A stretch of 64,000 nt of DNA, from positions 310,001 through 374,000 of the forward strand of contig JAWWNJ010000071.1 of assembly GCA_037176885.1 (NCBI GenBank), given 5' to 3'. A model generated the notes under the pieces. It made no database searches. It was not told the origin of the DNA and saw only the letters and a program-made list of their open reading frames with translations. Both the position numbers and the translations under genes were made by a program. Source of the DNA: Favolaschia claudopus (Eukaryota > Basidiomycota > Agaricomycetes > Agaricales > Mycenaceae). This document shows positions 1 through 64,000 of the stretch, piece after piece (within the stretch, counting starts at the first letter, position 1; each line of letters opens with the position of its first letter).

Positions 1-380
1 CTGTCGGTTCTCAAGGGATCTTGATACGATGGAGCGCCGAGTCGGACGACTTAATAGTCTCGTTCCGATGACTAGGAAGTGGCCGTGATGTGAACTAGCA
101 GGATGCTCTGGGGAAGAAAATTCGCGGCTCTAGAGCAGGAGCGGATGGACACATCACCATCTTCTTCGGCGTAAGAGTTAAAGAATAGACTAAGGACACA
201 CACTTGGAGCTCTTTCTCTCCGAGTCCTTATGGTTGATGCACTCGGAGTCGCAACTCAGACTTCAAATTGTGAGTTTCAATAAAATACGCTCTGTACGCT
301 TGAAGCTGAAATAACTTGAGGTAAAGCTAGTAGAAAGCTAGTCAAGAACAATGCGGCAATACGCGATCCAGCAGACGGGC
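1..380. repeat. Diverged interspersed repeat, copy 1 (partner near 53700-54110)
   Basis: This stretch aligns by eye with about 53700-54110 in the same orientation. Shared blocks include the segment around 215-275 (CTCCGAGTCCTT, then GTTGATGCACTC and GAGTCGCAACT) and the segment around 288-380 (TACGCTTGAAGCTGAA, then GATCCAGCAGACG). The copies have many substitutions and small indels, so the duplication is old. No open frame or terminal structure is visible. It could be the left edge of an old element or a duplicated upstream region. Confidence 0.6.
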
Positions 381-435
381 ATCGCAGTTCCAGGCGGGCG
401 CCTCAAGCGGGAGGAGGAGGAGAAAGAAAGAGGAC

Positions 436-450
436 TAACCCTAACCCTAC
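436..450. repeat. Telomere-like CCCTAA repeat (telobox-like)
   Basis: Two and a half units of the fungal telomere repeat (TAACCCTAACCCTAC) lie inside non-telomeric sequence. The same word occurs in AAACCCTAACCCTAC at 45374-45388 and 63710-63724. It is too short for an old telomere. A promoter telobox or a chance repeat spread with its host sequence is more likely. Confidence 0.5.
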
Positions 451-674
451 CAACTGGCCCCTAAAGCACTGGCACAATCATTTGTCCCAAACAACCCTAA
501 CAAGCCCCAACAACAACTGCCTCTTACTCAAGAATCGCCATGAACAGTCGAGGCTTGAAGAATATGTATCTCAAGACTGAATATAACTCCTTGTTTTCAC
601 ATCAGTATTTCTGCAAGCCACAATCATGGCTCCAAAAACACGGCTTCCCGTTTGAAGCGCCAGCCCAAATCACA

Positions 675-1452
675 CCGAGTTTGAATTGCAGTCTGCCTTG
701 TCACCTCAATGTCACCTTGACTTTCCGCCCCGACGTCGTCACTGCTATCTTGGCGGGTCTCTTCCATGACCGCAATAGTTCCGCCATGCCCTTCAAAACC
801 GTCGTAGATCTTGGATGAATCTAATGAGAAACCCGGTTGAGTAAAGGAGAGTTTACTGCCAAGTGTCGGTTTGAAAGGTCCGCTAAAACCCTTACCTAAA
901 GGTAGCGGGAATTTGTATTCCTATAAAAGCATACCCATACGTAGCAATAAACAACATCTACTATCTCACCACATCAAAAGGTAGTGAGCAGGAAGACACA
1001 TCAATGAAACATCTCCGGCTCCTCAACAACAGGGACCCATAGTACCCCCAAATCGCAGGACTTCCGAGTTTGAATTGCAGTCTGCCTTGTCACCTCAATG
1101 TCACCTTGACTTTCCGCCCCGACGTCGTCACTGCTATCTTGGCGGGTCTCTTCCATGACCGCAATAGTTCCGCCATGCCCTTCAAAACCGTCGTAGATCT
1201 TGGATGAATCTAATGAGAAACCCGGTTGAGTAAAGGAGAGTTTACTGCCAAGTGTCGGTTTGAAAGGTCCGCTAAAACCCTTACCTAAAGGTAGCGGGAA
1301 TTTGTATTCCTATAAAAGCATACCCATACGTAGCAATAAACAACATCTACTATCTCACCACATCAAAAGGTAGTGAGCAGGAAGACACATCAATGAAACA
1401 TCTCCGGCTCCTCAACAACAGGGACCCATAGTACCCCCAAATCGCAGGACTT
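675..1452. repeat. 389-bp perfect-looking tandem duplication (675-1063 and 1064-1452)
   Basis: Unit 675-1063 is followed directly by a second copy at 1064-1452; I saw no mismatch between them. Each unit holds a TATA-like TATAAAAG, an AATAAA-like word about 40 bp later, and then GGTAGTGAGCAGGAAGAC, which vaguely resembles a primer-binding site. A 20-bp word around the TATA (GTATGGGTATGCTTTTATA) recurs in reverse orientation near 56172, and a segment around 808-833 resembles the terminal repeat of the MITE at 8705-44233. A pair of LTR-derived promoter fragments is possible but unproven. The duplication cuts into the 3' end of the neighbouring pseudogene. Confidence 0.85.
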
Positions 1453-2160
1453 GCGCGAGGGCGGTATTCATGTTGACTGTGTGGGAGTCGAGCAATTGGA
1501 GGAGTTCCATATTTGGGCGTTGGCCGGTGCAGAGGAGCTGAACAGGTGAGTGGGATCATGTGAGATTGGATGATGATTATAGAGGGAGAGGCAGGGGAAG
1601 CATAACGAGGTCGACGTGGATGATGCATCTGGTGGTGGTGCGGACGGTGCTGTGGCTGGAGGTGGAGGAGACCAAGTCAAGTCGCTCGCTGAGGATGATG
1701 TTGATGTTGGCTGATTCCGTTGCTTGGAGGACTATGGGGAGAGTCCAGTCAATGGAAAACACAGAAAAAGGGGACAGCCGTACGCACTCAGTGTGCATCC
1801 CGCTATCAAAGCACGGGAGGAGCTTACTAGAATGCAGCTTCACAGATGTTCCTGTATACGGAGACGATGTGGGTGGTGAGTTCTGGGTGAATGCGTCAGG
1901 AGATACGCAAGGACGATACAGTCGGAGTACGCACGAATATCGAGGGCACCCCCGCCCACGACGAAGACGGAATTTGCGTCCTCGATAGGGCGCTGCTTGC
2001 CTTGTAGCCACGCAATAATTTTGGTGAGAGAGCTTGCCTCCTGAAAAAGCTTGCCACGAGATGCAACCCGAGAGCTAATGAAGGGACCATAATCCGAGTT
2101 GATGCCGTGCTTTGGAAAGGCACAGGAGAGCTTGTCGAAGTTGTGTCCGAGAAATAACAT
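1453..2160 (-). pseudogene. AIF/AMID-like FAD-dependent oxidoreductase relic
   Basis: Three minus-strand frames together resemble a fungal apoptosis-inducing-factor-like (Pyr_redox_2) protein. From about 2160 to 1925 there is a segment ending in VFVVGGGAL, a Rossmann GxGxxG-type motif, preceded by an IAWLQ block usual in the family. In another frame near 1800-1825 there is LLPCFDSGMHTE, then INIILSERLDL. In a third frame near 1525-1460 there is LCTGQRPNMELL, matching the TGxxPN motif of the second half. The frames are broken by indels or unspliced introns, and the reading ends where the 389-bp tandem repeat starts. The family call rests on motif memory. A working gene is unlikely. Confidence 0.6.
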
Positions 2161-2381
2161 TGTCTTTGAAGGAAAAGGTCTCGTTTAGAACCTAATTGCT
2201 TACAATTTGAAGATGTTGTCGTAGGGAACAACCAGTAGATCTTATTAGACCGGGAACCGAGGCAGCAGAAGAAGGGCTTTTTGCTTCGTTGTCGGCCAGG
2301 ACAGCCAGCCGGGGTAGAATATATAAGTATGTGTGCCATTCATACTAAGACGAAAAAAGCTACTGGCTAGGACATTCCACT

Positions 2382-3041
2382 TAATGTTGCCGCGACTTGG
2401 ACTCAAGTCGCGGAAGTCGACTCACTCGAGTCGATCAAAGTCGAGTCGAGTCGATTAATGAGGTCTGACCCGCAGAGACCTGAGTTCCTGGCGAGTCGAC
2501 TCCAAGTCGCTCAAGCCGACTCCAGTCGCGCAAGGTACATGTACCTCCAAATTTGCTCTTGGATGCTATTTCGAGGGTTTTGAAAATTCGCGACGATTTT
2601 GGCTGTCACATCTGTCACGAATGTCACGTTTGTCACTGGATGTGACGACGGTGTCACACTTCATCACTTACCGCTGATTTACGTCGCTTTGGCCTCGAGA
2701 AAGCCAGGAAAAATTCAGGACGTCATCTAGAGTGCTTTCTGCAGTCACTGAGGTGGTATCTAATCGCCATATTCAACTAACTGGCTGGGCTGTACGCAAA
2801 AGTGCCAGAATTGCGAAAAGGAGCAAATAACAAGGTAAGCATGTCTTTTCTGGTTTGAACGACCTACTCACTGCTATCCTATCACATCTTGGCAAAGGGA
2901 GCTTCAGACTCGGGCAACTCAAGGGACTCGAAGTCACTCGACTCGACTCGGGGCCTGCTGAGTCGAGTCGAGTCAAGTCGAAAGCGTGACTTGCGTCGAC
3001 TCGTCGAGTCGCGACTCGACTTGGGAGTCACGGCAACATTA
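2382..3041. mobile_element. hAT-type MITE, 660 bp, 8-bp TSD
   Basis: The ends are imperfect 16-bp inverted repeats (TAATGTTGCCGYGACT, one mismatch), flanked by an exact 8-bp direct repeat ATTCCACT at 2374-2381 and 3042-3049. An 8-bp TSD with a terminal TAATG-like start is typical of hAT elements. The subterminal 100-150 bp at each side are dense arrays of GAGTC/GACTC words, and the middle holds repeated TGTCAC words around 2605-2660. There is no transposase, so this is a non-autonomous copy mobilised in trans. Confidence 0.88.
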
Positions 3042-3250
3042 ATTCCACTTACAGTTAACATGTCTGATGAGGGTAAATTAGTGAGCGAATTCCTCGATGA
3101 GAAGACGAACATACAAATTTCGATCTATCAGGACTATCCGCCAGCCATCTGGAAGACCAGCAGCTGTCAATTGAGCTGCGCGAGCGCCTGTGGAGAGGCT
3201 TTGAATTTTTGAAAGTCAGATGAAGAGCTGTACAGCTCCCCAAGATCTAC

Positions 3251-3944
3251 GGATTATTCTACTGGGAAACCCGGTTTCTCGCAGAAACCCCTGCCGTAAT
3301 TTAAAAATTATTCAACCAGGTTTCTCGAAGGAACCCCGCCTACGGATCTGATGTCAAATCAATCCGCCGACCTGCCGCAAAGATGGCATGAGATCTTGTG
3401 CCTCTAGCCTCTCAGTACAGCTCAAATAGAACATGAGGAACTTCAAGTTTATGGACAAAAGCTTAAAATTTACAAGTCCTGGAGATACACGTATCAAAAA
3501 TGAATCAAATCAGAATCAATCGATGCACTGCCGGTTGAGATGCCGGATCATTTTGGGGTACCATAAAGTCATCCTGTAGTGCAAGTACTGGCTGGCTCAT
3601 TCAGTCAGTGTACATATGTATCAGATTATTGCTATTCTCATGACTGTATTTTTTTTGGGAACACAAAACATACATGGTAGTTATGTTAAATTCGGCACTC
3701 TCTGCTGGGAATTGATCAACAGCAAATATGACCCAGCGCTTCAATCGGCAGAGAGTTCTCAACAGTCTTGACCATGTTAACAGTGATAACAGTGCCGGAT
3801 GTCATTCGGGTCGTCATACGGCCACCTCAGAAGCTATACCCTCGCACAATAAATGTTTTTTGCCGAGTCTGCCAGCTGAGGGTTTCTGAATAGTGTTTTG
3901 TTCGGGCTTCTCAGATATTTCCTTATATGGGAGGGTTCCTGGGG
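3251..3944. mobile_element. Right-truncated copy of the 735-bp TIR MITE (empty site for the giant retrotransposon)
   Basis: This copy matches the two halves of the MITE at 8705-8949 and 43740-44205 in order and orientation, from the GGATTATTCT terminus to the CCTGGGG just before the right terminal repeat, which is missing. At about 3486-3493 it reads uninterrupted through the point where the other copy is split by the outer retrotransposon. It therefore serves as a natural empty site and supports the deduced insertion junctions. Confidence 0.85.
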
Positions 3945-4627
3945 TTTTCGTCAGCATTTTTTGCGTAAGCACTTTTCTTGCGTAATATTTCTCGTGTCAT
4001 TCAACTTGAATCTTGCTGCACGACTTCACGAGCCTTTGAGGGTTTGACTGGCAATTCGCCTTGTATCTAAGTACCTCCAACATATTGGAAGCAGATGGAT
4101 GTAATTGATTTCAACCTAGGATTTGCCTTCCTGGCGAAGGCGAGGCAAAGGGCGAAATCCCCTGAATCCATCTACTAAATTGCCAATCTTCAATTCGTTT
4201 TGTGTTCCTTGCCTCCGTACCAGAGATGCCTCCATTGATTCTATTTCCTCTCTGAATTATCTAGCAAGTTGACTCAAACAAAGACTAAAACAGTGCTGTT
4301 AATCTTGTTTGCGCATCGACCAAGCGAGCTTCGGGCCGCCATTTCAGAGAGGCTAGAGGTTGCTCCGATTTACGATTTAAGGAACATAAATAAGGTTGTG
4401 AGATTTATTGGGCTGGGTATGGTAGCGGGCTCTGCCGCTCGTCGGCCTTACCAGATTTATACAAGGAATACAAAATGAAGTTGACAAATCCAAGCCAAAG
4501 CACTGTGACTACAATTGAAGCTCCTATGGGAAAACCCAAGATGAGCTGTGAAACTGACTGAACCTGGAAGTCTGAAGTATAAGCATTTACTCAATAATGT
4601 GAATACATATGGTCCTACCAACTTGAT
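3945..4627. other. Intergenic region and 3' flank of NLR-like gene 1
   Basis: No gene is supported here. From about 4455 to 4627 the sequence is clearly similar to 56195-56371, the 3' flank of the paralogous gene at 56372-60558. The pair is therefore a segmental duplication that includes downstream sequence. A 69-codon open frame at 4269-4478 has no coding character that I can recognise. Confidence 0.6.
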
Positions 4628-7600
4628 CTAATCCACCTCTTCCAATACTGGATCCAGGCTCTTCAGCTTCATTTTCTCAATCATCAACAACAGAGGAGGT
4701 TTCAATGGAAGAGGTGGGGGAGAAGGTGAGATTTGAAGAGCGGGATTTTTTCTATGTTGGATGTCTTGTGCAGCTTGCCTCAGTGCCTCTGCTTCGGCGT
4801 AACGTGCTTGGCGCTCAAATACATGTGCGGTGTTGAGCATGCTGGTCAAAGTTTGAGGATGCTCGTTGCCCAGCAATGTCTTTGTTTTCTCAAGCACCAT
4901 AACATGAAGACCCTGAGCATCACTCCATCGGCCTTGGTTGCTGTAAGTACCTGCAAGGTTGTTCATGCTGATCAAAGTGTCTGGATGGTCTTCTCCTAGA
5001 AGCCTTTTGCTTGCCTCAAGCACTTTGACCTCAAGCCTCTCAGCATCAGTCCATCGGCCTTGGTGCCTGTACGTGTTTGCAAGGTTGCCCATGCTGATCA
5101 AAGTGTCTGGGTGTTCCTCACCCAGCAACCTCTTCTGGTTCTCAAGCACAGCAACCTGAAGATTCTCAGCATTGCTCCAACGACCCTGTTTATTGTATGT
5201 CAATGCAAGGTTGTTCATGATGGTCAAAGTGTGAGGATGCTCCCCACCCAACAGCCTTTTCCAGCTCTCAAGCACAGTGACCTGAAGACCCTCAGCATCA
5301 CTCAATCGACCTTGGCCACTGTAAGTGCATGCAAGGTTGTGCATGCTGCTCAAAGTGTCTGGGTGTTCCTTACCCAGCAGCCTCTTCCGGTTCTCAAGCA
5401 CAGCAACCTGAGGACCCTCAGCATCAGTCCATCGGCCCTGGTTACTGTATGTCAATGCAAGGCTGTGCATGCTGCTCAAAGTGTCTGGATGTTCCTTGCC
5501 CAGCAGCCTCTTCCAGCTCTCAAGGACAGCGACCTGAAGATTCTCAGCATCACTGTATCGGCCCTGCTTATGGTATGTTGATGCAAGGTTGTCCATGCTA
5601 AGCAGAGTGTCTGGATGTTCCTTGCCCAGCAGCCTCTTACGGCTCTCAAGGACAGCGACCTGAAAACCCTCAGCATCCGTCCATCGACCCTGGTCCCTGT
5701 ATGTCATTGCAAGGTTGTGCATGCTGCTCAACGTGTGAGGATGCTCCTTGCCCAGCAGCCTCTTCCAGCTCTCAAGCACAGAGACCTGAAGACTTTCAGC
5801 ATCAGTCCATCGGCCCTGGTCCCTGTATGTCAATGCAAGGTTGTGCATGCTGCCCAAAGTGTCTGGATGTTCCTTGCCCAGCAGCTTCTTACGGCTCTCA
5901 AGGACAGCAACCTGAAGATCCTCAGCATCGCTCCATCGGCCCTGCTTACGGTATGTCAATGCAAGGTTGTTCAAGCTGGTCAAAGTGTCTGGATGTTCCT
6001 CACCCAGCAGCCTCTTCCAGCTCTCAAGCACAGAGACCTGCAGACCTTCAGCATCAGTCCATCGGCCCTGGCTACCGTATGTCAATGCAAGGTTGTTCAT
6101 GCTAAGCAGAGTGTCTGGGTGCTCTTCTCCCAGTAGTCTTCTTCTTGCCTCAAGCACTGTACTATATAGTATATCTGAATCACCCCACCGGCCTTGCTGA
6201 GCAGCGAGATATGCCAACCATTGACTAATCTGGAGATCCATTGGCTTTCCGAAGAATTGTGACAGTCTTGTCATATGATGCAGCAATGTAGTTATATATT
6301 TGAAGTCTTCTGTATTGAAATAACATGACATGGCAATTATTGCCAGTGCATATGTCTGGATGAAGCCCATATTCTGTTTGGTGGTATCATTACTCCATTG
6401 CTGAACAAGAGGATGAACACTGAAAGATTGATCATGCGAATTTTGTTCAATCAAAGAGTAAGCCTGAAGCTCTCCAACAATCCCATTGAAGACCAAGGCA
6501 TCCCATGTTTGATTACTGCCCCCAAGTTGACCCAAGACCTGATTCACTTGAACCTGGAAATCATTATCATCCATCCGTAGTTCTGATAGAGAAGCCTTCT
6601 CAAAAATTTCCTTTGTAATCCCCTCGTGATGCAACTGAGAGAAAATTTGCAAGAGCAATTTTGCTGCTGGGTTGAGTTTGTTATAACTCAGATCCCAGGT
6701 TGCATAAACAGCTGTATTATATTGGCTCTGCCCTTGGATATCATTTCGCTTCAATAACCTCTCACGAGACACTTTGTAGAGTGCTAGATAGCCTTCAAAG
6801 TCTCCCTGAGCATTGATATATCCTCCCGCCTGAGAGACAGCAAGAGCAAAGCAGTGGAGTTCCTATACTGTTGTTGAGTCTAGTAAAATTGTCAGTTTTT
6901 GCTTGAAGCACCTTAACAATGGCTGTGGCAAGTTCTTTCTTGTTGTCTTGTACAGCCTTTCGGCCTACTAGTTTCAGGAGCAAGTTTGAGGCATCATCAA
7001 GTGCCATGTTTGATACTTGAACATCCAGGCCATGAATGCAAAGTTGCTGATTGCGAGTTGTGATCAAGATGCTACCAAATGTGCAGGGAGGAAAGAATTT
7101 GGCAATGTCCAGTCCAACATCATCAGCATTGTCGAATACAATCAGCCATTCATTGTGGTTGCTTGCAAGCCAGGATAATGCTGCTTCTGAAGTATCATTA
7201 GCAATGGGGGCAAGTAACTTCAAGTCTGTTTCTATGGTCTGGTCACTGGTAGCATCAATGAAAAATACATCAGAGAATCTTTCAACCATATGTGAGATAA
7301 TGCAAAAAAAAGAACCCAAATACTGACATACCGCTTTTCGTCTTGTGCCTGTTGCACATATTTGAATGCAAGCTGACTTTTTCCAGAGCCACCGAGCCCA
7401 TGCAAGATGAAGACAAGTCTAGTTCCTTGAGCTTGACCAAAGTATTGATGAACTTCCTGAAGAGTGTCTTGCCGCCCTGTAAAAGAGGGCACTGGAAGCG
7501 GACAAAGTTTCCGTTGCTTGGGTTTCAATGCAGTTGAGAACACAGTTTCTGAAGCTACTCCTGCCAAGTATCACCACTCCACTCATTCAAAGTAACACAT

Positions 7601-7810
7601 GTCAAGCTTACCGCTGTTGAAATTCCAATGACTTGTACCAGATACATTCAATTGTGGGCCCTGACCAATCCCTCCAACCCCCCCACTACCACTCTGACTT
7701 TGGCCGCCTGGGCCACCAGTCCCTCCTAAGGAGAATTTAGTCATGAAAAGAGCACTAGAGCTTGCGTGTATACCATGAACTTCAATTGTTATGTTTCTCT
7801 CAAAATCCAT
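4628..7810 (-). CDS. NLR-like protein 1: Gly-rich N-terminus, NB-ARC, 11 kinesin-light-chain-type TPRs
   Basis: The proposed exons are 7810-7612, 7560-7332, 7278-6912 and 6862-4628, giving 1009 aa; introns are 49-53 bp with GT-AG ends. Residues 1-66 are a Gly-rich leader without a known effector domain. The NB-ARC core has Walker A GLGGSGKS (about 121-128), kinase-2 LIVFDNADD (about 188-196) and a GSILITTR block (about 211-218). The C-terminal half has 11 units of 42 residues of the type LLGxEHPDTLxSMxNLA...GRWxDAE, the TPR variant common in fungal NLRs, then a Pro-rich tail. Fungal NLRs of this design act in non-self recognition and cell-death signalling in the cytoplasm, where the repeats are the probable sensor; that role is inferred. 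The paralogue at 56372-60558 has the same exon structure. Confidence 0.88.
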
Positions 7811-8704
7811 TTCTCGAGTGTGCTTTGTTGGTGGGAGTGAGTGAGAGTCAGGAGCAATGTGTTACCCGTGTCTTACTTATCAGATTTGCACAGCCGGTGC
7901 AAAACAAGACCAAGCTCAAATGCAGTGCACTACAAAAAGTACTTCGAATTATGCATCTCCTCACTTCCATAGAGTCCGTGCCACATTATTAAAATGATGC
8001 TAGGAAGGGAAGAGTACATGCAGTACTGTGTATATGGGCATGTCAGTGTGAGAGGAAGAGGAAGAAGCGAAGTACTATATGGATAGATCGTAGACTCGGA
8101 GCAAGAAGCTGAGAGGTTAACAATGAGAGGTAGTAAGTGATGACATATGAGGGAAATGAAGGGGAGAGCGGAAAGGTGAGTTAAGTTGATGGTGGTCGTG
8201 CGTATGAGAATGAGCTGCGACACGGCAGAACAGTATGATGCATGCCAGGACATTGAACACAGGAAGGGTATGCAAATTGAATTCGAAGAAGATGACGGTT
8301 TGCGGGGAAGCGGGGGTGGGTCCAGCGCCATGGAAGCTACTTTGATTTTTGACTTGTCATGACCTAGTCATCAGATTAAGACGCAGGTTGCAACGAGAGA
8401 TGACCCGAGAGGCAAGACGCAGAGAAAGTACTCAAAGCCGATATGAGAAACAAGAGGTTACATACGAGAATGCCGCACGCAAAGAAGACAAGAGGGGGAG
8501 TGCGACAAAGAGTGTTGATGGAACTGCTTGAGCGAAAATCAAGTCATGTGTTGGTTTGGTGTCTCCGGCTCAAGTTTGAGATTGCGCGTCTCACACAAAC
8601 ACACCAGGTAGTCGCAGCGGAGGCGGACAAGTGTCTTGGTGGTGGCAATCGTCAGGGCTCCTTCGTCGGTAACGCACCGCCGCGCGGGTCTAGGTGGGCA
8701 AATC
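7811..8704. other. Upstream region of NLR-like gene 1
   Basis: There is no supported gene. Short blocks at about 7885-7970 and 8200-8290 align with the region upstream of the paralogue (about 60670-60760 and 62195-62280), so this is the promoter side of the segmental duplication. The last 9 bp (GGGCAAATC, 8696-8704) are the TSD of the MITE that follows. Confidence 0.6.
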
Positions 8705-8949
8705 GGATTATTCTGCTGGGAAACCCGGTTTCTCGCAGAAACCCCTGCCGTAATTTGAAGATTATTCAGAAACCAGGTTTCTCGAAGGAACCCCGCCCAC
8801 GGATCTGATGTCAGATCAATCCGCTGACCTGCCGCAAAGATGGTATGAGATCTTGCGCCGCTAGCCTCTTAGTACACCTCAAATAGAACATGAGGAACTT
8901 CAAGTTTATGGACAAAAGCTTAAAATTTACAAGTCCTGGAGATACACGT

Positions 8950-10761
8950 TGATAGGGCCGCTATACGGCTAGGCATGAAATGCCCAGAATTTATCGATTT
9001 TCGAGACCTATCAGCGGGAGAAGTGAGGCTAGGATAATAGAAGATATGCCCGTCCTCGCGGGCAGTATCTTATTGCTGAGGATAGCCGACAAGCTGGTGG
9101 GACACTAACGGGTAGCGGCGGCTTAGCGACGTTTCCCTAAACATGGGTGCGAGACTCTGCCGCTGGCTATTTCTAAACTGCCGGGCCAAGAGACTTAGTG
9201 GGAAACTACTATCTCGAGGTGCTGGAGGCGACCAAGAACTACCGACCTCCCTGAGGTTAGGCACTCACCCGCCGACCCACATGAAGAAGATCTAGCGGGG
9301 GACCATCTGAGTTCAACTTCGAACTCGGGACGGCCACCACTCTACCGACGAACAGAATCACCGGCAGGCTCTATCCGAGCATGCCGGCTGATTACGGACA
9401 GCCGGGACTTAACCGACTACCAGCGGGAGCACCGCGGAGCCAGCGGCTATCCAGCCAACGGCTCTGTCAGAATGATAAGACGGACATGGCGAGTTGCCGG
9501 GGGCATTTCCCGCTGATTGCGGGCAACCCGAACGGCGAGTGGCGAGCCGCTAACGCGACTCGGCTCTCCCTATTTTCCCTGGGACTTAGACTGTTCTGAA
9601 GATGGAAGACCAGACGAACTTGACCGCTGTTGAGCCGTTGACTAATTACTCAGCGGGAAGCCTTTTCGACTTCAACTCGACCAGCGGCAAGACCACATTA
9701 TGAAGAAGGAATTTCGTGTCCCCTCCCGGGGACATGGCAACCAGCACGCCATTGCACCGCAATAAGGCGCAATACCCACCCGCCCGCATGGACTTTCTCC
9801 GGGAGGCAGTCTTTTCACTCACGACTCGCAATCCTGAATATACCATTGGTTCCCAGCGGGCGCGGCATCAAACTTGGACACTCTCTCATCATGATTTTAT
9901 TTGGTTGTTTCTGCTCCCGCTGCATGTATTTAATCTCCCGCTGTACTTTTGGTTACTCAGTCAATTACCTACCCGTAGACAAGGGCAGTTTGTAGCGGAC
10001 TCTAGAATTTGAATTGAAGCTTTGAAAGAGACTAGACTTGATATCTGAGAGAGACTCGAGTGATACGGAAAGACTTGTGGCATACCGAGCCGCCAGAACT
10101 TTGAGAGCCCCGCCAGCCTTTGAGCCCGCGCCCTCCTGAAATACGAAGCCCCGTCTCTTGCAGTTCCGCGGTATAACCAAGACCCCCGTTCGTGCTTGAT
10201 TCCGCGCCGTCGACGCCCCGTGTGCTCTGCCGTTCCGCGGTATTCAAAGACCCCCGTTCGAGCTAGCCGCCGCGCAGTGGTGTAAGTGCCCCGGCCACTG
10301 TTAGTGTCCGCGCCATCGACGTAAGAGCCCCGCTCCTTGCCAGAGCCGCGCCAGTTGAATAAGAACCCCGTCCCGCTGAGCCGCGCCTTCTGCCCGCCGG
10401 TTGTCATCCAGAAAGCTTCTTCCCGGTTGACGATCCACTACCGGGTGACGCTTTTCTATTGGCACGGAGACCCTCCCCGCTAGACTCAGAATTTCTCATT
10501 TCGGAGTCTCAGAAAGAGTGACTCTTCGCTTCTCCCGCTGCGAATCGATTTGCCCGCTACGTTCTCGCTAGACAATCTAGTAGTTCGTCCCGCTCAAGCG
10601 TAGCGACCTTGATTGATTGAAAGCTTGCACAAGTATTCTGAGGGACGATACGTGCTCCCGCCACCCCGAACACACACACACACACACACGTCGTATTGGA
10701 TTAGATTTTGTGATTTATATTTCGGTATATTTTCACGCCTACACCTACACGCACCGTTTCA
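8950..10761 (+). repeat. Outer element 5' LTR
   Basis: This 1812-bp terminal repeat starts TGATAGGGCC and ends CCGTTTCA, and is matched by 41925-43739. It carries at least 13 copies of AGCGGG/CCCGCT and an (AC)n run near 10673-10690. The short open frames inside are present identically in the other LTR and have no coding character. Confidence 0.95.
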
Positions 10762-10763
10762 TC

Positions 10764-10781
10764 TGGAGCCCACCGCGAGGG
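10764..10781 (+). promoter_or_regulatory. Outer element primer-binding site
   Basis: Two bases after the 5' LTR the sequence reads TGGAGCCCACCGCGAGGG. It starts with TGG, as expected for pairing with the CCA end of a tRNA. The first 14 bases are identical in the inner element at 14014-14027 although the LTRs are unrelated, which supports a common primer tRNA. I cannot name that tRNA. Confidence 0.7.
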
Positions 10782-11302
10782 GTGACAGATTATTTGTGTC
10801 AAGTCGAAAGAAATCACTTGTGGACGCTGCTATAAAACTAGCACGAACCATCCGCCGGTTGACTCGAGAATAGAATATACACCCGCCCGTTGAGCCGTTA
10901 GCTCCAGGCCCGCGATAGAAGATTTTGCCATTTAGTTTCGGAGGAGACGTGGCTTCAGAAGGACGATCCGCTAGAGCACCACCACCAAAAACTCGGTCTA
11001 CCAACACTAGCCTACGCGCCGCTGCTGCCGCTCTCGATCTCGAACTTGCCGATTCTTCCCTCCCGCCTGTTGCTCTCGCCCGGGAAATCTATTCTCTGCG
11101 CGGACGAACCCAAGCACACGCTTATCGTTCCCGCCAAACCCAGTCGTTGAGCCCCTCTGCTCCGCTGGAACAACAAACCTCAACTCAACCGCCCGGCACA
11201 AGACCTGTTACGCCCGACGGTGCAGCAACCCAGTCGTCAACGACTCTTTCGTCTGTCTCTTCACCACTGCTCAACACTTCACCAACCCCTTCAAACAATT
11301 CG

Positions 11303-12212
11303 ATGGCTGACGGCAACAACAACACTGTCGTTCGAGGAAAGAAGCGCGCGCCGGAACCATGGGACAGGAACGCCCCGCTCTTCAAAGAAGAAGAGCCGGA
11401 GGAACTTGTTCGTTTCCTGGACCATGTGGAGCGTATGATGGAATTAGATGAGACGCCGGACGATAAGAAGAACGAGTTTGTCTGCCGCTATACCGCTCAG
11501 GCAACCGCCGAGGAGTGGCGGCAATTCGCCTCGTATTCTAGGCCGTTTGACGACTTTAAGAAAGAAATCCTGGAAAATTACCCGTCCGTAGTCGACCAAA
11601 AGAAGGGCTCTGTGCAGAAATTGCACCGGCAGCTTCGTAAGTTCGCGGAAGAGGGGATCGACCGGGACGATGAAGATGAGCTCATGCGCCTAATGCGTGT
11701 CATGAACGTCGAGGCGAACAAGCTTCTCGATTCGAAATTAATTTCGCACCGGGAGGCTCTCCCGATGTTCTTCTCCAAATTGAGTCCTGAGTTCAAGGAA
11801 CGAATTCTGGAGAACCTCGAGCGGAAACCTCCCGCTGCCGGGGATGATGCTGACGAGCCGGAAGTCCGCACTTGGACGCTGACCGAAGTCATGGCTGAAG
11901 CCAAAAGGATCGCAAAACGCTCGACCGCTAACTCTGAGTTCTTTGGCGCCTCTGACCGGGGTTACTCGAGCAAGTCCAAGAACGCCAGCGGGTCTGGAAG
12001 GGCGTCGAGCGGGCGATCCATACTACCTCACCCAAACGTGACGGTAAAGAAAGAAGAAGAGGACCCTAACAAGGCCCTTCTTGAGACGATTAAGGTGTCG
12101 GTCGTCACTATGATGGAGCGGCTGGATAACCAGACCTCCCAATTAAAAGAGATCGATGCCGCGACCAAGAAGAGGATGGCCGAATTAGAGTCCTTCTATA
12201 AGTCCCTACCGG
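11303..12212 (+). pseudogene. gag: Outer element gag, 5' part (interrupted by inner element)
   Basis: This is the N-terminal part of a Ty3/gypsy gag polyprotein, which forms the virus-like particle. The first in-frame ATG is at 11303 (MADGNNNT); the frame is open from 10925 but has no earlier ATG. The region around 11360-11850 is acidic and alpha-helical in character (EELVRFLDHVERMME, then FYSKLSP-like blocks), as in capsid domains. The frame ends by running into the inner element's LTR at 12213. It resumes at 26271 in the same phase, so the host frame was intact before the insertion. The intact gag would be about 516 aa. Confidence 0.85.
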
Positions 12213-14011
12213 TGTAACGACTGGCCATTTTTGCGCGTTATATCTGGCTATTTTAAGTCAAGTGCGGCCCTAAACAACCCAACTACCCGCCACGACTATA
12301 GTCTTACTCGACTATCAATAGGAAGTCAGTACCTCTGTTGGTGACACTAAGGAGGGTCAAAGTGAGCTCCGAGCTGTTGACCGTAAAACCCATCACAGGA
12401 GAAAGGCATTATATTAATAGCCTACTGCAGTACTATGGATCTGTTCCATAACAGAACCCTCAGAAGAGTGACGAAGAGTCAAGTACTTGTGTACTACGGA
12501 CTTAGACGAAGGTCTACAAGGATGTAGGAGGCGCCGCGGGGCCTATCAGAGTCAACATCAGTCAAAGGACAGATGCCGCGGGCTGCCGACTATAAATAGA
12601 CAGCTGGAACAGCGGAAAGGGATCTCATACAGGAGATGCCGGTGCTAGGATCAGAAGGCAGAGTTATGGCAAGACATGAGGTCTTTGACAGGAGAGTTTG
12701 ATGATGTGATGCTGAAGCCGAACAAGTGCGGCAACTTCATTAGAAATCTATTTCTATACTGGAGTCAGCGCGGATGACTTGGTGGCTTGATAAATTGGAC
12801 AACAGACGAGCCTGTGATATTGCGAGTGAATTGGAATGTCCCAAGAATAGTCTTAGGAGTTATTAGAGGCGTTGATGGCACCACCGGAAGGGTTGCCGCC
12901 AGTGACGGATTGACGGGATCACCAATGATGGCGTTCCGCGGGCTTCCGCAATTCAGTGATTCAACCGTGGGAGTCATAATTGCTGACTTTCTACCGTTGG
13001 ATCGACAAGCCAAGAGGCTGCCGAAGGTCCGCCGGGACACCCAAATACCAATATACCATCTCTCTACTCAATTGGATCGACATTGCTTACTCTGAACTAT
13101 TTATGTGATGTATTTCTTGGCATTAGTATAAAAGGACCTGTATTTCTCGTTGAGCTGGAGGACACCGCGCTCAGTCTATTGGACAGCGTTGGTGAACTCA
13201 GGCAGCAACGTAGAGGCATATATAAAGATATTGTCTACTCGTTTGTCTTAATAGAAATTGTGTTGAAGTTCAGTTCAAGTGTGAATCTAAGCATCGTTTC
13301 GAGAGTGTTCACCCGCGGAGGCTTTGCTTTCGAGTAGCTTTGTCGTGGCCTTAGTGCGTAAGGAACTGCCTGCCTCTACTGCCCGCGGACTGCCTATCTC
13401 ATTGTGAAGATACGTGTGCTCGAGAGTGAACTAGTATCTCCCTGAGTCTGAGGAAGAGTGGAACTGTCCATCTGCTGAAGCATTGCGTTGGGACTGCTGG
13501 CGCATAACCGGAAGAGATCTGATTAGTCCTCGTCTGAAAGGCTTGTGCTATATAAAGGAGTGTCAAAGGTTCCTGGAATTTGGAGGTTCAGGTCTATAGC
13601 GTAACTGGCGCTATAAGAATTGTGCATTCTGCCGCGGAAACTGTCTGTGGTCATTGTTTCAATCTCGCCCTGATATTCAACTTCGTTGGGTATCTTGTAT
13701 CCTACTGTTTATAGTTCCTATTTTTAGGAAAGGTCCGCGGACGGAATCACTTCCATCTACGGTGTGTGAGAGCGTGTTTTGTGCAAGGTTCTTACTTGCA
13801 AGTCGACTTATATCCTCGTCACTGTGACATCTGGATTTCGGATCGAACCCCACGAACTCTTCGAGAGACATTTGAGTGTATCTTGTGGAGATATTTGTGT
13901 TGTAGTGTTGTGTGTGTTGGTTGATTGTGTTATATATATATTTTGGGTGGTAGATTCTCTGCTGCGCTATATTTAGCACTTCAGTTGATATATTCAAGTG
14001 TCAGCGTTACA
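12213..14011 (+). repeat. Inner element 5' LTR
   Basis: This 1799-bp terminal repeat is identical by eye to 24468-26266 at a constant offset of 12255. It has seven CCGCGG words and several TATA-like sequences (12591, about 13128, about 13550). Open frames of 65-106 codons inside recur in the other LTR and are taken as non-coding. Confidence 0.95.
12576..12598 (+). promoter_or_regulatory. Candidate LTR core promoter: CCGCGG next to TATAAATA
   Basis: A consensus TATA box (TATAAATA, 12591-12598) lies 9 bp downstream of a CCGCGG (12576-12581), and another CCGCGG is at 12534-12539. In yeast, Zn2Cys6 regulators bind TCCGCGGA-like sites upstream of TATA boxes. Because this element encodes Zn2Cys6-like proteins, feedback on the LTR promoter is plausible, but this is inference. 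The transcription start is not known. Confidence 0.45.
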
Positions 14012-14013
14012 TC

Positions 14014-14031
14014 TGGAGCCCACCGCGCGGT
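14014..14031 (+). promoter_or_regulatory. Inner element primer-binding site
   Basis: TGGAGCCCACCGCGCGGT begins two bases after the 5' LTR. The first 14 bases equal those of the outer element's PBS. Confidence 0.7.
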
Positions 14032-14080
14032 GCCGGAAGTACCAAGAGAGCAATTTATTTTTGGAAATTTGGGCATCTCT

Positions 14081-17000
14081 ATGGGAAAACAGCGAGTATT
14101 TGCTACTAAGAAGTACAAACCGGTCGCGGAAAAGATTAAGCCTATCCTTGGAAAAGTGGATGAGAAGTTCAGGATTGTGCGGAATATCACGGGGGACCCT
14201 TTGAAGGATATGCCGAAAATAGAAACGGATATTCCTGAGATTCACCCAGTAGGAAGATATACCGCGGAGCGAATGGAGGCATTTGAAAAGACTCATAACA
14301 CTGGGTTCTTGTTGCCTGAAGAGATGAAGTTGCTTCATCATTTTATGATGTTGCATAACGAGCATTTCGCCTGGGAAGAGGATGAGCGAGGGCAATTCAA
14401 ACATGAATATTTTCCGCCCGTTGATATGCCTGTGGTACCACATACACCATGGGTATGTTCGCAAATTCCAATTCCGCCTGGACATTTTGAAGAGTTCTGC
14501 CGCATCATCAAGTCTAAATTAGATGCTGGGGTGTATGAACCATCCAACTCGTCCTACAGGTCACCTATTTTTGCGGTGATAAAGAAAGATGGAAAGTCAT
14601 TGAGAATTGTACACGCGTTAGAGAGGTTGAATGAGGTTACAATTCAACACTCTGGGGTACCTCCAGCCACGGAGAAGCTAGCAGAACATTTTGCTGGTCG
14701 AGCGTGCGGAGCTTCGTTGGATATGTTTGTCGGATATGATAACAGGGACTTAGCGGAATCTTCAAGGGATTATACGACCTTCCAGACGCCGTTTGGGGCA
14801 CTGAGGTTAGTAAAATTACCGATGGGATGGACCAATTCTGTTCCCGTGTTTCACGAGGACGTTTGTACCATCTTGAGAGATGAAATGCCGCATGTAACAA
14901 TTCCTTACATAGACGATGTACCTGTCCGCGGGGGACCTACGAGGTACGAGACAAAAGATGGCGATTGGGAAAGGATTGCTGCGAATCCTGGAATTAGAAG
15001 ATTTATCTGGGAACATCTCGAGAATTTAAATCGAGTTGTGACTAGAATGGCTTATGCAGGAGGAACTTTTTCAGGGAAGAAGTTGGTCCTCTGTGCGGAT
15101 GAGTTTGAAGTTGTAGGGCATATTTGCTCTTACCGCGGAAGAATTCCTGATCCTAAAAGGGTGGACGTTATTAATAACTGGGGTCCTTGCGACTCTTTCA
15201 CGCAAGTGAAGGCGTACCTGGGCACCGTTGGTGTTCTGAGGAGCTTTATTGAAGGGTACGGCGACATTGTTGCACCTATCAATGAGCTGACGAAGAAGGA
15301 CGTTCCCTTTGTATGGACCGCGGACTGTGATGAGGCACAGGCCAAAATTAGCGAAAGGTTGAAAAACTGCCCAGCTCTAAAACCCCTGCGGTACGACTGG
15401 GATTCGGACATAGTAATTCAAGTGGATACTTCATGGAGAGCTGTGGGAATTATTATCTACCAGCTAGACCCAGATGATCCTAAGAAGAAATACTTTGCAC
15501 GATTTGCGAGTATAACGTTAGGGAAGACCGAGGCGAACTATTCGCAACCTAAACGAGAATTGTACGGGTTGATGAGAGCTCTAGAGGCCATGTATTATTG
15601 GATTTTCGGAGCAAGGAAGCTTGTGGTTGAAACCGACGCGTTATACATCAAGGGCATGTTGAAAAACCCTGGAATGGGCCCCAACGCCACGATTAACCGC
15701 TGGATTGAAAAGATCTTGATGTTCCATTTTAAGCTGAAGCATGTCCCTGGTGAAAAGTTTGCACCCGACGGGTTATCAAGGAGAGATCCTTTCCCTGGGG
15801 ATGAACAATTCAAAAATTCGGAAGAGGGTTATGACCAAAATGAACCTCCCGAGGACCATGAGGACGTTTCCGCGGAAGGCCCACAGCCGTTGGAATTCGA
15901 GGACTTTAAACACCTTATTGATACCAGAGGTGGATATTTCCAGTCGGAGGAGGAACAGCCGGAGATTGTGGACGTTGATGCAGTTTGTATGGATGATTTC
16001 CAACGTGATTGCGAGAGTGCCAGAATGACTGAAGCTAATCTGGCGAGAGCACGTAGAGAAGCGTACTCAAAAGAGAATAAGCAGATCCCTGAGTATATTT
16101 TAATGACGGAGCCTCTGATTCCAAATTTAGAATTGAAATGGGATGAGTCGAAGCGAGAGCCTTACGATGAAGAGCATCGTTCGGATTGGATGAAAAAGCG
16201 AGATGCTAAATTACCATTGGTAAAGGAATGGCTAGCGGATCCTATGAAAAGGCCCGCGGGAATGAATGATGATGCAGAGTATAGAAGTTTTATGCGCTTC
16301 GCCTCACATTTCTTTTTGAAAGGGGGGAGGATGTATAAGAAATCTTTTGGCACTGCGAATCAATTAGTTGTTGACAAGGAACACCGCATGTACATGATGA
16401 AGGCTGCTCACGACAGTCTGGGTCACCGCGGAAGTTATGCAACTAGAGAATTGATTACGCTGCGATTCTGGTGGCCAGGAATAGAAGCAGATGTATTTTG
16501 GTACATTGCGTCTTGCGACGCTTGCCAAAACCGACAACATACACTGTTGAAAGTCCCGCCAGTTTTGACCCATACTCCAAGTCTATTTCAGGTCATCCAT
16601 ACCGATGTAATGGTAATGGGGCAAGTGTCCAATAAATGTGGACTAGTTGTTGATGCGAGGGACTCTTTGAGTTCCTGGTTAGAAGCGAGACCGCTTGTGA
16701 GAGACACGGCTCACGCAATTGGAATGTTCCTATTTGAAGAAATCATTTGCCGTTGGGGTTGCCCAAAGCAGATTGTAACGGATAATGCGGGGCAGTTCAA
16801 GAAAGCTGTGGAATGGTTGAAACAGAAATACGGAATACCAAATATTCAGATTTCACCATACAACTCTCAAGCGAACGGGAAGATTGAAAGTGGACACTTC
16901 CAAATGCGTCAGGCATTGTTCAAAGCGACTGGCAAGAACCCATCCAAATGGTTCTGGTTCTTCCATGTTATGCTTTGGTCAGACAGAGTTACGGTTAGAA

Positions 17001-17752
17001 AAGGATTAGGTTGTTCACCTTATTTTGCGGTCACTGGAGCGCATCCAATTCTACCGTTGGATATTGAGGAAGCTACTTGGTTGGTTGAAATACCAGGTCG
17101 AGTGTTGACGACCGCGGAACTGATAGGGCTAAGAGCCAGAGCTTTAGCAAAGCATGTTGCCCATGTTGAACACATGAGGAAGCGTGTAGATCATGCTAAA
17201 ATGGTTCAAGTCCGTAAACTCGAACGGTACAATGAACATAAGATTAAAAACTATGATTTCAAACCGGGAGATCTGGTTCTCGTGCGCCACACTGAAGTAG
17301 AGAAGTCTCTGAACTCTAAGATGGATCAGAAGGGGAGATACCTCGGCCCAATGGTTGTTATAAGACGTACCAAGGGAGGAGCGTATATCCTAGCTGAAAT
17401 GAACGGCGCGTTATTCCATGACAGGATAGCCGCGGGGCGTGTGGTTCCATACTTAGCACGTCGCCGAATGCAAATTCCGCTCAACATCCAAAAGTTTATT
17501 GATGTATCTACGGAGACACTCGAAAAGCTAGTGGACGATATTCCCGCGGAAGGGGAAAAGACAAAGGAGCGCAGCTCAAAGAAGATAAAGGATCTAGCCT
17601 TCGATAAAGTAAATATAAGGGTAACACCTGAAGACTTCGAAAAGGCTGAGTCCTCAGAATCGGAGACTGGGAACGATGATGATGAAGCAGAGTCGGACGA
17701 TGAGCCAAAAGAGTCGGTTGGTCCTAGACGGTCCAAACGCAGGAAGCATTAA
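14081..17752 (+). CDS. pol: Inner element pol: reverse transcriptase, RNase H, integrase
   Basis: The frame is open from 13925 inside the LTR, and the first ATG is at 14081, giving about 1223 aa. Counted from 13925, RT has FAGRACGASLD (motif A) and YIDD at residues 328-331. RNase H shows VIQVDTSW, KRELYG and VVETDA. The integrase has an HHCC-like zinc finger (HDSLGH, then CDAC) and a catalytic D894, D953, E988 triad with 34 residues between the last two. A GPY/F-like block and an acidic tail ending in the basic PRRSKRRKH follow. All catalytic residues are present and there is no frameshift. The protein begins just upstream of RT, so gag and protease are missing and must come from elsewhere. 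No chromodomain is visible. Confidence 0.93.
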   Translation: MGKQRVFATKKYKPVAEKIKPILGKVDEKFRIVRNITGDPLKDMPKIETDIPEIHPVGRYTAERMEAFEKTHNTGFLLPEEMKLLHHFMMLHNEHFAWEEDERGQFKHEYFPPVDMPVVPHTPWVCSQIPIPPGHFEEFCRIIKSKLDAGVYEPSNSSYRSPIFAVIKKDGKSLRIVHALERLNEVTIQHSGVPPATEKLAEHFAGRACGASLDMFVGYDNRDLAESSRDYTTFQTPFGALRLVKLPMGWTNSVPVFHEDVCTILRDEMPHVTIPYIDDVPVRGGPTRYETKDGDWERIAANPGIRRFIWEHLENLNRVVTRMAYAGGTFSGKKLVLCADEFEVVGHICSYRGRIPDPKRVDVINNWGPCDSFTQVKAYLGTVGVLRSFIEGYGDIVAPINELTKKDVPFVWTADCDEAQAKISERLKNCPALKPLRYDWDSDIVIQVDTSWRAVGIIIYQLDPDDPKKKYFARFASITLGKTEANYSQPKRELYGLMRALEAMYYWIFGARKLVVETDALYIKGMLKNPGMGPNATINRWIEKILMFHFKLKHVPGEKFAPDGLSRRDPFPGDEQFKNSEEGYDQNEPPEDHEDVSAEGPQPLEFEDFKHLIDTRGGYFQSEEEQPEIVDVDAVCMDDFQRDCESARMTEANLARARREAYSKENKQIPEYILMTEPLIPNLELKWDESKREPYDEEHRSDWMKKRDAKLPLVKEWLADPMKRPAGMNDDAEYRSFMRFASHFFLKGGRMYKKSFGTANQLVVDKEHRMYMMKAAHDSLGHRGSYATRELITLRFWWPGIEADVFWYIASCDACQNRQHTLLKVPPVLTHTPSLFQVIHTDVMVMGQVSNKCGLVVDARDSLSSWLEARPLVRDTAHAIGMFLFEEIICRWGCPKQIVTDNAGQFKKAVEWLKQKYGIPNIQISPYNSQANGKIESGHFQMRQALFKATGKNPSKWFWFFHVMLWSDRVTVRKGLGCSPYFAVTGAHPILPLDIEEATWLVEIPGRVLTTAELIGLRARALAKHVAHVEHMRKRVDHAKMVQVRKLERYNEHKIKNYDFKPGDLVLVRHTEVEKSLNSKMDQKGRYLGPMVVIRRTKGGAYILAEMNGALFHDRIAAGRVVPYLARRRMQIPLNIQKFIDVSTETLEKLVDDIPAEGEKTKERSSKKIKDLAFDKVNIRVTPEDFEKAESSESETGNDDDEAESDDEPKESVGPRRSKRRKH

Positions 17753-17809
17753 AGATTGTGGTGGTATGCGCCTCTGTAATCTTAAAATTAGAACTTCTCC
17801 GCGGAAGGA

Positions 17810-18553
17810 TTAAAATGGGAGATCGTACTTGTCAGGCGATTCGACGCAGTGAATGGACGTGTCGGGAGGAAGGAGCTTGGACATACGAAGCTCGACGAAG
17901 CCGAGGGCGGAGTTGTCGTAGCCGTGAAGGATGAGTTCCTTGCGCATGTAGGCGAGTTCATGAAGATCATCGATCTTGTTGACCGCTTTGATGAACTGGG
18001 CCTTGCGAGCCTTGATGGAAAACTCATGGTGATAAGCGAAAGCTTCGTCAAGCTGGTTAAGCATGGTCTCCAGGTCGACGGTGCTGCGACCGAAGATGAT
18101 AGCTGAAGGGGAGGATTAGCGAGGAATAAGTCTGGACATCTATAAATGGACGCACCAGGACCTCCGCGCTTCTTCCAACTTTCGATCATCTTGTCCTTGC
18201 TGGTGAAGTCGCAAGGATGGAATTGAATAAGACAGTTGTGGCAAGGAGGACCCCAACTAGTAGGAGCGCAAGGCTCGACGTTGTGTTTCTTGGCGCAGCA
18301 AGAGCACTGTTCAGTCGGCTGGTGATGAAAATAGATCAGTCGAAGTTGAAAGTAACAAGTACTGAGGACGCACCTTATTATCTTCCATAAGATAGATGGC
18401 AGCTTGAAACTTGGGAAGGATCTCGCTGACAGGGACTATGATATCGCGTGCGAAGGCTGCGAGGACTGCGGCAGGATCCATTTCGTCGGGGCTGTCGTAG
18501 AGATAATCGTAGTAGTCGTCGTTCTCTTCGTCGTCTAAGCCGTGGATGCTCAT
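17810..18553 (-). CDS. Antisense accessory gene 3 of inner element: WG-type Zn2Cys6-like protein, 207 aa
   Basis: The exons are 18553-18374, 18306-18156 and 18102-17810, with introns of 67 and 53 bp; the spliced frame is clean to the stop. An acidic N-terminus (MSIHGLDDEENDDYYDY) precedes a cysteine array: CSCC, C eight residues later, then TSWGPPCHNC and C six residues later (CX2CX8CX8CX2CX6C). That is close to the GAL4-type binuclear zinc cluster. The C-terminal half is helical and charged. It shares the WGxxCxxC feature with the outer element's genes at 34140-36546. It lies 57 bp beyond the stop of pol, convergent to it. Three CCGCGG words lie within 0.7 kb upstream (about 18806, 19125, 19199). 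A DNA-binding role is inferred. Confidence 0.72.
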
Positions 18554-19206
18554 GCAAAGAGAAAAGAATATTATGGGAGAAGACGTTCCTGTGAGGCACT
18601 GTTTAAATAGTAAACACTGCTGAGGAGATGTCTTGCCTGTGATTATTTGAATCAGATTTTGTATTGATCATAAGCGGGACGGAGGAAAGTAAAGGAGTGA
18701 GACTTGAAGTCTAGGCTTGCCAAGACTTAGAGGCGCACAATATCCAGTGGAATAAGGGCTTCAAGGAGCATGTAGGCGGTCACGGCAATGGAGTCGTTCA
18801 CAAAAAGGCTTCCGCGGCGGCTTGAAGTACTTGAGAAGTTGAAGTAGAACTGGACGATTGGAGTTCTATTTTTGGAATTCTGAGCGCGGAAAAAGAGTCT
18901 TACCACTCCTGAGATGTCCAAGAGACTGCGGGAAATCGGACGAAGTTGGCTTGACAAAACAATTGTATTGCAAGCACTGCTAAGTATATACGAGACACCC
19001 GGGGATTTGGACAGTTGCTGGTTGAACAGCAAATATGTGCGGTTGAACGCACGACGATACGATAGGGAACACTGAGAGTTGACGGTTTATGTGTCTAAAG
19101 AGCGAAGGCACATAGGTATATAGGCCGCGGAAGGACGATCAAGTCTAGAAGGCGGAAAGGTTTAACTGGAGAGCTATAAAAATAAACGCAGAGACATACC
19201 GCGGAA
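18554..19206. other. Spacer between antisense genes 3 and 2 of inner element
   Basis: This is the upstream region of accessory gene 3 (minus). It has CCGCGG at about 18806, 19125 and 19199. I see no further gene, although a 101-codon minus frame (18727-19032) is open without coding features. Confidence 0.5.
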
Positions 19207-20835
19207 CTAGCAGGGGCGCATAATGGGATCCTCGTTGTCGGCATGATGGATCTTCATGAGCTGCTCGAGCTGGTCATCCATCTCCTCGTAGGCGCGAAGC
19301 CAGTAGCGATACTTGAAGGAAGCGGCGGCCATGTTGCGGCGGAGGTAGCGCTCGCGAGCCTTGAAACCTTGCGCGTCCAAGTGCTTGAGTTGGTTCTGAG
19401 AAACCTTCCAGGTCTTGTTGACATCGTCCGAACGCATGATGGCGATGAGGTCCTTGTCCATGGAATCTAAAATAAAAATTAGACGAAATTAGATCAAGGG
19501 GAAGATGAACTCGTACCAGGGACTTTGGGCTCGTAGTCGAGGTCGACGTCATCCGGTTCGGTACGGGCACGCTTGTTGCTGCGGTTGGACACAGGGTTCA
19601 ACGACAAAGCAGGCTATGAGCGAGAATTAAGCAGAGAAACAGAGTTGACGAATATTTCACGCACCATAAGTGGTTCCGCGGGCGCCATCTACAACAATTG
19701 ATGAACGTTAAGCGAGATTTCAACCGTGGGATATGGGTTACGTACCTTCTCGTCCTCGTCAGGACAAGTGGAAGATGTGTCGGAGTTCTTCGCCTTGGGG
19801 CCTTTGCCCTAATAAAACGATGTTATAAAAATAGAACAAAGTGAAAAGGCGAACGCACAGGAACTTTACGAACATTTTTGAACATGTCCTCTGGAACGGG
19901 ATCGTCAATGATGCGCACGGATTTGCCGTCGTCTTGAGGAGCCTTACCGGCAGGGATACCGTCCTTGGGCTTGACAGGGCAGTTGTCCTGGCCGTGCTGG
20001 TGAGAAGAGCAAGACGAACAAACGGAAATCTGGGTGAATGAAGAGGAAAGTGCAGAGGGATAAAAATAGACGCACAGTGTCGTTCTTGACCTTGGGCGCA
20101 CTATTCTTCTGGAAGGAGAGACCAGGGGGCAAAGAGGAGCCTCCTGCGCGATAGTTGGCTCCCATGGCAGCGATATAGAGAGGGTTGATTCTACCTTCGT
20201 CCTTGTCGAGATCCATCTGGAGTTGGTTAATACCATAGATAATCTTCGTAACGTCTGAGGAATACCTGATCAGCGACGGAAGCTTCCTCCGCGGAGTCGT
20301 CGTCCCCGGAATCGTCGATGACTTCAACAGACTTACCCTGCATTATAGAGGACAGTTCAGGACCAGGAGGCATGCGACGAACACGAGAAAGCACCTGTTG
20401 AACTTGAGCCTTAGCACGGTGGCCCTTGATGGCTGCCGCGGCCTTGTCGCGCTTGCTATTCTTGGCGTTGTGGTAGTTGTTGAGCATGCGGTCGATAGCG
20501 CCAAGCTGGGAAGTAGGGATCTTGAACTTGGAGATCTTGTACTCGTCCCTCATAGCGTTGGAGGCGGCAGTAAGAGCAGTGACGACCTTCTCGTTGGAGG
20601 GGTGCTGAAGGGACTGAGCGAACAGTTTGAAGTCCGACTAAAAATAGACAGAGTCAGCGCGAAAGCGTTTGGGCATGCAAAAATATGGACGAACCGCCGC
20701 GGCTGCGAACGTGCTGAGCGTAGAGTGAATGACAGCCGCAGGGAGAGAGTCTCTGAGGGCGACGACCCGTTGAAAGTCGCGTTCAGCTTCAAGGATAAGG
20801 TTGGACGCTTCGATGAGCGCAGAGCGTGGTGCCAT
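19207..20835 (-). CDS. Antisense accessory gene 2 of inner element, 422 aa, eight exons
   Basis: The exons are 20835-20695, 20637-20266, 20216-20076, 20029-19859, 19808-19746, 19688-19665, 19613-19517 and 19466-19207. The seven introns are 46-57 bp, almost all starting GTNCGT/GTGCGT, and the joined frame is 423 codons. The N-terminal third is helical. A half cysteine array CSSC...C lies in exon 4. Exon 5 holds GKGPKAK and exon 7 SNRSNKRARTEP, a basic NLS-like word. GPKAK followed by NKRAR recurs in the same order in the outer element's gene at 32464-33616, so the two are probably homologous. The C-terminus is a helical segment rich in Y, W and K. I do not recognise the family and give no biochemical function. 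Confidence 0.72.
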
Positions 20836-21855
20836 GGCATGCGATGAAGGCCTGTAGGCGACGAAGAAATGAGCAGAGAACAGAAGTCAATTTATAGTTT
20901 TGACTAGGAGAGCTTGGTTAAATTGTTAATGACCGGCTACGATCGTGAAAACGAGCCAAGGCTGTTGGTTGCACCTCTAACTGAATTGAATATGCGAGGA
21001 CGCATCTTTTTTCTTTAGTGAGGGGGAGAATATAGAGCAACAGACAACCGCGGGAGGGTATTGCGCCACCGCGGGCCTTGCAAATTTACCCATAAAGAGA
21101 CAGGGAAATTGCTAAAATTAGACGATTTAGAGCTGGAGCGTTGCCAAAGCCAAGTTGCGGAAGAGTTTTAAGGCTGAATAATGTCGATCGGTTCCTATAC
21201 GATCGATTTTAAGAGGCAGTTAGGGATGATAGTGGTTATTCTATTAAGCAAGAGGCTTGTGGAATATACATGCGGGAGTACAGAGCTCTACTTTAAGTAT
21301 ACGTTCAGAGGTACTTGAAAGAGAGAAAGATAAACTGTGCTAAAAATAGCCCGCGGGGAGCCAGAAAAAGAGATTTTGGCTAGAGTAACTTTTTGACGAC
21401 TTGTAAGAAAAAGTGTCAGGGAGTGTCAGAGATGACTTCTGATGGAAGTTAAGGAGAAATTTAAAAGACGGTATTTTTGGAGTAGGGAAGATGGACTTGA
21501 CGAATGTTCGTAAAAAGAATATTCGGCAATCTCCGGAAACTGATGATGAACAGTTGATGGCCTTCAAGCCAGTAATTGATCTGATCACTCAGTTGTTCTC
21601 ACAGTTCAAACAATATAGACAGATGAAGTGCTTTTGCGCACTGTGCAATTGAGATCCAAGCTACCCTAAGTTTTACAGGATAAACTAAGGGAGGATCTAG
21701 AGATACTATGGCTATTTAACAATTGTCTTTAGTAAAACAAAAAATATCTTCGAAAGTTTATAGACTAGAAGAGGATAGTCTGTACAAAGTGCGGTGTAGA
21801 TATAAGCAAAAGAAAAAGCGTCGTGCGAAGCCAAGAGACGAGTCCCACCAACCCC
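20836..21855. other. Spacer between antisense genes 2 and 1 of inner element
   Basis: About 1 kb upstream of accessory gene 2 (minus) has CCGCGG near 21046, 21069 and 21350. No conserved open frame was recognised. It is AT-richer than the genes and presumably holds the promoter of gene 2 and the 3' region of gene 1. Confidence 0.5.
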
Positions 21856-23632
21856 CTACCGCTTGCGCTTAGCTCCCGAGCTGCTCCCCTCCTCGCGATC
21901 AGGAGAAGGTGGACGGGCGGAAGCAGGCTTGGGGTTGGGCTTGTCGAAAACCTCGGCAGAGCTAAAAGCTGCGATGGGCTTCGGACGAGAGCCAGACGAA
22001 CCGCCCGCGGGCGCAGAGACAGACGAACCACCGGAAGGAGGTGGAGGAGCCGTCAGCAAACGCTGATCAGGAGGCGGCGCCGCCGGTGGGTGATGAGAAA
22101 AGTCCTTTGGAAGGGGCCCGACCGAGAAACGGTTGGAGATCTGCTGGTGGTAAACATGCCCCGTCACGTTGCCGTCGTCGTCTTTCTGCGGAATGGGACC
22201 CGTGGTTGGGTGGTCGTCCAGGACGCGGAGCTCGGCGTCCATGATGTTGGACTTCATGAAGACGCTGTGGTACATATCCCGGATGGTCTGGGCGTCGACA
22301 CGGTTTTCAAACAAGTCGTCGAAAGTATTGTTACCGAGGGCCTCGTCGATGCGTTGGAAGTGGAAAGCGGCGTCGCTGTGACCGTGATTGAAGCGTTTAA
22401 GGGCGCGCGCGTACAAAGCTGCCTGGATCTGCAGCTCGTGGGTGTCCACCAACAAGTTGGTGAACTGTTGGGCAAGCTGATGGGGCGACACGTTCCAATA
22501 CGGGAGCAACTGCTCGAAGAGCAGACGGAGCTGATTGGAGTCCGACGTGTACGAGCAGCGATAGTGCTTGTCGGCACAGAACGTGCACACTTCGCTGCCG
22601 CGGGCACGAACACAAGGTCGACCATGGGCGGCGCAGGTTGCACACGGAAAGTTCTCCGGCGAGAACCACGGCCCGGACGAGACGCTCTGCACGATGGCTG
22701 TTGGGATCTGAAGCAAGGCCGAAGGTGGCGGAGCGGTGCCTAAAAACAAGTTAGACACAGAAGAATGAAAGCGAAAAAGAAACGTACCATCAGGCGGAAG
22801 CGCACGGAAGTGCTCGAGAAGCTGCATTCTAGTTGAGATGGGCTCGGGGTCCGGCGTAGTTGCCGCGGGAGCCTCAGACTCAGGCTCGGGCGTAGGAGTA
22901 AACATGTCGCTCAAATCCTGGCGGAAAGTTAGAAAGAAAGATAAATGTAAAGAGATGACGAACCTTTCCGGAGGTTTTAGCCTTTTTGAGCGGAGGATTG
23001 TCGAGTTCGTCGTCAGAAAAGTCGAGTTCAGGCGCTGCCGCAACGAGGTGTGGAATTTGGAAAGAAGAAGACAGGCAAAGAGTTTCGGTGTTGGCTGAGA
23101 GACGAAGCTGGGTTTCGGCAGACGGGCGGATTGCCCGATACACTGGAATTAGGGCCCCTTGACCGGGCACGGATTTGGCGATGCCTTTGAGGACGTCGGA
23201 GACACAAACGAGGAAAGTCTCGACGACGTCGGGGATGTCGCTAAAGTCTTTGCGGTAGTCGAGCTGAGATAGCAAAAGAAGAGTTAGTTAAAGAAAAAGG
23301 AAGACGGCACAACGACGTACGAGTATGGGCTTCAAACGATGAATGGCCTTAAGCTGCTCCGCGTCGGGTGTGGCAGTCGAGGGATCGTCAAAGAAAGTTA
23401 CGAGGAGACGAGCGTCGTCGGTGTCAAAAGGCGCCCAGTACTGAGCCAAAGGGTCGTCGTCGAGCACCTCGGTAATGACTGGGACGCTGTCACGCCCAGG
23501 ACCACCGCGTGGAGCACCCCCGCGCCCTCGACCCTTGGCCTTGGGGCCACGACTGGCTGGCGAAGCGATGGACGAGTTGCGCGTGGAACGGCGCGTCGCT
23601 GCTGACGAAGTGGTGGACTTGTTGGATACCAT
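21856..23632 (-). CDS. Antisense accessory gene 1 of inner element: Zn2Cys6-like protein, 541 aa
   Basis: The exons are 23632-23321, 23263-22964, 22917-22788 and 22739-21856, with introns of 57, 46 and 48 bp bearing GTACGT or GTTCGT donors, CTAAC branch-like words and YAG acceptors. The frame is 542 codons; an upstream ATG at 23698 would add 22 residues. The N-terminus is Ser/Arg/Gly-rich (SRGPKAKGRGRGG), followed by a helical region. Six cysteines at residues 280-309 have exactly CX2CX6CX8CX2CX6C spacing (CATC, GRPC, CTFC, HYRC), the GAL4-type pattern, though less basic than usual and not N-terminal. A helical region and a Pro/Ser-rich tail ending GAKRKR follow. The outer element's gene at 37324-41233 occupies the same place and has the same array. 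Confidence 0.78.
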
Positions 23633-23698
23633 ACCGGCGACAAGCACCAGGGTTGATCGATGGGTAGTGGAAGTTGTAAGGAAACCAGAAGAGGACAC

Positions 23699-24455
23699 TA
23701 CTCAACGACGTAGGCGTCGAGGAGCGCAAGTTGGACGATGTAGAGAAACCAAGAAGAGGCCACAGGGTGTAACAGACACTGTGTGTGGTGGTGGTAAAAG
23801 GGAAGGAAGAATGTGGGCGCTAAGAAGGCGCACCCACAGCCTATAAGTCGAGACGGACTTAGAGAAATTTTCAAGAAGGACTTACACGCAGTCAGAGGAA
23901 TGAATTAGATCTCGATTTAATATCCCTGATAGAAGTCCTAGAGAGTTTGAAGAAGACGCCGCAGTAATTAGAAGAAAGATTAGGTTTGATGGAAAACCTA
24001 TTCTGGTTTCTATTGAGTTGCTGGCCACGGCGAGACTGATAAGCCGGCGAATGATAAGATAACAAGGAAAATGAGGCGTACCTAGGATTAGGGTTATCGC
24101 TTGGACCAGCAGAAGCGAGAAAAGTTGACCAAGTCAAGGAAATTGAGGACAAGAGCTGAAAAGCCCCTGTCTACGATTTTCAGACAGGAAATGTCAATGA
24201 CGTCATATGCCGTAATTGTGATTGGCGTCCGCGGAAGCAACTGTCTAAATTAACAGGCGGAACGTTTTAGCGAGTAGTGCAGGAGGACTTGACTAAAAAC
24301 AAGTTGCTCGAGGAAAAAGGGACAGTGAAGTAGTTTGCAGTTGGTCTAAAAATAGACGTCCGCGGGAGTTGTCATCCTTGCGGTCCACTTAATTTAAAGC
24401 CAAAAATAAGCACGAATTTTGGTGCAGGCTATAGACCGGGGACGGTCTAGATTTA
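23699..24455. other. Upstream region of antisense gene 1 and non-coding 3' end of inner element
   Basis: No gene is supported. CCGCGG occurs near 24229 and 24361. The region runs into the polypurine tract before the 3' LTR. Confidence 0.5.
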
Positions 24456-24467
24456 GTGAAGGGGAGA
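24456..24467 (+). promoter_or_regulatory. Inner element polypurine tract
   Basis: The purine run GTGAAGGGGAGA directly precedes the 3' LTR (TGTAACG at 24468), the usual place of the plus-strand primer in LTR retrotransposons. Confidence 0.75.
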
Positions 24468-26266
24468 TGTAACGACTGGCCATTTTTGCGCGTTATATCT
24501 GGCTATTTTAAGTCAAGTGCGGCCCTAAACAACCCAACTACCCGCCACGACTATAGTCTTACTCGACTATCAATAGGAAGTCAGTACCTCTGTTGGTGAC
24601 ACTAAGGAGGGTCAAAGTGAGCTCCGAGCTGTTGACCGTAAAACCCATCACAGGAGAAAGGCATTATATTAATAGCCTACTGCAGTACTATGGATCTGTT
24701 CCATAACAGAACCCTCAGAAGAGTGACGAAGAGTCAAGTACTTGTGTACTACGGACTTAGACGAAGGTCTACAAGGATGTAGGAGGCGCCGCGGGGCCTA
24801 TCAGAGTCAACATCAGTCAAAGGACAGATGCCGCGGGCTGCCGACTATAAATAGACAGCTGGAACAGCGGAAAGGGATCTCATACAGGAGATGCCGGTGC
24901 TAGGATCAGAAGGCAGAGTTATGGCAAGACATGAGGTCTTTGACAGGAGAGTTTGATGATGTGATGCTGAAGCCGAACAAGTGCGGCAACTTCATTAGAA
25001 ATCTATTTCTATACTGGAGTCAGCGCGGATGACTTGGTGGCTTGATAAATTGGACAACAGACGAGCCTGTGATATTGCGAGTGAATTGGAATGTCCCAAG
25101 AATAGTCTTAGGAGTTATTAGAGGCGTTGATGGCACCACCGGAAGGGTTGCCGCCAGTGACGGATTGACGGGATCACCAATGATGGCGTTCCGCGGGCTT
25201 CCGCAATTCAGTGATTCAACCGTGGGAGTCATAATTGCTGACTTTCTACCGTTGGATCGACAAGCCAAGAGGCTGCCGAAGGTCCGCCGGGACACCCAAA
25301 TACCAATATACCATCTCTCTACTCAATTGGATCGACATTGCTTACTCTGAACTATTTATGTGATGTATTTCTTGGCATTAGTATAAAAGGACCTGTATTT
25401 CTCGTTGAGCTGGAGGACACCGCGCTCAGTCTATTGGACAGCGTTGGTGAACTCAGGCAGCAACGTAGAGGCATATATAAAGATATTGTCTACTCGTTTG
25501 TCTTAATAGAAATTGTGTTGAAGTTCAGTTCAAGTGTGAATCTAAGCATCGTTTCGAGAGTGTTCACCCGCGGAGGCTTTGCTTTCGAGTAGCTTTGTCG
25601 TGGCCTTAGTGCGTAAGGAACTGCCTGCCTCTACTGCCCGCGGACTGCCTATCTCATTGTGAAGATACGTGTGCTCGAGAGTGAACTAGTATCTCCCTGA
25701 GTCTGAGGAAGAGTGGAACTGTCCATCTGCTGAAGCATTGCGTTGGGACTGCTGGCGCATAACCGGAAGAGATCTGATTAGTCCTCGTCTGAAAGGCTTG
25801 TGCTATATAAAGGAGTGTCAAAGGTTCCTGGAATTTGGAGGTTCAGGTCTATAGCGTAACTGGCGCTATAAGAATTGTGCATTCTGCCGCGGAAACTGTC
25901 TGTGGTCATTGTTTCAATCTCGCCCTGATATTCAACTTCGTTGGGTATCTTGTATCCTACTGTTTATAGTTCCTATTTTTAGGAAAGGTCCGCGGACGGA
26001 ATCACTTCCATCTACGGTGTGTGAGAGCGTGTTTTGTGCAAGGTTCTTACTTGCAAGTCGACTTATATCCTCGTCACTGTGACATCTGGATTTCGGATCG
26101 AACCCCACGAACTCTTCGAGAGACATTTGAGTGTATCTTGTGGAGATATTTGTGTTGTAGTGTTGTGTGTGTTGGTTGATTGTGTTATATATATATTTTG
26201 GGTGGTAGATTCTCTGCTGCGCTATATTTAGCACTTCAGTTGATATATTCAAGTGTCAGCGTTACA
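24468..26266 (+). repeat. Inner element 3' LTR
   Basis: This 1799-bp copy matches 12213-14011 with no difference that I found. It ends CGTTACA, followed by the TSD CCGG and the resumption of the outer gag. Confidence 0.95.
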
Positions 26267-26270
26267 CCGG

Positions 26271-26911
26271 GCAGAGTCCCAGGCGCCGCTGACTCCCAGT
26301 CTTTCCCGCGGATGCCAACCGTGCAATTCAAAGGGAACCTGGCGGATCAGGGGTGTCTTTATTGCGACAAGTTTGGGCATTTTAGAGATAAGTGTCTCAT
26401 CCGGCAAGCCCACATAGGGAGTGGAAAGATGAAGGTCGTAGGCTTCAGAGACTGTTTCCCCGATGGGATACCTATCCCGAAAGATGGGCACAAGTCCAAG
26501 AAGCAGCAGGTAGAGGAGTACCGCCCGGCCGCCCAACCCACGGCCGCTGCGCAAAACTACCAGTCTGTCTTCTCTCAGCTCTCCGTTCTTGACATGGATG
26601 AGCAGGAGCTGGAAGCCGCGCAAGCCGCTTTCAGCCAGAACGAGGAATTCTACTATGACCCGAGAGAAGAAGAATTGGTTTCCTTGCGAGCTGAGCAAGT
26701 AAACCTCCAGCGGCAAGTGACGCAACTCCAGTCGCATGGTTCAGGGGGTGTTCAACCACCCCTTGTGGCTCATCAAAGCCAATCTCCCCCGCCGCAATTC
26801 GATGCCAACGCTGTTGCGATTCTGCTGGCGGCTGTCTCAGCGAACTCTCGCTCTCCCAACGGGGCTGGTCCTTCCCGAATGGGGAACGGCGCCGAAGGAG
26901 AGAATTTTTAG
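26271..26911 (+). pseudogene. gag: Outer element gag, 3' part with CCHC zinc knuckle
   Basis: The gag frame continues here in phase with 11303-12212. At about 26358-26399 it encodes CLYCDKFGHFRDKC, a perfect CX2CX4HX4C retroviral-type zinc knuckle that binds RNA in the particle. A Gln/Ala-rich region and a short coiled-coil-like stretch (VSLRAEQVNLQRQVTQLQ) follow. The frame ends at TAG 26909-26911, directly after a slippery word. It is listed as a pseudogene only because the inner element separates it from its start. Confidence 0.85.
26902..26908 (+). promoter_or_regulatory. Candidate gag-pro -1 frameshift site (G AAT TTT, then TAG)
   Basis: In the gag frame the last codons are GAG AAT TTT TAG. 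The protease frame is the -1 frame and is open from 26659, across the gag stop. GAATTTT is a near-canonical X XXY YYZ heptamer with a stop codon immediately after, a common arrangement for -1 slippage. No pseudoknot was examined. Confidence 0.5.
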
Positions 26912-28161
26912 AGAGTTCGAGGAAGGGGGCCAAGGGGAAACCCACTGCGGATAAGCCCCCGGAGAACAGACAAGCACGCCCGCCCGCAGGAAAGAAAATG
27001 GAAGTTGTGATGCCGAAGCTGCCCTATAAGCCGAGGACGATACGAAAGCCCGCAGTCGAAGCACAGCCGGCGATCGTTGAGACCAAGGAGAAGGAGCGGG
27101 AGGAGACAGAAGAACAAAATGGCACTCAGCCGCCGGAACTTCCATATAGGAACGTTCCCCCGGTCAAGCCAGCTAAAAGGCCCAACGAACCTAGAGCTCG
27201 GCCGGCGGGAAATCCGCCGCCAGCGGCCAACGAAAAGAACTACGAGTTGAAGGCGCCTGTAGAGGACCAGGAAGATGAGGAGGTCGAATCCTTGATAAAG
27301 GAGATCTTCGGAAACCTGGAGATAGCGCTCCCGCTGGGGAGGCTGTTCGCCCTCAGCCCGAAGCTGCTGCGCCAGGCTAAGGCGTTGCTCTCGAAGAAGA
27401 GAGTCTCGCCCGCTGTTCGAGTCACCCTCGAGCAATTAATTAGCCACGCAGAGAAAGAAGCCGACGAAGATGACGAGTCCTCCAGCGTCGCCTTGGAGGA
27501 CCTCCCTTACGAAGCGTTAGTCCAGGTCTCAACTGTGGCCGATGGGCTCATGCCAGCGGGAGCTCTCATTACTGTCGACCCGGCGGTACAATACTGGCTG
27601 TCGGTAGCTGATGGTGAGCCGGTGAGAGAAATCTTCGTCGCGATCTCCGAAGCATCTGCTGGAGAATCAGCGGCCCTGAGAGTGGTCTTCCCGCTCATCC
27701 ATGGGGCCGCCGAAGTCGAATGCATTCTGGATGGTGGATCACAGATCGTGTCCATGGCCCTGTCGGTAGCTACCGAGCTAGGGGTCAGTTGGGACCCGGA
27801 TAACTGTATACACATGATGAGCGCCAACGGGCAAACCGAAAAGTCAGTCGGGTTAGCGAGGAACGTCCCCTTCAGGTTCGGCGATATGACTGTGTACCTA
27901 CAAGTGCATGTTATACGGAACCCGGCATACAAAGTGCTGCTGGGGCGGCCCTTCGAAATTCTGACCGCCAGCGGTATCAAAAATACTTCTGACGGGAACC
28001 AGTTCCTGACTCTGACCGACCCCTCCACTTCGAAGCGGGTGGTCGTCCCTACCTTCCCCAGAGGCCAGCGGCGGCAGGTGCGGCGCGTCCAAAACGATGC
28101 GCCACCGGCTGCGCAGGCGAGCGGCGAAGAGGAACAAAATTTTCAGAATTCGAGGAGTTGA
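26908..28161 (+). CDS. pro: Outer element protease region (retropepsin-like)
   Basis: This frame, -1 relative to gag, encodes a long charged linker and then a retropepsin-like domain at about 27660-28060. That domain has ECILDGGSQIVSM (catalytic D in DGG rather than D[ST]G), a central HMMSANGQTEKSVG flap-like block and YKVLLGRPF near the end. The only ATG near the start is at 26998 and lies inside the linker, which fits frameshift expression rather than separate initiation. It overlaps the next frame by a few bases at a second slippery site. The D-G-G triad is my reading of the motif; DGG/DSG variation occurs among fungal gypsy elements. Confidence 0.75.
   Translation, partial: LESSRKGAKGKPTADKPPENRQARPPAGKKMEVVMPKLPYKPRTIRKPAVEAQPAIVETKEKEREETEEQNGTQPPELPYRNVPPVKPAKRPNEPRARPAGNPPPAANEKNYELKAPVEDQEDEEVESLIKEIFGNLEIALPLGRLFALSPKLLRQAKALLSKKRVSPAVRVTLEQLISHAEKEADEDDESSSVALEDLPYEALVQVSTVADGLMPAGALITVDPAVQYWLSVADGEPVREIFVAISEASAGESAALRVVFPLIHGAAEVECILDGGSQIVSMALSVATELGVSWDPDNCIHMMSANGQTEKSVGLARNVPFRFGDMTVYLQVHVIRNPAYKVLLGRPFEILTASGIKNTSDGNQFLTLTDPSTSKRVVVPTFPRGQRRQVRRVQNDAPPAAQASGEEEQNFQNSRS
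28137..28143 (+). promoter_or_regulatory. Candidate pro-pol -1 frameshift site (A AAT TTT)
   Basis: In the protease frame the codons CAA AAT TTT CAG contain the canonical heptamer A AAT TTT. The RT frame is the -1 frame, has no ATG near its beginning and is open across this point. The protease stop follows about 12 bp later. Confidence 0.6.
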
Positions 28162-30796
28162 TTAACCATCAAGGAGAGTTAGCTGTTCAGATAGAACTGG
28201 ACGAGAATAATGTTCCTAGAATTTGCGCTTTGATGAAGTCTGGAGAAGAGGGATTTTCGATGGCCGAGACGAAAATGGCCTACCTAGCGGCTGCCATGCC
28301 AGAAGTTGATGACAAACCCGCTGCTCAGCTATTCCAAGAATATAATGAGCAGCTGACAGAAGGAAAGGAAGTCGGCGAATCCTATGTAGCCATCGTAGCT
28401 AATATAACGGATAAAGTCAGAGAGAAACTGAAGGACCCAGCCGCTGTGTTCATGACAGCCGGTGCCGATATTGAATCGCTTAAACAAGAGCGATCTCGAC
28501 ATTCAGCGGGGGAGCGCTGTCAGTGCTGTGACTACGCCGATTGGGTAATGCCCGGGTTCGAGCACAACGAAACGAAAGTAACGTTGATGGAGGAAATCGT
28601 TCCCGAGGATCACCCGCCTGAAGTCGAAGTGAAGGAGGTGTTCTCGAAGAAATATAAGCCGGTAGCACTAAAAGTAAAGCCGGTCCTCGAGCCGCTCCCT
28701 CCCAAGTTCAGGATAGAAAGAAATATCATTGGGGATCCGTTGCAGAATCTCGTCCCGCTGGACCCTCACCCGCCAGAATTCGTCCCCGTTGGGAGGTACA
28801 CAGCGGAAAGGAAAGCGGTTGTAGACGAACTGCATAGTGATGGGTTCTTAAATGACGAAGAGATGAAGCTGGTTCATCACATGTTATCTATACACGAAAA
28901 TACGGTAGCATGGGATGACAGTGAAAGAGGGACTTTCAGGACGGATTTCTTCCCGCCAGTCAAGTTCCCGGTGAAGGCAGACCATAAGGTATGGGTGGAA
29001 AGAAATATTCCCATCCCGCCGGGACAGCTGGAAGAAGTCTGCAAGGTGCTTAGGGCGAGTATCGACACCAATATCTATGAACCGTCCAACGGCTCGTACC
29101 GCACGAAGTACTTTGGAGTTCTGAAGAGTGATAAGAAGTCTATTCGGTTAGTGCATTCGTTGGAGCCGCTGAACGCGGTAACCATTGCACACTCTGGGGT
29201 GCCTCCCGGCGCCGCGGATCTAGCCGAACATTTCGCAGGAAGGGCTTGTGGGTCCACGTTTGATCTTTATTCTGGGTACAACCACCGGCTGATTGACCCG
29301 GAATCTCGAGATTACACGACCTTCCAAACTCCGTTTGGGGCGCTTCGATTGGTAAGATTGCCGCAGGGTTGGACCAACTCGGTGCCGATCTTCCACGAAG
29401 ACGTAACCTACATCCTGCGAGATGAAATTCCTGCGGTTACCCGGCCGTACATAGATGACGTGCCTGTCGCCGGCGGCTTCACTCGATACGAAAAGCCTGA
29501 CGGGACGTACAAGACCATCCCTGAGAACCCGCTGATACGGGTCTTTGTGTGGTTACACTTGGTAGACTGCAACCGGGTACTTACCCGGCTAGCCTATTCT
29601 GGGGCGACTGTAAGCGGGAAGAAGTTGCAGATTTGCCGGGGAACCTTTAAGGTGGTCAGCCATGTCTGCTCATACGAGGGCATGCGCCCGGATGAAGATA
29701 GGATCGGCGTCATTGAGCGATGGGGCCCGTTGAAGGATTTTCACGATGTGAAAGCCTTTCTGGGAACTGTGGGCGTTATGAGGATGTTCATCCAAGACTA
29801 TACGGTCAAAGCTGAGCCGATCCAGAAGCTCACCCGGAAGGAAGTCATATTCGAGTGGGGCCCGGCCCAAGACGCCTGCATGAAAGTTTTGAAGAAGGCT
29901 TTGCGAGAATGTCCCGCGCTTAGACCTATAAGATATGAATGGGACACCGAAGTGGTACTGGCGGTTGATACGTCGTATCTTGGAGTTGGGGTGCATGTGT
30001 ACCAGCGAGATCCTCTGGACCTAAACAAGCGGTACTATGCCCGCTTCAGCTCCATACCTTTGAATGAACGGGAGTCGAGGTATTCTCAGCCCAAGCGGGA
30101 ATTGTTTGGCCTGAAGAGGGCGCTGGACCACATGCAGTATTGGCTGTTGGGCTGCCGCAAGCTGGTCGTCGAGACTGACGCTCAGTACCTCAAAGGCATG
30201 TTGGATCACCCGGGAATGGGACCCAACGCTACGATCAACCGCTGGATCGAGGAGATCCTAATGTTTCATTTCACTCTGAAGCATGTACCAGGCAAGACTT
30301 TCGGGCCAGATGGCCTCTCCCGCCAGCGTATTCAGCCGGGGGATCCAGAGTATGATCATCCAGAGGACGAGTTCGATAATAACGAGCCGCCGGGTCTTCA
30401 TCCTGAAAGTAGTGCTTGGCCGCCTCTCAAGAATTTCGAGGATTTCAAGCACGATATTGACACTCGAGGTGGATATATGGTAGCTGAATTGGCGGGAGAT
30501 GAGGCCCAGTCAGCCGCTGACTTCGGGAACGACACAGAACAGGCTTGGGCTTACACCCGCCTTAGTAGAGAATATGTTTTCGAAGTCTTCTCCCAGTCAA
30601 AGGGTGACGACAGGCCAGACGGCGAGCCGCTGATCCCTGACCTCGAACTGAAGTATGACCCGACGAAGCGGGAACCGTATTCGGAAGGCCAACGATCTGT
30701 AGCGGCGAAGCTAGCGGACGAGCGGCTGCTCCTCATGAAGGAATGGCGGCGAAACACCCTGGCTCGCCCGGATGGCATGAACGACAAGGAATACAA
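28143..30796 (+). pseudogene. pol: Outer element pol, reverse transcriptase and RNase H part
   Basis: RT shares long stretches with the inner pol: the KKYKPVALKVKPV entry, RACGSTFDLYSGY (motif A), LPQGWTNS and YIDD at 29448-29459. RNase H shows VLAVDTSYLG, KRELFG and VVETDA. The frame is open to 30890, but protein similarity to the inner pol leaves this frame at about 30795, where a run of As is one base short compared with the expected reading. The integrase continues in another frame from 30797. A real one-base deletion or an assembly error is more likely than a third programmed shift. Apart from that break, all catalytic residues are present. Confidence 0.85.
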
Positions 30797-32242
30797 ACCT
30801 TCTTGCGATTCGCCACCGGCTTCTTCGAGGACGCAGATGGAAAACTCTATCATAAATCCTCAACGGGGAGTGCACATCAGTTGGTGGTAGACAAAGATCA
30901 CCGAATGTATATGATGCGGGCGGCTCATGATAGCCTGGCCCACCGCGGTGTCTTTGCTACCAAATCCTTGATAGAAATGCGTTTCTGGTGGCCTGAGATG
31001 GAGCGGGACGTCACCTGGTATATCAAAACTTGCGAATTGTGTCAGTTAAGGCAAAGGACTTTATTAAAGATCCCGCCCGTTGTCACCCATACCCCTTCGC
31101 TCTTCCAGATGGTGCATGTCGACGTGATGGTCGTTGGGACCCCTTCCAACGGCTTCAACAAAATTGTTGACGCCCGCTGCTCCCTCAGCAGCTATATAGA
31201 AGCGCGGCCGATAAAGAATGAGAATGCCAGAACATTGGCCTTGTTCTTACTCGAAGATGTGATTTGTAGGTGGGGCTGCCCGGAGGAATTGGTGACAGAT
31301 AATGCACCGGCCTTCCTAGCGGCTGTGGCCTACCTTGAGTCTAAGTATGGCATAAGGAATATTAGAGTTTCGCCGTACAATTCTCAAGCCAACGGGAAAG
31401 TCGAAAATGGGCACTTCTCGATGAGGCAATCCCTATGGAAAGCCACTGGCGGGAATCCCAGCAAGTGGTACTGGTTCTTCCCACAGATGTTGTGGGCTGA
31501 TCGGGTCACTATTCGGCGAGGAACAGGTTGTTCACCCTACTTTATGGTAACGGGCGCACATCCGATCCTCCCGCTGGATATAGAAGAAGCGACTTGGCTA
31601 GTGCATCTGCCCGGCAGGACTCTGACGACCGCTGAATTAATCGGATATCGAGCCCAGGCCTTGGCTAAGCACGCCACTCACGTCGAACAGATGAGGGAGC
31701 GGGTCACCGACGAGAAACGGGCGAATTTACGCCGGTATGAGATAGCTCATAAACATACTATCGAAGATTACCATTTCGAGCCGGGAGACTTGGTGCTCAT
31801 CAGGAATACGACCGTCGAGAAGTCGCTGAATACGAAGATGGCCGCCAGATACCTGGGACCAGTAATTATCATCCGGCGCACGAAAGGTGGAAGTTATATC
31901 GTAGCGGAGATGGACGGCTCTGTCTTTCAATCAAAAATTGCTCAGTTCAGGGTTGTCCCCTTCGAGCAGTGGCGCTCTATTAAATTGCCCGCTGACATTC
32001 ACGACTTAATCGACCTCTCGGCCGAGACGTTAGAAAAGATGGTCCAGGAGGAAGACGGTTATTCTGGAGATGACTTCCAATTCGGGAATGTGAGGTTAAC
32101 CCCCAGCGGGACGGCTGACGAAGAGCCGGCTCTGCAGGAGGCCTTGCCCGACGAAGAAGAAGAGGAGGAGCCTGACACGGATGAGCCGCTGCCTTTCAAA
32201 CGAAAGACTCGTTCTGCCACAAAGGCCGCTGCGCGGAAATGA
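30797..32242 (+). pseudogene. pol: Outer element pol, integrase part (after single-base frameshift)
   Basis: This part begins with TFLRFATGFF, aligned with SFMRFASHFF of the inner pol. It has an HHCC-like finger (HDSLAH, then CELC) and the catalytic blocks HVDVMVVG, VTDNAPAF and NSQANGKVENGH. A GPY/F-like module (YLGPVIIIRRTKGG) and a C-terminal acidic run ending in KRKTRSATKAAARK, probably nuclear-targeting, follow. The coding sequence looks functional, but it is joined to RT only through the frameshift near 30795. Confidence 0.87.
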
Positions 32243-32463
32243 ATTACTGCTACGATTCTACGTTACATTTTGAAACGGGATTCGAAGTCTTTGAGTAATT
32301 GTATTGTCTGCATCTCCCGCCAATGAGCAGCAAACAAGTTGCGCTCCCGGGGAGTGTGTGGCGGCCAGCAGAAGGATGAGCCGTGAGGTGTCCGAAACGA
32401 TTGAGCCAGTACCGAGTATGCTGAAGAAGGGGGGACCCGCTGGGGAAGCTCCTTGGGAACGAG

Positions 32464-33616
32464 TCAGGGAACATGAGCATCGACGCCGGCAGAGGAGGAC
32501 TCGGGGAACTCGCGAAGGCGAGCCGAGATCTTCTCTCCTTCGTCGAGGAGCTGCTCGCGCCGGGCCAGAGAGCTACGAAGGTTCTCGTGGATGACCGCCA
32601 GCTCGACCATGATGAAATACATCCGCTTGCGCAAGGCAAGGTGGTTGCTCATGAACTCGGTACCCATCTCAACGACGCTAGCGGCCTCGTCGACAACGGC
32701 ACCTGAAGCGGGCGCCGAAGCGTAAAACTCAGCCGTTGCTGCGATAACAGTCAGCGGGAAACCACTGACAATGGACGGGAAACTCACCGTTGGTGAGGAA
32801 GGAGTCCTCGTGGAACGGGACGCTGTCGATGCGGGCGCGCTTGTTGCCCTTACCCTTCTAACCGGGGGCCGGGCTATGCTGAAAGAACGAAATGAATGAG
32901 AGAAATTAAAAGCAGAAATAACGTGCGACTGACAGCGCGCACACCCTTCTTGCCCGCCATGGCTGATTTAGCCTTGGGACCGGTAGGGGGAGCCTTGGGA
33001 GCGGGGACATGCTCATCGTCAACAAGCATCTGGGTGAACAAACACCCAACGGCGATGATAGAAGTGTCAATCGTCAGCTCTACACAGGCCAGCTGTTAAA
33101 CGAAAGAACGAACCTCGTCAGCACCAACGGTGGTGAGAGCGGGCGATGGAGCACGAACGGTGCCTTCGTCCTCGTCCTCAGACTCGGGTTCACCCTGAGA
33201 CCGCCCGCGAGTACTCTTCTAGCGGGGGATGGTTGTGAGTCAATGGTGAGCACGGCAATAAAAGTTTGTGAAACCGACCCGGGTCCCCTTGGAAGAAGAA
33301 ACGGTGGAGACGGGCGGGATCGCCTTCTTGGAACGGTCTTCGTGAATGGCCTTGGTGATCCGCCGCAGGGCATCGTACCCAGCGGGGAAGGTCACGTCCC
33401 GTTTACCATCCGGGTCGTACAAGGAGTGGTAATATTCACGCGAGGTGAAGATTGCCTCACGAAGAACCGCGCTCTTGTCTTCCAAAATGAAAGGCATGCG
33501 ACGTCCTTGAGCTGGTTTTTACGAGACTCGGGCGGCGAATACTTGACGAGGTTGGCGGCAACGTCCATAGCCTTGAGGAAATCGGCTTTGACGGTGTTGT
33601 AATCGTTTTGAGACAT
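32464..33616 (-). pseudogene. Antisense accessory gene 5 of outer element (NKRAR-type), one frameshift
   Basis: Exons read from ATG 33616 (MSQNDYNTVKADFLKAM). Near 33497 the similarity of the reading passes to the next frame (MPFILEDKSAVLRE) without room for an intron, so a one-base indel is likely. Later exons give a Glu/Asp-rich segment, then APPTGPKAKSAM, then KGNKRARIDS, and a last helical exon 32787-32464 ending with a stop. GPKAK followed by NKRAR matches the inner element's gene at 19207-20835. It ends 221 bp after the stop of pol, convergent with it. Function unknown; exon limits in the middle are approximate. Confidence 0.55.
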
Positions 33617-34139
33617 CTTTGAAGGAAGCAGAGTAAAGACAGTAGACGAGGCTGGGGAGTATACCCGTTCGCCCGCTGCTTCTTATACTCGAGCGGCCGT
33701 AATATAACGCCGTAAGGATAATTTGGACGAAATTTGGACAACGGCCGAACTTGGATTACCATTTATGGTAGATGCACCCGCCGGGGGCTCAGAAAATTAT
33801 TTCAAACACACCCGATCCTTCCGTGGCACGTAAATTTGCTGCCGGGGGACCTGAATTTCCTCTGATCGATCAACTGAGGACAGTTGAGAGTTCTGAAAGG
33901 GGGAGAGGTGGGTCACCTAGCACGTCATTTGAGGGCAGCGGGCACATCTTTACCAAGAAATAAATGTTTCCAAGGCCTCACATGGGGGGCGGGGGAGCGT
34001 GTGTTATCGGAACGAACTATCCGAAAGTACATGTGCCTGTATCTACACTGCCTGCATCCTAGCCGGAAGATCCAGGAAAAGATTATTGGCGAGAACGTCT
34101 AACCGCTTGCGGATAACAGCAACATACGCTGCCGGGAGA

Positions 34140-34672
34140 TTAGCCGTTATGGCCTCTTGCAGAAGATGGAAAACCAAGCGGGCCTCGAAGTAAAAAAGAC
34201 AGCCGTTGGGCTGCCTCTGCGACGTTCCGCCCGACGATTACAGAATGGTATTGTTGCCAGAATGGGAACTGCGCCAGGGTCCCCTCGTGAAGGACATGCC
34301 AAGCAGCTAGCTGTCCCTTCGTAGCCGCTAGAAGCGAGTGGGGGATCAGTTGTGGCGCAACAGATAAGAAAGAAGTCGTCACTTACGATCGGGACCCTCT
34401 TTGAAACAGTGCCGGCGGGCAGCTATTTCATCGGCCAGCTCAGCGGTCTGAGTGTACGAGCAGTTGTGCTTCAGCAAGTAACAGCGGGTACACGGTGCTC
34501 CCCACTCAGTAAACTCGCAATGAGAACGGGCGTTGAGGCACGCAGAGCATACCCGGCTAGGCTGCCGAATGATGAGGAATTAACCGAGGCAAAATGTTCA
34601 GGAACGTACATAGTACTCCCTGAGCGGGCCGACGGGGTCATTCGGAAAGAGTGGATTTTCCAGCAAAGACAT
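34140..34672 (-). CDS. Antisense accessory gene 4 of outer element: small WG-type Zn2Cys6-like protein, 141 aa
   Basis: The exons are 34672-34610, 34561-34387 and 34327-34140 (introns 48 and 59 bp), and the joined frame is 142 codons with a stop. After a 25-residue leader come six cysteines at residues 26-55 with CX2CX6CX8CX2CX6C spacing, including TEWGAPCTRC. This is exactly the GAL4-type spacing with a WG three residues before cysteine 4. The rest is a short helical region. A TATTTAA-like word lies about 40 bp upstream of the ATG. Related, partly broken copies lie just upstream at 34956-35630 and 35766-36546, so this is the intact member of a tandem set. DNA or RNA binding is inferred from the cysteine spacing only. 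Confidence 0.7.
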
Positions 34673-34955
34673 GAGTAGACGACTGAAGCAAATGGGACCT
34701 TCCCGCCAGCTTAAATACCTCTCTGAGACCTGGCGGGAGACCCAAAAACAGAGAGATCGACAGCGGGACTCATTGCACCCGACGCTCCCGGAAGATCCGC
34801 AATACATGTGGAATATCCAACGTGGTGCTGAGCTCCCGCTGAGCGAAAACACGAGGAAGCTTTGGTTTCTAAGAAGCCTTCCTAATCGGGCAGCTTGAAA
34901 CGGAGTTTTAAAGATGCAAGTTCGTTTGACAGTGGGAATATATTTCCTACTACGC

Positions 34956-35630
34956 TTACGGCCCGATGAACATAGCGGGTGGGAGCCTTGCGCCGGACTG
35001 GAGAGCTACAGCGTCTAACCTATCCCGGAGGAGATCTACAATTTCCTTTCGCATGCCCGCCCCTTTCGCGTCGAACCACAGCCGATGTAAGAAGCGTAGC
35101 TGGCCAAACCCAAGGGTGCCGAGCATGGACCTGGCGGCGAGGATGGGGCAAGTACGCACATCAATGTACAACTTCTCGTCGAATCGGGCACCGGCGGCAC
35201 TGGCGTACCAGTCAAAACTGAGCGATCCGCCCGGCGGAGGGGAGCTAAAATCCACTAAGGTCCCGCCGAGAGGTAGAAAGATAGAAAACAGACTTACCTG
35301 GCCGAGAGGCTAGAAGAGTGTCGCGACGACGGCTGTTCTCGGCCTGCCAGACGGACTTCTTAGTGTAGCAGCATAAGGCGGCGCGACCTATGAACATGCA
35401 GCTGAGGCAGGCTTCACCCCACTGAATCCAAATGCAATGGCGGGGTAGTTCTGAGGCAGCACTGGCACTCGTACTCCGGCTAAGAGAAGGCACCCGTCAG
35501 CGGGGAGAGCACCGAGAAAGATTGAAAAACCACAAACTGAGCTTGAAGTACGAGCTGGGTACTCTGAGGGACCGGTGAAGCTCCTAAAGCGTTCTGAGTA
35601 AAAAGTCGCTGCCAAAGAAAAGGCGGGCAT
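34956..35630 (-). pseudogene. Antisense accessory gene 3 of outer element: decayed WG-type Zn2Cys6 paralogue
   Basis: It is laid out like the gene at 34140-34672: a first exon with GPSEYPA (compare GPLREYY), an acceptor TTAG, then a cysteine exon. In that exon the first CX2C (ECQCC) is in one frame while HCIWIQWGEACLSC and the last C are in the next, so the array is split by about one base near 35446. A later exon (35255-34956) reads FDWYASAAGARFDEKLYID and ends in a stop. It is probably non-functional, unless the shift is a sequencing error. Confidence 0.5.
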
Positions 35631-35765
35631 CGCTCGAAGGACTCACTGGGCACCGGCCGCTATAAGTAAAATCTATAGCCGACGGGTGAGTACCACCGGC
35701 TGCCGGACCAACGGCTCAGGTGGAATCAGACATCACGATAACGGCTTGCGACCGGGCAAAGAGAT

Positions 35766-36546
35766 TTATTTGACCCTAACGGGGGAAAAGCTACTAGCCT
35801 GGATTATCGCTCGAGAGGTCTGGCGGCGCGTGCCTTGGGTCAAGGGCACGACGGTCGGTGCATTATCGTCCCGTCGCCTGATATCATGGAGCGAGATAGC
35901 TGCGTCGACATCGCATTGGGCATGGACCGGGTAGTCCTGGGTACGCCACTCGCGCAAAACTCGAGATAGGATGTTGTAGAAATACAGCCGCCGACTGGAG
36001 TGAGCGGCGTGAGACAGGTCGTGAGAAACGTCCCAGTCACGAAGGTCGCCAGCAAATTCCTCCCGCCGACGTAAAAAGTCAGCGGGCTCACCGTCCACCG
36101 AGCCTATGAACATATCACGGCTTAAGCCACCGAGGCGTAGGTGGTACCAGAGTTCGAGGAATGCAAGGTCGTATAAAGTGCCGCCTGAATAGCATAAGAA
36201 AGACGAGAATTTAAAAAGCGGCTAGACTTACCGCTGCGATAGACGAAAAGTGTCGGAAAGGTCGAAGAAGGATAGGTAAACTTGAACCAATCCACCCCGG
36301 TGAACCAGACACTTGGGGACCTTTGCCTCCCGGCACCGAGTGCACTTCGAGCCCCAGTGAAGAAATTCACAGTCTTCGCCGGCGTCACTACAAGGCGTAC
36401 AAACGAGATTCGGCTAGCGGCTGGTTGGGCTTGGCACAGAAATGTGTTGAGGACGGCCTATGACAGTATAAATCTTGCGCACGAAGTCTTGACTGACCGC
36501 TGGGAAGGAATGATAGTCGACTAAGACTCACCTACGGGCTGAGGCA
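35766..36546 (-). pseudogene. Antisense accessory gene 2 of outer element: WG-type Zn2Cys6 paralogue with uncertain splicing
   Basis: After a CTAG acceptor near 36395 the reading gives CTPC, GEDC, HWGSKCTRC and then C seven residues later: CX2CX6CX8CX2CX7C, an intact array. The exon continues to a strong GTAAGT donor near 36233. The downstream segment (GLSRDMFIGSVDGEPADFLRRREEF and on to 35766) looks coding, but it is not in phase with the simple donor/acceptor pair. Either a weaker site is used or a base has been lost. The start may be the ATG at about 36546, 5' of a donor GTAGGT. The array itself is clear; the gene model is not. Confidence 0.5.
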
Positions 36547-37323
36547 TGGCAATGGAAAGAAAAAGATGGTTTGATTGGCTATCTACCCCCTATCGACTAC
36601 AAGTACGGTAGCGGGTAACTCGATCCGCCGGCCGATTCTACTCTACGTTATCCCTCTTACGAGGCTAGTGGGAGAAATGAGGGACTAGTCACCCGGTGGA
36701 GTCCGAGGACAGCCGCTGACAGCTGGATGAGATGCCGCGGGCAATCCCCGCTATCTGATGATCCCGGTGATAAGCACCGTTGCCGCTCGGCATGTTGAAA
36801 AACTCGAAAGTTCGAGTGTTCAGTTCGCTCTCCAAGCCGTGCTCAGCCGACAGGCGCAGCACTTATTTGGAATTCCCCACTTCAGACTCTTACAAGACAC
36901 TTAGAGGCTCTAGCCGGGAACTCGGGCTTTGGAACTTAGAAAGGACTTAAGATTTTCACACGAGAGAGGGCATCGTAAAAGCTTTTAATTTTCATTGGCT
37001 CTTTGGCCGGTACACGATGCTAAACTACTTGGGGCATTTAATTTTTATTTGGTGGGTCTTGGCGGGTGGAATTCCACCAGGCCAGACCCTTCGCAAGAAA
37101 CGGGATTATGGGACCCGCACCCGTAGCTTTTGTTGATATTTGGGGGCCGCTCGGCCCCCGCGATTATGAATACAGAATAATATTTCTGGAAAGAAGTTAG
37201 TGGGAGTCGGGGTCAGCGGGGAGATAGAGCAAAGTTGCTTACTTGCCGCCCGCCCGCCCACGAGGAAAAACTAGAAAGAAAGTCAGGAAGAGAAGTAGAA
37301 GGAGTAGGAATGAACTCACCGGC
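36547..37323. other. Spacer between antisense genes of outer element
   Basis: This is the upstream region of the gene at 35766-36546 and the 3' side of the gene at 37324-41233. It contains several AGCGGG/CCCGCT words and one CCGCGG near 36736. No gene is supported. Confidence 0.5.
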
Positions 37324-40300
37324 TCACGCCCAGTCCGAGTTGTCAAAGTCGAAGGGGGAGGCAAGGACAGTATTGTCCGGCTCTCCCACTGCGTCGACAT
37401 CTGCAACTTCCCCGGCCTCGACGGACATAGCGTCCGCGTCTTCGTCGTCGAGCTGCTCCTGGACGCTGCCGGCGACTTCGTCCTCGCTGTCCTCTTCACC
37501 CAACTCTTCTTCGCTAGACACCTCCTCGAAAGCGAAAGCTTCAGCCAGGAAGTCTCGCTCCAACACTGGTGCACCCACCTCGGCCGCTTCCGCTTCGCTC
37601 GCGTACTCCTCGACCAACGGCTCGACGGCATGACCCTTGCCTTTCGAGTGGGACCGCGGCTCAGGCGTCGGCGGGCGGGATCCGAGATCCATGTCTAGAA
37701 GCGGTCCAAATTGACTTAGCAAGAATTATGATAGAGAGAATTGGAAAAAGGACTGACCGTCGACTGGTCCCTCATCGGCTGACTCCTCCTCAGTAGGAGA
37801 AGGCGGCGGCTGGAACTCGTCGTTGGGCGCGTCAGTCTCGTCGTCGTGAACCACCGGGTCGGACTTGACTTTCGACTTCTTGGTGGAACTAGCCTTGCGG
37901 CGGCGGGGAGGTTTGACTTCCTTGTCGGGCACCTCGATGAACGTCCCTCGGGCGTACAACTCTCGGAAGAAGCCCGGCACGTTTTGGTGTTTCGTGCTGT
38001 AGGGCAGCGGGTGGCCGTCGAAATCCAGTGGGTCCAACTCGAGCGGGCCCTCTCCGTCTTTGTGAACGCGAGCTCGAACTAACGAGCCGTCGGGGCCAGA
38101 CGCTGAGCTGGGAACCCTCTCTTCCGAGAAGATGACGTTGAAGCAGTCATCCGGCTAGAAAGATTAAAAAGCGAGTTAGGCACGAGCGGGAAAGGGGGAG
38201 TCGACTTACCTCGACTTGAATCCACTGAGGTGCCCGGGTGTCTTTCTCGTCCGATGGAATCAGGAAGAAACCGAGCGGCGCAGACCGATCGTTGGCGTCG
38301 TAGGCCTTATAGAAATCATAGGCCGTGCCGAAAATTGGGATGTCCGCCTCCTCGAGGAGGGCCAGCGGGAAGAATTGCCAGGCGCGAGGCTCGTTGAGGT
38401 CGGTGCCGGCGTGCATTCCCTGGGTCATGGCGATACGGAGCATCAGCTCCATGTGAGCCTCCTTGTCTTCGACCGTTTCGCCATCGAAGCGGGCGACGAA
38501 GTCTTCGCGGTTGACCTGTCGGCGGGTAACGAGGATCGCGTGCAACATTTTGAACATTTTGCTGCGCAAGTAGGCGTAGGCGTTCTCGAGCGAGTTTTGG
38601 ATCGCAAAGACTGTTGCGCTAGCCTGATTAACGTCCTCGTTGAGGTCGTACCATTCTGTGGAACGGGTCAGCGGGAGAAAGATGGAAGATAGAATCCTTA
38701 CCCGGGCGGGTCATGAAGACCCATTCCTTGAGTTCCGTACCCATGAGGCTCAACTCCTCGCCGGTGGCCAAGAAAGTGCAGTCTTTCTTGGACTTAGAGC
38801 TGGCGCAGGCTGAGCACTCAGCGGGGAAGCCCGACACGTCGCATTCCGACCCATTGTGAATGCAACGGATGCACCGGGGACCGTACTAAGGGGAATAAAG
38901 AATTTGAAAGTGAAGCTTCAGCCGCTGGAGCACTTACCTGAGCAAGGAACAACTCTAAAGTGGACATAAAGGCGTCCGAGTTGAGCGCGAAAACACCTTT
39001 CTCCGGGTCGATCGGCAGCTCCTTGCGCATGGCAGCGTTCGGGTAGGCAGAGAGGAATTTCTTGAGGAGCTGTTTGTTTGGGATAACAAAGCCCTCCTTG
39101 GACTTCTTGCCGGTGGACGGCGGGTTCTGTAGTTGGTCTGGTTCACACCGGGCGAAACGAAGAGAACGAAATTCAAACCAAGACTTACCGGGTTGATGCC
39201 GAGGTTGCGGAGGATTATACGATGAGCAATGTCGGTTACGACGTTGGTCATCGACGGCACCTCGTCGATCGGGACATCCTCTTGAGGGTGGCGGGGAGCT
39301 GCTTTGGGAGTCGAAGCTTTCTTCGCCACCGGGGGCTTGGTGATCACTATGAATGAAAGACTCAGCGGCAGTTTGTACTTGAGAAGAAAAACTTCACTTA
39401 CAAACGAAGGGCTTTTTCGAAGCCTTCACCTCAGACTCGGAAATATATTCGATCGGGGGAGTCTAGGAGAAGTTTATAGTTAACTCAATGTCTGCCTTAC
39501 ATTTGGGGCAACAGCGGGTAACTACTACCTCCTGACGAACGGGCGCTTTGCCCTTCTCCTCCTTGACCTTCTTCGCCGGCGAAGTTTCGGCGGTGGCTGA
39601 CGCCTTGCGTTTTGACCCGCTTGCAGCGGCCAGGGGCGAGTCAGCGGGCACCGCGATCTTGCGTTTGATGACGGTGACCCGGCTGGGGTCTTCGGCGGTG
39701 GAGGAGTCTGTCTAAGATGAGGGATCAGCCGCTGAAATCGAGACAGGAAAGATTAATTTACCTTCTTCTTGAACTTAGGGAGGGCCTTCCTCTCCCGGGG
39801 GGTGTCCTCTTCCTGTAAAATTGGAAGGAAATCAGCCAAGAAAGGCTGAGAAAGAACGAAAACTTACTTGGGGCGCGGAGGCCGACTCGTCGGGCTGCTC
39901 GGAGTCGGCAGCAGGCTTGCCGCCGCTCTTGCCCGACTTCGACGAACCACCGGCGGCTTTGGGACGGGCCTTGGGCTTGTCGTCGTTGGTCTTCGACAAC
40001 TGCCTCGCTGCAGCCGAGGTGGACTAACGGTCGTGAGCTCGAGTCGAAGCCTGCTAGCGGGGAGGAATGGCTTACCGAAGTTGCCTTGGGGGGTCTAATG
40101 TCCTCAGGTTTTAGCGGGGGCAGGCGTTCCGGGATCTGGAAGCTTGCGACGCTAGCCGTGGGCTCCTTGGGGGCCTTAAGCTAGAAAAGGACAACATCAG
40201 TCAGTTCTGAAGATTGAAAGAAGAATCAGAGGACCTACCTTGAGATCCTCCATGGCCTTCTTGCCGATGGCCAATCCCCAAAGCTCGGGGTAGTGATGCT

Positions 40301-41233
40301 GCGGGTCGATTCTCTTGAGCTGCCGCCCGAGGTAGTAACTAAGTGGGAGCTCAGCCAAAGGCGAGCTTGCGAGCCTGGCTGAGTGTACGGCAAGCTAGAC
40401 AAGAGCACGGCGGATCGTGCCGGGCCTGCCGACATAGCCGCTGATCTCCTGATCACCTCCGCTCGCTCTTCTACGCGCCTTTCTCGCCTTTAGCTCAGCT
40501 TTTGCCCACCCACCCACTTCCTTTTCTGTCGCTTACGCTCTAGTGGCTGCGGGTCTCCTTCATCCAGACCCTCGGTCGCTTTTGCGTACGGGTTCGGCCG
40601 TTCCCGCGTCTCGGCTTCCTCCGACTCGCTTTCCCGCTGCATAGTCGCTCGCGGCAAAGCGCAGTCGGCCGGGACGGCCGAACCCCCCGCACACCCACAC
40701 AAGACCTTTCTCCTCATCTCCTTTCTTCTCCTTCCTCAGCACGAGCCCATAGAGCTCGAAGACCTAGCTTGCGGCGATGGCCATCGGGGGGACCTTGTCC
40801 TCGCTACCCTTGGCAAAGTTGAGATGGGCCCGGTGAATGCCCTAGCCGCTAATCAGTGAAAAGTCGAGCTAGCGGGCGAAGGAAGACCCACCAGCTCCTC
40901 GTGGAGGTCTTGAATGAGTTTCCTGACCTCGGCGGGCGGAGTCGAGTCCAAGGCGCCGGGAGTAATGAGCTTTTTGGCGTTTTCGAACTTGTCGGATTTG
41001 CCGCGCCAGCCCGACCAAAAATCGATACGGTCGCTAAGGTTGATTCGAGAGGGTTGGCCGGTGGAGGGCTCAGAAGGCGGAGCCGCCGACGATGCAGCAG
41101 CCGGAACCTTCTTGGGAACGGGCGTCGAGGCGGCAGGCGAAGCAGCCCGGGTAGAAACTTTGGAGGTACGAGAAGCTGAGCGGGCGACTGAGGCAGACTG
41201 GCGCTGCCGGGGAGTGTTTTTGTCAGAGGCCAT
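37324..41233 (-). CDS. Antisense accessory gene 1 of outer element: 14-exon Zn2Cys6-like protein, about 940 aa
   Basis: The exons are 41233-40892, 40841-40389 (interrupted by an insertion at 40765-40397), 40338-40239, 40180-40076, 40023-39868, 39812-39762, 39711-39529, 39462-39402, 39346-39189, 39126-38938, 38885-38702, 38655-38210, 38154-37758 and 37694-37324. With the insertion left out, all phases agree (941 codons). Introns are mostly 45-76 bp with GTAAGT-type donors. The N-terminal half is disordered and Ser/Pro/Lys-rich. Cysteines at about residues 480-511 are spaced CX2CX6CX8CX2CX8C (CIRC, GSEC, CSAC, KKDC). A conserved-looking helical domain (exon 12) and an acidic tail follow. The counterpart in the inner element is at 21856-23632. 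As assembled, the insertion brings an in-frame stop, so this copy may be dead unless the insertion is spliced out. Confidence 0.7.
40397..40765. mobile_element. 369-bp insertion in antisense gene 1, 4-bp TSD AGCT
   Basis: The gene frame is continuous if 40397-40765 and one AGCT (40393-40396 or 40766-40769) are removed. The insert is GC-rich and has a pyrimidine tract ending in CTTCCTCAG on the plus strand near 40739, like an intron acceptor. No terminal repeats, coding domain or poly-A were found. A captured host-gene fragment or a small non-autonomous element is possible. Duplicate CTAG words at the same edges make the exact boundary uncertain by a few bases. Confidence 0.45.
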
Positions 41234-41911
41234 CTCGCGGATGAAGCGTCACGAGATAAGCGGGCAGAAAAGAAGTGATCCCCAGCGCAATGCGCTCAAG
41301 ATCGGTCGCCGGGTGGAAAGATAGAAAGCAAAAGGCCAGAGGGAGCGAGACAAGGGGGTGCCCAATCAGGGAATCGGTGGGGAACCTACCCAAAAACCTC
41401 TCGACTCTTTATACCTCTCGAGGTCGGAGTTTGAATGTTTGATGGGATTCTCTGGAAAATTTTCATGAGAAACATTTGAATGGAGAAGCGGGGGGTCGCT
41501 GCGGCTTCTTTGATCCAAAACATTCCAGATTACGACCGCATACAACGGCCTTAGAGAGCGCAGGGTTAGAGTTCGACCCTAGTGCTTCTCAATTGATGTA
41601 CTTCCGAAAATGGCAATGGTGACGCCTCATAATGAAAAATGACGGCACCACCGGCCGCGGCAAGAAGTTAAGGCGAGAAGCTGTCAACGGAAGTAGAGTG
41701 GGAATCTAAAAATAGGTCGCCACGAGCCTTTCGTTAAGGTTTTCTCTCATGAAATACCAAAGGGGACGAACGGGAACCGGGCCTCACTGGCGGCCCGTTC
41801 GTTATCTAAATTATTCCAAGACGAATTCATCTTGAAGTCCCCTTCCCCGGGAAGATGGATCAGTTCTCTAGCGGGCGATCACAAGTCGTCAACTCGGGAG
41901 AGTTGAAATCT
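41234..41911. other. Upstream region of antisense gene 1, outer element
   Basis: No gene is supported. This is the presumed promoter region for the long antisense gene, bounded by the polypurine tract. Confidence 0.5.
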
Positions 41912-41924
41912 AGAAAGGGGGAGA
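41912..41924 (+). promoter_or_regulatory. Outer element polypurine tract
   Basis: The purine run AGAAAGGGGGAGA directly precedes the 3' LTR, as required for plus-strand priming. Confidence 0.8.
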
Positions 41925-43739
41925 TGATAGGGCCGCTATACGGCTAGGCATGAAATGCCCAGAATTTATCGATTTTCGAGACCTATCAGCGGGAGAAGTG
42001 AGGCTAGGATAATAGAAGATATGCCCGTCCTCGCGGGCAGTATCTTATTGCTGAGGATAGCCGACAAGCTGGTGGGACACTAACGGGTAGCGGCGGCTTA
42101 GCGACGTTTCCCTAAACATGGGTGCGAGACTCTGCCGCTGGCTATTTCTAAACTGCCGGGCCAAGAGACTTAGTGGGAAACTACTATCTCGAGGTGCTGG
42201 AGGCGACCAAGAGGAACTACCGACCTCCCTGAGGTTAGGCGCTCACCCGCCGACCCACATGAAGAAGATCTAGCGGGGGACCATCTGAGTTCAACTTCGA
42301 ACTCGGGACGGCCACCACTCTACCGACGAACAGAATCACCGGCAGGCTCTATCCGAGCATGCCGGCTGATTACGGACAGCCGGGACTTAACCGACTACCA
42401 GCGGGAGCACCGCGGAGCCAGCGGCTATCCAGCCAACGGCTCTGTCAGAATGATAAGACGGACATGGCGAGTTGCCGGGGGCATTTCCCGCTGATTGCGG
42501 GCAACCCGAACGGCGAGTGGCGAGCCGCTAACGCGACTCGGCTCTCCCTATTTTCCCTGGGACTTAGACTGTTCTGAAGATGGAAGACCAGACGAACTTG
42601 ACCGCTGTTGAGCCGTTGACTAATTACTCAGCGGGAAGCCTTTTCGACTTCAACTCGACCAGCGGCAAGACCACATTATGAAGAAGGAATTTCGTGTCCC
42701 CTCCCGGGGACATGGCAACCAGCACGCCATTGCACCGCAATAAGGCGCAATACCCACCCGCCCGCATGGACTTTCTCCGGGAGGCAGTCTTTTCACTCAC
42801 GACTCGCAATCCTGAATATACCATTGGTTCCCAGCGGGCGCGGCATCAAACTTGGACACTCTCTCATCATGATTTTATTTGGTTGTTTCTGCTCCCGCTG
42901 CATGTATTTAATCTCCCGCTGTACTTTTGGTTACTCAGTCAATTACCTACCCGTAGACAAGGGCAGTTTGTAGCGGACTCTAGAATTTGAATTGAAGCTT
43001 TGAAAGAGACTAGACTTGATATCTGAGAGAGACTCGAGTGATACGGAAAGACTTGTGGCATACCGAGCCGCCAGAACTTTGAGAGCCCCGCCAGCCTTTG
43101 AGCCCGCGCCCTCCTGAAATACGAAGCCCCGTCTCTTGCAGTTCCGCGGTATAACCAAGACCCCCGTTCGTGCTTGATTCCGCACCGTCGACGCCCCGTG
43201 TGCTCTGCCGTTCCGCGGTATTCAAAGACCCCCGTTCGAGCTAGCCGCCGCGCAGTGGTGTAAGTGCCCCGGCCACTGTTAGTGTCCGCGCCATCGACGT
43301 AAGAGCCCCGCTCCTTGCCAGAGCCGCGCCAGTTGAATAAGAACCCCGTCCCGCTGAGCCGCGCCTTCTGCCCGCCGGTTGTCATCCAGAAAGCTTCTTC
43401 CCGGTTGACGATCCACTACCGGGTGACGCTTTTCTATTGGCACGGAGACCCTCCCCGCTAGACTCAGAATTTCTCATTTCGAAGTCTCAGAAAGAGTGAC
43501 TCTTCGCTTCTCCCGCTGCGAATCGATTTGCCCGCTACGTTCTCGCTAGACAATCTAGTAGTTCGTCCCGCTCAAGCGTAGCGACCTTGATTGATTGAAA
43601 GCTTGCACAAGTATTCTGAGGGACGATACGTGCTCCCGCCACCCCGAACACACACACACACACACACGTCGTATTGGATTAGATTTTGTGATTTATATTT
43701 CGGTATATTTTCACGCCTACACCTACACGCACCGTTTCA
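41925..43739 (+). repeat. Outer element 3' LTR
   Basis: This 1815-bp copy matches 8950-10761. I noticed a 3-bp insertion near 42213 and three substitutions (around 42241, 43184 and 43482). It ends TTTCA, followed by TSD ACGT and the right half of the MITE. Confidence 0.95.
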
Positions 43740-44507
43740 ACGTATCAAAAATGAATCAAATCAGAATCAATCGATGCACTGCCGGTTGAGATGCCGGATC
43801 ATTTTGGGGTACCATAAAGTCATCCTGTAGTGCAAGTACTGGTTGTTTGATTCAGTCAGTGTATACATTTGTCAGATTATTGCTATTCTCATGACTGTAA
43901 TTTTTTTTGGGAACGCAAAACATACATGGTAGCGGTGTTGAATTCGGCACTCTCTGCCGGGAATTGATCGACATCAAATAGGACCCGGCGACTCAATCGG
44001 CAGAGCGTTCTCAACAGTCTTGACCATGTTAGCAGTGATAACAGTGCCAGGTGTCATTCGAGTCCTCATACGGCCGCAAAAGAAGCTATACCCTCTAATA
44101 GCCTCATACAATAAATGGGTTTTGCCGAGTCTGCCAGCTGAGGGTTTCTGAATAGTGTTTTGTTCGGGCTTCTCAGATATTTCCTTATATGGGCGGGTTC
44201 CTGGGGAAACCGGGTTTCTCATTAGAATCATCCGGGCAAATCTGGTTGGAATGAGAAAAGACGACGAGTCGTGGGGCTATGGTAGAATGGTCATTGTAGG
44301 CGCCATACACTGGCAGCATACAGGTGTCGACAGAACGGGCAGCGTCGGACTCGCCAGAGAAGAACAAAAACCAAGTCGGCGAGCAGAGACATTGCACCTG
44401 GCACCTGAGCTCTCGTTCTGATGAATTCGAAGATGGAAAACCATAGACTCGACACAGCCACTTCGCCAGGTTGGTTGGTGATCGATCACGCGGACCAACG
44501 GGCGATA

Positions 44508-45206
44508 GCGACTGGAAGATAATCCGGACATTTTGGCAGGAGGCGGAAGTTGCCGAGGTTGTTTTGACTTAGTCGTGAAAACGCGAATGGCCAAAATTCA
44601 AACTTATCGTAGAGACATAATTCCTATATGTACATGACCGGATTTGTAGTCGCTACAATCCTATGTTTTTAGATTTTTCAATTTCTTTTGCGTTCGAGTA
44701 CAATACATGGGATCATTTCTGCCATCAAAGAGCTCCTAATGCAGACATTTGCCTCGTCTTTTCGTTTTCCGGCAGATGTGGGGGTGAAAATAACAGTTTT
44801 GGAGACTCGGAGCAAATTTTTTGTGCTTGCTGACTCTACCTATCGATGCAGAATTTTTTCTAAAGCTTTATAGCAGACAAATCATAGTAAGTAAAGTAAA
44901 GCAGAGGCCATCCCTGCGGACGGGCATCGCGTGGTTGTTGATGCGCGTCAGCGACGTCACAATCAATCAAGTCTCAAAAAGGTAATCGTGATGGCATGTT
45001 GTTGAAGCTCCTGTGCTCGAACGCGAGGGAAATTCGTAAATTCAAAAACATAGAGCTGCAGGTAATTGCATTGCGAACACGTAGATACCTGAACCATCTT
45101 CATAGGGGCATTTTGAATTTTGGGCATTCGCGTTTTCACGACTAAGTCAAAACAACCTCGGCAGTTTCCGCCTCCTGCCAAAATCCTCGGATTATCTACC
45201 AGTCGC
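44508..45206. mobile_element. Foldback-type element with about 95-bp inverted repeats
   Basis: 44508-44602 and 45112-45206 are inverted repeats of about 95 bp with few mismatches. Both read GCGACTGG, then GATAATCCG, TTTTGGCAGGAGGCGGAA and GACTTAGTCGTGAAAACGCG. The internal 500 bp has no recognisable gene. No clear TSD was found and the outer limit is blurred, because the similarity fades over another 20-30 bp. It could be a MITE or a local inverted duplication. Confidence 0.6.
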
Positions 45207-47650
45207 TCCGCCGCATCGGTTTGATCGACTGTCATCAAAACCCTGCTGTGGCGGACCTGGGTTCGAGTCTAGGAAAACCAAGATTTGACGACTGCGGAGT
45301 GGTTTCCATTCAAGGTACTCCCGGGGTGAAAGGCTTTATATAACAGTGTTGAGACGACGTGCGCAAGAAAGACAAACCCTAACCCTACTCCCAACACCTC
45401 TTGTCTTCCTCCTCAACAACGTCGCCACCAACGTCGACGGTCAGCAACCAGCTCGCCTCCGTTCAGCATCTCAATCTCTTTGGGGCCTCAAATTTTCACA
45501 TAAGCCTTCAAATCCCAATGAGTATATTTTGCGGCACCTCTGTATCCGAATTTCGGGGCGTTTTCAAGACTCTTCAAGGCTTCTTACAAAATCTCGACGC
45601 ATCATGGAATAACATCGCTCTTTCAAGGCAGGCTCTTTTCAATTGTAGCTCAAATCAGAGGCTCTCTTGGCTCTTTGCTCTGGTTTGCATATCGTCGACC
45701 CGCAGATGCAAGCTACACCTCCGTCCCCTCCAGCGCATCTGCGGCTACTTTCTATCAGGGCTCAAGAACACGTTGAACGAGTATCAAGGTTGCATCGCGT
45801 AACCTTCACTGAATGCGGTGCATCTATCATAAGTACCAACCTATCATTTTCACGATTAGTAGCTAACGCGTACATGCAGCCCATCCAGTCTCATTGATGT
45901 CTCCCGACTTTTCTTCGTCGTATTCGCAGGCTAGACAGCTAAAGATGCGCCACGACGCGGAGTCTTTCGGTCGATGAAGGAGATGAATAGGCCCAGCTGT
46001 CGACGGAACGCTGACAATGACAATCTGCGTCATCCTGCCTCTTTGGCGCCCACATGCTTACGGAGTCGAGGTTGGGTGTTACTGGCGGACCTTGCTCGCC
46101 GTTCCCGTCCTTGTCTGGTTTTTATGTCGACCCCAACAACACGACCTCCCGTCGACGGTCCGCACAGCGCGGTATACAACAAACCATCGCGTGAGTGGAT
46201 CCATGCGCCAGCCCATCCTACTTCATTTCTCCAAAGCTAATTGCGACCCCGCTTCCAAACCTCCACCAACGCGATTCACGTCTCAGCCCACTATCAATCT
46301 CACCGTTCCCTCAAGTCCATACACAGTAGAGCTCTAGCTCTTCACCATCCTTGACGCCACCCAGATCATCGACTCGCCTGCGATCTGTTGCTGCTTTTCT
46401 TGGACGACGACAAGCCGCTATTGACGATGTCGATCTCCATCCATCGGGTAGGTCTATCTATTCTGTCTATCCATCTATTTCTCCACCCCGTTTATTACCT
46501 CGTTCTCACCAAAATGCTCTACACGCAGACGCCGCCTATCGCTATATGCGCGTCTTCTAATTATCAAGCCCCTCCCCAGCTCGCCGTAGTTGCACCTGAT
46601 CAAAAGCCCTCCGGATCCCATGCGACGCGAGGATGGCCGCCGCCCCCTCTGTCGTCATGCGCCCCAATATAATAAACTCGAATCGACTTCGTCTTCGCCC
46701 CCGGTCGTCATACTTCAAGGCTGCTTTTTCGAATCGCCGTTTGACACGACACAGACGGAACTCACGAATGGAACTCTCCCGCCTGCGATTGGTCCATCCG
46801 AGCCCAAGACATCCCTAGGAGGCGCTTCTGCCCTCGCCTCGTTGGAAGACGACGACGAGTACCTGTAACGACGTCAATATCGAAATCCCCGTCGCATATG
46901 GTGGCTCTTTCCTTGCATATCGTCATTCCCCGTTTCTCACCGCGATGTATTGCAGGTCGATACTTTCCTTTGTTACGGGCATCATCAAGCACCGCCGTGG
47001 CCGACCTCAAGGTTCTTCTGTGATCAAGAATCGATCCCCGGAGTCCGGGCTACCTTCCCTGACTGCGGCCAGCACAACTCGTCCATTCCGCGCGACGAAT
47101 ATGAAGCTGAAGTCGCTCTGACTCGGCATCGCTCGACAGAGATATAGACGTACCTCGCGAGATGCGACATCGACGACTGCCATGGGTGCCGAGCGAGGGG
47201 GACTACGAGGCGACCGCCAACGGATGCCATCGAAGACGCTGCACCGCTCCTCGATCCCGCACCGACGGATGTATCGCCTTGCTTGGCCCATCTCAGTCTC
47301 GTCGTTCATCTCACAAGTTCTGACGTCCTCTGTTTTTCGTTGATTCTACTTCTTCGGTATACAATAGACGGGGTCATTGTAGAAAAAACTCCCGTAATTC
47401 TAAACCTCTCCTTCGTACAAATGCAACTACTAAAAATCCAGTCGTCGAAAATTCGTCTGCTAAGCCGCACCGAGAACGAGCACAGCACTGAGGCGTTGCT
47501 CGCCCCGCCTTTCCACGCAACTCTCAAGATATCTGAAGCCTCCCCGCGCTACTCCAACAGCAGCGCCGACGCAACGAAGAAAGAAAAAGGCCTTTTTCGT
47601 AGCTCTCATCCATCGTCCCCCTTCCCGCCCTCCATTCCGCCGATTTGATC
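45207..47650 (+). other. Unresolved gene-like region (plus strand)
   Basis: At 45270-45450 there is a promoter-like repeat whose partner is at 63606-63790. It has a TATA-like TTTATATAA near 45335, a telobox at 45374 and a following open frame. Downstream, several plus-strand segments look exon-like, for example VAAFLGRRQAAIDDVDLHP near 46382-46438 and a segment ending ASLEDDDEYL with a stop at 46866. I could not join them into one frame. A decayed or multi-exon unknown gene is possible. Nothing in it was recognised as a family. Confidence 0.25.
45374..45388. repeat. Telobox-like AAACCCTAACCCTAC
   Basis: A telomere-type repeat lies downstream of a TATA-like box inside a repeat shared with 63606-63790. 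Confidence 0.5.
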
Positions 47651-48925
47651 TTTCGACCCCGCGTTCTCCCTCCGTGTCGCGCAACCGCGCCCGTCGCGGG
47701 TACACGCGGTGGGCATTGAGTGCGTGCGCAGAATTTGCGGACAATGGTGTTGCTATGCATTGAAGACGTCTGTTGGGCGGGTGTACATACTGGCGGAGTG
47801 TTAAGGCGGAGGTATGACGAGCGGCTTGAGGTGCGGTGATGGGAAGGTGCATCGGATTAGAACGCGTCTGCGAGACGGAGGGGGAGGTGACAGCGGCGCG
47901 GGGATGGTGGGAAACACGAGAGCGTGGAAGGGAGCGAATGGAATGGAACGAAGGAAGGCTTGCTGAGACGAGTGCGCGACGGATGGAGGCGCGGATGTAC
48001 TTGCGGAGAAGGGAAACGAGGAGAGGATGTAGATGCGGTAGAGGTTGTAGAAAGTAGGCGCAGATAGGATGAGCGTTACGCCGACCGCATGCGAATGGGA
48101 AGCCACAGAGAGGAAGATATGATATGGAGGCGGATTGCTTGAGGCGAGAAACGCTTGAAGAGTGCGCTGACAAGCTTTGAAGCAGCGCAGAACAGAGACC
48201 GTACGTGATGCGAGACGTGGGGTGACGCAGAAGCTCGGCGGCGAGTGACTGAGTGGGCGATGCGGGTGGGGAAGACCAGGGCCGCGCAGTCAAGGTAGCC
48301 AATTGGAAAGCCAGCGTGGACGGGTGAGCTGCAGCGCGCGACGACGGGGCGCTGTTGATGGGAGTAGATTTGAGGGAGAGCGAGTGATCCAGCGAAGGCG
48401 CCGTCGATCCCATTCATTCAAAGTTCCGTTGGGAGATGGCGAAGGAGCATTCCGAGGGACTTAAGCTGCAGCAAAAGAAGCCAAGATGGAACGCGGGCGG
48501 CTTAAGCCTTGAAGCTTGAAGAGCGCGCGAGCTTTGGTGGTGAGTGAAAGGCAGATTGGATAGAGAGGGATGAAGAGCGTCGGATAAGGCGTATTGTATG
48601 CGATGAACTTGGGACTGGGTGAAAAAGACAGAGACAGCGACGTGTCGGATGGTCGACGAGGACCCTAGGCAATACATAGCACACGGGCGGAGTTGACATC
48701 GTCGGAAAGAGGGTTCAAAGAACGCGAGAAGATTGTAACGTGCGGCACGTCTCGAGGCTCTTGCGGCCACTAAACGTCTTGGGTGACGACGACGAGAACA
48801 ATGAAAGCAGTTTTGAGATCGTCGGCCTTGGGCGGTGCAGCAAGCTGCTCAGTCGACGACTATAGACGCGAGGAACAAACCGTTGGAATGAAAGGAACAA
48901 ATAACGATAAATAACTACACCCAGC
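47651..48925. other. Unresolved region
   Basis: Overlapping minus-strand open frames (47460-48413, 48076-48417, 47801-48106) are long, but they are Ser/Pro/Ala/Arg-rich without recognisable motifs. No splice pattern joins them convincingly. I cannot support a gene. Confidence 0.3.
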
Positions 48926-50586
48926 TATGACGGTTCGTTTGTACAAATAAACATTTACGCGCGCGATCAGTCATTTTGCGCGCGCGAACAACAAACGCGC
49001 GCGCGCGAGTAAATCAAATACATCGTACTCTACAGTAGTCATCCAATATCGTCCATCCTTATACAGGCTGAGCATGTGCACAAGCAATATAAGTATTGCT
49101 CGGTCTCTGGCGGGCCAGCGGCTCGGAGAATGAGACCACTCCCAAGATCGCAACTCGTTCACTTGCTTCACACCTTCGCCGCGACCTCGGACCTGACACA
49201 TCCAAAGGCTGGAGTGCGGTGAAATGCCGTTGAGATAGATGTGAGACGTCAGCCGATGGCACTGGGCAGGGAGCGAAAAAGTCGAGGGCCAAAGCACAGA
49301 GTAAATGGAGCAGCGCGAAGCGCAAGCGCAGCGCTAGGCAGCACCCGTAGTGACGCAGATGAAGGTTGAATGCTGAACCACCGGCTTCAAGTTGAAGGTG
49401 GTGTTCAGACTTTCAGTGTCTCGACGTCGTGCGACGTGGTGGCAGACGTGGGGAGAGACCTTGGAGACGTAATGTCACGATCCGTCACGACCGTCACATA
49501 GGGAGGATTTTCTGAACGCCGATCAACGGAGGTGCGGCAAATGCCGGATATCGCAAAAAGCCAATTGATGAGGCTGCAAACGAGTGCCTCGTCAAGAAAA
49601 AATTGGATACTGTAAGACCCATGATGAGGAGGATATTTTGTGATTGCTCGCGGGATGCGATCGGTTTAATTTGATTGTGATGCACATACTTATAGTTGAC
49701 ATATAGTACGAAGTTGTGCAAAAGTTGTGTATAAGTGTCAATGGTAGAATGTCTTGCCTCAGCATACAAACTGCATCCAGTCTCATCAGCAAAGAATCGG
49801 CAACGACGGTGTGAGGGTATGATACCTGTCTCCATACTCCGTCACAAGTACCTTTACTGTAAGCGGTACTGAGAAACTTGAAGAAATCGTAAATTCCAGA
49901 CCTGATATGAAATGCATGCGTTGGGATGGAATATGAATACAATACAATTTATCTTGGGCAGCCAATCAGTGAGCACTCAGCTCCGTCCAGACCAGTGAAC
50001 ATAGACTTGACTTGCCTCCACCCCAATTTAGTCTCTATCTCCTGCCGCCTATAGACAATTGCTTCGCTCTTAAGTCCTTTGGTCAGCCGACTGTCGCACT
50101 CCAGCCCTCTGCCGCTTGACGCCGCTCCTCCTTCAGCGCGAGTTGTAATCCATGAGCCCAAGACACTTTGTTAATTCAACGAAAGTTATTTGACCAAAAA
50201 ATACAAGTTGAAGCAAGGCTGGTGACGGTGATGTTATTGAGCGATTACAGAGGGGATTCAGGGGAGGCACCACCATACAGACAGAGCAGGTACCAGGAGA
50301 ATAAAGCGTATAGAGAGGCATAATGTGAAAATGCCTTGTGTTCCGATGTTGCTGTGCGCAAGCATGATCACATTTTGAGAAGACAGCGGATGCCAAGGAG
50401 GTATTCGGAGGATTCCGACAGTGTAGAGAACAAGGGAGTATCATAACAGGAACGCGAGAGAGAGAGAGAGTGATTAGCGTAGACTGTGACAGCAGCGGTC
50501 CCTTGCGCGCGCGCTTGTGTTGTTTGCGCGCGCGCGCAAGATTGATCGCGCGCGTAATTGTTTATTTGTACAAACGAACCGTCATA
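48926..50586. mobile_element. 1.66-kb non-autonomous TIR element with alternating CG tracts, 5-bp TSD
   Basis: The first about 46 bp at each end are inverted repeats with one mismatch, beginning TATGACGGTTCGTTTGTAC. The match continues loosely for about 85 bp through runs of alternating CG (48958-48967, 48977-48986, 48995-49006 and their partners at 50507-50555). A direct repeat CCAGC flanks the element (48921-48925 and 50587-50591). The interior has no transposase-like frame, and a (GA)n run lies near 50458-50471. The superfamily is not assigned. Confidence 0.75.
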
Positions 50587-50591
50587 CCAGC

Positions 50592-52040
50592 CTCACTTTT
50601 TTCGCTCTCGACAAGCCAGCTCCTTTCGTTGAAGCCTCGGAATCTCTGTCGTTTTTCTCCAAACCCCGTCTCGGATTCCACCAAGATTCTGGATCCTAAT
50701 ACTGCGTGCCACCCCACATGCAATCCCAATTTTCAAGCTCCTCAACTTTGGATCACCGCCGAGCCATCTACCATACTCGCCCTACGCCCTTCCCCCCCTT
50801 GCCTTGGAGAAGCTTCCTGTATCATCTCAACCTGCGGCTCGAATTGCTATCGTTTTGTTTGCTACGACTACCATCAACCTCCAGATGCAAGACGCGTCCT
50901 CGCCGCCTTCCTTTCCACTACCCTCTGTGCATCTGCGGTCTATGCACCGCTGCCCTCCTTGCATGAACCTCAAGCTGCTTCTCAGCCACTCACGACGACT
51001 CTCTTTAAGAACTTCCTTGAAGGATTGGATACCTGTGACCTATCAATACGGTGCGTTGTCTCTACTGTGTATGATTATTCTACATATAACAAACCTGTAT
51101 CACCAGTCGAACTTGCCTCAGCGTTACCTTTTCAGAACGGAGACTCAAGACGACATGGAGGTCTCTCGGTCAACATAGACGATGAACGCGCTCGATGCCG
51201 ATCTCATCATATAATTCTCGTCCCCTCCACTCCGACGCACCCTTGTCTCTTATCTTCTGCGTACCGGCTGTCTGAATTCATCCTCACCACCGCGGCCCAT
51301 CTGTCCAACACCAATAGCATCGCCGCTTTCCCATGTGTCCGCTCTCCCCTCAACCGCTTTGCTTCGAGACCGTCAAGCCTGAAGGCCTTCCGTCGCCCTG
51401 CTTTCTGCTGGCCTACACGGGGACGAGACTTTTCTCCATGTCGCTCCGAGCATCAATCCCACGAACAATCTTAACGCCTCAGATTTGCCGCCGCCTCTTT
51501 GCCACAACGTCCAGTGAGTCCGTCGATGATGTCGAGGTGCTCTCTGGCCGGTATGTCTACCTCCCCTATCCATCGTCACCCATTCGTTCTCATGAAGCTG
51601 CATACAATGTAGACCCATCTACCTCGACGACTTGCGTCTCACGTTTTGGAATGCCTTCAGGTCCATCACTACTTGCTCAATCCTCGCCGATCCTTCCACT
51701 CCACGAGTCTTTGTCCTAATCAAGAACCACTGCAGCCCATGACACGAGGAAAGCCGACACCGTCTCAAAGCGATCAAGCTCTCGCAGGATGTTATACGTA
51801 CGCCGTCTTCCTCCTGCCGTCGCGGGTATGAAGACCGATCCCTTCTTGCAGCGCGTCAAGACACGACACGACGAGGTGGCCACGAGCCGACTTCTCCCCT
51901 CCCAAGATGCCCGGTACGACGTATACAAGAAGAGCGGTGTTGATGTGGGTCGCGTATACGTCGTCCGACTCGGGCGAGCCAAGAAGTTTGGAGCTGCTGC
52001 AGTAGACGCCGATGCTTTGGCCCTCAACCTTCGCTAGATA
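50592..52040 (+). other. Unresolved gene-like region (plus strand)
   Basis: A 334-codon frame (50470-51474) starts inside the neighbouring TIR element and is Ser/Pro/Leu-rich. Around 50880-50945 it resembles 45700-45745, so the two may be relics of one repeated gene. The frame at 51789-52037, ending DADALALNLR, has better coding character (KTDPFLQRVKTRHDE, then GRVYVVRLGRAKKFGAAA). It may be a last exon of an unknown gene. I could not build a model. Confidence 0.25.
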
Positions 52041-53699
52041 CTTTTTTTCGCCCCTCCGTCCCATTCCTCTACTTACTCAATCTTGCCTTATCTCGTTCTT
52101 TCGCTCTGCGGCACTAGCTTATTTTAGATGACGTTTTATAGAATTTTTTGAATAGCTGCATGAATTTTGCCTGCTTACTTTCCATGCAAACCTATCAACT
52201 TGTTTCTACCCGTACTTACAACCATCGAATGAAATCTATTCCCTGTGAGCGTCGAAGATTCCTCGATACACGCACTGCGTCCGTGCCTAAAGAACCAGCG
52301 CCTCGCTGGACTCTAACCGATCAGCGCTCAACCGTTACATCCTTCCCGCCCACCCTCGTTGTGACCAACCGCCAGCAGCAACAGAGGTCTCTGGCTGGTC
52401 TGTATCCCGACAATGACGTCTAGTGCTGCCGGCTTGCATATCGCACACTGGAAGGCTCGAAACAGATGCCTCGCATACATGTAAGGGCCATTAAATGCGT
52501 GTCGCGGACGACGGCGGTGCGTTGAAGACATCGGTTTGCTTAAGCCCGCGCGCGCATGAGAAACGAATGCCCAAGAAGGACGAGGGATTGAACATCGTGG
52601 CGAATGATCGAGAGTGCAGGGGTCGGGAAAGCGCGCGATCAAGGCCTCTAGGTGACCGTGAGCGACGGGTGCGATGACAAGAAACCACAAGAGGCACGAA
52701 GATAGGCCGATTTGAGGTGCGGGAATAATGAGGATTCTACCGGATATGGCGGGCGCGAAACTCGGCAGAATGGGTTAGGCTTGCGGGAGAATACTGGCTC
52801 GATTTACCGATTCATGGTTGTAGCGGTGGTCCAGATTATAACATGCTGCGAGTCCGTGCTTTCTTCGAACGAAACGCAGGCGTGGCGGGTGTGAGTCCGT
52901 GAGTCCGAACGGAGGGATTGAGAGAATCTGTAGGCGGGAGAGAGTTTAGACGCATCGCGAGTCGTACTGAGTAAGCGCCGGCGATAAGGTTGCCGCCCGA
53001 TATGGATGTCTCATGGAAAGGCGAGGGGACGAAAGCTGTGTGTTTTGTTTGCGACAGAGACAACGGCGTCAACGAACAACGTAGTACGGAAACCATATCA
53101 AAAGCGAAACAGGACCGTGAGGGTTTGAGACCCGACGTGGATTGATTAGTTCGGGGGTGGGATGGATGAGGAGCACGAGTGGGCCGCGGTGCAGATAGAG
53201 TTGAGGGAGAAGAAGAGACCGCGGGAGAAGCGGGTTTAGATTCTGAGCCTACAGCCATAAGTTGCGGGGCGACGGGGATCTGATTTGACGACGCGAAAGA
53301 TTCAAGGCCAGCAGGCGAATCGATTCCCAGAGGCGCCAATGGCGCTAGTGGAAGAGGGATAAAAAGAATCTACGAATACACCGTTGACACCATGCTTGGA
53401 GCTTGCGCAAAGGCGCTCTGCACACAATCTTTCGCCGCAAATAAAGACGAAGGGTCGTAAGCTCCAACTTGGCTCGAACGATACGCGTCTGCTGAGACGA
53501 AAACGAAGCGGCCGATCCATAGATGAAGAGCAGTCGGAACGAGGAAGCCAAGTCGACGAAGGGAGGGCGTCTGGTTAAGAGTATGAGCACAAAAATCATG
53601 AGAGGGGAGCGAGGTTTCTACTCGAAAGAGAATTCGGGTTACAGAAGTGAGCCATGTCTTCTGTCAGTTTTCGAGGGAGCGCAGACGGCCAGATATTCT
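52041..53699. other. Unresolved region with a possible minus-strand frame
   Basis: The minus frame 53339-52836 (167 codons) begins MAPLGIDSPAGLESFASS and is Ser/Pro-rich. It could be the first exon of a gene, but no domain or downstream exon was recognised. The rest shows nothing I can support. Confidence 0.25.
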
Positions 53700-54110
53700 C
53701 GTTTCAGTGGAAATGATGAATAGGAAGTGGCTGTAATGGATAAGAGTCAGAAATGTGACCCAGCGGGAGGCTCTGATTGGAGGGTAGGAAATTCACAGAT
53801 CCAAGAGCAGGAGCGAGTGTTCCGGACGCGTCCGACGCATTGACAACAATAATCGCCATTTTCTTCGGCATTGAAGCTTTGAAGAATAGGACATGGAGGC
53901 TATGGCGCCACAGCTGAACAATGGACTGACAACGTACACTTGAATATCTCTCTCTCCGAGTCCTTCTGGTTGATGCACTCCGAGTCGCAACTTAGGCTTT
54001 AATTTGTGAGTTTCAACAAAATGCGCTCTTTACGCTTGAAGCTGAAGTAACTTGGAGTAAAGCTACTTAGTCGACAGCAATGCGACAATACGAGATCCAG
54101 CAGACGAAGA
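53700..54110. repeat. Diverged interspersed repeat, copy 2 (partner 1-380)
   Basis: This stretch aligns with the window start over about 400 bp in the same orientation with many differences. The similarity breaks near 54110 and seems to resume near 54770 (CAAGCGGGAGGAGGAG, compare about 402), so the segment between may be an insertion. Confidence 0.6.
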
Positions 54111-54202
54111 GAAGAAGAGACATCTAATCTCGGCTCCAGATCTTTCGGGATGATGGCCGGGGCAGCACCATCAACCAAAACCCCAGCAACATCATCCCTA
54201 TA

Positions 54203-54756
54203 AGATCTGGTGCAGTTTAACCGCGGACCTTGCGCTCGGTGACATCGGTCACAAACATAACACTAGTAACACGCTGTGACCCATTAAAACCGGTGAACTC
54301 TAGCAGCGCTTCAAGATGCGAGAAGTCATCAGCAAATTGCACGATGCAAATCCTTCTTTCAAAGAATGTCTCCTCCTATTTTTTCATGCAAATTCAGCTC
54401 AGTTTGAGTGATAAACCATTGAAATTTTCACTGAAGAGGACATCTGGGGCAATTTCTTTTTGTGAAGAATGAAGTATGGATACTTACAAGCTAACGGCCA
54501 TATAATTGCGCGTAAAGAATGCCTTGGAGGCCCAAGCAAGCAGGAAAGCACAATGTCACACTTTGGCGGGGAACAATGACAGCGTGACATCGAGCGCAAG
54601 GTCCACGGTTAAAGTGCACCAGACGTTATAGAGCAGCAACCGCGATCAAAATTTTCCATCATTCTGCCTCGCCGTCATTTCAACATCTCAACATTGCCCT
54701 TTTTGGTAGTGGTGCGCTCGCAGAGCGCGAGCGGTTGCTGCTCTATAACGTCTGGG
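54203..54756. repeat. Composite of nested inverted repeats
   Basis: 54206-54246 and about 54580-54624 are inverted repeats sharing TCTGGTGCA and GGACCTTGCGCTCG. The right end, containing GCTGCTCTATAACGTCTGG, recurs in the opposite orientation at about 54733-54752. A small TIR element inserted beside a copy of its own end, or a partial inverted duplication, would explain this. No TSD was found. Confidence 0.5.
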
Positions 54757-55043
54757 TTCGAGACTAAGAGACATCAAGCGGGAGGAGGAGAAAGGCAGAC
54801 ACTTGTCTACATTCCGCCGCTGATGTGACACCTGACTCAAGAGGAAATTTGACGGGGGCAGTGCTTGACCGCCGTTTTTTTGATGGTTATCACGAGCTTT
54901 CGAGGCGCAAACCAGTTCAGCACATAGCAAGCCCTTTGAAGAGGTGAACAGGTAATTAAGTATTCACAGTGTAACAAAACTACTATGCTCTACAAAATAC
55001 AGTGTTCAGGATTGAGTAATTGGTTAGGCCAGAGCATTGATGC

Positions 55044-55646
55044 TAGTGATGTCAAGGTTTGGTTCAGTTCAGGTTCGGGGCTCTTTTCTGTGAACCCCGA
55101 ACCTGAACGCGCGTTCAGGTTCAGTTCAGCGTTCGAACGTGTTCGAACCTTTCCCAACTCGGCAACTTCCGGGGTTGAAAAAGTATGCCCCAGAAACATA
55201 TCTGAGGCTTCCCTCTCACACCTGGTATGTCCCGAAGTTTAGTTCTCCACTGCCTGCCCTTTCGTGACAATAAACAGCCCAAATATGTGTGAGGGAAACA
55301 TCGGCCGAATACTTAGACCTCACTGATGCGCCATCAATGGACTTCCATTTGACCCACAACGTCGAAGGTGAAACTGATTGCCAACATCGCTGTGGCAAGG
55401 TATGTATCCTTCGGATCAACGCTGTGAGGCGAGAATTTCGGGTCAAATTGACAATTTGATGCAATATTGATGGGCTTTTGCGTTCGGCGTTCGAACACGT
55501 TCTGAACGCAGTGCTCATTGCCCGAACCTGAACCTCAATTTTGCATTTGGTTCAGGGAAATTCTGAACCCTGAACCTGAACACAGTTTTCAGTCCAGTTT
55601 CGGTTCAGGTTCGAACCGATTTCTGGACTGAACCTTGACATCACTA
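55044..55646. mobile_element. hAT-type MITE 2, 603 bp, 8-bp TSD
   Basis: The terminal inverted repeats begin TAGTGATGTCAAGGTT (16 bp identical) and are flanked by the 8-bp direct repeat ATTGATGC at 55036-55043 and 55647-55654, typical of hAT. Subterminal regions are arrays of GGTTCAG/GAACCTGAAC words and GTTCGAAC palindromes on both sides. The interior has no transposase. Confidence 0.9.
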
Positions 55647-55654
55647 ATTGATGC

Positions 55655-56371
55655 GGGATGCGGAAGGGTCCAACAGATAAGTCAAGCATTGATATGAATC
55701 CGGGTGAGGGAAGGTGGATAGGAAACATAGGATCGAAAGGACTCCAGGAGGAGAGCGAGCTGGGATGAAGTCCGCATTGCTCCAGCAGCATTGATGGCTA
55801 GGCAAGCCAAAGCGAGAATGGGAACTGCTAAAGCGTCCTGGGAAGAAGTCGGAAATTCGTATGAATCCGTATGTGGGGGGTAGATTGGCAGGGTGTTGTG
55901 CATGGGCATAACATCTTGCTTTCATCTTCCTCCCTCTTGCTTCCCTCTGTGTCAAATACGCACATGTGCTTACCCAGAAACTCACAGAAAAAGAAGGTAT
56001 ACCAACTGAATGGTGTTGCTCTTGTGGGCAAGGAGACACAGGACGACTTGAATGTGGTGGCAATTTGGGGGTACTTTGGCTCTCCTGTTGTCAAGGAGCT
56101 GGAGATGTTTTGGTAATGTGTCTTTCTATCATCTTTCAATTGATGAGATAGTACAAGTTGTTTATCACTACGTATGGGTATGCTTTTATAAGGATATAAA
56201 TACAAGGAATACAACATGAAGTTAACAAAGCAAAGCCAAAGCACTGTCACTACAATCGAAGCTCATATGGTAAAACCCAAGATGAGCTGTAAAACTGACT
56301 GACCCTGGAAGTCTAAAGTATAAGCATTTACTCAATCAAATGAATATATATGGTCCTACCCTCAACTTGAT
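55655..56371. other. Intergenic region, 3' flank of NLR-like gene 2
   Basis: No gene is supported. From about 56195 the sequence is homologous to 4455-4627 downstream of the paralogous gene. At 56170-56195 it carries a 20-bp word found in reverse in the 389-bp tandem repeat. Confidence 0.5.
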
Positions 56372-59300
56372 CTAATCCACATCTTCCAACACTGGATCTA
56401 GGCTGCTCAGCTTCATTTTCTCAATCATCAACAGAAGAGGAGGTTTTGACGGAAGGTGTGGGGGAGAAGGTGAGATTTGAAGAGCAGTTTTTTTGTGTTT
56501 AATTTGTTTTACAGCTCGCCTCAGTGCCTCTGCTTCGGAGTAACGTGCTTGCTGCTCAAAAACATGTGCAAGGTTGTTCATGCTTTTCAAAGTGTGAGGA
56601 TGCTCCTCACCCAGCAGCCTTTTCTTACTCTCAAGCACTGTGATATTAAGACCCTCAGCCTCGCTCCATCGGCCTTGGTCGTTGTAGGCACATGCAAGGT
56701 TGTTCATGCTAAGCAAAGTGTCAGGATGCTCTTCTCCCAGAAGCCGCTTTCTTGCCTCAAGGACTGTGACTCTAAGCTCCTCAGCATCGCTCCATTGTCC
56801 TTGGTGGTGGTAAGTGCTTGCAAGGTTGTTCATGCTAGTCAAAGTGGCTGGATGCTCTTCTCCCAGAAGCCGCTTTCTTGCCTCAAGCACCTTGATGTGG
56901 AGCTCCTCAGCATCCTTCCATTGACCTTGGTCACTGTAACTGTGTGCAAGGTTGTTCATGCTAAGCAAAGTTTCAGGATGCTCTTCTCCCAGAAGCCGCT
57001 TTCTTGCCTCAAGCACTCTGATCTGGAGCTCCCCAGCATCGCTCCATTGTCCTTGGTGGTGGTAAGTGCTTGCAAGGTTGTTCATGCTAGTCAAAGTGGC
57101 TGGATGCTCTTCTCCCAGAAGCCGCTTTCTTGCCTCAAGCACCTTGATGTGGAGCTCCTCAGCATCCTTCCATTGACCTTGGTCACTGTAACTGTGTGCA
57201 AGGTTGTTCATGCTAAGCAAAGTGTCAGGATGCTCTTCTCCCAGAAGCCTTTTTCTTGCCTCAAGCACTGCAACCTCAAGCTCCTCAGCATTACTCCACT
57301 GACCTTGGTCACTGTAACTGCGTGCAAGGTTGCTCATGCTACTCAGAGTGGCTGGATGATCTTCTCCCAGAAGCCGCTTTCTTGCTTCAAGCACCTTGAT
57401 GTGGAGCTCCTCGGCATCCTTCCATTGACCTTGGTCACTGTAACTGTGTGCAAGGTTGTTCATGCTAAGCAAAGTGTCAGGATGCTCCTCTCCCAGAAGC
57501 CTTTTTCTTGCCTCAAGCACTGCAACCTCAAGCTCCTCAGCATCACTCCATCGACCTTGGTCACTGTAAGTGCCTGCAAGGTTGCTCATGCTATTCAGAG
57601 TGTCTGGATGCTCTTCTCCCAGAAGCCTTTTGCTTGTCTCAAGCACTGCAACCCTGAGCGCTGCAGCATCAGTCCATTGGCCTTGGTCATTGTAAGTGCC
57701 TGCCAGGTTGCTCATGCTAAGCAAAGTGTCTGGATGTTCGGCTCCCAGAAGCTGCTTTATTGTCTCAAACACCTTAACATCGAGTTCCTCAGCATCACTC
57801 CATCGGCCTTGGTTACTGTAACTGCGTGCAAGGTTGCTCATGCTACTCAGAGTGGCTGGATGCTCTTCTCCCAGAAGCCTTTTGCTTGCCTCAAACACTG
57901 CAACTCTAAGTGCTGCAGCATCACTCCATTGCCCTTGGTTGCTGTAAGTGCTTGCAAGGTTGTTCATGCTAAGCAAAGTGTCTGGATGCTCTTCTCCCAG
58001 AAGCCTCTTTCTTGCCTCAAGCACTGCGACTCTCAGCTCCTGAGCATCACTCCATCGACCTTGGTTACTGTAACTGCGTGCAAGGTTGCTCATGCTAAGC
58101 AAAGTGTCAGGATGCTCCTCTCCCAGAAGCCTTTTTCTTGCCTCAAGCACTGCAACCTCAAGCTCCTCAGCATCACTCCATCGACCTTGGTCACTGTAAG
58201 TGCCTGCAAGGTTGCTCATGCTATTCAGAGTGTCTGGATGCTCTTCTCCCAGAAGCCTTTTGCTTGTCTCAAGCACTGCAACCCTGAGCGCTGCAGCATC
58301 AGTCCATTGGCCTTGGTCATTGTAAGTGCCTGCCAGGTTGCTCATGCTAAGCAAAGTGTCTGGATGTTCGGCTCCCAGAAGCTGCTTTATTGTCTCAAAC
58401 ACCTTAACATCGAGTTCCTCAGCATCACTCCATCGGCCTTGGTTACTGTAACTGCGTGCAAGGTTGCTCATGCTACTCAGAGTGGCTGGATGCTCTTCTC
58501 CCAGAAGCCTTTTGCTTGCCTCAAACACTGCAACTCTAAGTGCTGCAGCATCACTCCATTGCCCTTGGTTGCTGTAAGTGCTTGCAAGGTTGTTCATGCT
58601 AAGCAAAGTGTCTGGATGCTCTTCTCCCAGAAGCCTCTTTCTTGCCTCAAGCACTGCGACTCTCAGCTCCTGAGCATCACTCCATCGACCTTGGTGCGAG
58701 TAGGTACATGCAAGGTTGCTCATGCCACTCAAAGTCGCTGGATGGTCTTCTCCTAGAAGCCTTTTTCTTGTCTCAAACACCTTAACATCGAGTTCCTCAG
58801 CTTCACTCCATCGGCCTTGGTTACTGTAACTGCGTGCAAGGTTGCTCATGCTACTCAGAGTGTCTGGATGCTCTTCTCCCAGAAGCCTTTTTCTTGTCTC
58901 AAGCACTGTACTATATAGTAACTCTGAATCACTCCACCGACCTTGCCGCGCAGCAATATATGCCAACCATACACCGATCTGGAGATCCATGGGGTTTCGG
59001 AAGAAATGTGACAGTCTCGTCATATGATGCAACAATGTAGTTATATGTTTGGGGTCTTCTGTATTGAAATAACATGACATGGCAATTATTGCCAGTGCAC
59101 ATGTCTGGATGAAGCCCATGTTTTGTTTGGTGGTATCATTACTCCATTGCTGAACAAGGGGATGAACACTGAAAGACTGATTGTGCAAATTTTGTTCAAT
59201 TAAAGAGTATGCCTGAAGCTCTCCAACTATATTGCTGAAGACCAAGGCATCCCACGTTCGATTACTGCCCCCAAGTTGAGCCAAGACCTGATTCACTTGT

Positions 59301-60558
59301 GCCTGGAAATCACTGTCATCCATCCGTAGTTCTGATAGAGAAGCCTTTTCAAAAATTTCCTTTGTAATCCCCTCGTGATGCAACTGAGAGAAAATTTGCA
59401 ATAGCAATTTTGCTGCTGGGTTGAGTTTGTTATAACTCAGATCCCAGGTTGCATAAACAGGTGTGTTATATTGGCTCTGGCCTTGGATGTCATTTCGCTT
59501 CAATAGCCTGTCACGAGACACTTTGTAGAGTGCTAGATAGCCTTCGAAATCTCCTTGAGCATTGATATATCCTCCTGCCTGTGAGACAGCAAGAGGAAAG
59601 CAGTGGAGTTCCTATACTGTCTTTCAGTTGTTAAAATTGTCAGTTATTGTTTGAAACACCTTAACAATAGCTGTAGCCAGTTCTTTCTTGTTGTCTCCAA
59701 CAGCTTTCCGACCAGCTAGCTTTAGAAGTAATTCTGTTGCATCACCAAGTTCCATGTTTGACACTTGAGTGGCAGTTCCATGGATGCAGAGTGCAGGATT
59801 TCGGGTGGTAATCAGTATATTTCCAAATCTGCATTGAGGGAAGAATTTAGCAAGATCCAATGTTATGTCATCAGCATTGTCAAAGACAATTAACCATTGT
59901 GTATGATCAGTGCTAGCAAGCCAAAGTAAAGCTGCCTCTGCAGTCTCCACAGTTTCTGGACCAAGCAATTGCAAGTCTGTTTCGGCTGTCTGTTTGTTGG
60001 TAGCATCAATATAGATTACTTCAGTAAATCTTCATAACATATGAGGTAATCTGACATCTACAAATGAATTATCACACACTGTTCTTTCTCTTGAGCTTCT
60101 TCCACAAATTTGAAGGCCAATTGACTTTTTCCAGAGCCCCCCAACCCATGCAAGACAAAGACAAGCCTAGTTCTTTGGTCTCCATCAAAGAATTGATGAA
60201 TCTCTTGAAGATTCTCTTGACGCCCTGTGAAAGTTGGGACTGCAAGAGGACATGGTTTCCGTTGCTTGGGTTTCGCTTTGCTAATCAACACCTGAGTTGC
60301 TACAGCTACTTGATGTATCAAAACTTATTCTTTCCAGTGAAATTTGGAAAGCTTACTATCAGGGACATTCCAATGGCTTGGACCATGAAGATGGAATTGT
60401 GGTCCCTGACCGCTACCTCCAACCCCCCCACTACTACTGCCACTTCCACCTCCAGAGCCACCAATCCCACCTATAGAAAATTCAAAAACCAAAAGAGGAC
60501 TAGGGCTATATTTCATACCATAGATAGCTCCAATAGTCATACTTTGTCCAGAGTCCAT
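56372..60558 (-). CDS. NLR-like protein 2: Gly-rich N-terminus, NB-ARC, 19 kinesin-light-chain-type TPRs
   Basis: The exons are 60558-60357, 60308-60080, 60029-59660 and 59611-56372, giving 1346 aa; intron positions and phases equal those of the gene at 4628-7810. An ATG at 60597 would add 13 residues. The leader is Gly/Ser-rich (GGIGGSGGGSGSSSGGVGG). NB-ARC has GLGGSGKSQ (Walker A), LIVFDNADD (kinase 2) and GNILITTR. It is followed by 19 units of 42 residues of the LLGEEHPDTLxSMxNLA type. Units 3-6 are identical to units 8-11. By analogy with fungal NLRs it should be a cytoplasmic signalling ATPase whose repeats recognise a ligand; that is inferred. Gene, introns and both flanks are paralogous to the first NLR-like gene. 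Confidence 0.9.
57460..58695. repeat. Recent 630-bp-period duplication inside the TPR array
   Basis: 57460-58065 and 58090-58695 appear identical over about 606 bp at an offset of exactly five 126-bp TPR units. Neighbouring units differ at many positions, so this block was copied recently by unequal exchange or gene conversion, adding five repeats in frame. Confidence 0.85.
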
Positions 60559-62826
60559 TTCTTGTGTGTGTATTTGTTCAATGGATGGGAGGAGCAAGCC
60601 TTGGGTCAGTGGGAGTCAGAAGCAAGTGCTGTGTGCCTTGTGTAGCATGTCCAACGTGTTTTATTGGACTCGCGCACAGCCGGTACAAAACAAGATCAAG
60701 CTCAGATGCAGTGCATTGTGATTTGATGCAAACTTGAAAATTTTGACACATCTTCTCCTCAAGTACATCCCTCCCATTCTAAAGTATGTGCATTGTGAGG
60801 ATGATATTCAGTAGGGCTCTCCAGGCATCCCTGGTACCGTGGACCTGGAAAACACTGCATAGCTAGGCTTTCCGCTAAGTATTGAAGCATCTCCGGGCTA
60901 GTCTCTCGTAGACAGACACTCTATAAATTGTCTCGTACCTCACCATATATAGAGTCTGTTATTTACCGCAGGGGTGAAACCGGAGTATGATCTTATTATA
61001 TAATCTGTCAAAGCTCGGCAAAGCCCGAAAATGGCCTTTGTGCACATTGAATTCGGAATTTGGCAACAAACTAAGCAATAGGTTCCAGATATCAGTGAGA
61101 TGAGCTGGGAATAGCTTTAAATCTCTTCATGGATGGTGTGGCTGGCATGAGATGATTGTCCTGAAACTCAGGTCAGTGGTTTTCAGCTGATCGGCCGAAA
61201 CTGCGTATTGCGAGGTCTGAGTTTTTGCTCTCTACTTTTGCGCTAGCAAACAATCTATGTAAATAGAGCTTCAGATACTACTTTTTAAGAAGAGATGTGT
61301 CAAAAAATTTTATGAGAAGCACGTTGCCTGGTGGCGATTTTCGCGACTCGAAATCTGATTAACTAAGAATAAGATTATGTAATAAGAGAGCACTCCCGTC
61401 GGACCCTCACGGTAACTATAAGATTATCTCCGGGCTAAGTAGCAGTTGTGTTGGGAGTTCATTCTCATTCTCACAATTTCTCAGAAGCAATGTCTCAAAG
61501 TTCGCCCGGCCAACGCGCGCTCCACGCGCTTGGCCGGCTCAGATTGAGACCACCATTGAGGACTCATGTTTGAAAGTCAATTGATGGAGCTCTGTTTTTG
61601 CCCCACCCGCGATAGCACAATTCCACACTGCTTAAATTTCGTTGGAAAGAGATAAAAAATATTATTACATTATACTTCATTTGTTCAGAACTTGATCTGA
61701 GCCCCCAGTGGCCCAGCCTACGAGGCTCGTCAAGTTGCACCTGTTCACGAGAGTGGTGTTTTTCAAGCACAAAGAGTGAGCATGCCAGTGAGTAGTTGCC
61801 TCTTGGGTTCCGCTTTCGATAGATTGTTGTTGCTTTATAAATTATCAGGCTGGCGCTCACAGACAGCTTGCAATTCGTGTTGCAGGGGCCCTGGCTGCCT
61901 GGCGTTGGATGATTATCGTCGTTGTTGGGAGCAGGGAATCTGTGATGTGAGAATTCATCAGATGCATTATATAACCCATGATTTAGGCCACGAAAAATGT
62001 AACATTCATTCTGTTTGGAGACCTGGACCTAGAACGGTACCAGGAACTAGTGAGGTAGGGTAAATGTGATAGTACATATAGTGTAAGACAGGTGGCGAAT
62101 ACTAGATAGAGTGAGGTAGAATGTAAGGATGGAAGGATAAAATACAAGCCTGTAGACATGCGGGAAGGGGGGAGAAGGCAAAAGTCATGTTAATTGTATG
62201 CATGGGGATGAGATACGACACGGCCATACCGTATGATGTGGCAGGACATTGATGAAGAGGGCAGACAGCATCCACAAGCAAAGCCGCGAGTCATGTACTT
62301 ACTCTTGAACAGGGAACGAAGTGGTTGTGTCTGACAGAAGGTGTGTATATGTAACTGAATTGGAAGTCGAGAGCGTTTGGCAGTGAAGGAGGGGGTGGGT
62401 ACAGCACCATCAACAGTTTTGACTGAGTTTGAATTCGGAATGACGGAGTGTATAGGTCATAGAGCACTTTGGAGTGGGAGATAATTGATAACCTCGGAGA
62501 CAAGATAGACCGAGAGACAGGATAGAGAAGGGTCGATCGAGGAAAGGGGGAAGTTAGACATGGGGTTCGCGCAGAGAGACAGGGGATGTTCGGAGCATAA
62601 GGGATCCACAATACATAACATTTATTGGACGACTTGAGCCTTGCGGTCGAGGTGGAGAAGCATTTTGTCGGTGGCAATCTCTTCGTCAAATCGGTAAGGC
62701 TGAAACCACGCTCGAGCGGGCCTAGGAGTGCAAGATCATCCTGGTTCGAATGAGAAAAGGCAACGACTCGGGGTCCTATGGTAGAATGGTCCGAGTAAGT
62801 TGTAGACATCCAGAGAGGAATAATAA
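60559..62826. other. Upstream region of NLR-like gene 2
   Basis: Blocks at about 60670-60760, 62195-62280 and 62730-62800 match sequences around gene 1 (7885-7970, 8200-8290, 44243-44310). The stretch between, about 60800-62000, is absent there. Near 61505-61542 is a GC-rich hairpin (CCGGCCAA...TTGGCCGG). No gene is supported. Confidence 0.5.
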
Positions 62827-63545
62827 CACAGGCGGCACGCCTCATGGTTTACATCAAAATAATCCGCCGTGGTTTATACGCCATTTATACGCCGTTTATA
62901 CGCCGTTTACTGCTTCCCTTTGTCATGATTAGGCGCCGAGAATATGATATCATTGATGAGACCAGTGCTCTTTTGGTGTTCTTCGAGTTATGTTTTGAAT
63001 CCGCCATAATTGATTCTGGTGTTTCTTCAACTGATCTTGAATGGAAGATATAGTGGAGTCAGGTAACAGGTTCAGGAGGAGATGCGAGAATTCAAAATTG
63101 CCCAATATACCAGTCAAAATGTATGGTGGCATGTATTTGCATATCACACCCTCGGTGTTTGCTTGGTGTAATGTGGGAGGTTTCCACTCGTAAACCTCCC
63201 AGAATGTTGGGAAACCTACCAGCATTCTCAAATTTTGAGGTGGAACACACCAGCAATGCTGGACTGACCAGTCCTGCACATTTCTAACGGGAGTCCAGCT
63301 GTAGTTTGAATTTTGGCCTTGCTTAATCAACTGATGTATTCAGAATGCAGATAGTAAGCACTCAGGAGGCATAAAAACACCCAATTTTTGTGTATAACCG
63401 GCCAAATGGATGTCACGGCAAATCAGCAACAGGACCATCAATGATGTCATATCCCCGGCGCCTAATTGTGACAAAGGGAAGCAGTAAATGGCGTATAAAC
63501 CACGGCGGATTATATCAAAATAAACCATGAGGCCTGCCGCCTGTG
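62827..63545. mobile_element. CACTA-like MITE, 719 bp, TSD TAA
   Basis: The inverted ends start CACAGGCGGCA and extend for about 100 bp (CCTCATGGTTTA, then ATCCGCCGTGGTTTATACG and CTTCCCTTTGTCA), flanked by TAA at 62824-62826 and 63546-63548. A CAC terminus and 3-bp TSD fit CACTA/CMC elements. The left arm has two extra copies of an 11-bp unit (GTTTATACGCC). There is no transposase. Confidence 0.75.
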
Positions 63546-63605
63546 TAACAAAGCCAGCGAGAAGACACATAGCAAGGCTCTCCATTCAATAGATGCGAGG
63601 TCGGG

Positions 63606-63790
63606 ACACCAAGATTTGGCGACTGTGAAGTGGTTTCGATTCAAGTTACTCCCAGAGTGAAAGACCCTAAAAGTGCTGAGACGATGACATGGAGGAAACA
63701 GAGAAAGACAAACCCTAACCCTACTCCTAACATCTCTCGTCTCCTCAACAACGTCAATCAACCTCAAACATCGATTCGACGGATAGCAAC
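63606..63790 (+). repeat. Promoter-like repeat with telobox (partner 45270-45450)
   Basis: This stretch aligns with 45270-45450: CCAAGATTTG, GTGGTTTC, TACTCCC, then GAGACGA and the telobox AAACCCTAACCCTAC at 63710-63724, then CCTCAACAACGTC. It is diverged but collinear. It could be a duplicated promoter and first exon. Nothing could be identified from 63791 to 64000. Confidence 0.6.
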
Positions 63791-64000
63791 CCAAGTGTTG
63801 GCTGTTGGCGGCCGTCGGTTGATGATGTGAGTCAGTGCCGGCACTGAATTCCACTGAGCATCCGCTGAGCGGCATTCAATACGGCAGAGTCCAGTGGGAA
63901 ACAATGGAAATTGGTGGGTTCGGAGCCCAGAAGAAAGCTTGAATTAAGCCAGAAAATCGAATTCGTTCTCTATTATCATCCAGAGATTACATGTAACAAT

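Follow-up and report, generated by a model that had tools for sequence, protein, structure and literature searches.

The gene nearest to the 3´ LTR in two nested retrotransposons of Favolaschia claudopus is an exchangeable cassette: both families have deeply diverged versions of this large gene on nearly identical backbones. The flanks are 88–100% identical while the cassette proteins are merely 34–46% identical, and one class, whose LTR also differs in part, is 27–31% identical in the cassette protein. At least four inner and at least five outer cassette classes or subclasses are present in one genome. Such versions lie beyond what an earlier note on this DNA, made from the 64,000-nucleotide stretch analysed (the window; Table 1), could see.

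In the inner family, comparison of the window with copy L033 gave 96–100% identity below 21250, 50–62% at 21500–23750 and 95–99% from 24250. The gene A proteins of the two copies are 34% identical with dS saturated; gene B has a dS of 0.022, gene D of 0.053, and the LTR is 97.5% identical. In the outer family the blastn segments of L018–L020 stop at 37268 and restart at 41226–41269, and in class II identity is back to 88–91% beyond the start codon of the cassette gene, BIG. Sliding windows of L014 against L019 run from 97–100% through 48–73% to 82–99%. BIG proteins of classes I and II are 42–46% identical and those of I or II and III 27–31%, whereas the dS of the outer gene B-like between classes is 0.06–0.11.

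Table 1. Features of the two nested elements in the window
Feature	Position	Strand	Basis or remark
Outer element 5´ LTR (TG...CA)	8950..10761	+	pairs with 41925-43739 at 99.67% identity
Outer gag, first part	10919..12217	+	open frame; broken by inner element
Inner element, 14,054 bp including both LTRs	12213..26266	+	LTRs 12213-14011 and 24468-26266, 100% identical; flanks CCGG
Inner pol frame (RT, RNase H, integrase)	13925..17752	+	Pfam; contains 10 CCGCGG
Inner gene D, 3 exons, 211 aa	17810..18553	-	six-cysteine array 18211-18306
Inner gene B, 8 exons (model), 411 aa	19207..20835	-	gene finder
Inner cassette extent (gene A and flanks)	21250..24250		comparison with L033
Inner gene A (cassette gene), 4 exons, 541 aa	21856..23632	-	six-cysteine array 22555-22644
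Outer rest of gag (CCHC) and pol	26267..32242	+	frames and Pfam
Outer gene B-like (basic protein), 6 exons, 310 aa in L009	32464..33616	-	gene finder
Outer small gene s3	34140..34672	-	six-cysteine array 34460-34549; frame disturbed in window copy
Outer small gene s2	34956..35630	-	array split in window, whole in L009
Outer small gene s1	35766..36546	-	six-cysteine array 36309-36401
Outer cassette extent, classes I vs II (approximately the coding region)	37268..41269		blastn
Outer BIG gene (cassette gene)	37324..41233	-	six-cysteine array 38778-38873; acidic C-terminal tail
Outer element 3´ LTR	41925..43739	+	partner of 8950-10761

Both elements are giant Ty3/gypsy LTR retrotransposons, having an LTR pair with target-site duplication (ACGT for the outer, CCGG for the inner) and the gypsy domain order RVT_1, RT_RNaseH, Integrase_H2C2. 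In the outer pol, RT_RNaseH and Integrase_H2C2 were above the Pfam cut-off and RVT_1 below it; pol relatives numbered 1891 at E<=0.001. The inner element is nested within the outer gag, the CCHC motif of which lies at about 26350, beyond the insertion, and a paralogue of the outer insertion site, without the element, was found at 3250–3944. A gag is apparently absent from the inner copy in the window. As previously described from the sequence, the two elements are clearly distinct: no significant match between inner and outer LTRs was found, and their pol proteins are 54–58% identical.

The observation that antisense spliced genes sit between pol and the 3´ LTR in both elements was confirmed, with three such genes in the inner and five in the outer element. 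A gene finder with a codon-plus-splice model recovered five of the eight spans noted earlier, all on the minus strand: inner genes A, B and D, the outer gene B-like and, in two pieces, BIG. It made no call in seven control stretches (the plus strand of both blocks and the minus strand of both LTRs, the inner pol and two outer gag-pol parts). The three small outer genes s1–s3 were not called at default cost in the window and 20 copies, and appeared only as fragments at a lower cost. In other copies 23 of 26 exon indels keep the frame, compared with 6 of 87 in introns. Gene A has an open frame and GT-AG introns in all seven other copies mapped, and its continuous last exon is supported by the F. 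claudopus proteins P0002 and P0003. A model of the outer gene B-like was obtained in 20/20 other copies, and in nine of 20 other copies BIG was modelled with 13 exons and 857–942 aa. The outer copy in the window is damaged: BIG carries an insert of about 430 bp (40344–40773), 89 bp are missing from the outer gene B-like at 33498, and s1, s2 and the second s3 stretch show an out-of-frame length difference against 20, 20 and 19 of 21 rows, respectively. In the exon stretches of s1–s3 (reference L009), a stop or frameshift occurred in none of 20 copies for four of the five stretches and in one of 20 for the fifth.

Purifying selection on the antisense proteins, which the earlier note had proposed to examine by dN/dS, was found in both families. 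Gene A has a median dN/dS of 0.075 (27 of 28 pairs used), with a pN/pS of 0.02 in its cysteine-plus-helical part; gene D, compared between the window and L029, L030 and L033, has a dS of 0.05–0.06 and a dN of 0.007–0.009. For the outer gene B-like dN/dS is 0.04–0.19 in all 15 class comparisons, and for BIG it is 0.11–0.19 in five of 15 (Ia-Ib, II, IIIa, IIIb, IIIa-IIIb). The small genes s1–s3 gave a pN/pS of 0.02–0.18 in frame versus 0.81–4.06 out of frame (two tests undefined), and the array exon of s1 gave 0.03.

The block is also widespread among copies, the searches for which scored 21 of 434, 59 of 1183, 85 of 361 and 40 of 707 candidates. Block genes are present in all 20 outer copies fetched. 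Of 40 inner pol copies listed, at least 14 have a gene A match, always antisense, and both copies fetched from the 26 listed without a match carry a gene A relative. Furthermore, a third, much older backbone (pol dS = 2.36) carries the block in the same gene order; its gene B is 33% identical to the inner one and its B model contains a CCHC-like motif. Since the block occurs in the examined copies of both families and on this old third backbone, chance capture is very unlikely. The interpretation in the earlier note is thus supported in part: the block does keep its position and orientation and is under purifying selection. The earlier note had named absence of the genes from other copies and lack of selection as refuting results; those of its refuting tests that could be carried out spoke for function.

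Five intact six-cysteine arrays were found in a six-frame search of the window, all on the minus strand and all in the genes reported before, whereas 60 shuffles gave 0.02 arrays on average and one at most. The sixth, in s2, is split in the window, as had been described. All classes of BIG and gene A that were inspected have an array, although in L026 it is removed by splicing in the model of the gene finder. The GAL4-type Zn(II)2Cys6 cluster has the spacing CX2CX6CX5-12CX2CX6-8C, and all five window arrays follow it. Assignment to the GAL4 type is supported by spacing but not by profile; the Pfam cut-off for Zn_clus was not reached: whole gene A scored 10.1 bits and the best isolated piece 17.6 bits against a cut-off of 21, while BIG and D gave no match. 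Zn_clus was listed for six of ten pieces, in five of them with the halves in swapped order. For the BIG-type model, all three PDB entries listed show a Zn2Cys6 protein in complex with DNA, HAP1 in two of them and PPR1 in the third.

Between the two families, sequence comparison points to remote homology of the large proteins across the cysteine cluster and about 90 further residues (hhalign E 1.1e-4, probability 56%; of three pairs, blastp gave E 0.001 for one and no significant match for two). A second gene type with GPKAK and NKRAR motifs, previously proposed as shared, found no support as homology between inner and outer element (hhalign E 0.27, probability 0.2%; blastp E 0.38 at best), so that the shared type comes down at best to two short basic motifs.

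Each family has its own DNA word. CCGCGG occurs 33 times in the inner element (2.6 expected) and AGCGGG 76 times in the outer (15.9 expected); between the two families compared, each word is uncommon in the other. The words are dense through LTRs, pol and the accessory region, giving an element-wide, family-specific short word as in VANC-like systems. In the inner pol, synonymous shuffles yielded 0.63 CCGCGG on average and none of 5000 reached the ten observed; the same hexamer ranks top in the third backbone. BIG plus upstream contains 20–27 AGCGGG versus 4–5 expected in seven copies covering all five subclasses, a count reached by none of 500 shuffles for each copy. Class III can hardly be aligned to class I across this region, yet it keeps the excess, and within a family the word is unchanged in the cassette classes tested. 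By strand, AGCGGG occurs 5 and 9 times in the LTR and 10 and 10 times in pol; in the antisense block it is biased (32 to 6), of which codon use may be the source.

Our preferred reading, held tentatively and by analogy, is that the block may encode self-directed nuclear DNA-binding factors akin to the VANC anti-silencing proteins of plants. An antisense promoter within or close to the 3´ LTR would drive the module, whose introns would survive passage through the sense genomic RNA because the genes are antisense. The proteins would enter the nucleus, where at least one might bind the family word, most likely via the cysteine cluster, and binding over the whole element would keep it transcribed or unsilenced, as VANC does on VANDAL transposons. 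The cassette protein would diversify in response to changes in some partner, either sibling elements or the silencing factors of the host. Recombination between co-packaged genomes would shift cassettes among backbones and homogenise the remainder. Since the classes tested keep one word, its reader is probably the conserved core of the cassette protein or another block gene, and what varies in the cassette is probably directed at a different partner.

It might also be that the cassette protein limits new copies carrying the same allele, thus acting in immunity or copy-number control, for which heteroimmune phage repressors offer an analogy. Rare alleles would then escape repression and spread, so that many old alleles would be kept on one backbone; old alleles on nearly identical backbones, the likeness of classes I and II on either side of the cassette and the number of classes in one genome all agree with this. 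However, the LTR side of classes I and II is 88–91% identical and the word is shared, thus no allele-specific operator is seen, and we consider this explanation rather unlikely. Somewhat less probable still is that the proteins work during integration, tethering the element to chromatin for target choice, or within the particle, where the CCHC-like and basic proteins would package RNA, with the word acting on RNA or cDNA. The apparent lack of gag in the inner window copy and CCHC-like motifs, in the third-backbone B model and in an alternative reading of inner gene B (C-X2-C-X4-H-X4-C at about 19979–20020), would suit it, but AGCGGG stands on both strands in LTR and pol and CCGCGG is palindromic, so duplex DNA fits better than RNA.

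Local hypermutation instead of exchange of old alleles might explain why the dS of BIG is about five-fold that of gene B within classes (0.41–0.43 vs 0.06–0.09; II, IIIa, IIIb). This is very improbable and already largely contradicted: the divergence covers exons and introns while the protein is constrained, the classes are discrete, with borders that are sharp in some cases and graded in others, and the difference between cassettes on one backbone is similar to that between cassettes on backbones with saturated pol divergence. That the antisense strand acts as RNA only (dsRNA or silencing) with incidental frames, or that the genes are chance captures from the host, is scarcely credible. Passages of PMC7264820 discuss roles of antisense RNA in plant elements, but selection on the proteins, indels that preserve the frame and a gene order shared with the old third backbone contradict both ideas, and the search for relatives of the large genes found only three F. 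claudopus hypothetical proteins.

Taken as a whole, the preferred reading would amount to self-recognition by an LTR retrotransposon: an antisense spliced module whose nuclear zinc-cluster proteins read an element-wide word, also within coding sequence, with a long-lived multi-allele locus maintained by conflict with sibling elements or host silencing and exchanged between backbones. This fuller proposal is possible, and we advance it with greater reserve. If true, it would be the first self-recognition system in LTR elements and in fungi within the literature found. The ancient, multi-allele-like protein and the word, in excess even at synonymous pol sites, are two independent handles that together make the function of the antisense genes testable. 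Furthermore, the case shows that the past of a single retroelement gene can differ completely from that of the pol by which the element is classified.

Antisense accessory ORFs are already known from plants and from the fungal element Boty, and passages of PMC7264820 report no agreed function for antisense genes of LTR elements. The statement in the earlier note that such a block is undescribed in fungal gypsy elements stands with one exception, the antisense gene brtn of Boty / BcGypsy1 of Botrytis (Zhao et al. 2011), as cited in parts of PMC8365987 and PMC7264820. Boty is likewise a fungal gypsy element with an extra gene antisense to gag-pol; by description it has one gene, compared with three and five spliced genes here, and the passages on brtn mention neither allele swapping nor an element-wide word. 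Retand, Grande and RIRE2 share antisense ORFs in a long region between pol and the 3´ LTR, for which a nuclear or DNA-binding role is suspected (passages of PMC7264820 and PMC11963269). The Retand ORFs carry TRP28 (PF04195), for which the block proteins tested here gave no match up to E=1, and the passages of PMC11963269 on the plant ORFs do not mention introns, whereas the genes here are spliced. HTLV-1 HBZ, named in PMC11963269, is also a retroelement antisense gene for a nuclear protein, but a single one where there are several here. Retroviral env, as outlined in part of PMC10536682, is a comparable case in that recombination swaps a gene close to the 3´ LTR while the backbone stays similar; env, however, is sense and serves cell entry, while the cassette here is antisense, spliced and zinc-cluster-like. 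The VANDAL elements of Arabidopsis are plant DNA transposons, not fungal LTR elements, and their word is mainly non-coding and often tandem, whereas the word here is dispersed and also found in pol (parts of PMC5735166). The likeness to VANC, drawn from its description there, lies in an element-encoded protein combined with a repeated, family-specific short word.

Both nested Ty3/gypsy elements carry minus-strand genes between pol and the 3' LTR, as the earlier note had proposed. A gene finder that scores codons and splice sites, trained at first on a single exon of gene A and then iterated, returned models on this strand and made no calls in seven control stretches of the window (the plus strand of both blocks and the minus strand of both LTRs, the inner pol and two outer gag-pol parts). 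The small outer genes s1 to s3 were missed by it. A six-frame scan of the window found five six-cysteine arrays of GAL4-type spacing, all on the minus strand inside block genes, against 0.02 expected from 60 shuffles, and the arrays reported before are likewise borne out.

The nested elements and the antisense genes predicted in their blocks
Feature	Position	Strand	Description
Outer Ty3/gypsy element	8950-43739		about 20.7 kb minus the inner element, which it encloses
Inner Ty3/gypsy element	12213-26266		14,054 bp; identical 1.8-kb LTRs, CCGG on both sides
Gene A	23632-21856	minus	inner block, gene finder
Inner gene B	20835-19207	minus	inner block, gene finder
Gene D	18553-17810	minus	inner block, gene finder
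Outer gene B	33616-32464	minus	outer block, gene finder
BIG	41233-37324	minus	outer block, gene finder, as two pieces

The inner and outer LTRs have no significant match to each other, and the pol proteins share 54-58% identity. The outer LTRs (1.8 kb each) differ by 3 substitutions and 3 gap columns, and the element is bordered by an ACGT duplication. Its empty site is retained by a paralogue at 3250-3944, part of a host stretch found again at 8704-8949 and 43740-44206 (90-94% identical). The target-site duplications at 8946-8949 (ACGT) and 12209-12212 (CCGG) are both palindromic 4-mers. The window also contains a perfect 389-bp tandem duplication (675-1452) and two related minus-strand genes (4628-6862 and 56372-59611) with about 10 and 19 copies of a 126-bp tandem repeat, which we take to resemble the TPR repeats of NLR-type proteins.

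At 14005-14035, the 5' LTR and a primer-binding-like stretch lead directly into pol at about 14028, and the inner gag is apparently missing. Since the other 39 pol copies among the matches listed align only from about 14028 (query 629), the inner window copy, whose LTRs are identical, has the look of a derivative without gag that may have been mobilised in trans. The outer window copy is damaged: two stretches of s1 and one of s2 are out of frame in length against 20 of 20 other copies each, and one of s3 against 19 of 20. Window BIG contains about 430 bp of inserted sequence (40344-40773), absent in the eight class I copies comparable there, and outer gene B lacks 89 bp at 33498, present in all 20 other copies.

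The block genes recur in other copies and are under purifying selection, two of the points on which the earlier note had wanted its reading checked. Copy numbers are lower bounds, as scoring covered 21 of 434, 59 of 1183, 85 of 361 and 40 of 707 candidates. Gene A has an uninterrupted frame between its start and stop codons, and GT-AG introns that vary in length, in all seven other near-full copies that the first genome search returned as loci; its median dN/dS is 0.075 (27 of 28 pairs, those with more than 10 synonymous differences), and pN/pS in its cysteine-plus-helical part is 0.02. For the outer block, the 20 other copies are the best listed of 434 candidates; the gene finder modelled outer gene B and BIG in all of them, BIG with at least 797 aa in 18. 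Across seven partly overlapping copy pairs, 23 of 26 exon indels but 6 of 87 intron indels are multiples of three, and substitution is 0.11-0.16 in exons and 0.22-0.38 in introns. Four of the five exon stretches of s1 to s3 read through without stop or frameshift in all 20 copies, the fifth being interrupted in one; pN/pS is 0.02-0.18 in frame and 0.81-4.06 out of frame where defined. With L016 and L028 excluded, dN/dS in the class comparisons is 0.04-0.19 for outer gene B (15 of 15). For BIG, 5 of the 15 give 0.11-0.19; the youngest copies inside Ia and Ib give 0.48-0.52, and classes I, II and III compared with one another 0.39-0.66, at a dS of 1.3-1.6 that approaches saturation.

A search of 5.8 billion protein sequences for relatives of the large accessory proteins turned up three hypothetical proteins of Favolaschia claudopus (Mycenaceae) and nothing else, which points to this species or a related one as the host. 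The genome that contains the window comprises 264.6 Mb in 460 contigs, and matches in it reach 97-98% identity to the three proteins, with none of 100% among the matches listed. No Pfam domain scored above cut-off in the accessory proteins scanned. Zn_clus came up repeatedly but weakly, in 6 of 10 isolated pieces and with at most 17.6 bits where the cut-off is 21, and five of these six matches pair opposite halves of cluster and profile. In GAL4, the basic residues are in the first half of the cluster; in A and BIG they are mostly in the second (e.g. CIRCATRKEKC on the third backbone). The template-free model of P0001, a relative of BIG, has a mean pLDDT of 50, with about 541-680 well predicted; among 34 chains aligned to it, the three listed entries, HAP1 twice and PPR1 (Z 3.6, 3.4 and 2.5, which are low), are all Zn2Cys6-DNA complexes, and HAP1 and PPR1 are missing from Foldseek's own list at E<=10. 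Thus, of the GAL4-type assignment made earlier, the array spacing stands, and the large proteins are zinc-cluster-like without being assigned to the GAL4 family.

Profile comparison suggests that A and BIG are distant homologues (hhalign E 1.1e-4, probability 56%). The second gene type (GPKAK/NKRAR) that the earlier note considered shared could not be upheld: no homology was detected between the inner and outer B genes. An alternative reading of inner B (19979-20020) and the third-backbone B (L031 6829-8528) contain a CCHC-like motif (C-X2-C-X4-H-X4-C), and an antisense gag-like origin of the protein carrying it is possible. After the motif in inner B, a stretch resembles outer gag downstream of gag's own CCHC.

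The gene nearest the 3' LTR behaves as a swappable cassette. Outer copies sort by BIG into classes Ia, Ib, II, IIIa and IIIb, with protein identities of 42-46% (I against II) and 27-31% (I or II against III), while outer gene B of the same copies has a dS of 0.06-0.11 between classes. Classes II and III are 92-97% identical to the window in DNA from gene B through 36850-37268, and between I and II an identity of 88-91% is regained from 41226-41269, so that little beyond the coding region differs. Sliding windows of copies L014 and L019 give 97-100%, then 48-73%, then 82-99%. In class III, the first part of the LTR is 78-80% identical at about 41750-42258, has no match to 42653 and then reaches 91-96%. 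More distant relatives in the genome have 43-52% identity to P0001 among the matches listed. The inner family behaves similarly. L030 (gene A class 2) follows the window at 97-100% identity as far as about 21200 and falls off beyond. For L033, identity to the window is 96-100% below 21250, drops to 50-62% at 21500-23750 and is back at 95-99% from 24250 on, into the LTR. Gene A of L033 is 34% identical with saturated dS; dS is 0.022 for gene B and 0.053 for gene D. Among the P0002 matches listed, gene A matches lie at 14 of the 40 listed pol copies, always in antisense orientation, at 5.5-5.7 kb in 13 cases and at 8.3 kb in one; of the 26 other pol copies, two were examined and each has a gene A relative, the two relatives being 75% identical across the stretch read. 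Such a pattern is expected if genomes carrying old alleles recombine. Hypermutation fits less well, since the divergence affects exons and introns alike, stays within limited borders and is under protein constraint.

On a third backbone (L031 and L032, contig C24), pol is on one strand and D, B and A are on the other in unchanged order. Its pol is 83% identical to the inner pol in protein (dS 2.36), and A, B and D are 30%, 33% and 32% identical; judged from these sequences, the antisense module is old. An extra gene is predicted beyond gene A (L031 384-1345; 249 aa, acidic), in what may be LTR or flanking sequence.

Each family is marked by a short word. CCGCGG, the top enriched hexamer of the inner element, occurs 33 times against 2.6 expected (second-order Markov; 7.9 at third order): 7 in one LTR, 10 in pol and 16 in the block. 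Synonymous codon shuffling gives means of 0.63 for the 10 in inner pol and 0.66 for the 9 in third-backbone pol (0 of 5000 each); the two share 7 of 10 positions, which is only suggestive given baselines of 31% for hexamers in identical-amino-acid codons and 51% for GC-only ones (n=35). Seven non-coding sites are intact in a mean of 6.86 of 7 copies (5.07 for all non-coding hexamers, 6.22 for GC-only); of five coding sites, one (22598) is intact in a single copy of the 7 and the other four in all 7. The excess is weak in the inner cassettes, gene A codons having 3 against 1.1 and 0.8 (reached by 283 and 115 of 3000 shuffles). The outer element contains 76 AGCGGG where 15.9 are expected (38 at third order) and 40 CAGCGGG where 3.8 are (12.4); the inner element has one and none. 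CCGCGG occurs 9 times in the outer element, near expectation except in the LTR (3 against 1.35). About 28.5 kb of host sequence contain 12 AGCGGG, 1 CAGCGGG and 4 CCGCGG. AGCGGG exceeds synonymous shuffles in two outer pol pieces (count matched by 2 and 1 of 3000), in gag (7 of 3000) and in 5 of 6 BIG genes (p<0.05; CAGCGG in 4 of 6). BIG plus upstream sequence has 20-27 against 4-5 in seven copies from all subclasses (0 of 500 each), including class III, which is barely alignable there with class I. Because host sequence, too, has strongly enriched words from tandem repeats, enrichment alone is not decisive; the argument is dispersal, synonymous-site excess and reciprocity between the families.

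CGG triplets are the usual target of zinc-cluster proteins. Each of the two words includes CGG, and CCGCGG consists of two such triplets placed back to back. We favour a model in which the block proteins would act in the nucleus as a self-directed factor and so keep their element active. From the way retroelements replicate, the introns would be kept through the antisense orientation, in which they outlast reverse transcription of the sense RNA. The analogy is with VANC proteins, which bind a short word that recurs throughout their transposon and cause methylation loss (PMC5735166). The cassette classes of one family share one word, which counts against the simplest VANC-like form, so that the partner of the diverging part would have to be another one, such as a host factor. 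That the cassette protein instead provides immunity appears rather unlikely to us, and a role of the block proteins in integration or packaging quite improbable; the self-directed factor remains our preferred model.

Among the papers listed by searches of PMC, we found no spliced multigene antisense block in LTR elements, no allele swapping of an antisense gene and no element-wide word. Additional antisense frames are known from the plant elements Retand, Grande and RIRE2 (PMC7264820, PMC11963269). Boty of Botrytis is mentioned with an antisense gene, brtn, reportedly the subject of Zhao et al. 2011 (PMC8365987, PMC7264820), and thus the earlier view that nothing of the kind was described in fungal gypsy elements holds for the spliced multigene block but not for an antisense gene as such, which Boty has in common with both elements here. 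Swapping is known for env in retroviruses, according to PMC10536682, whereas in the elements described here it is an antisense cassette that is swapped.
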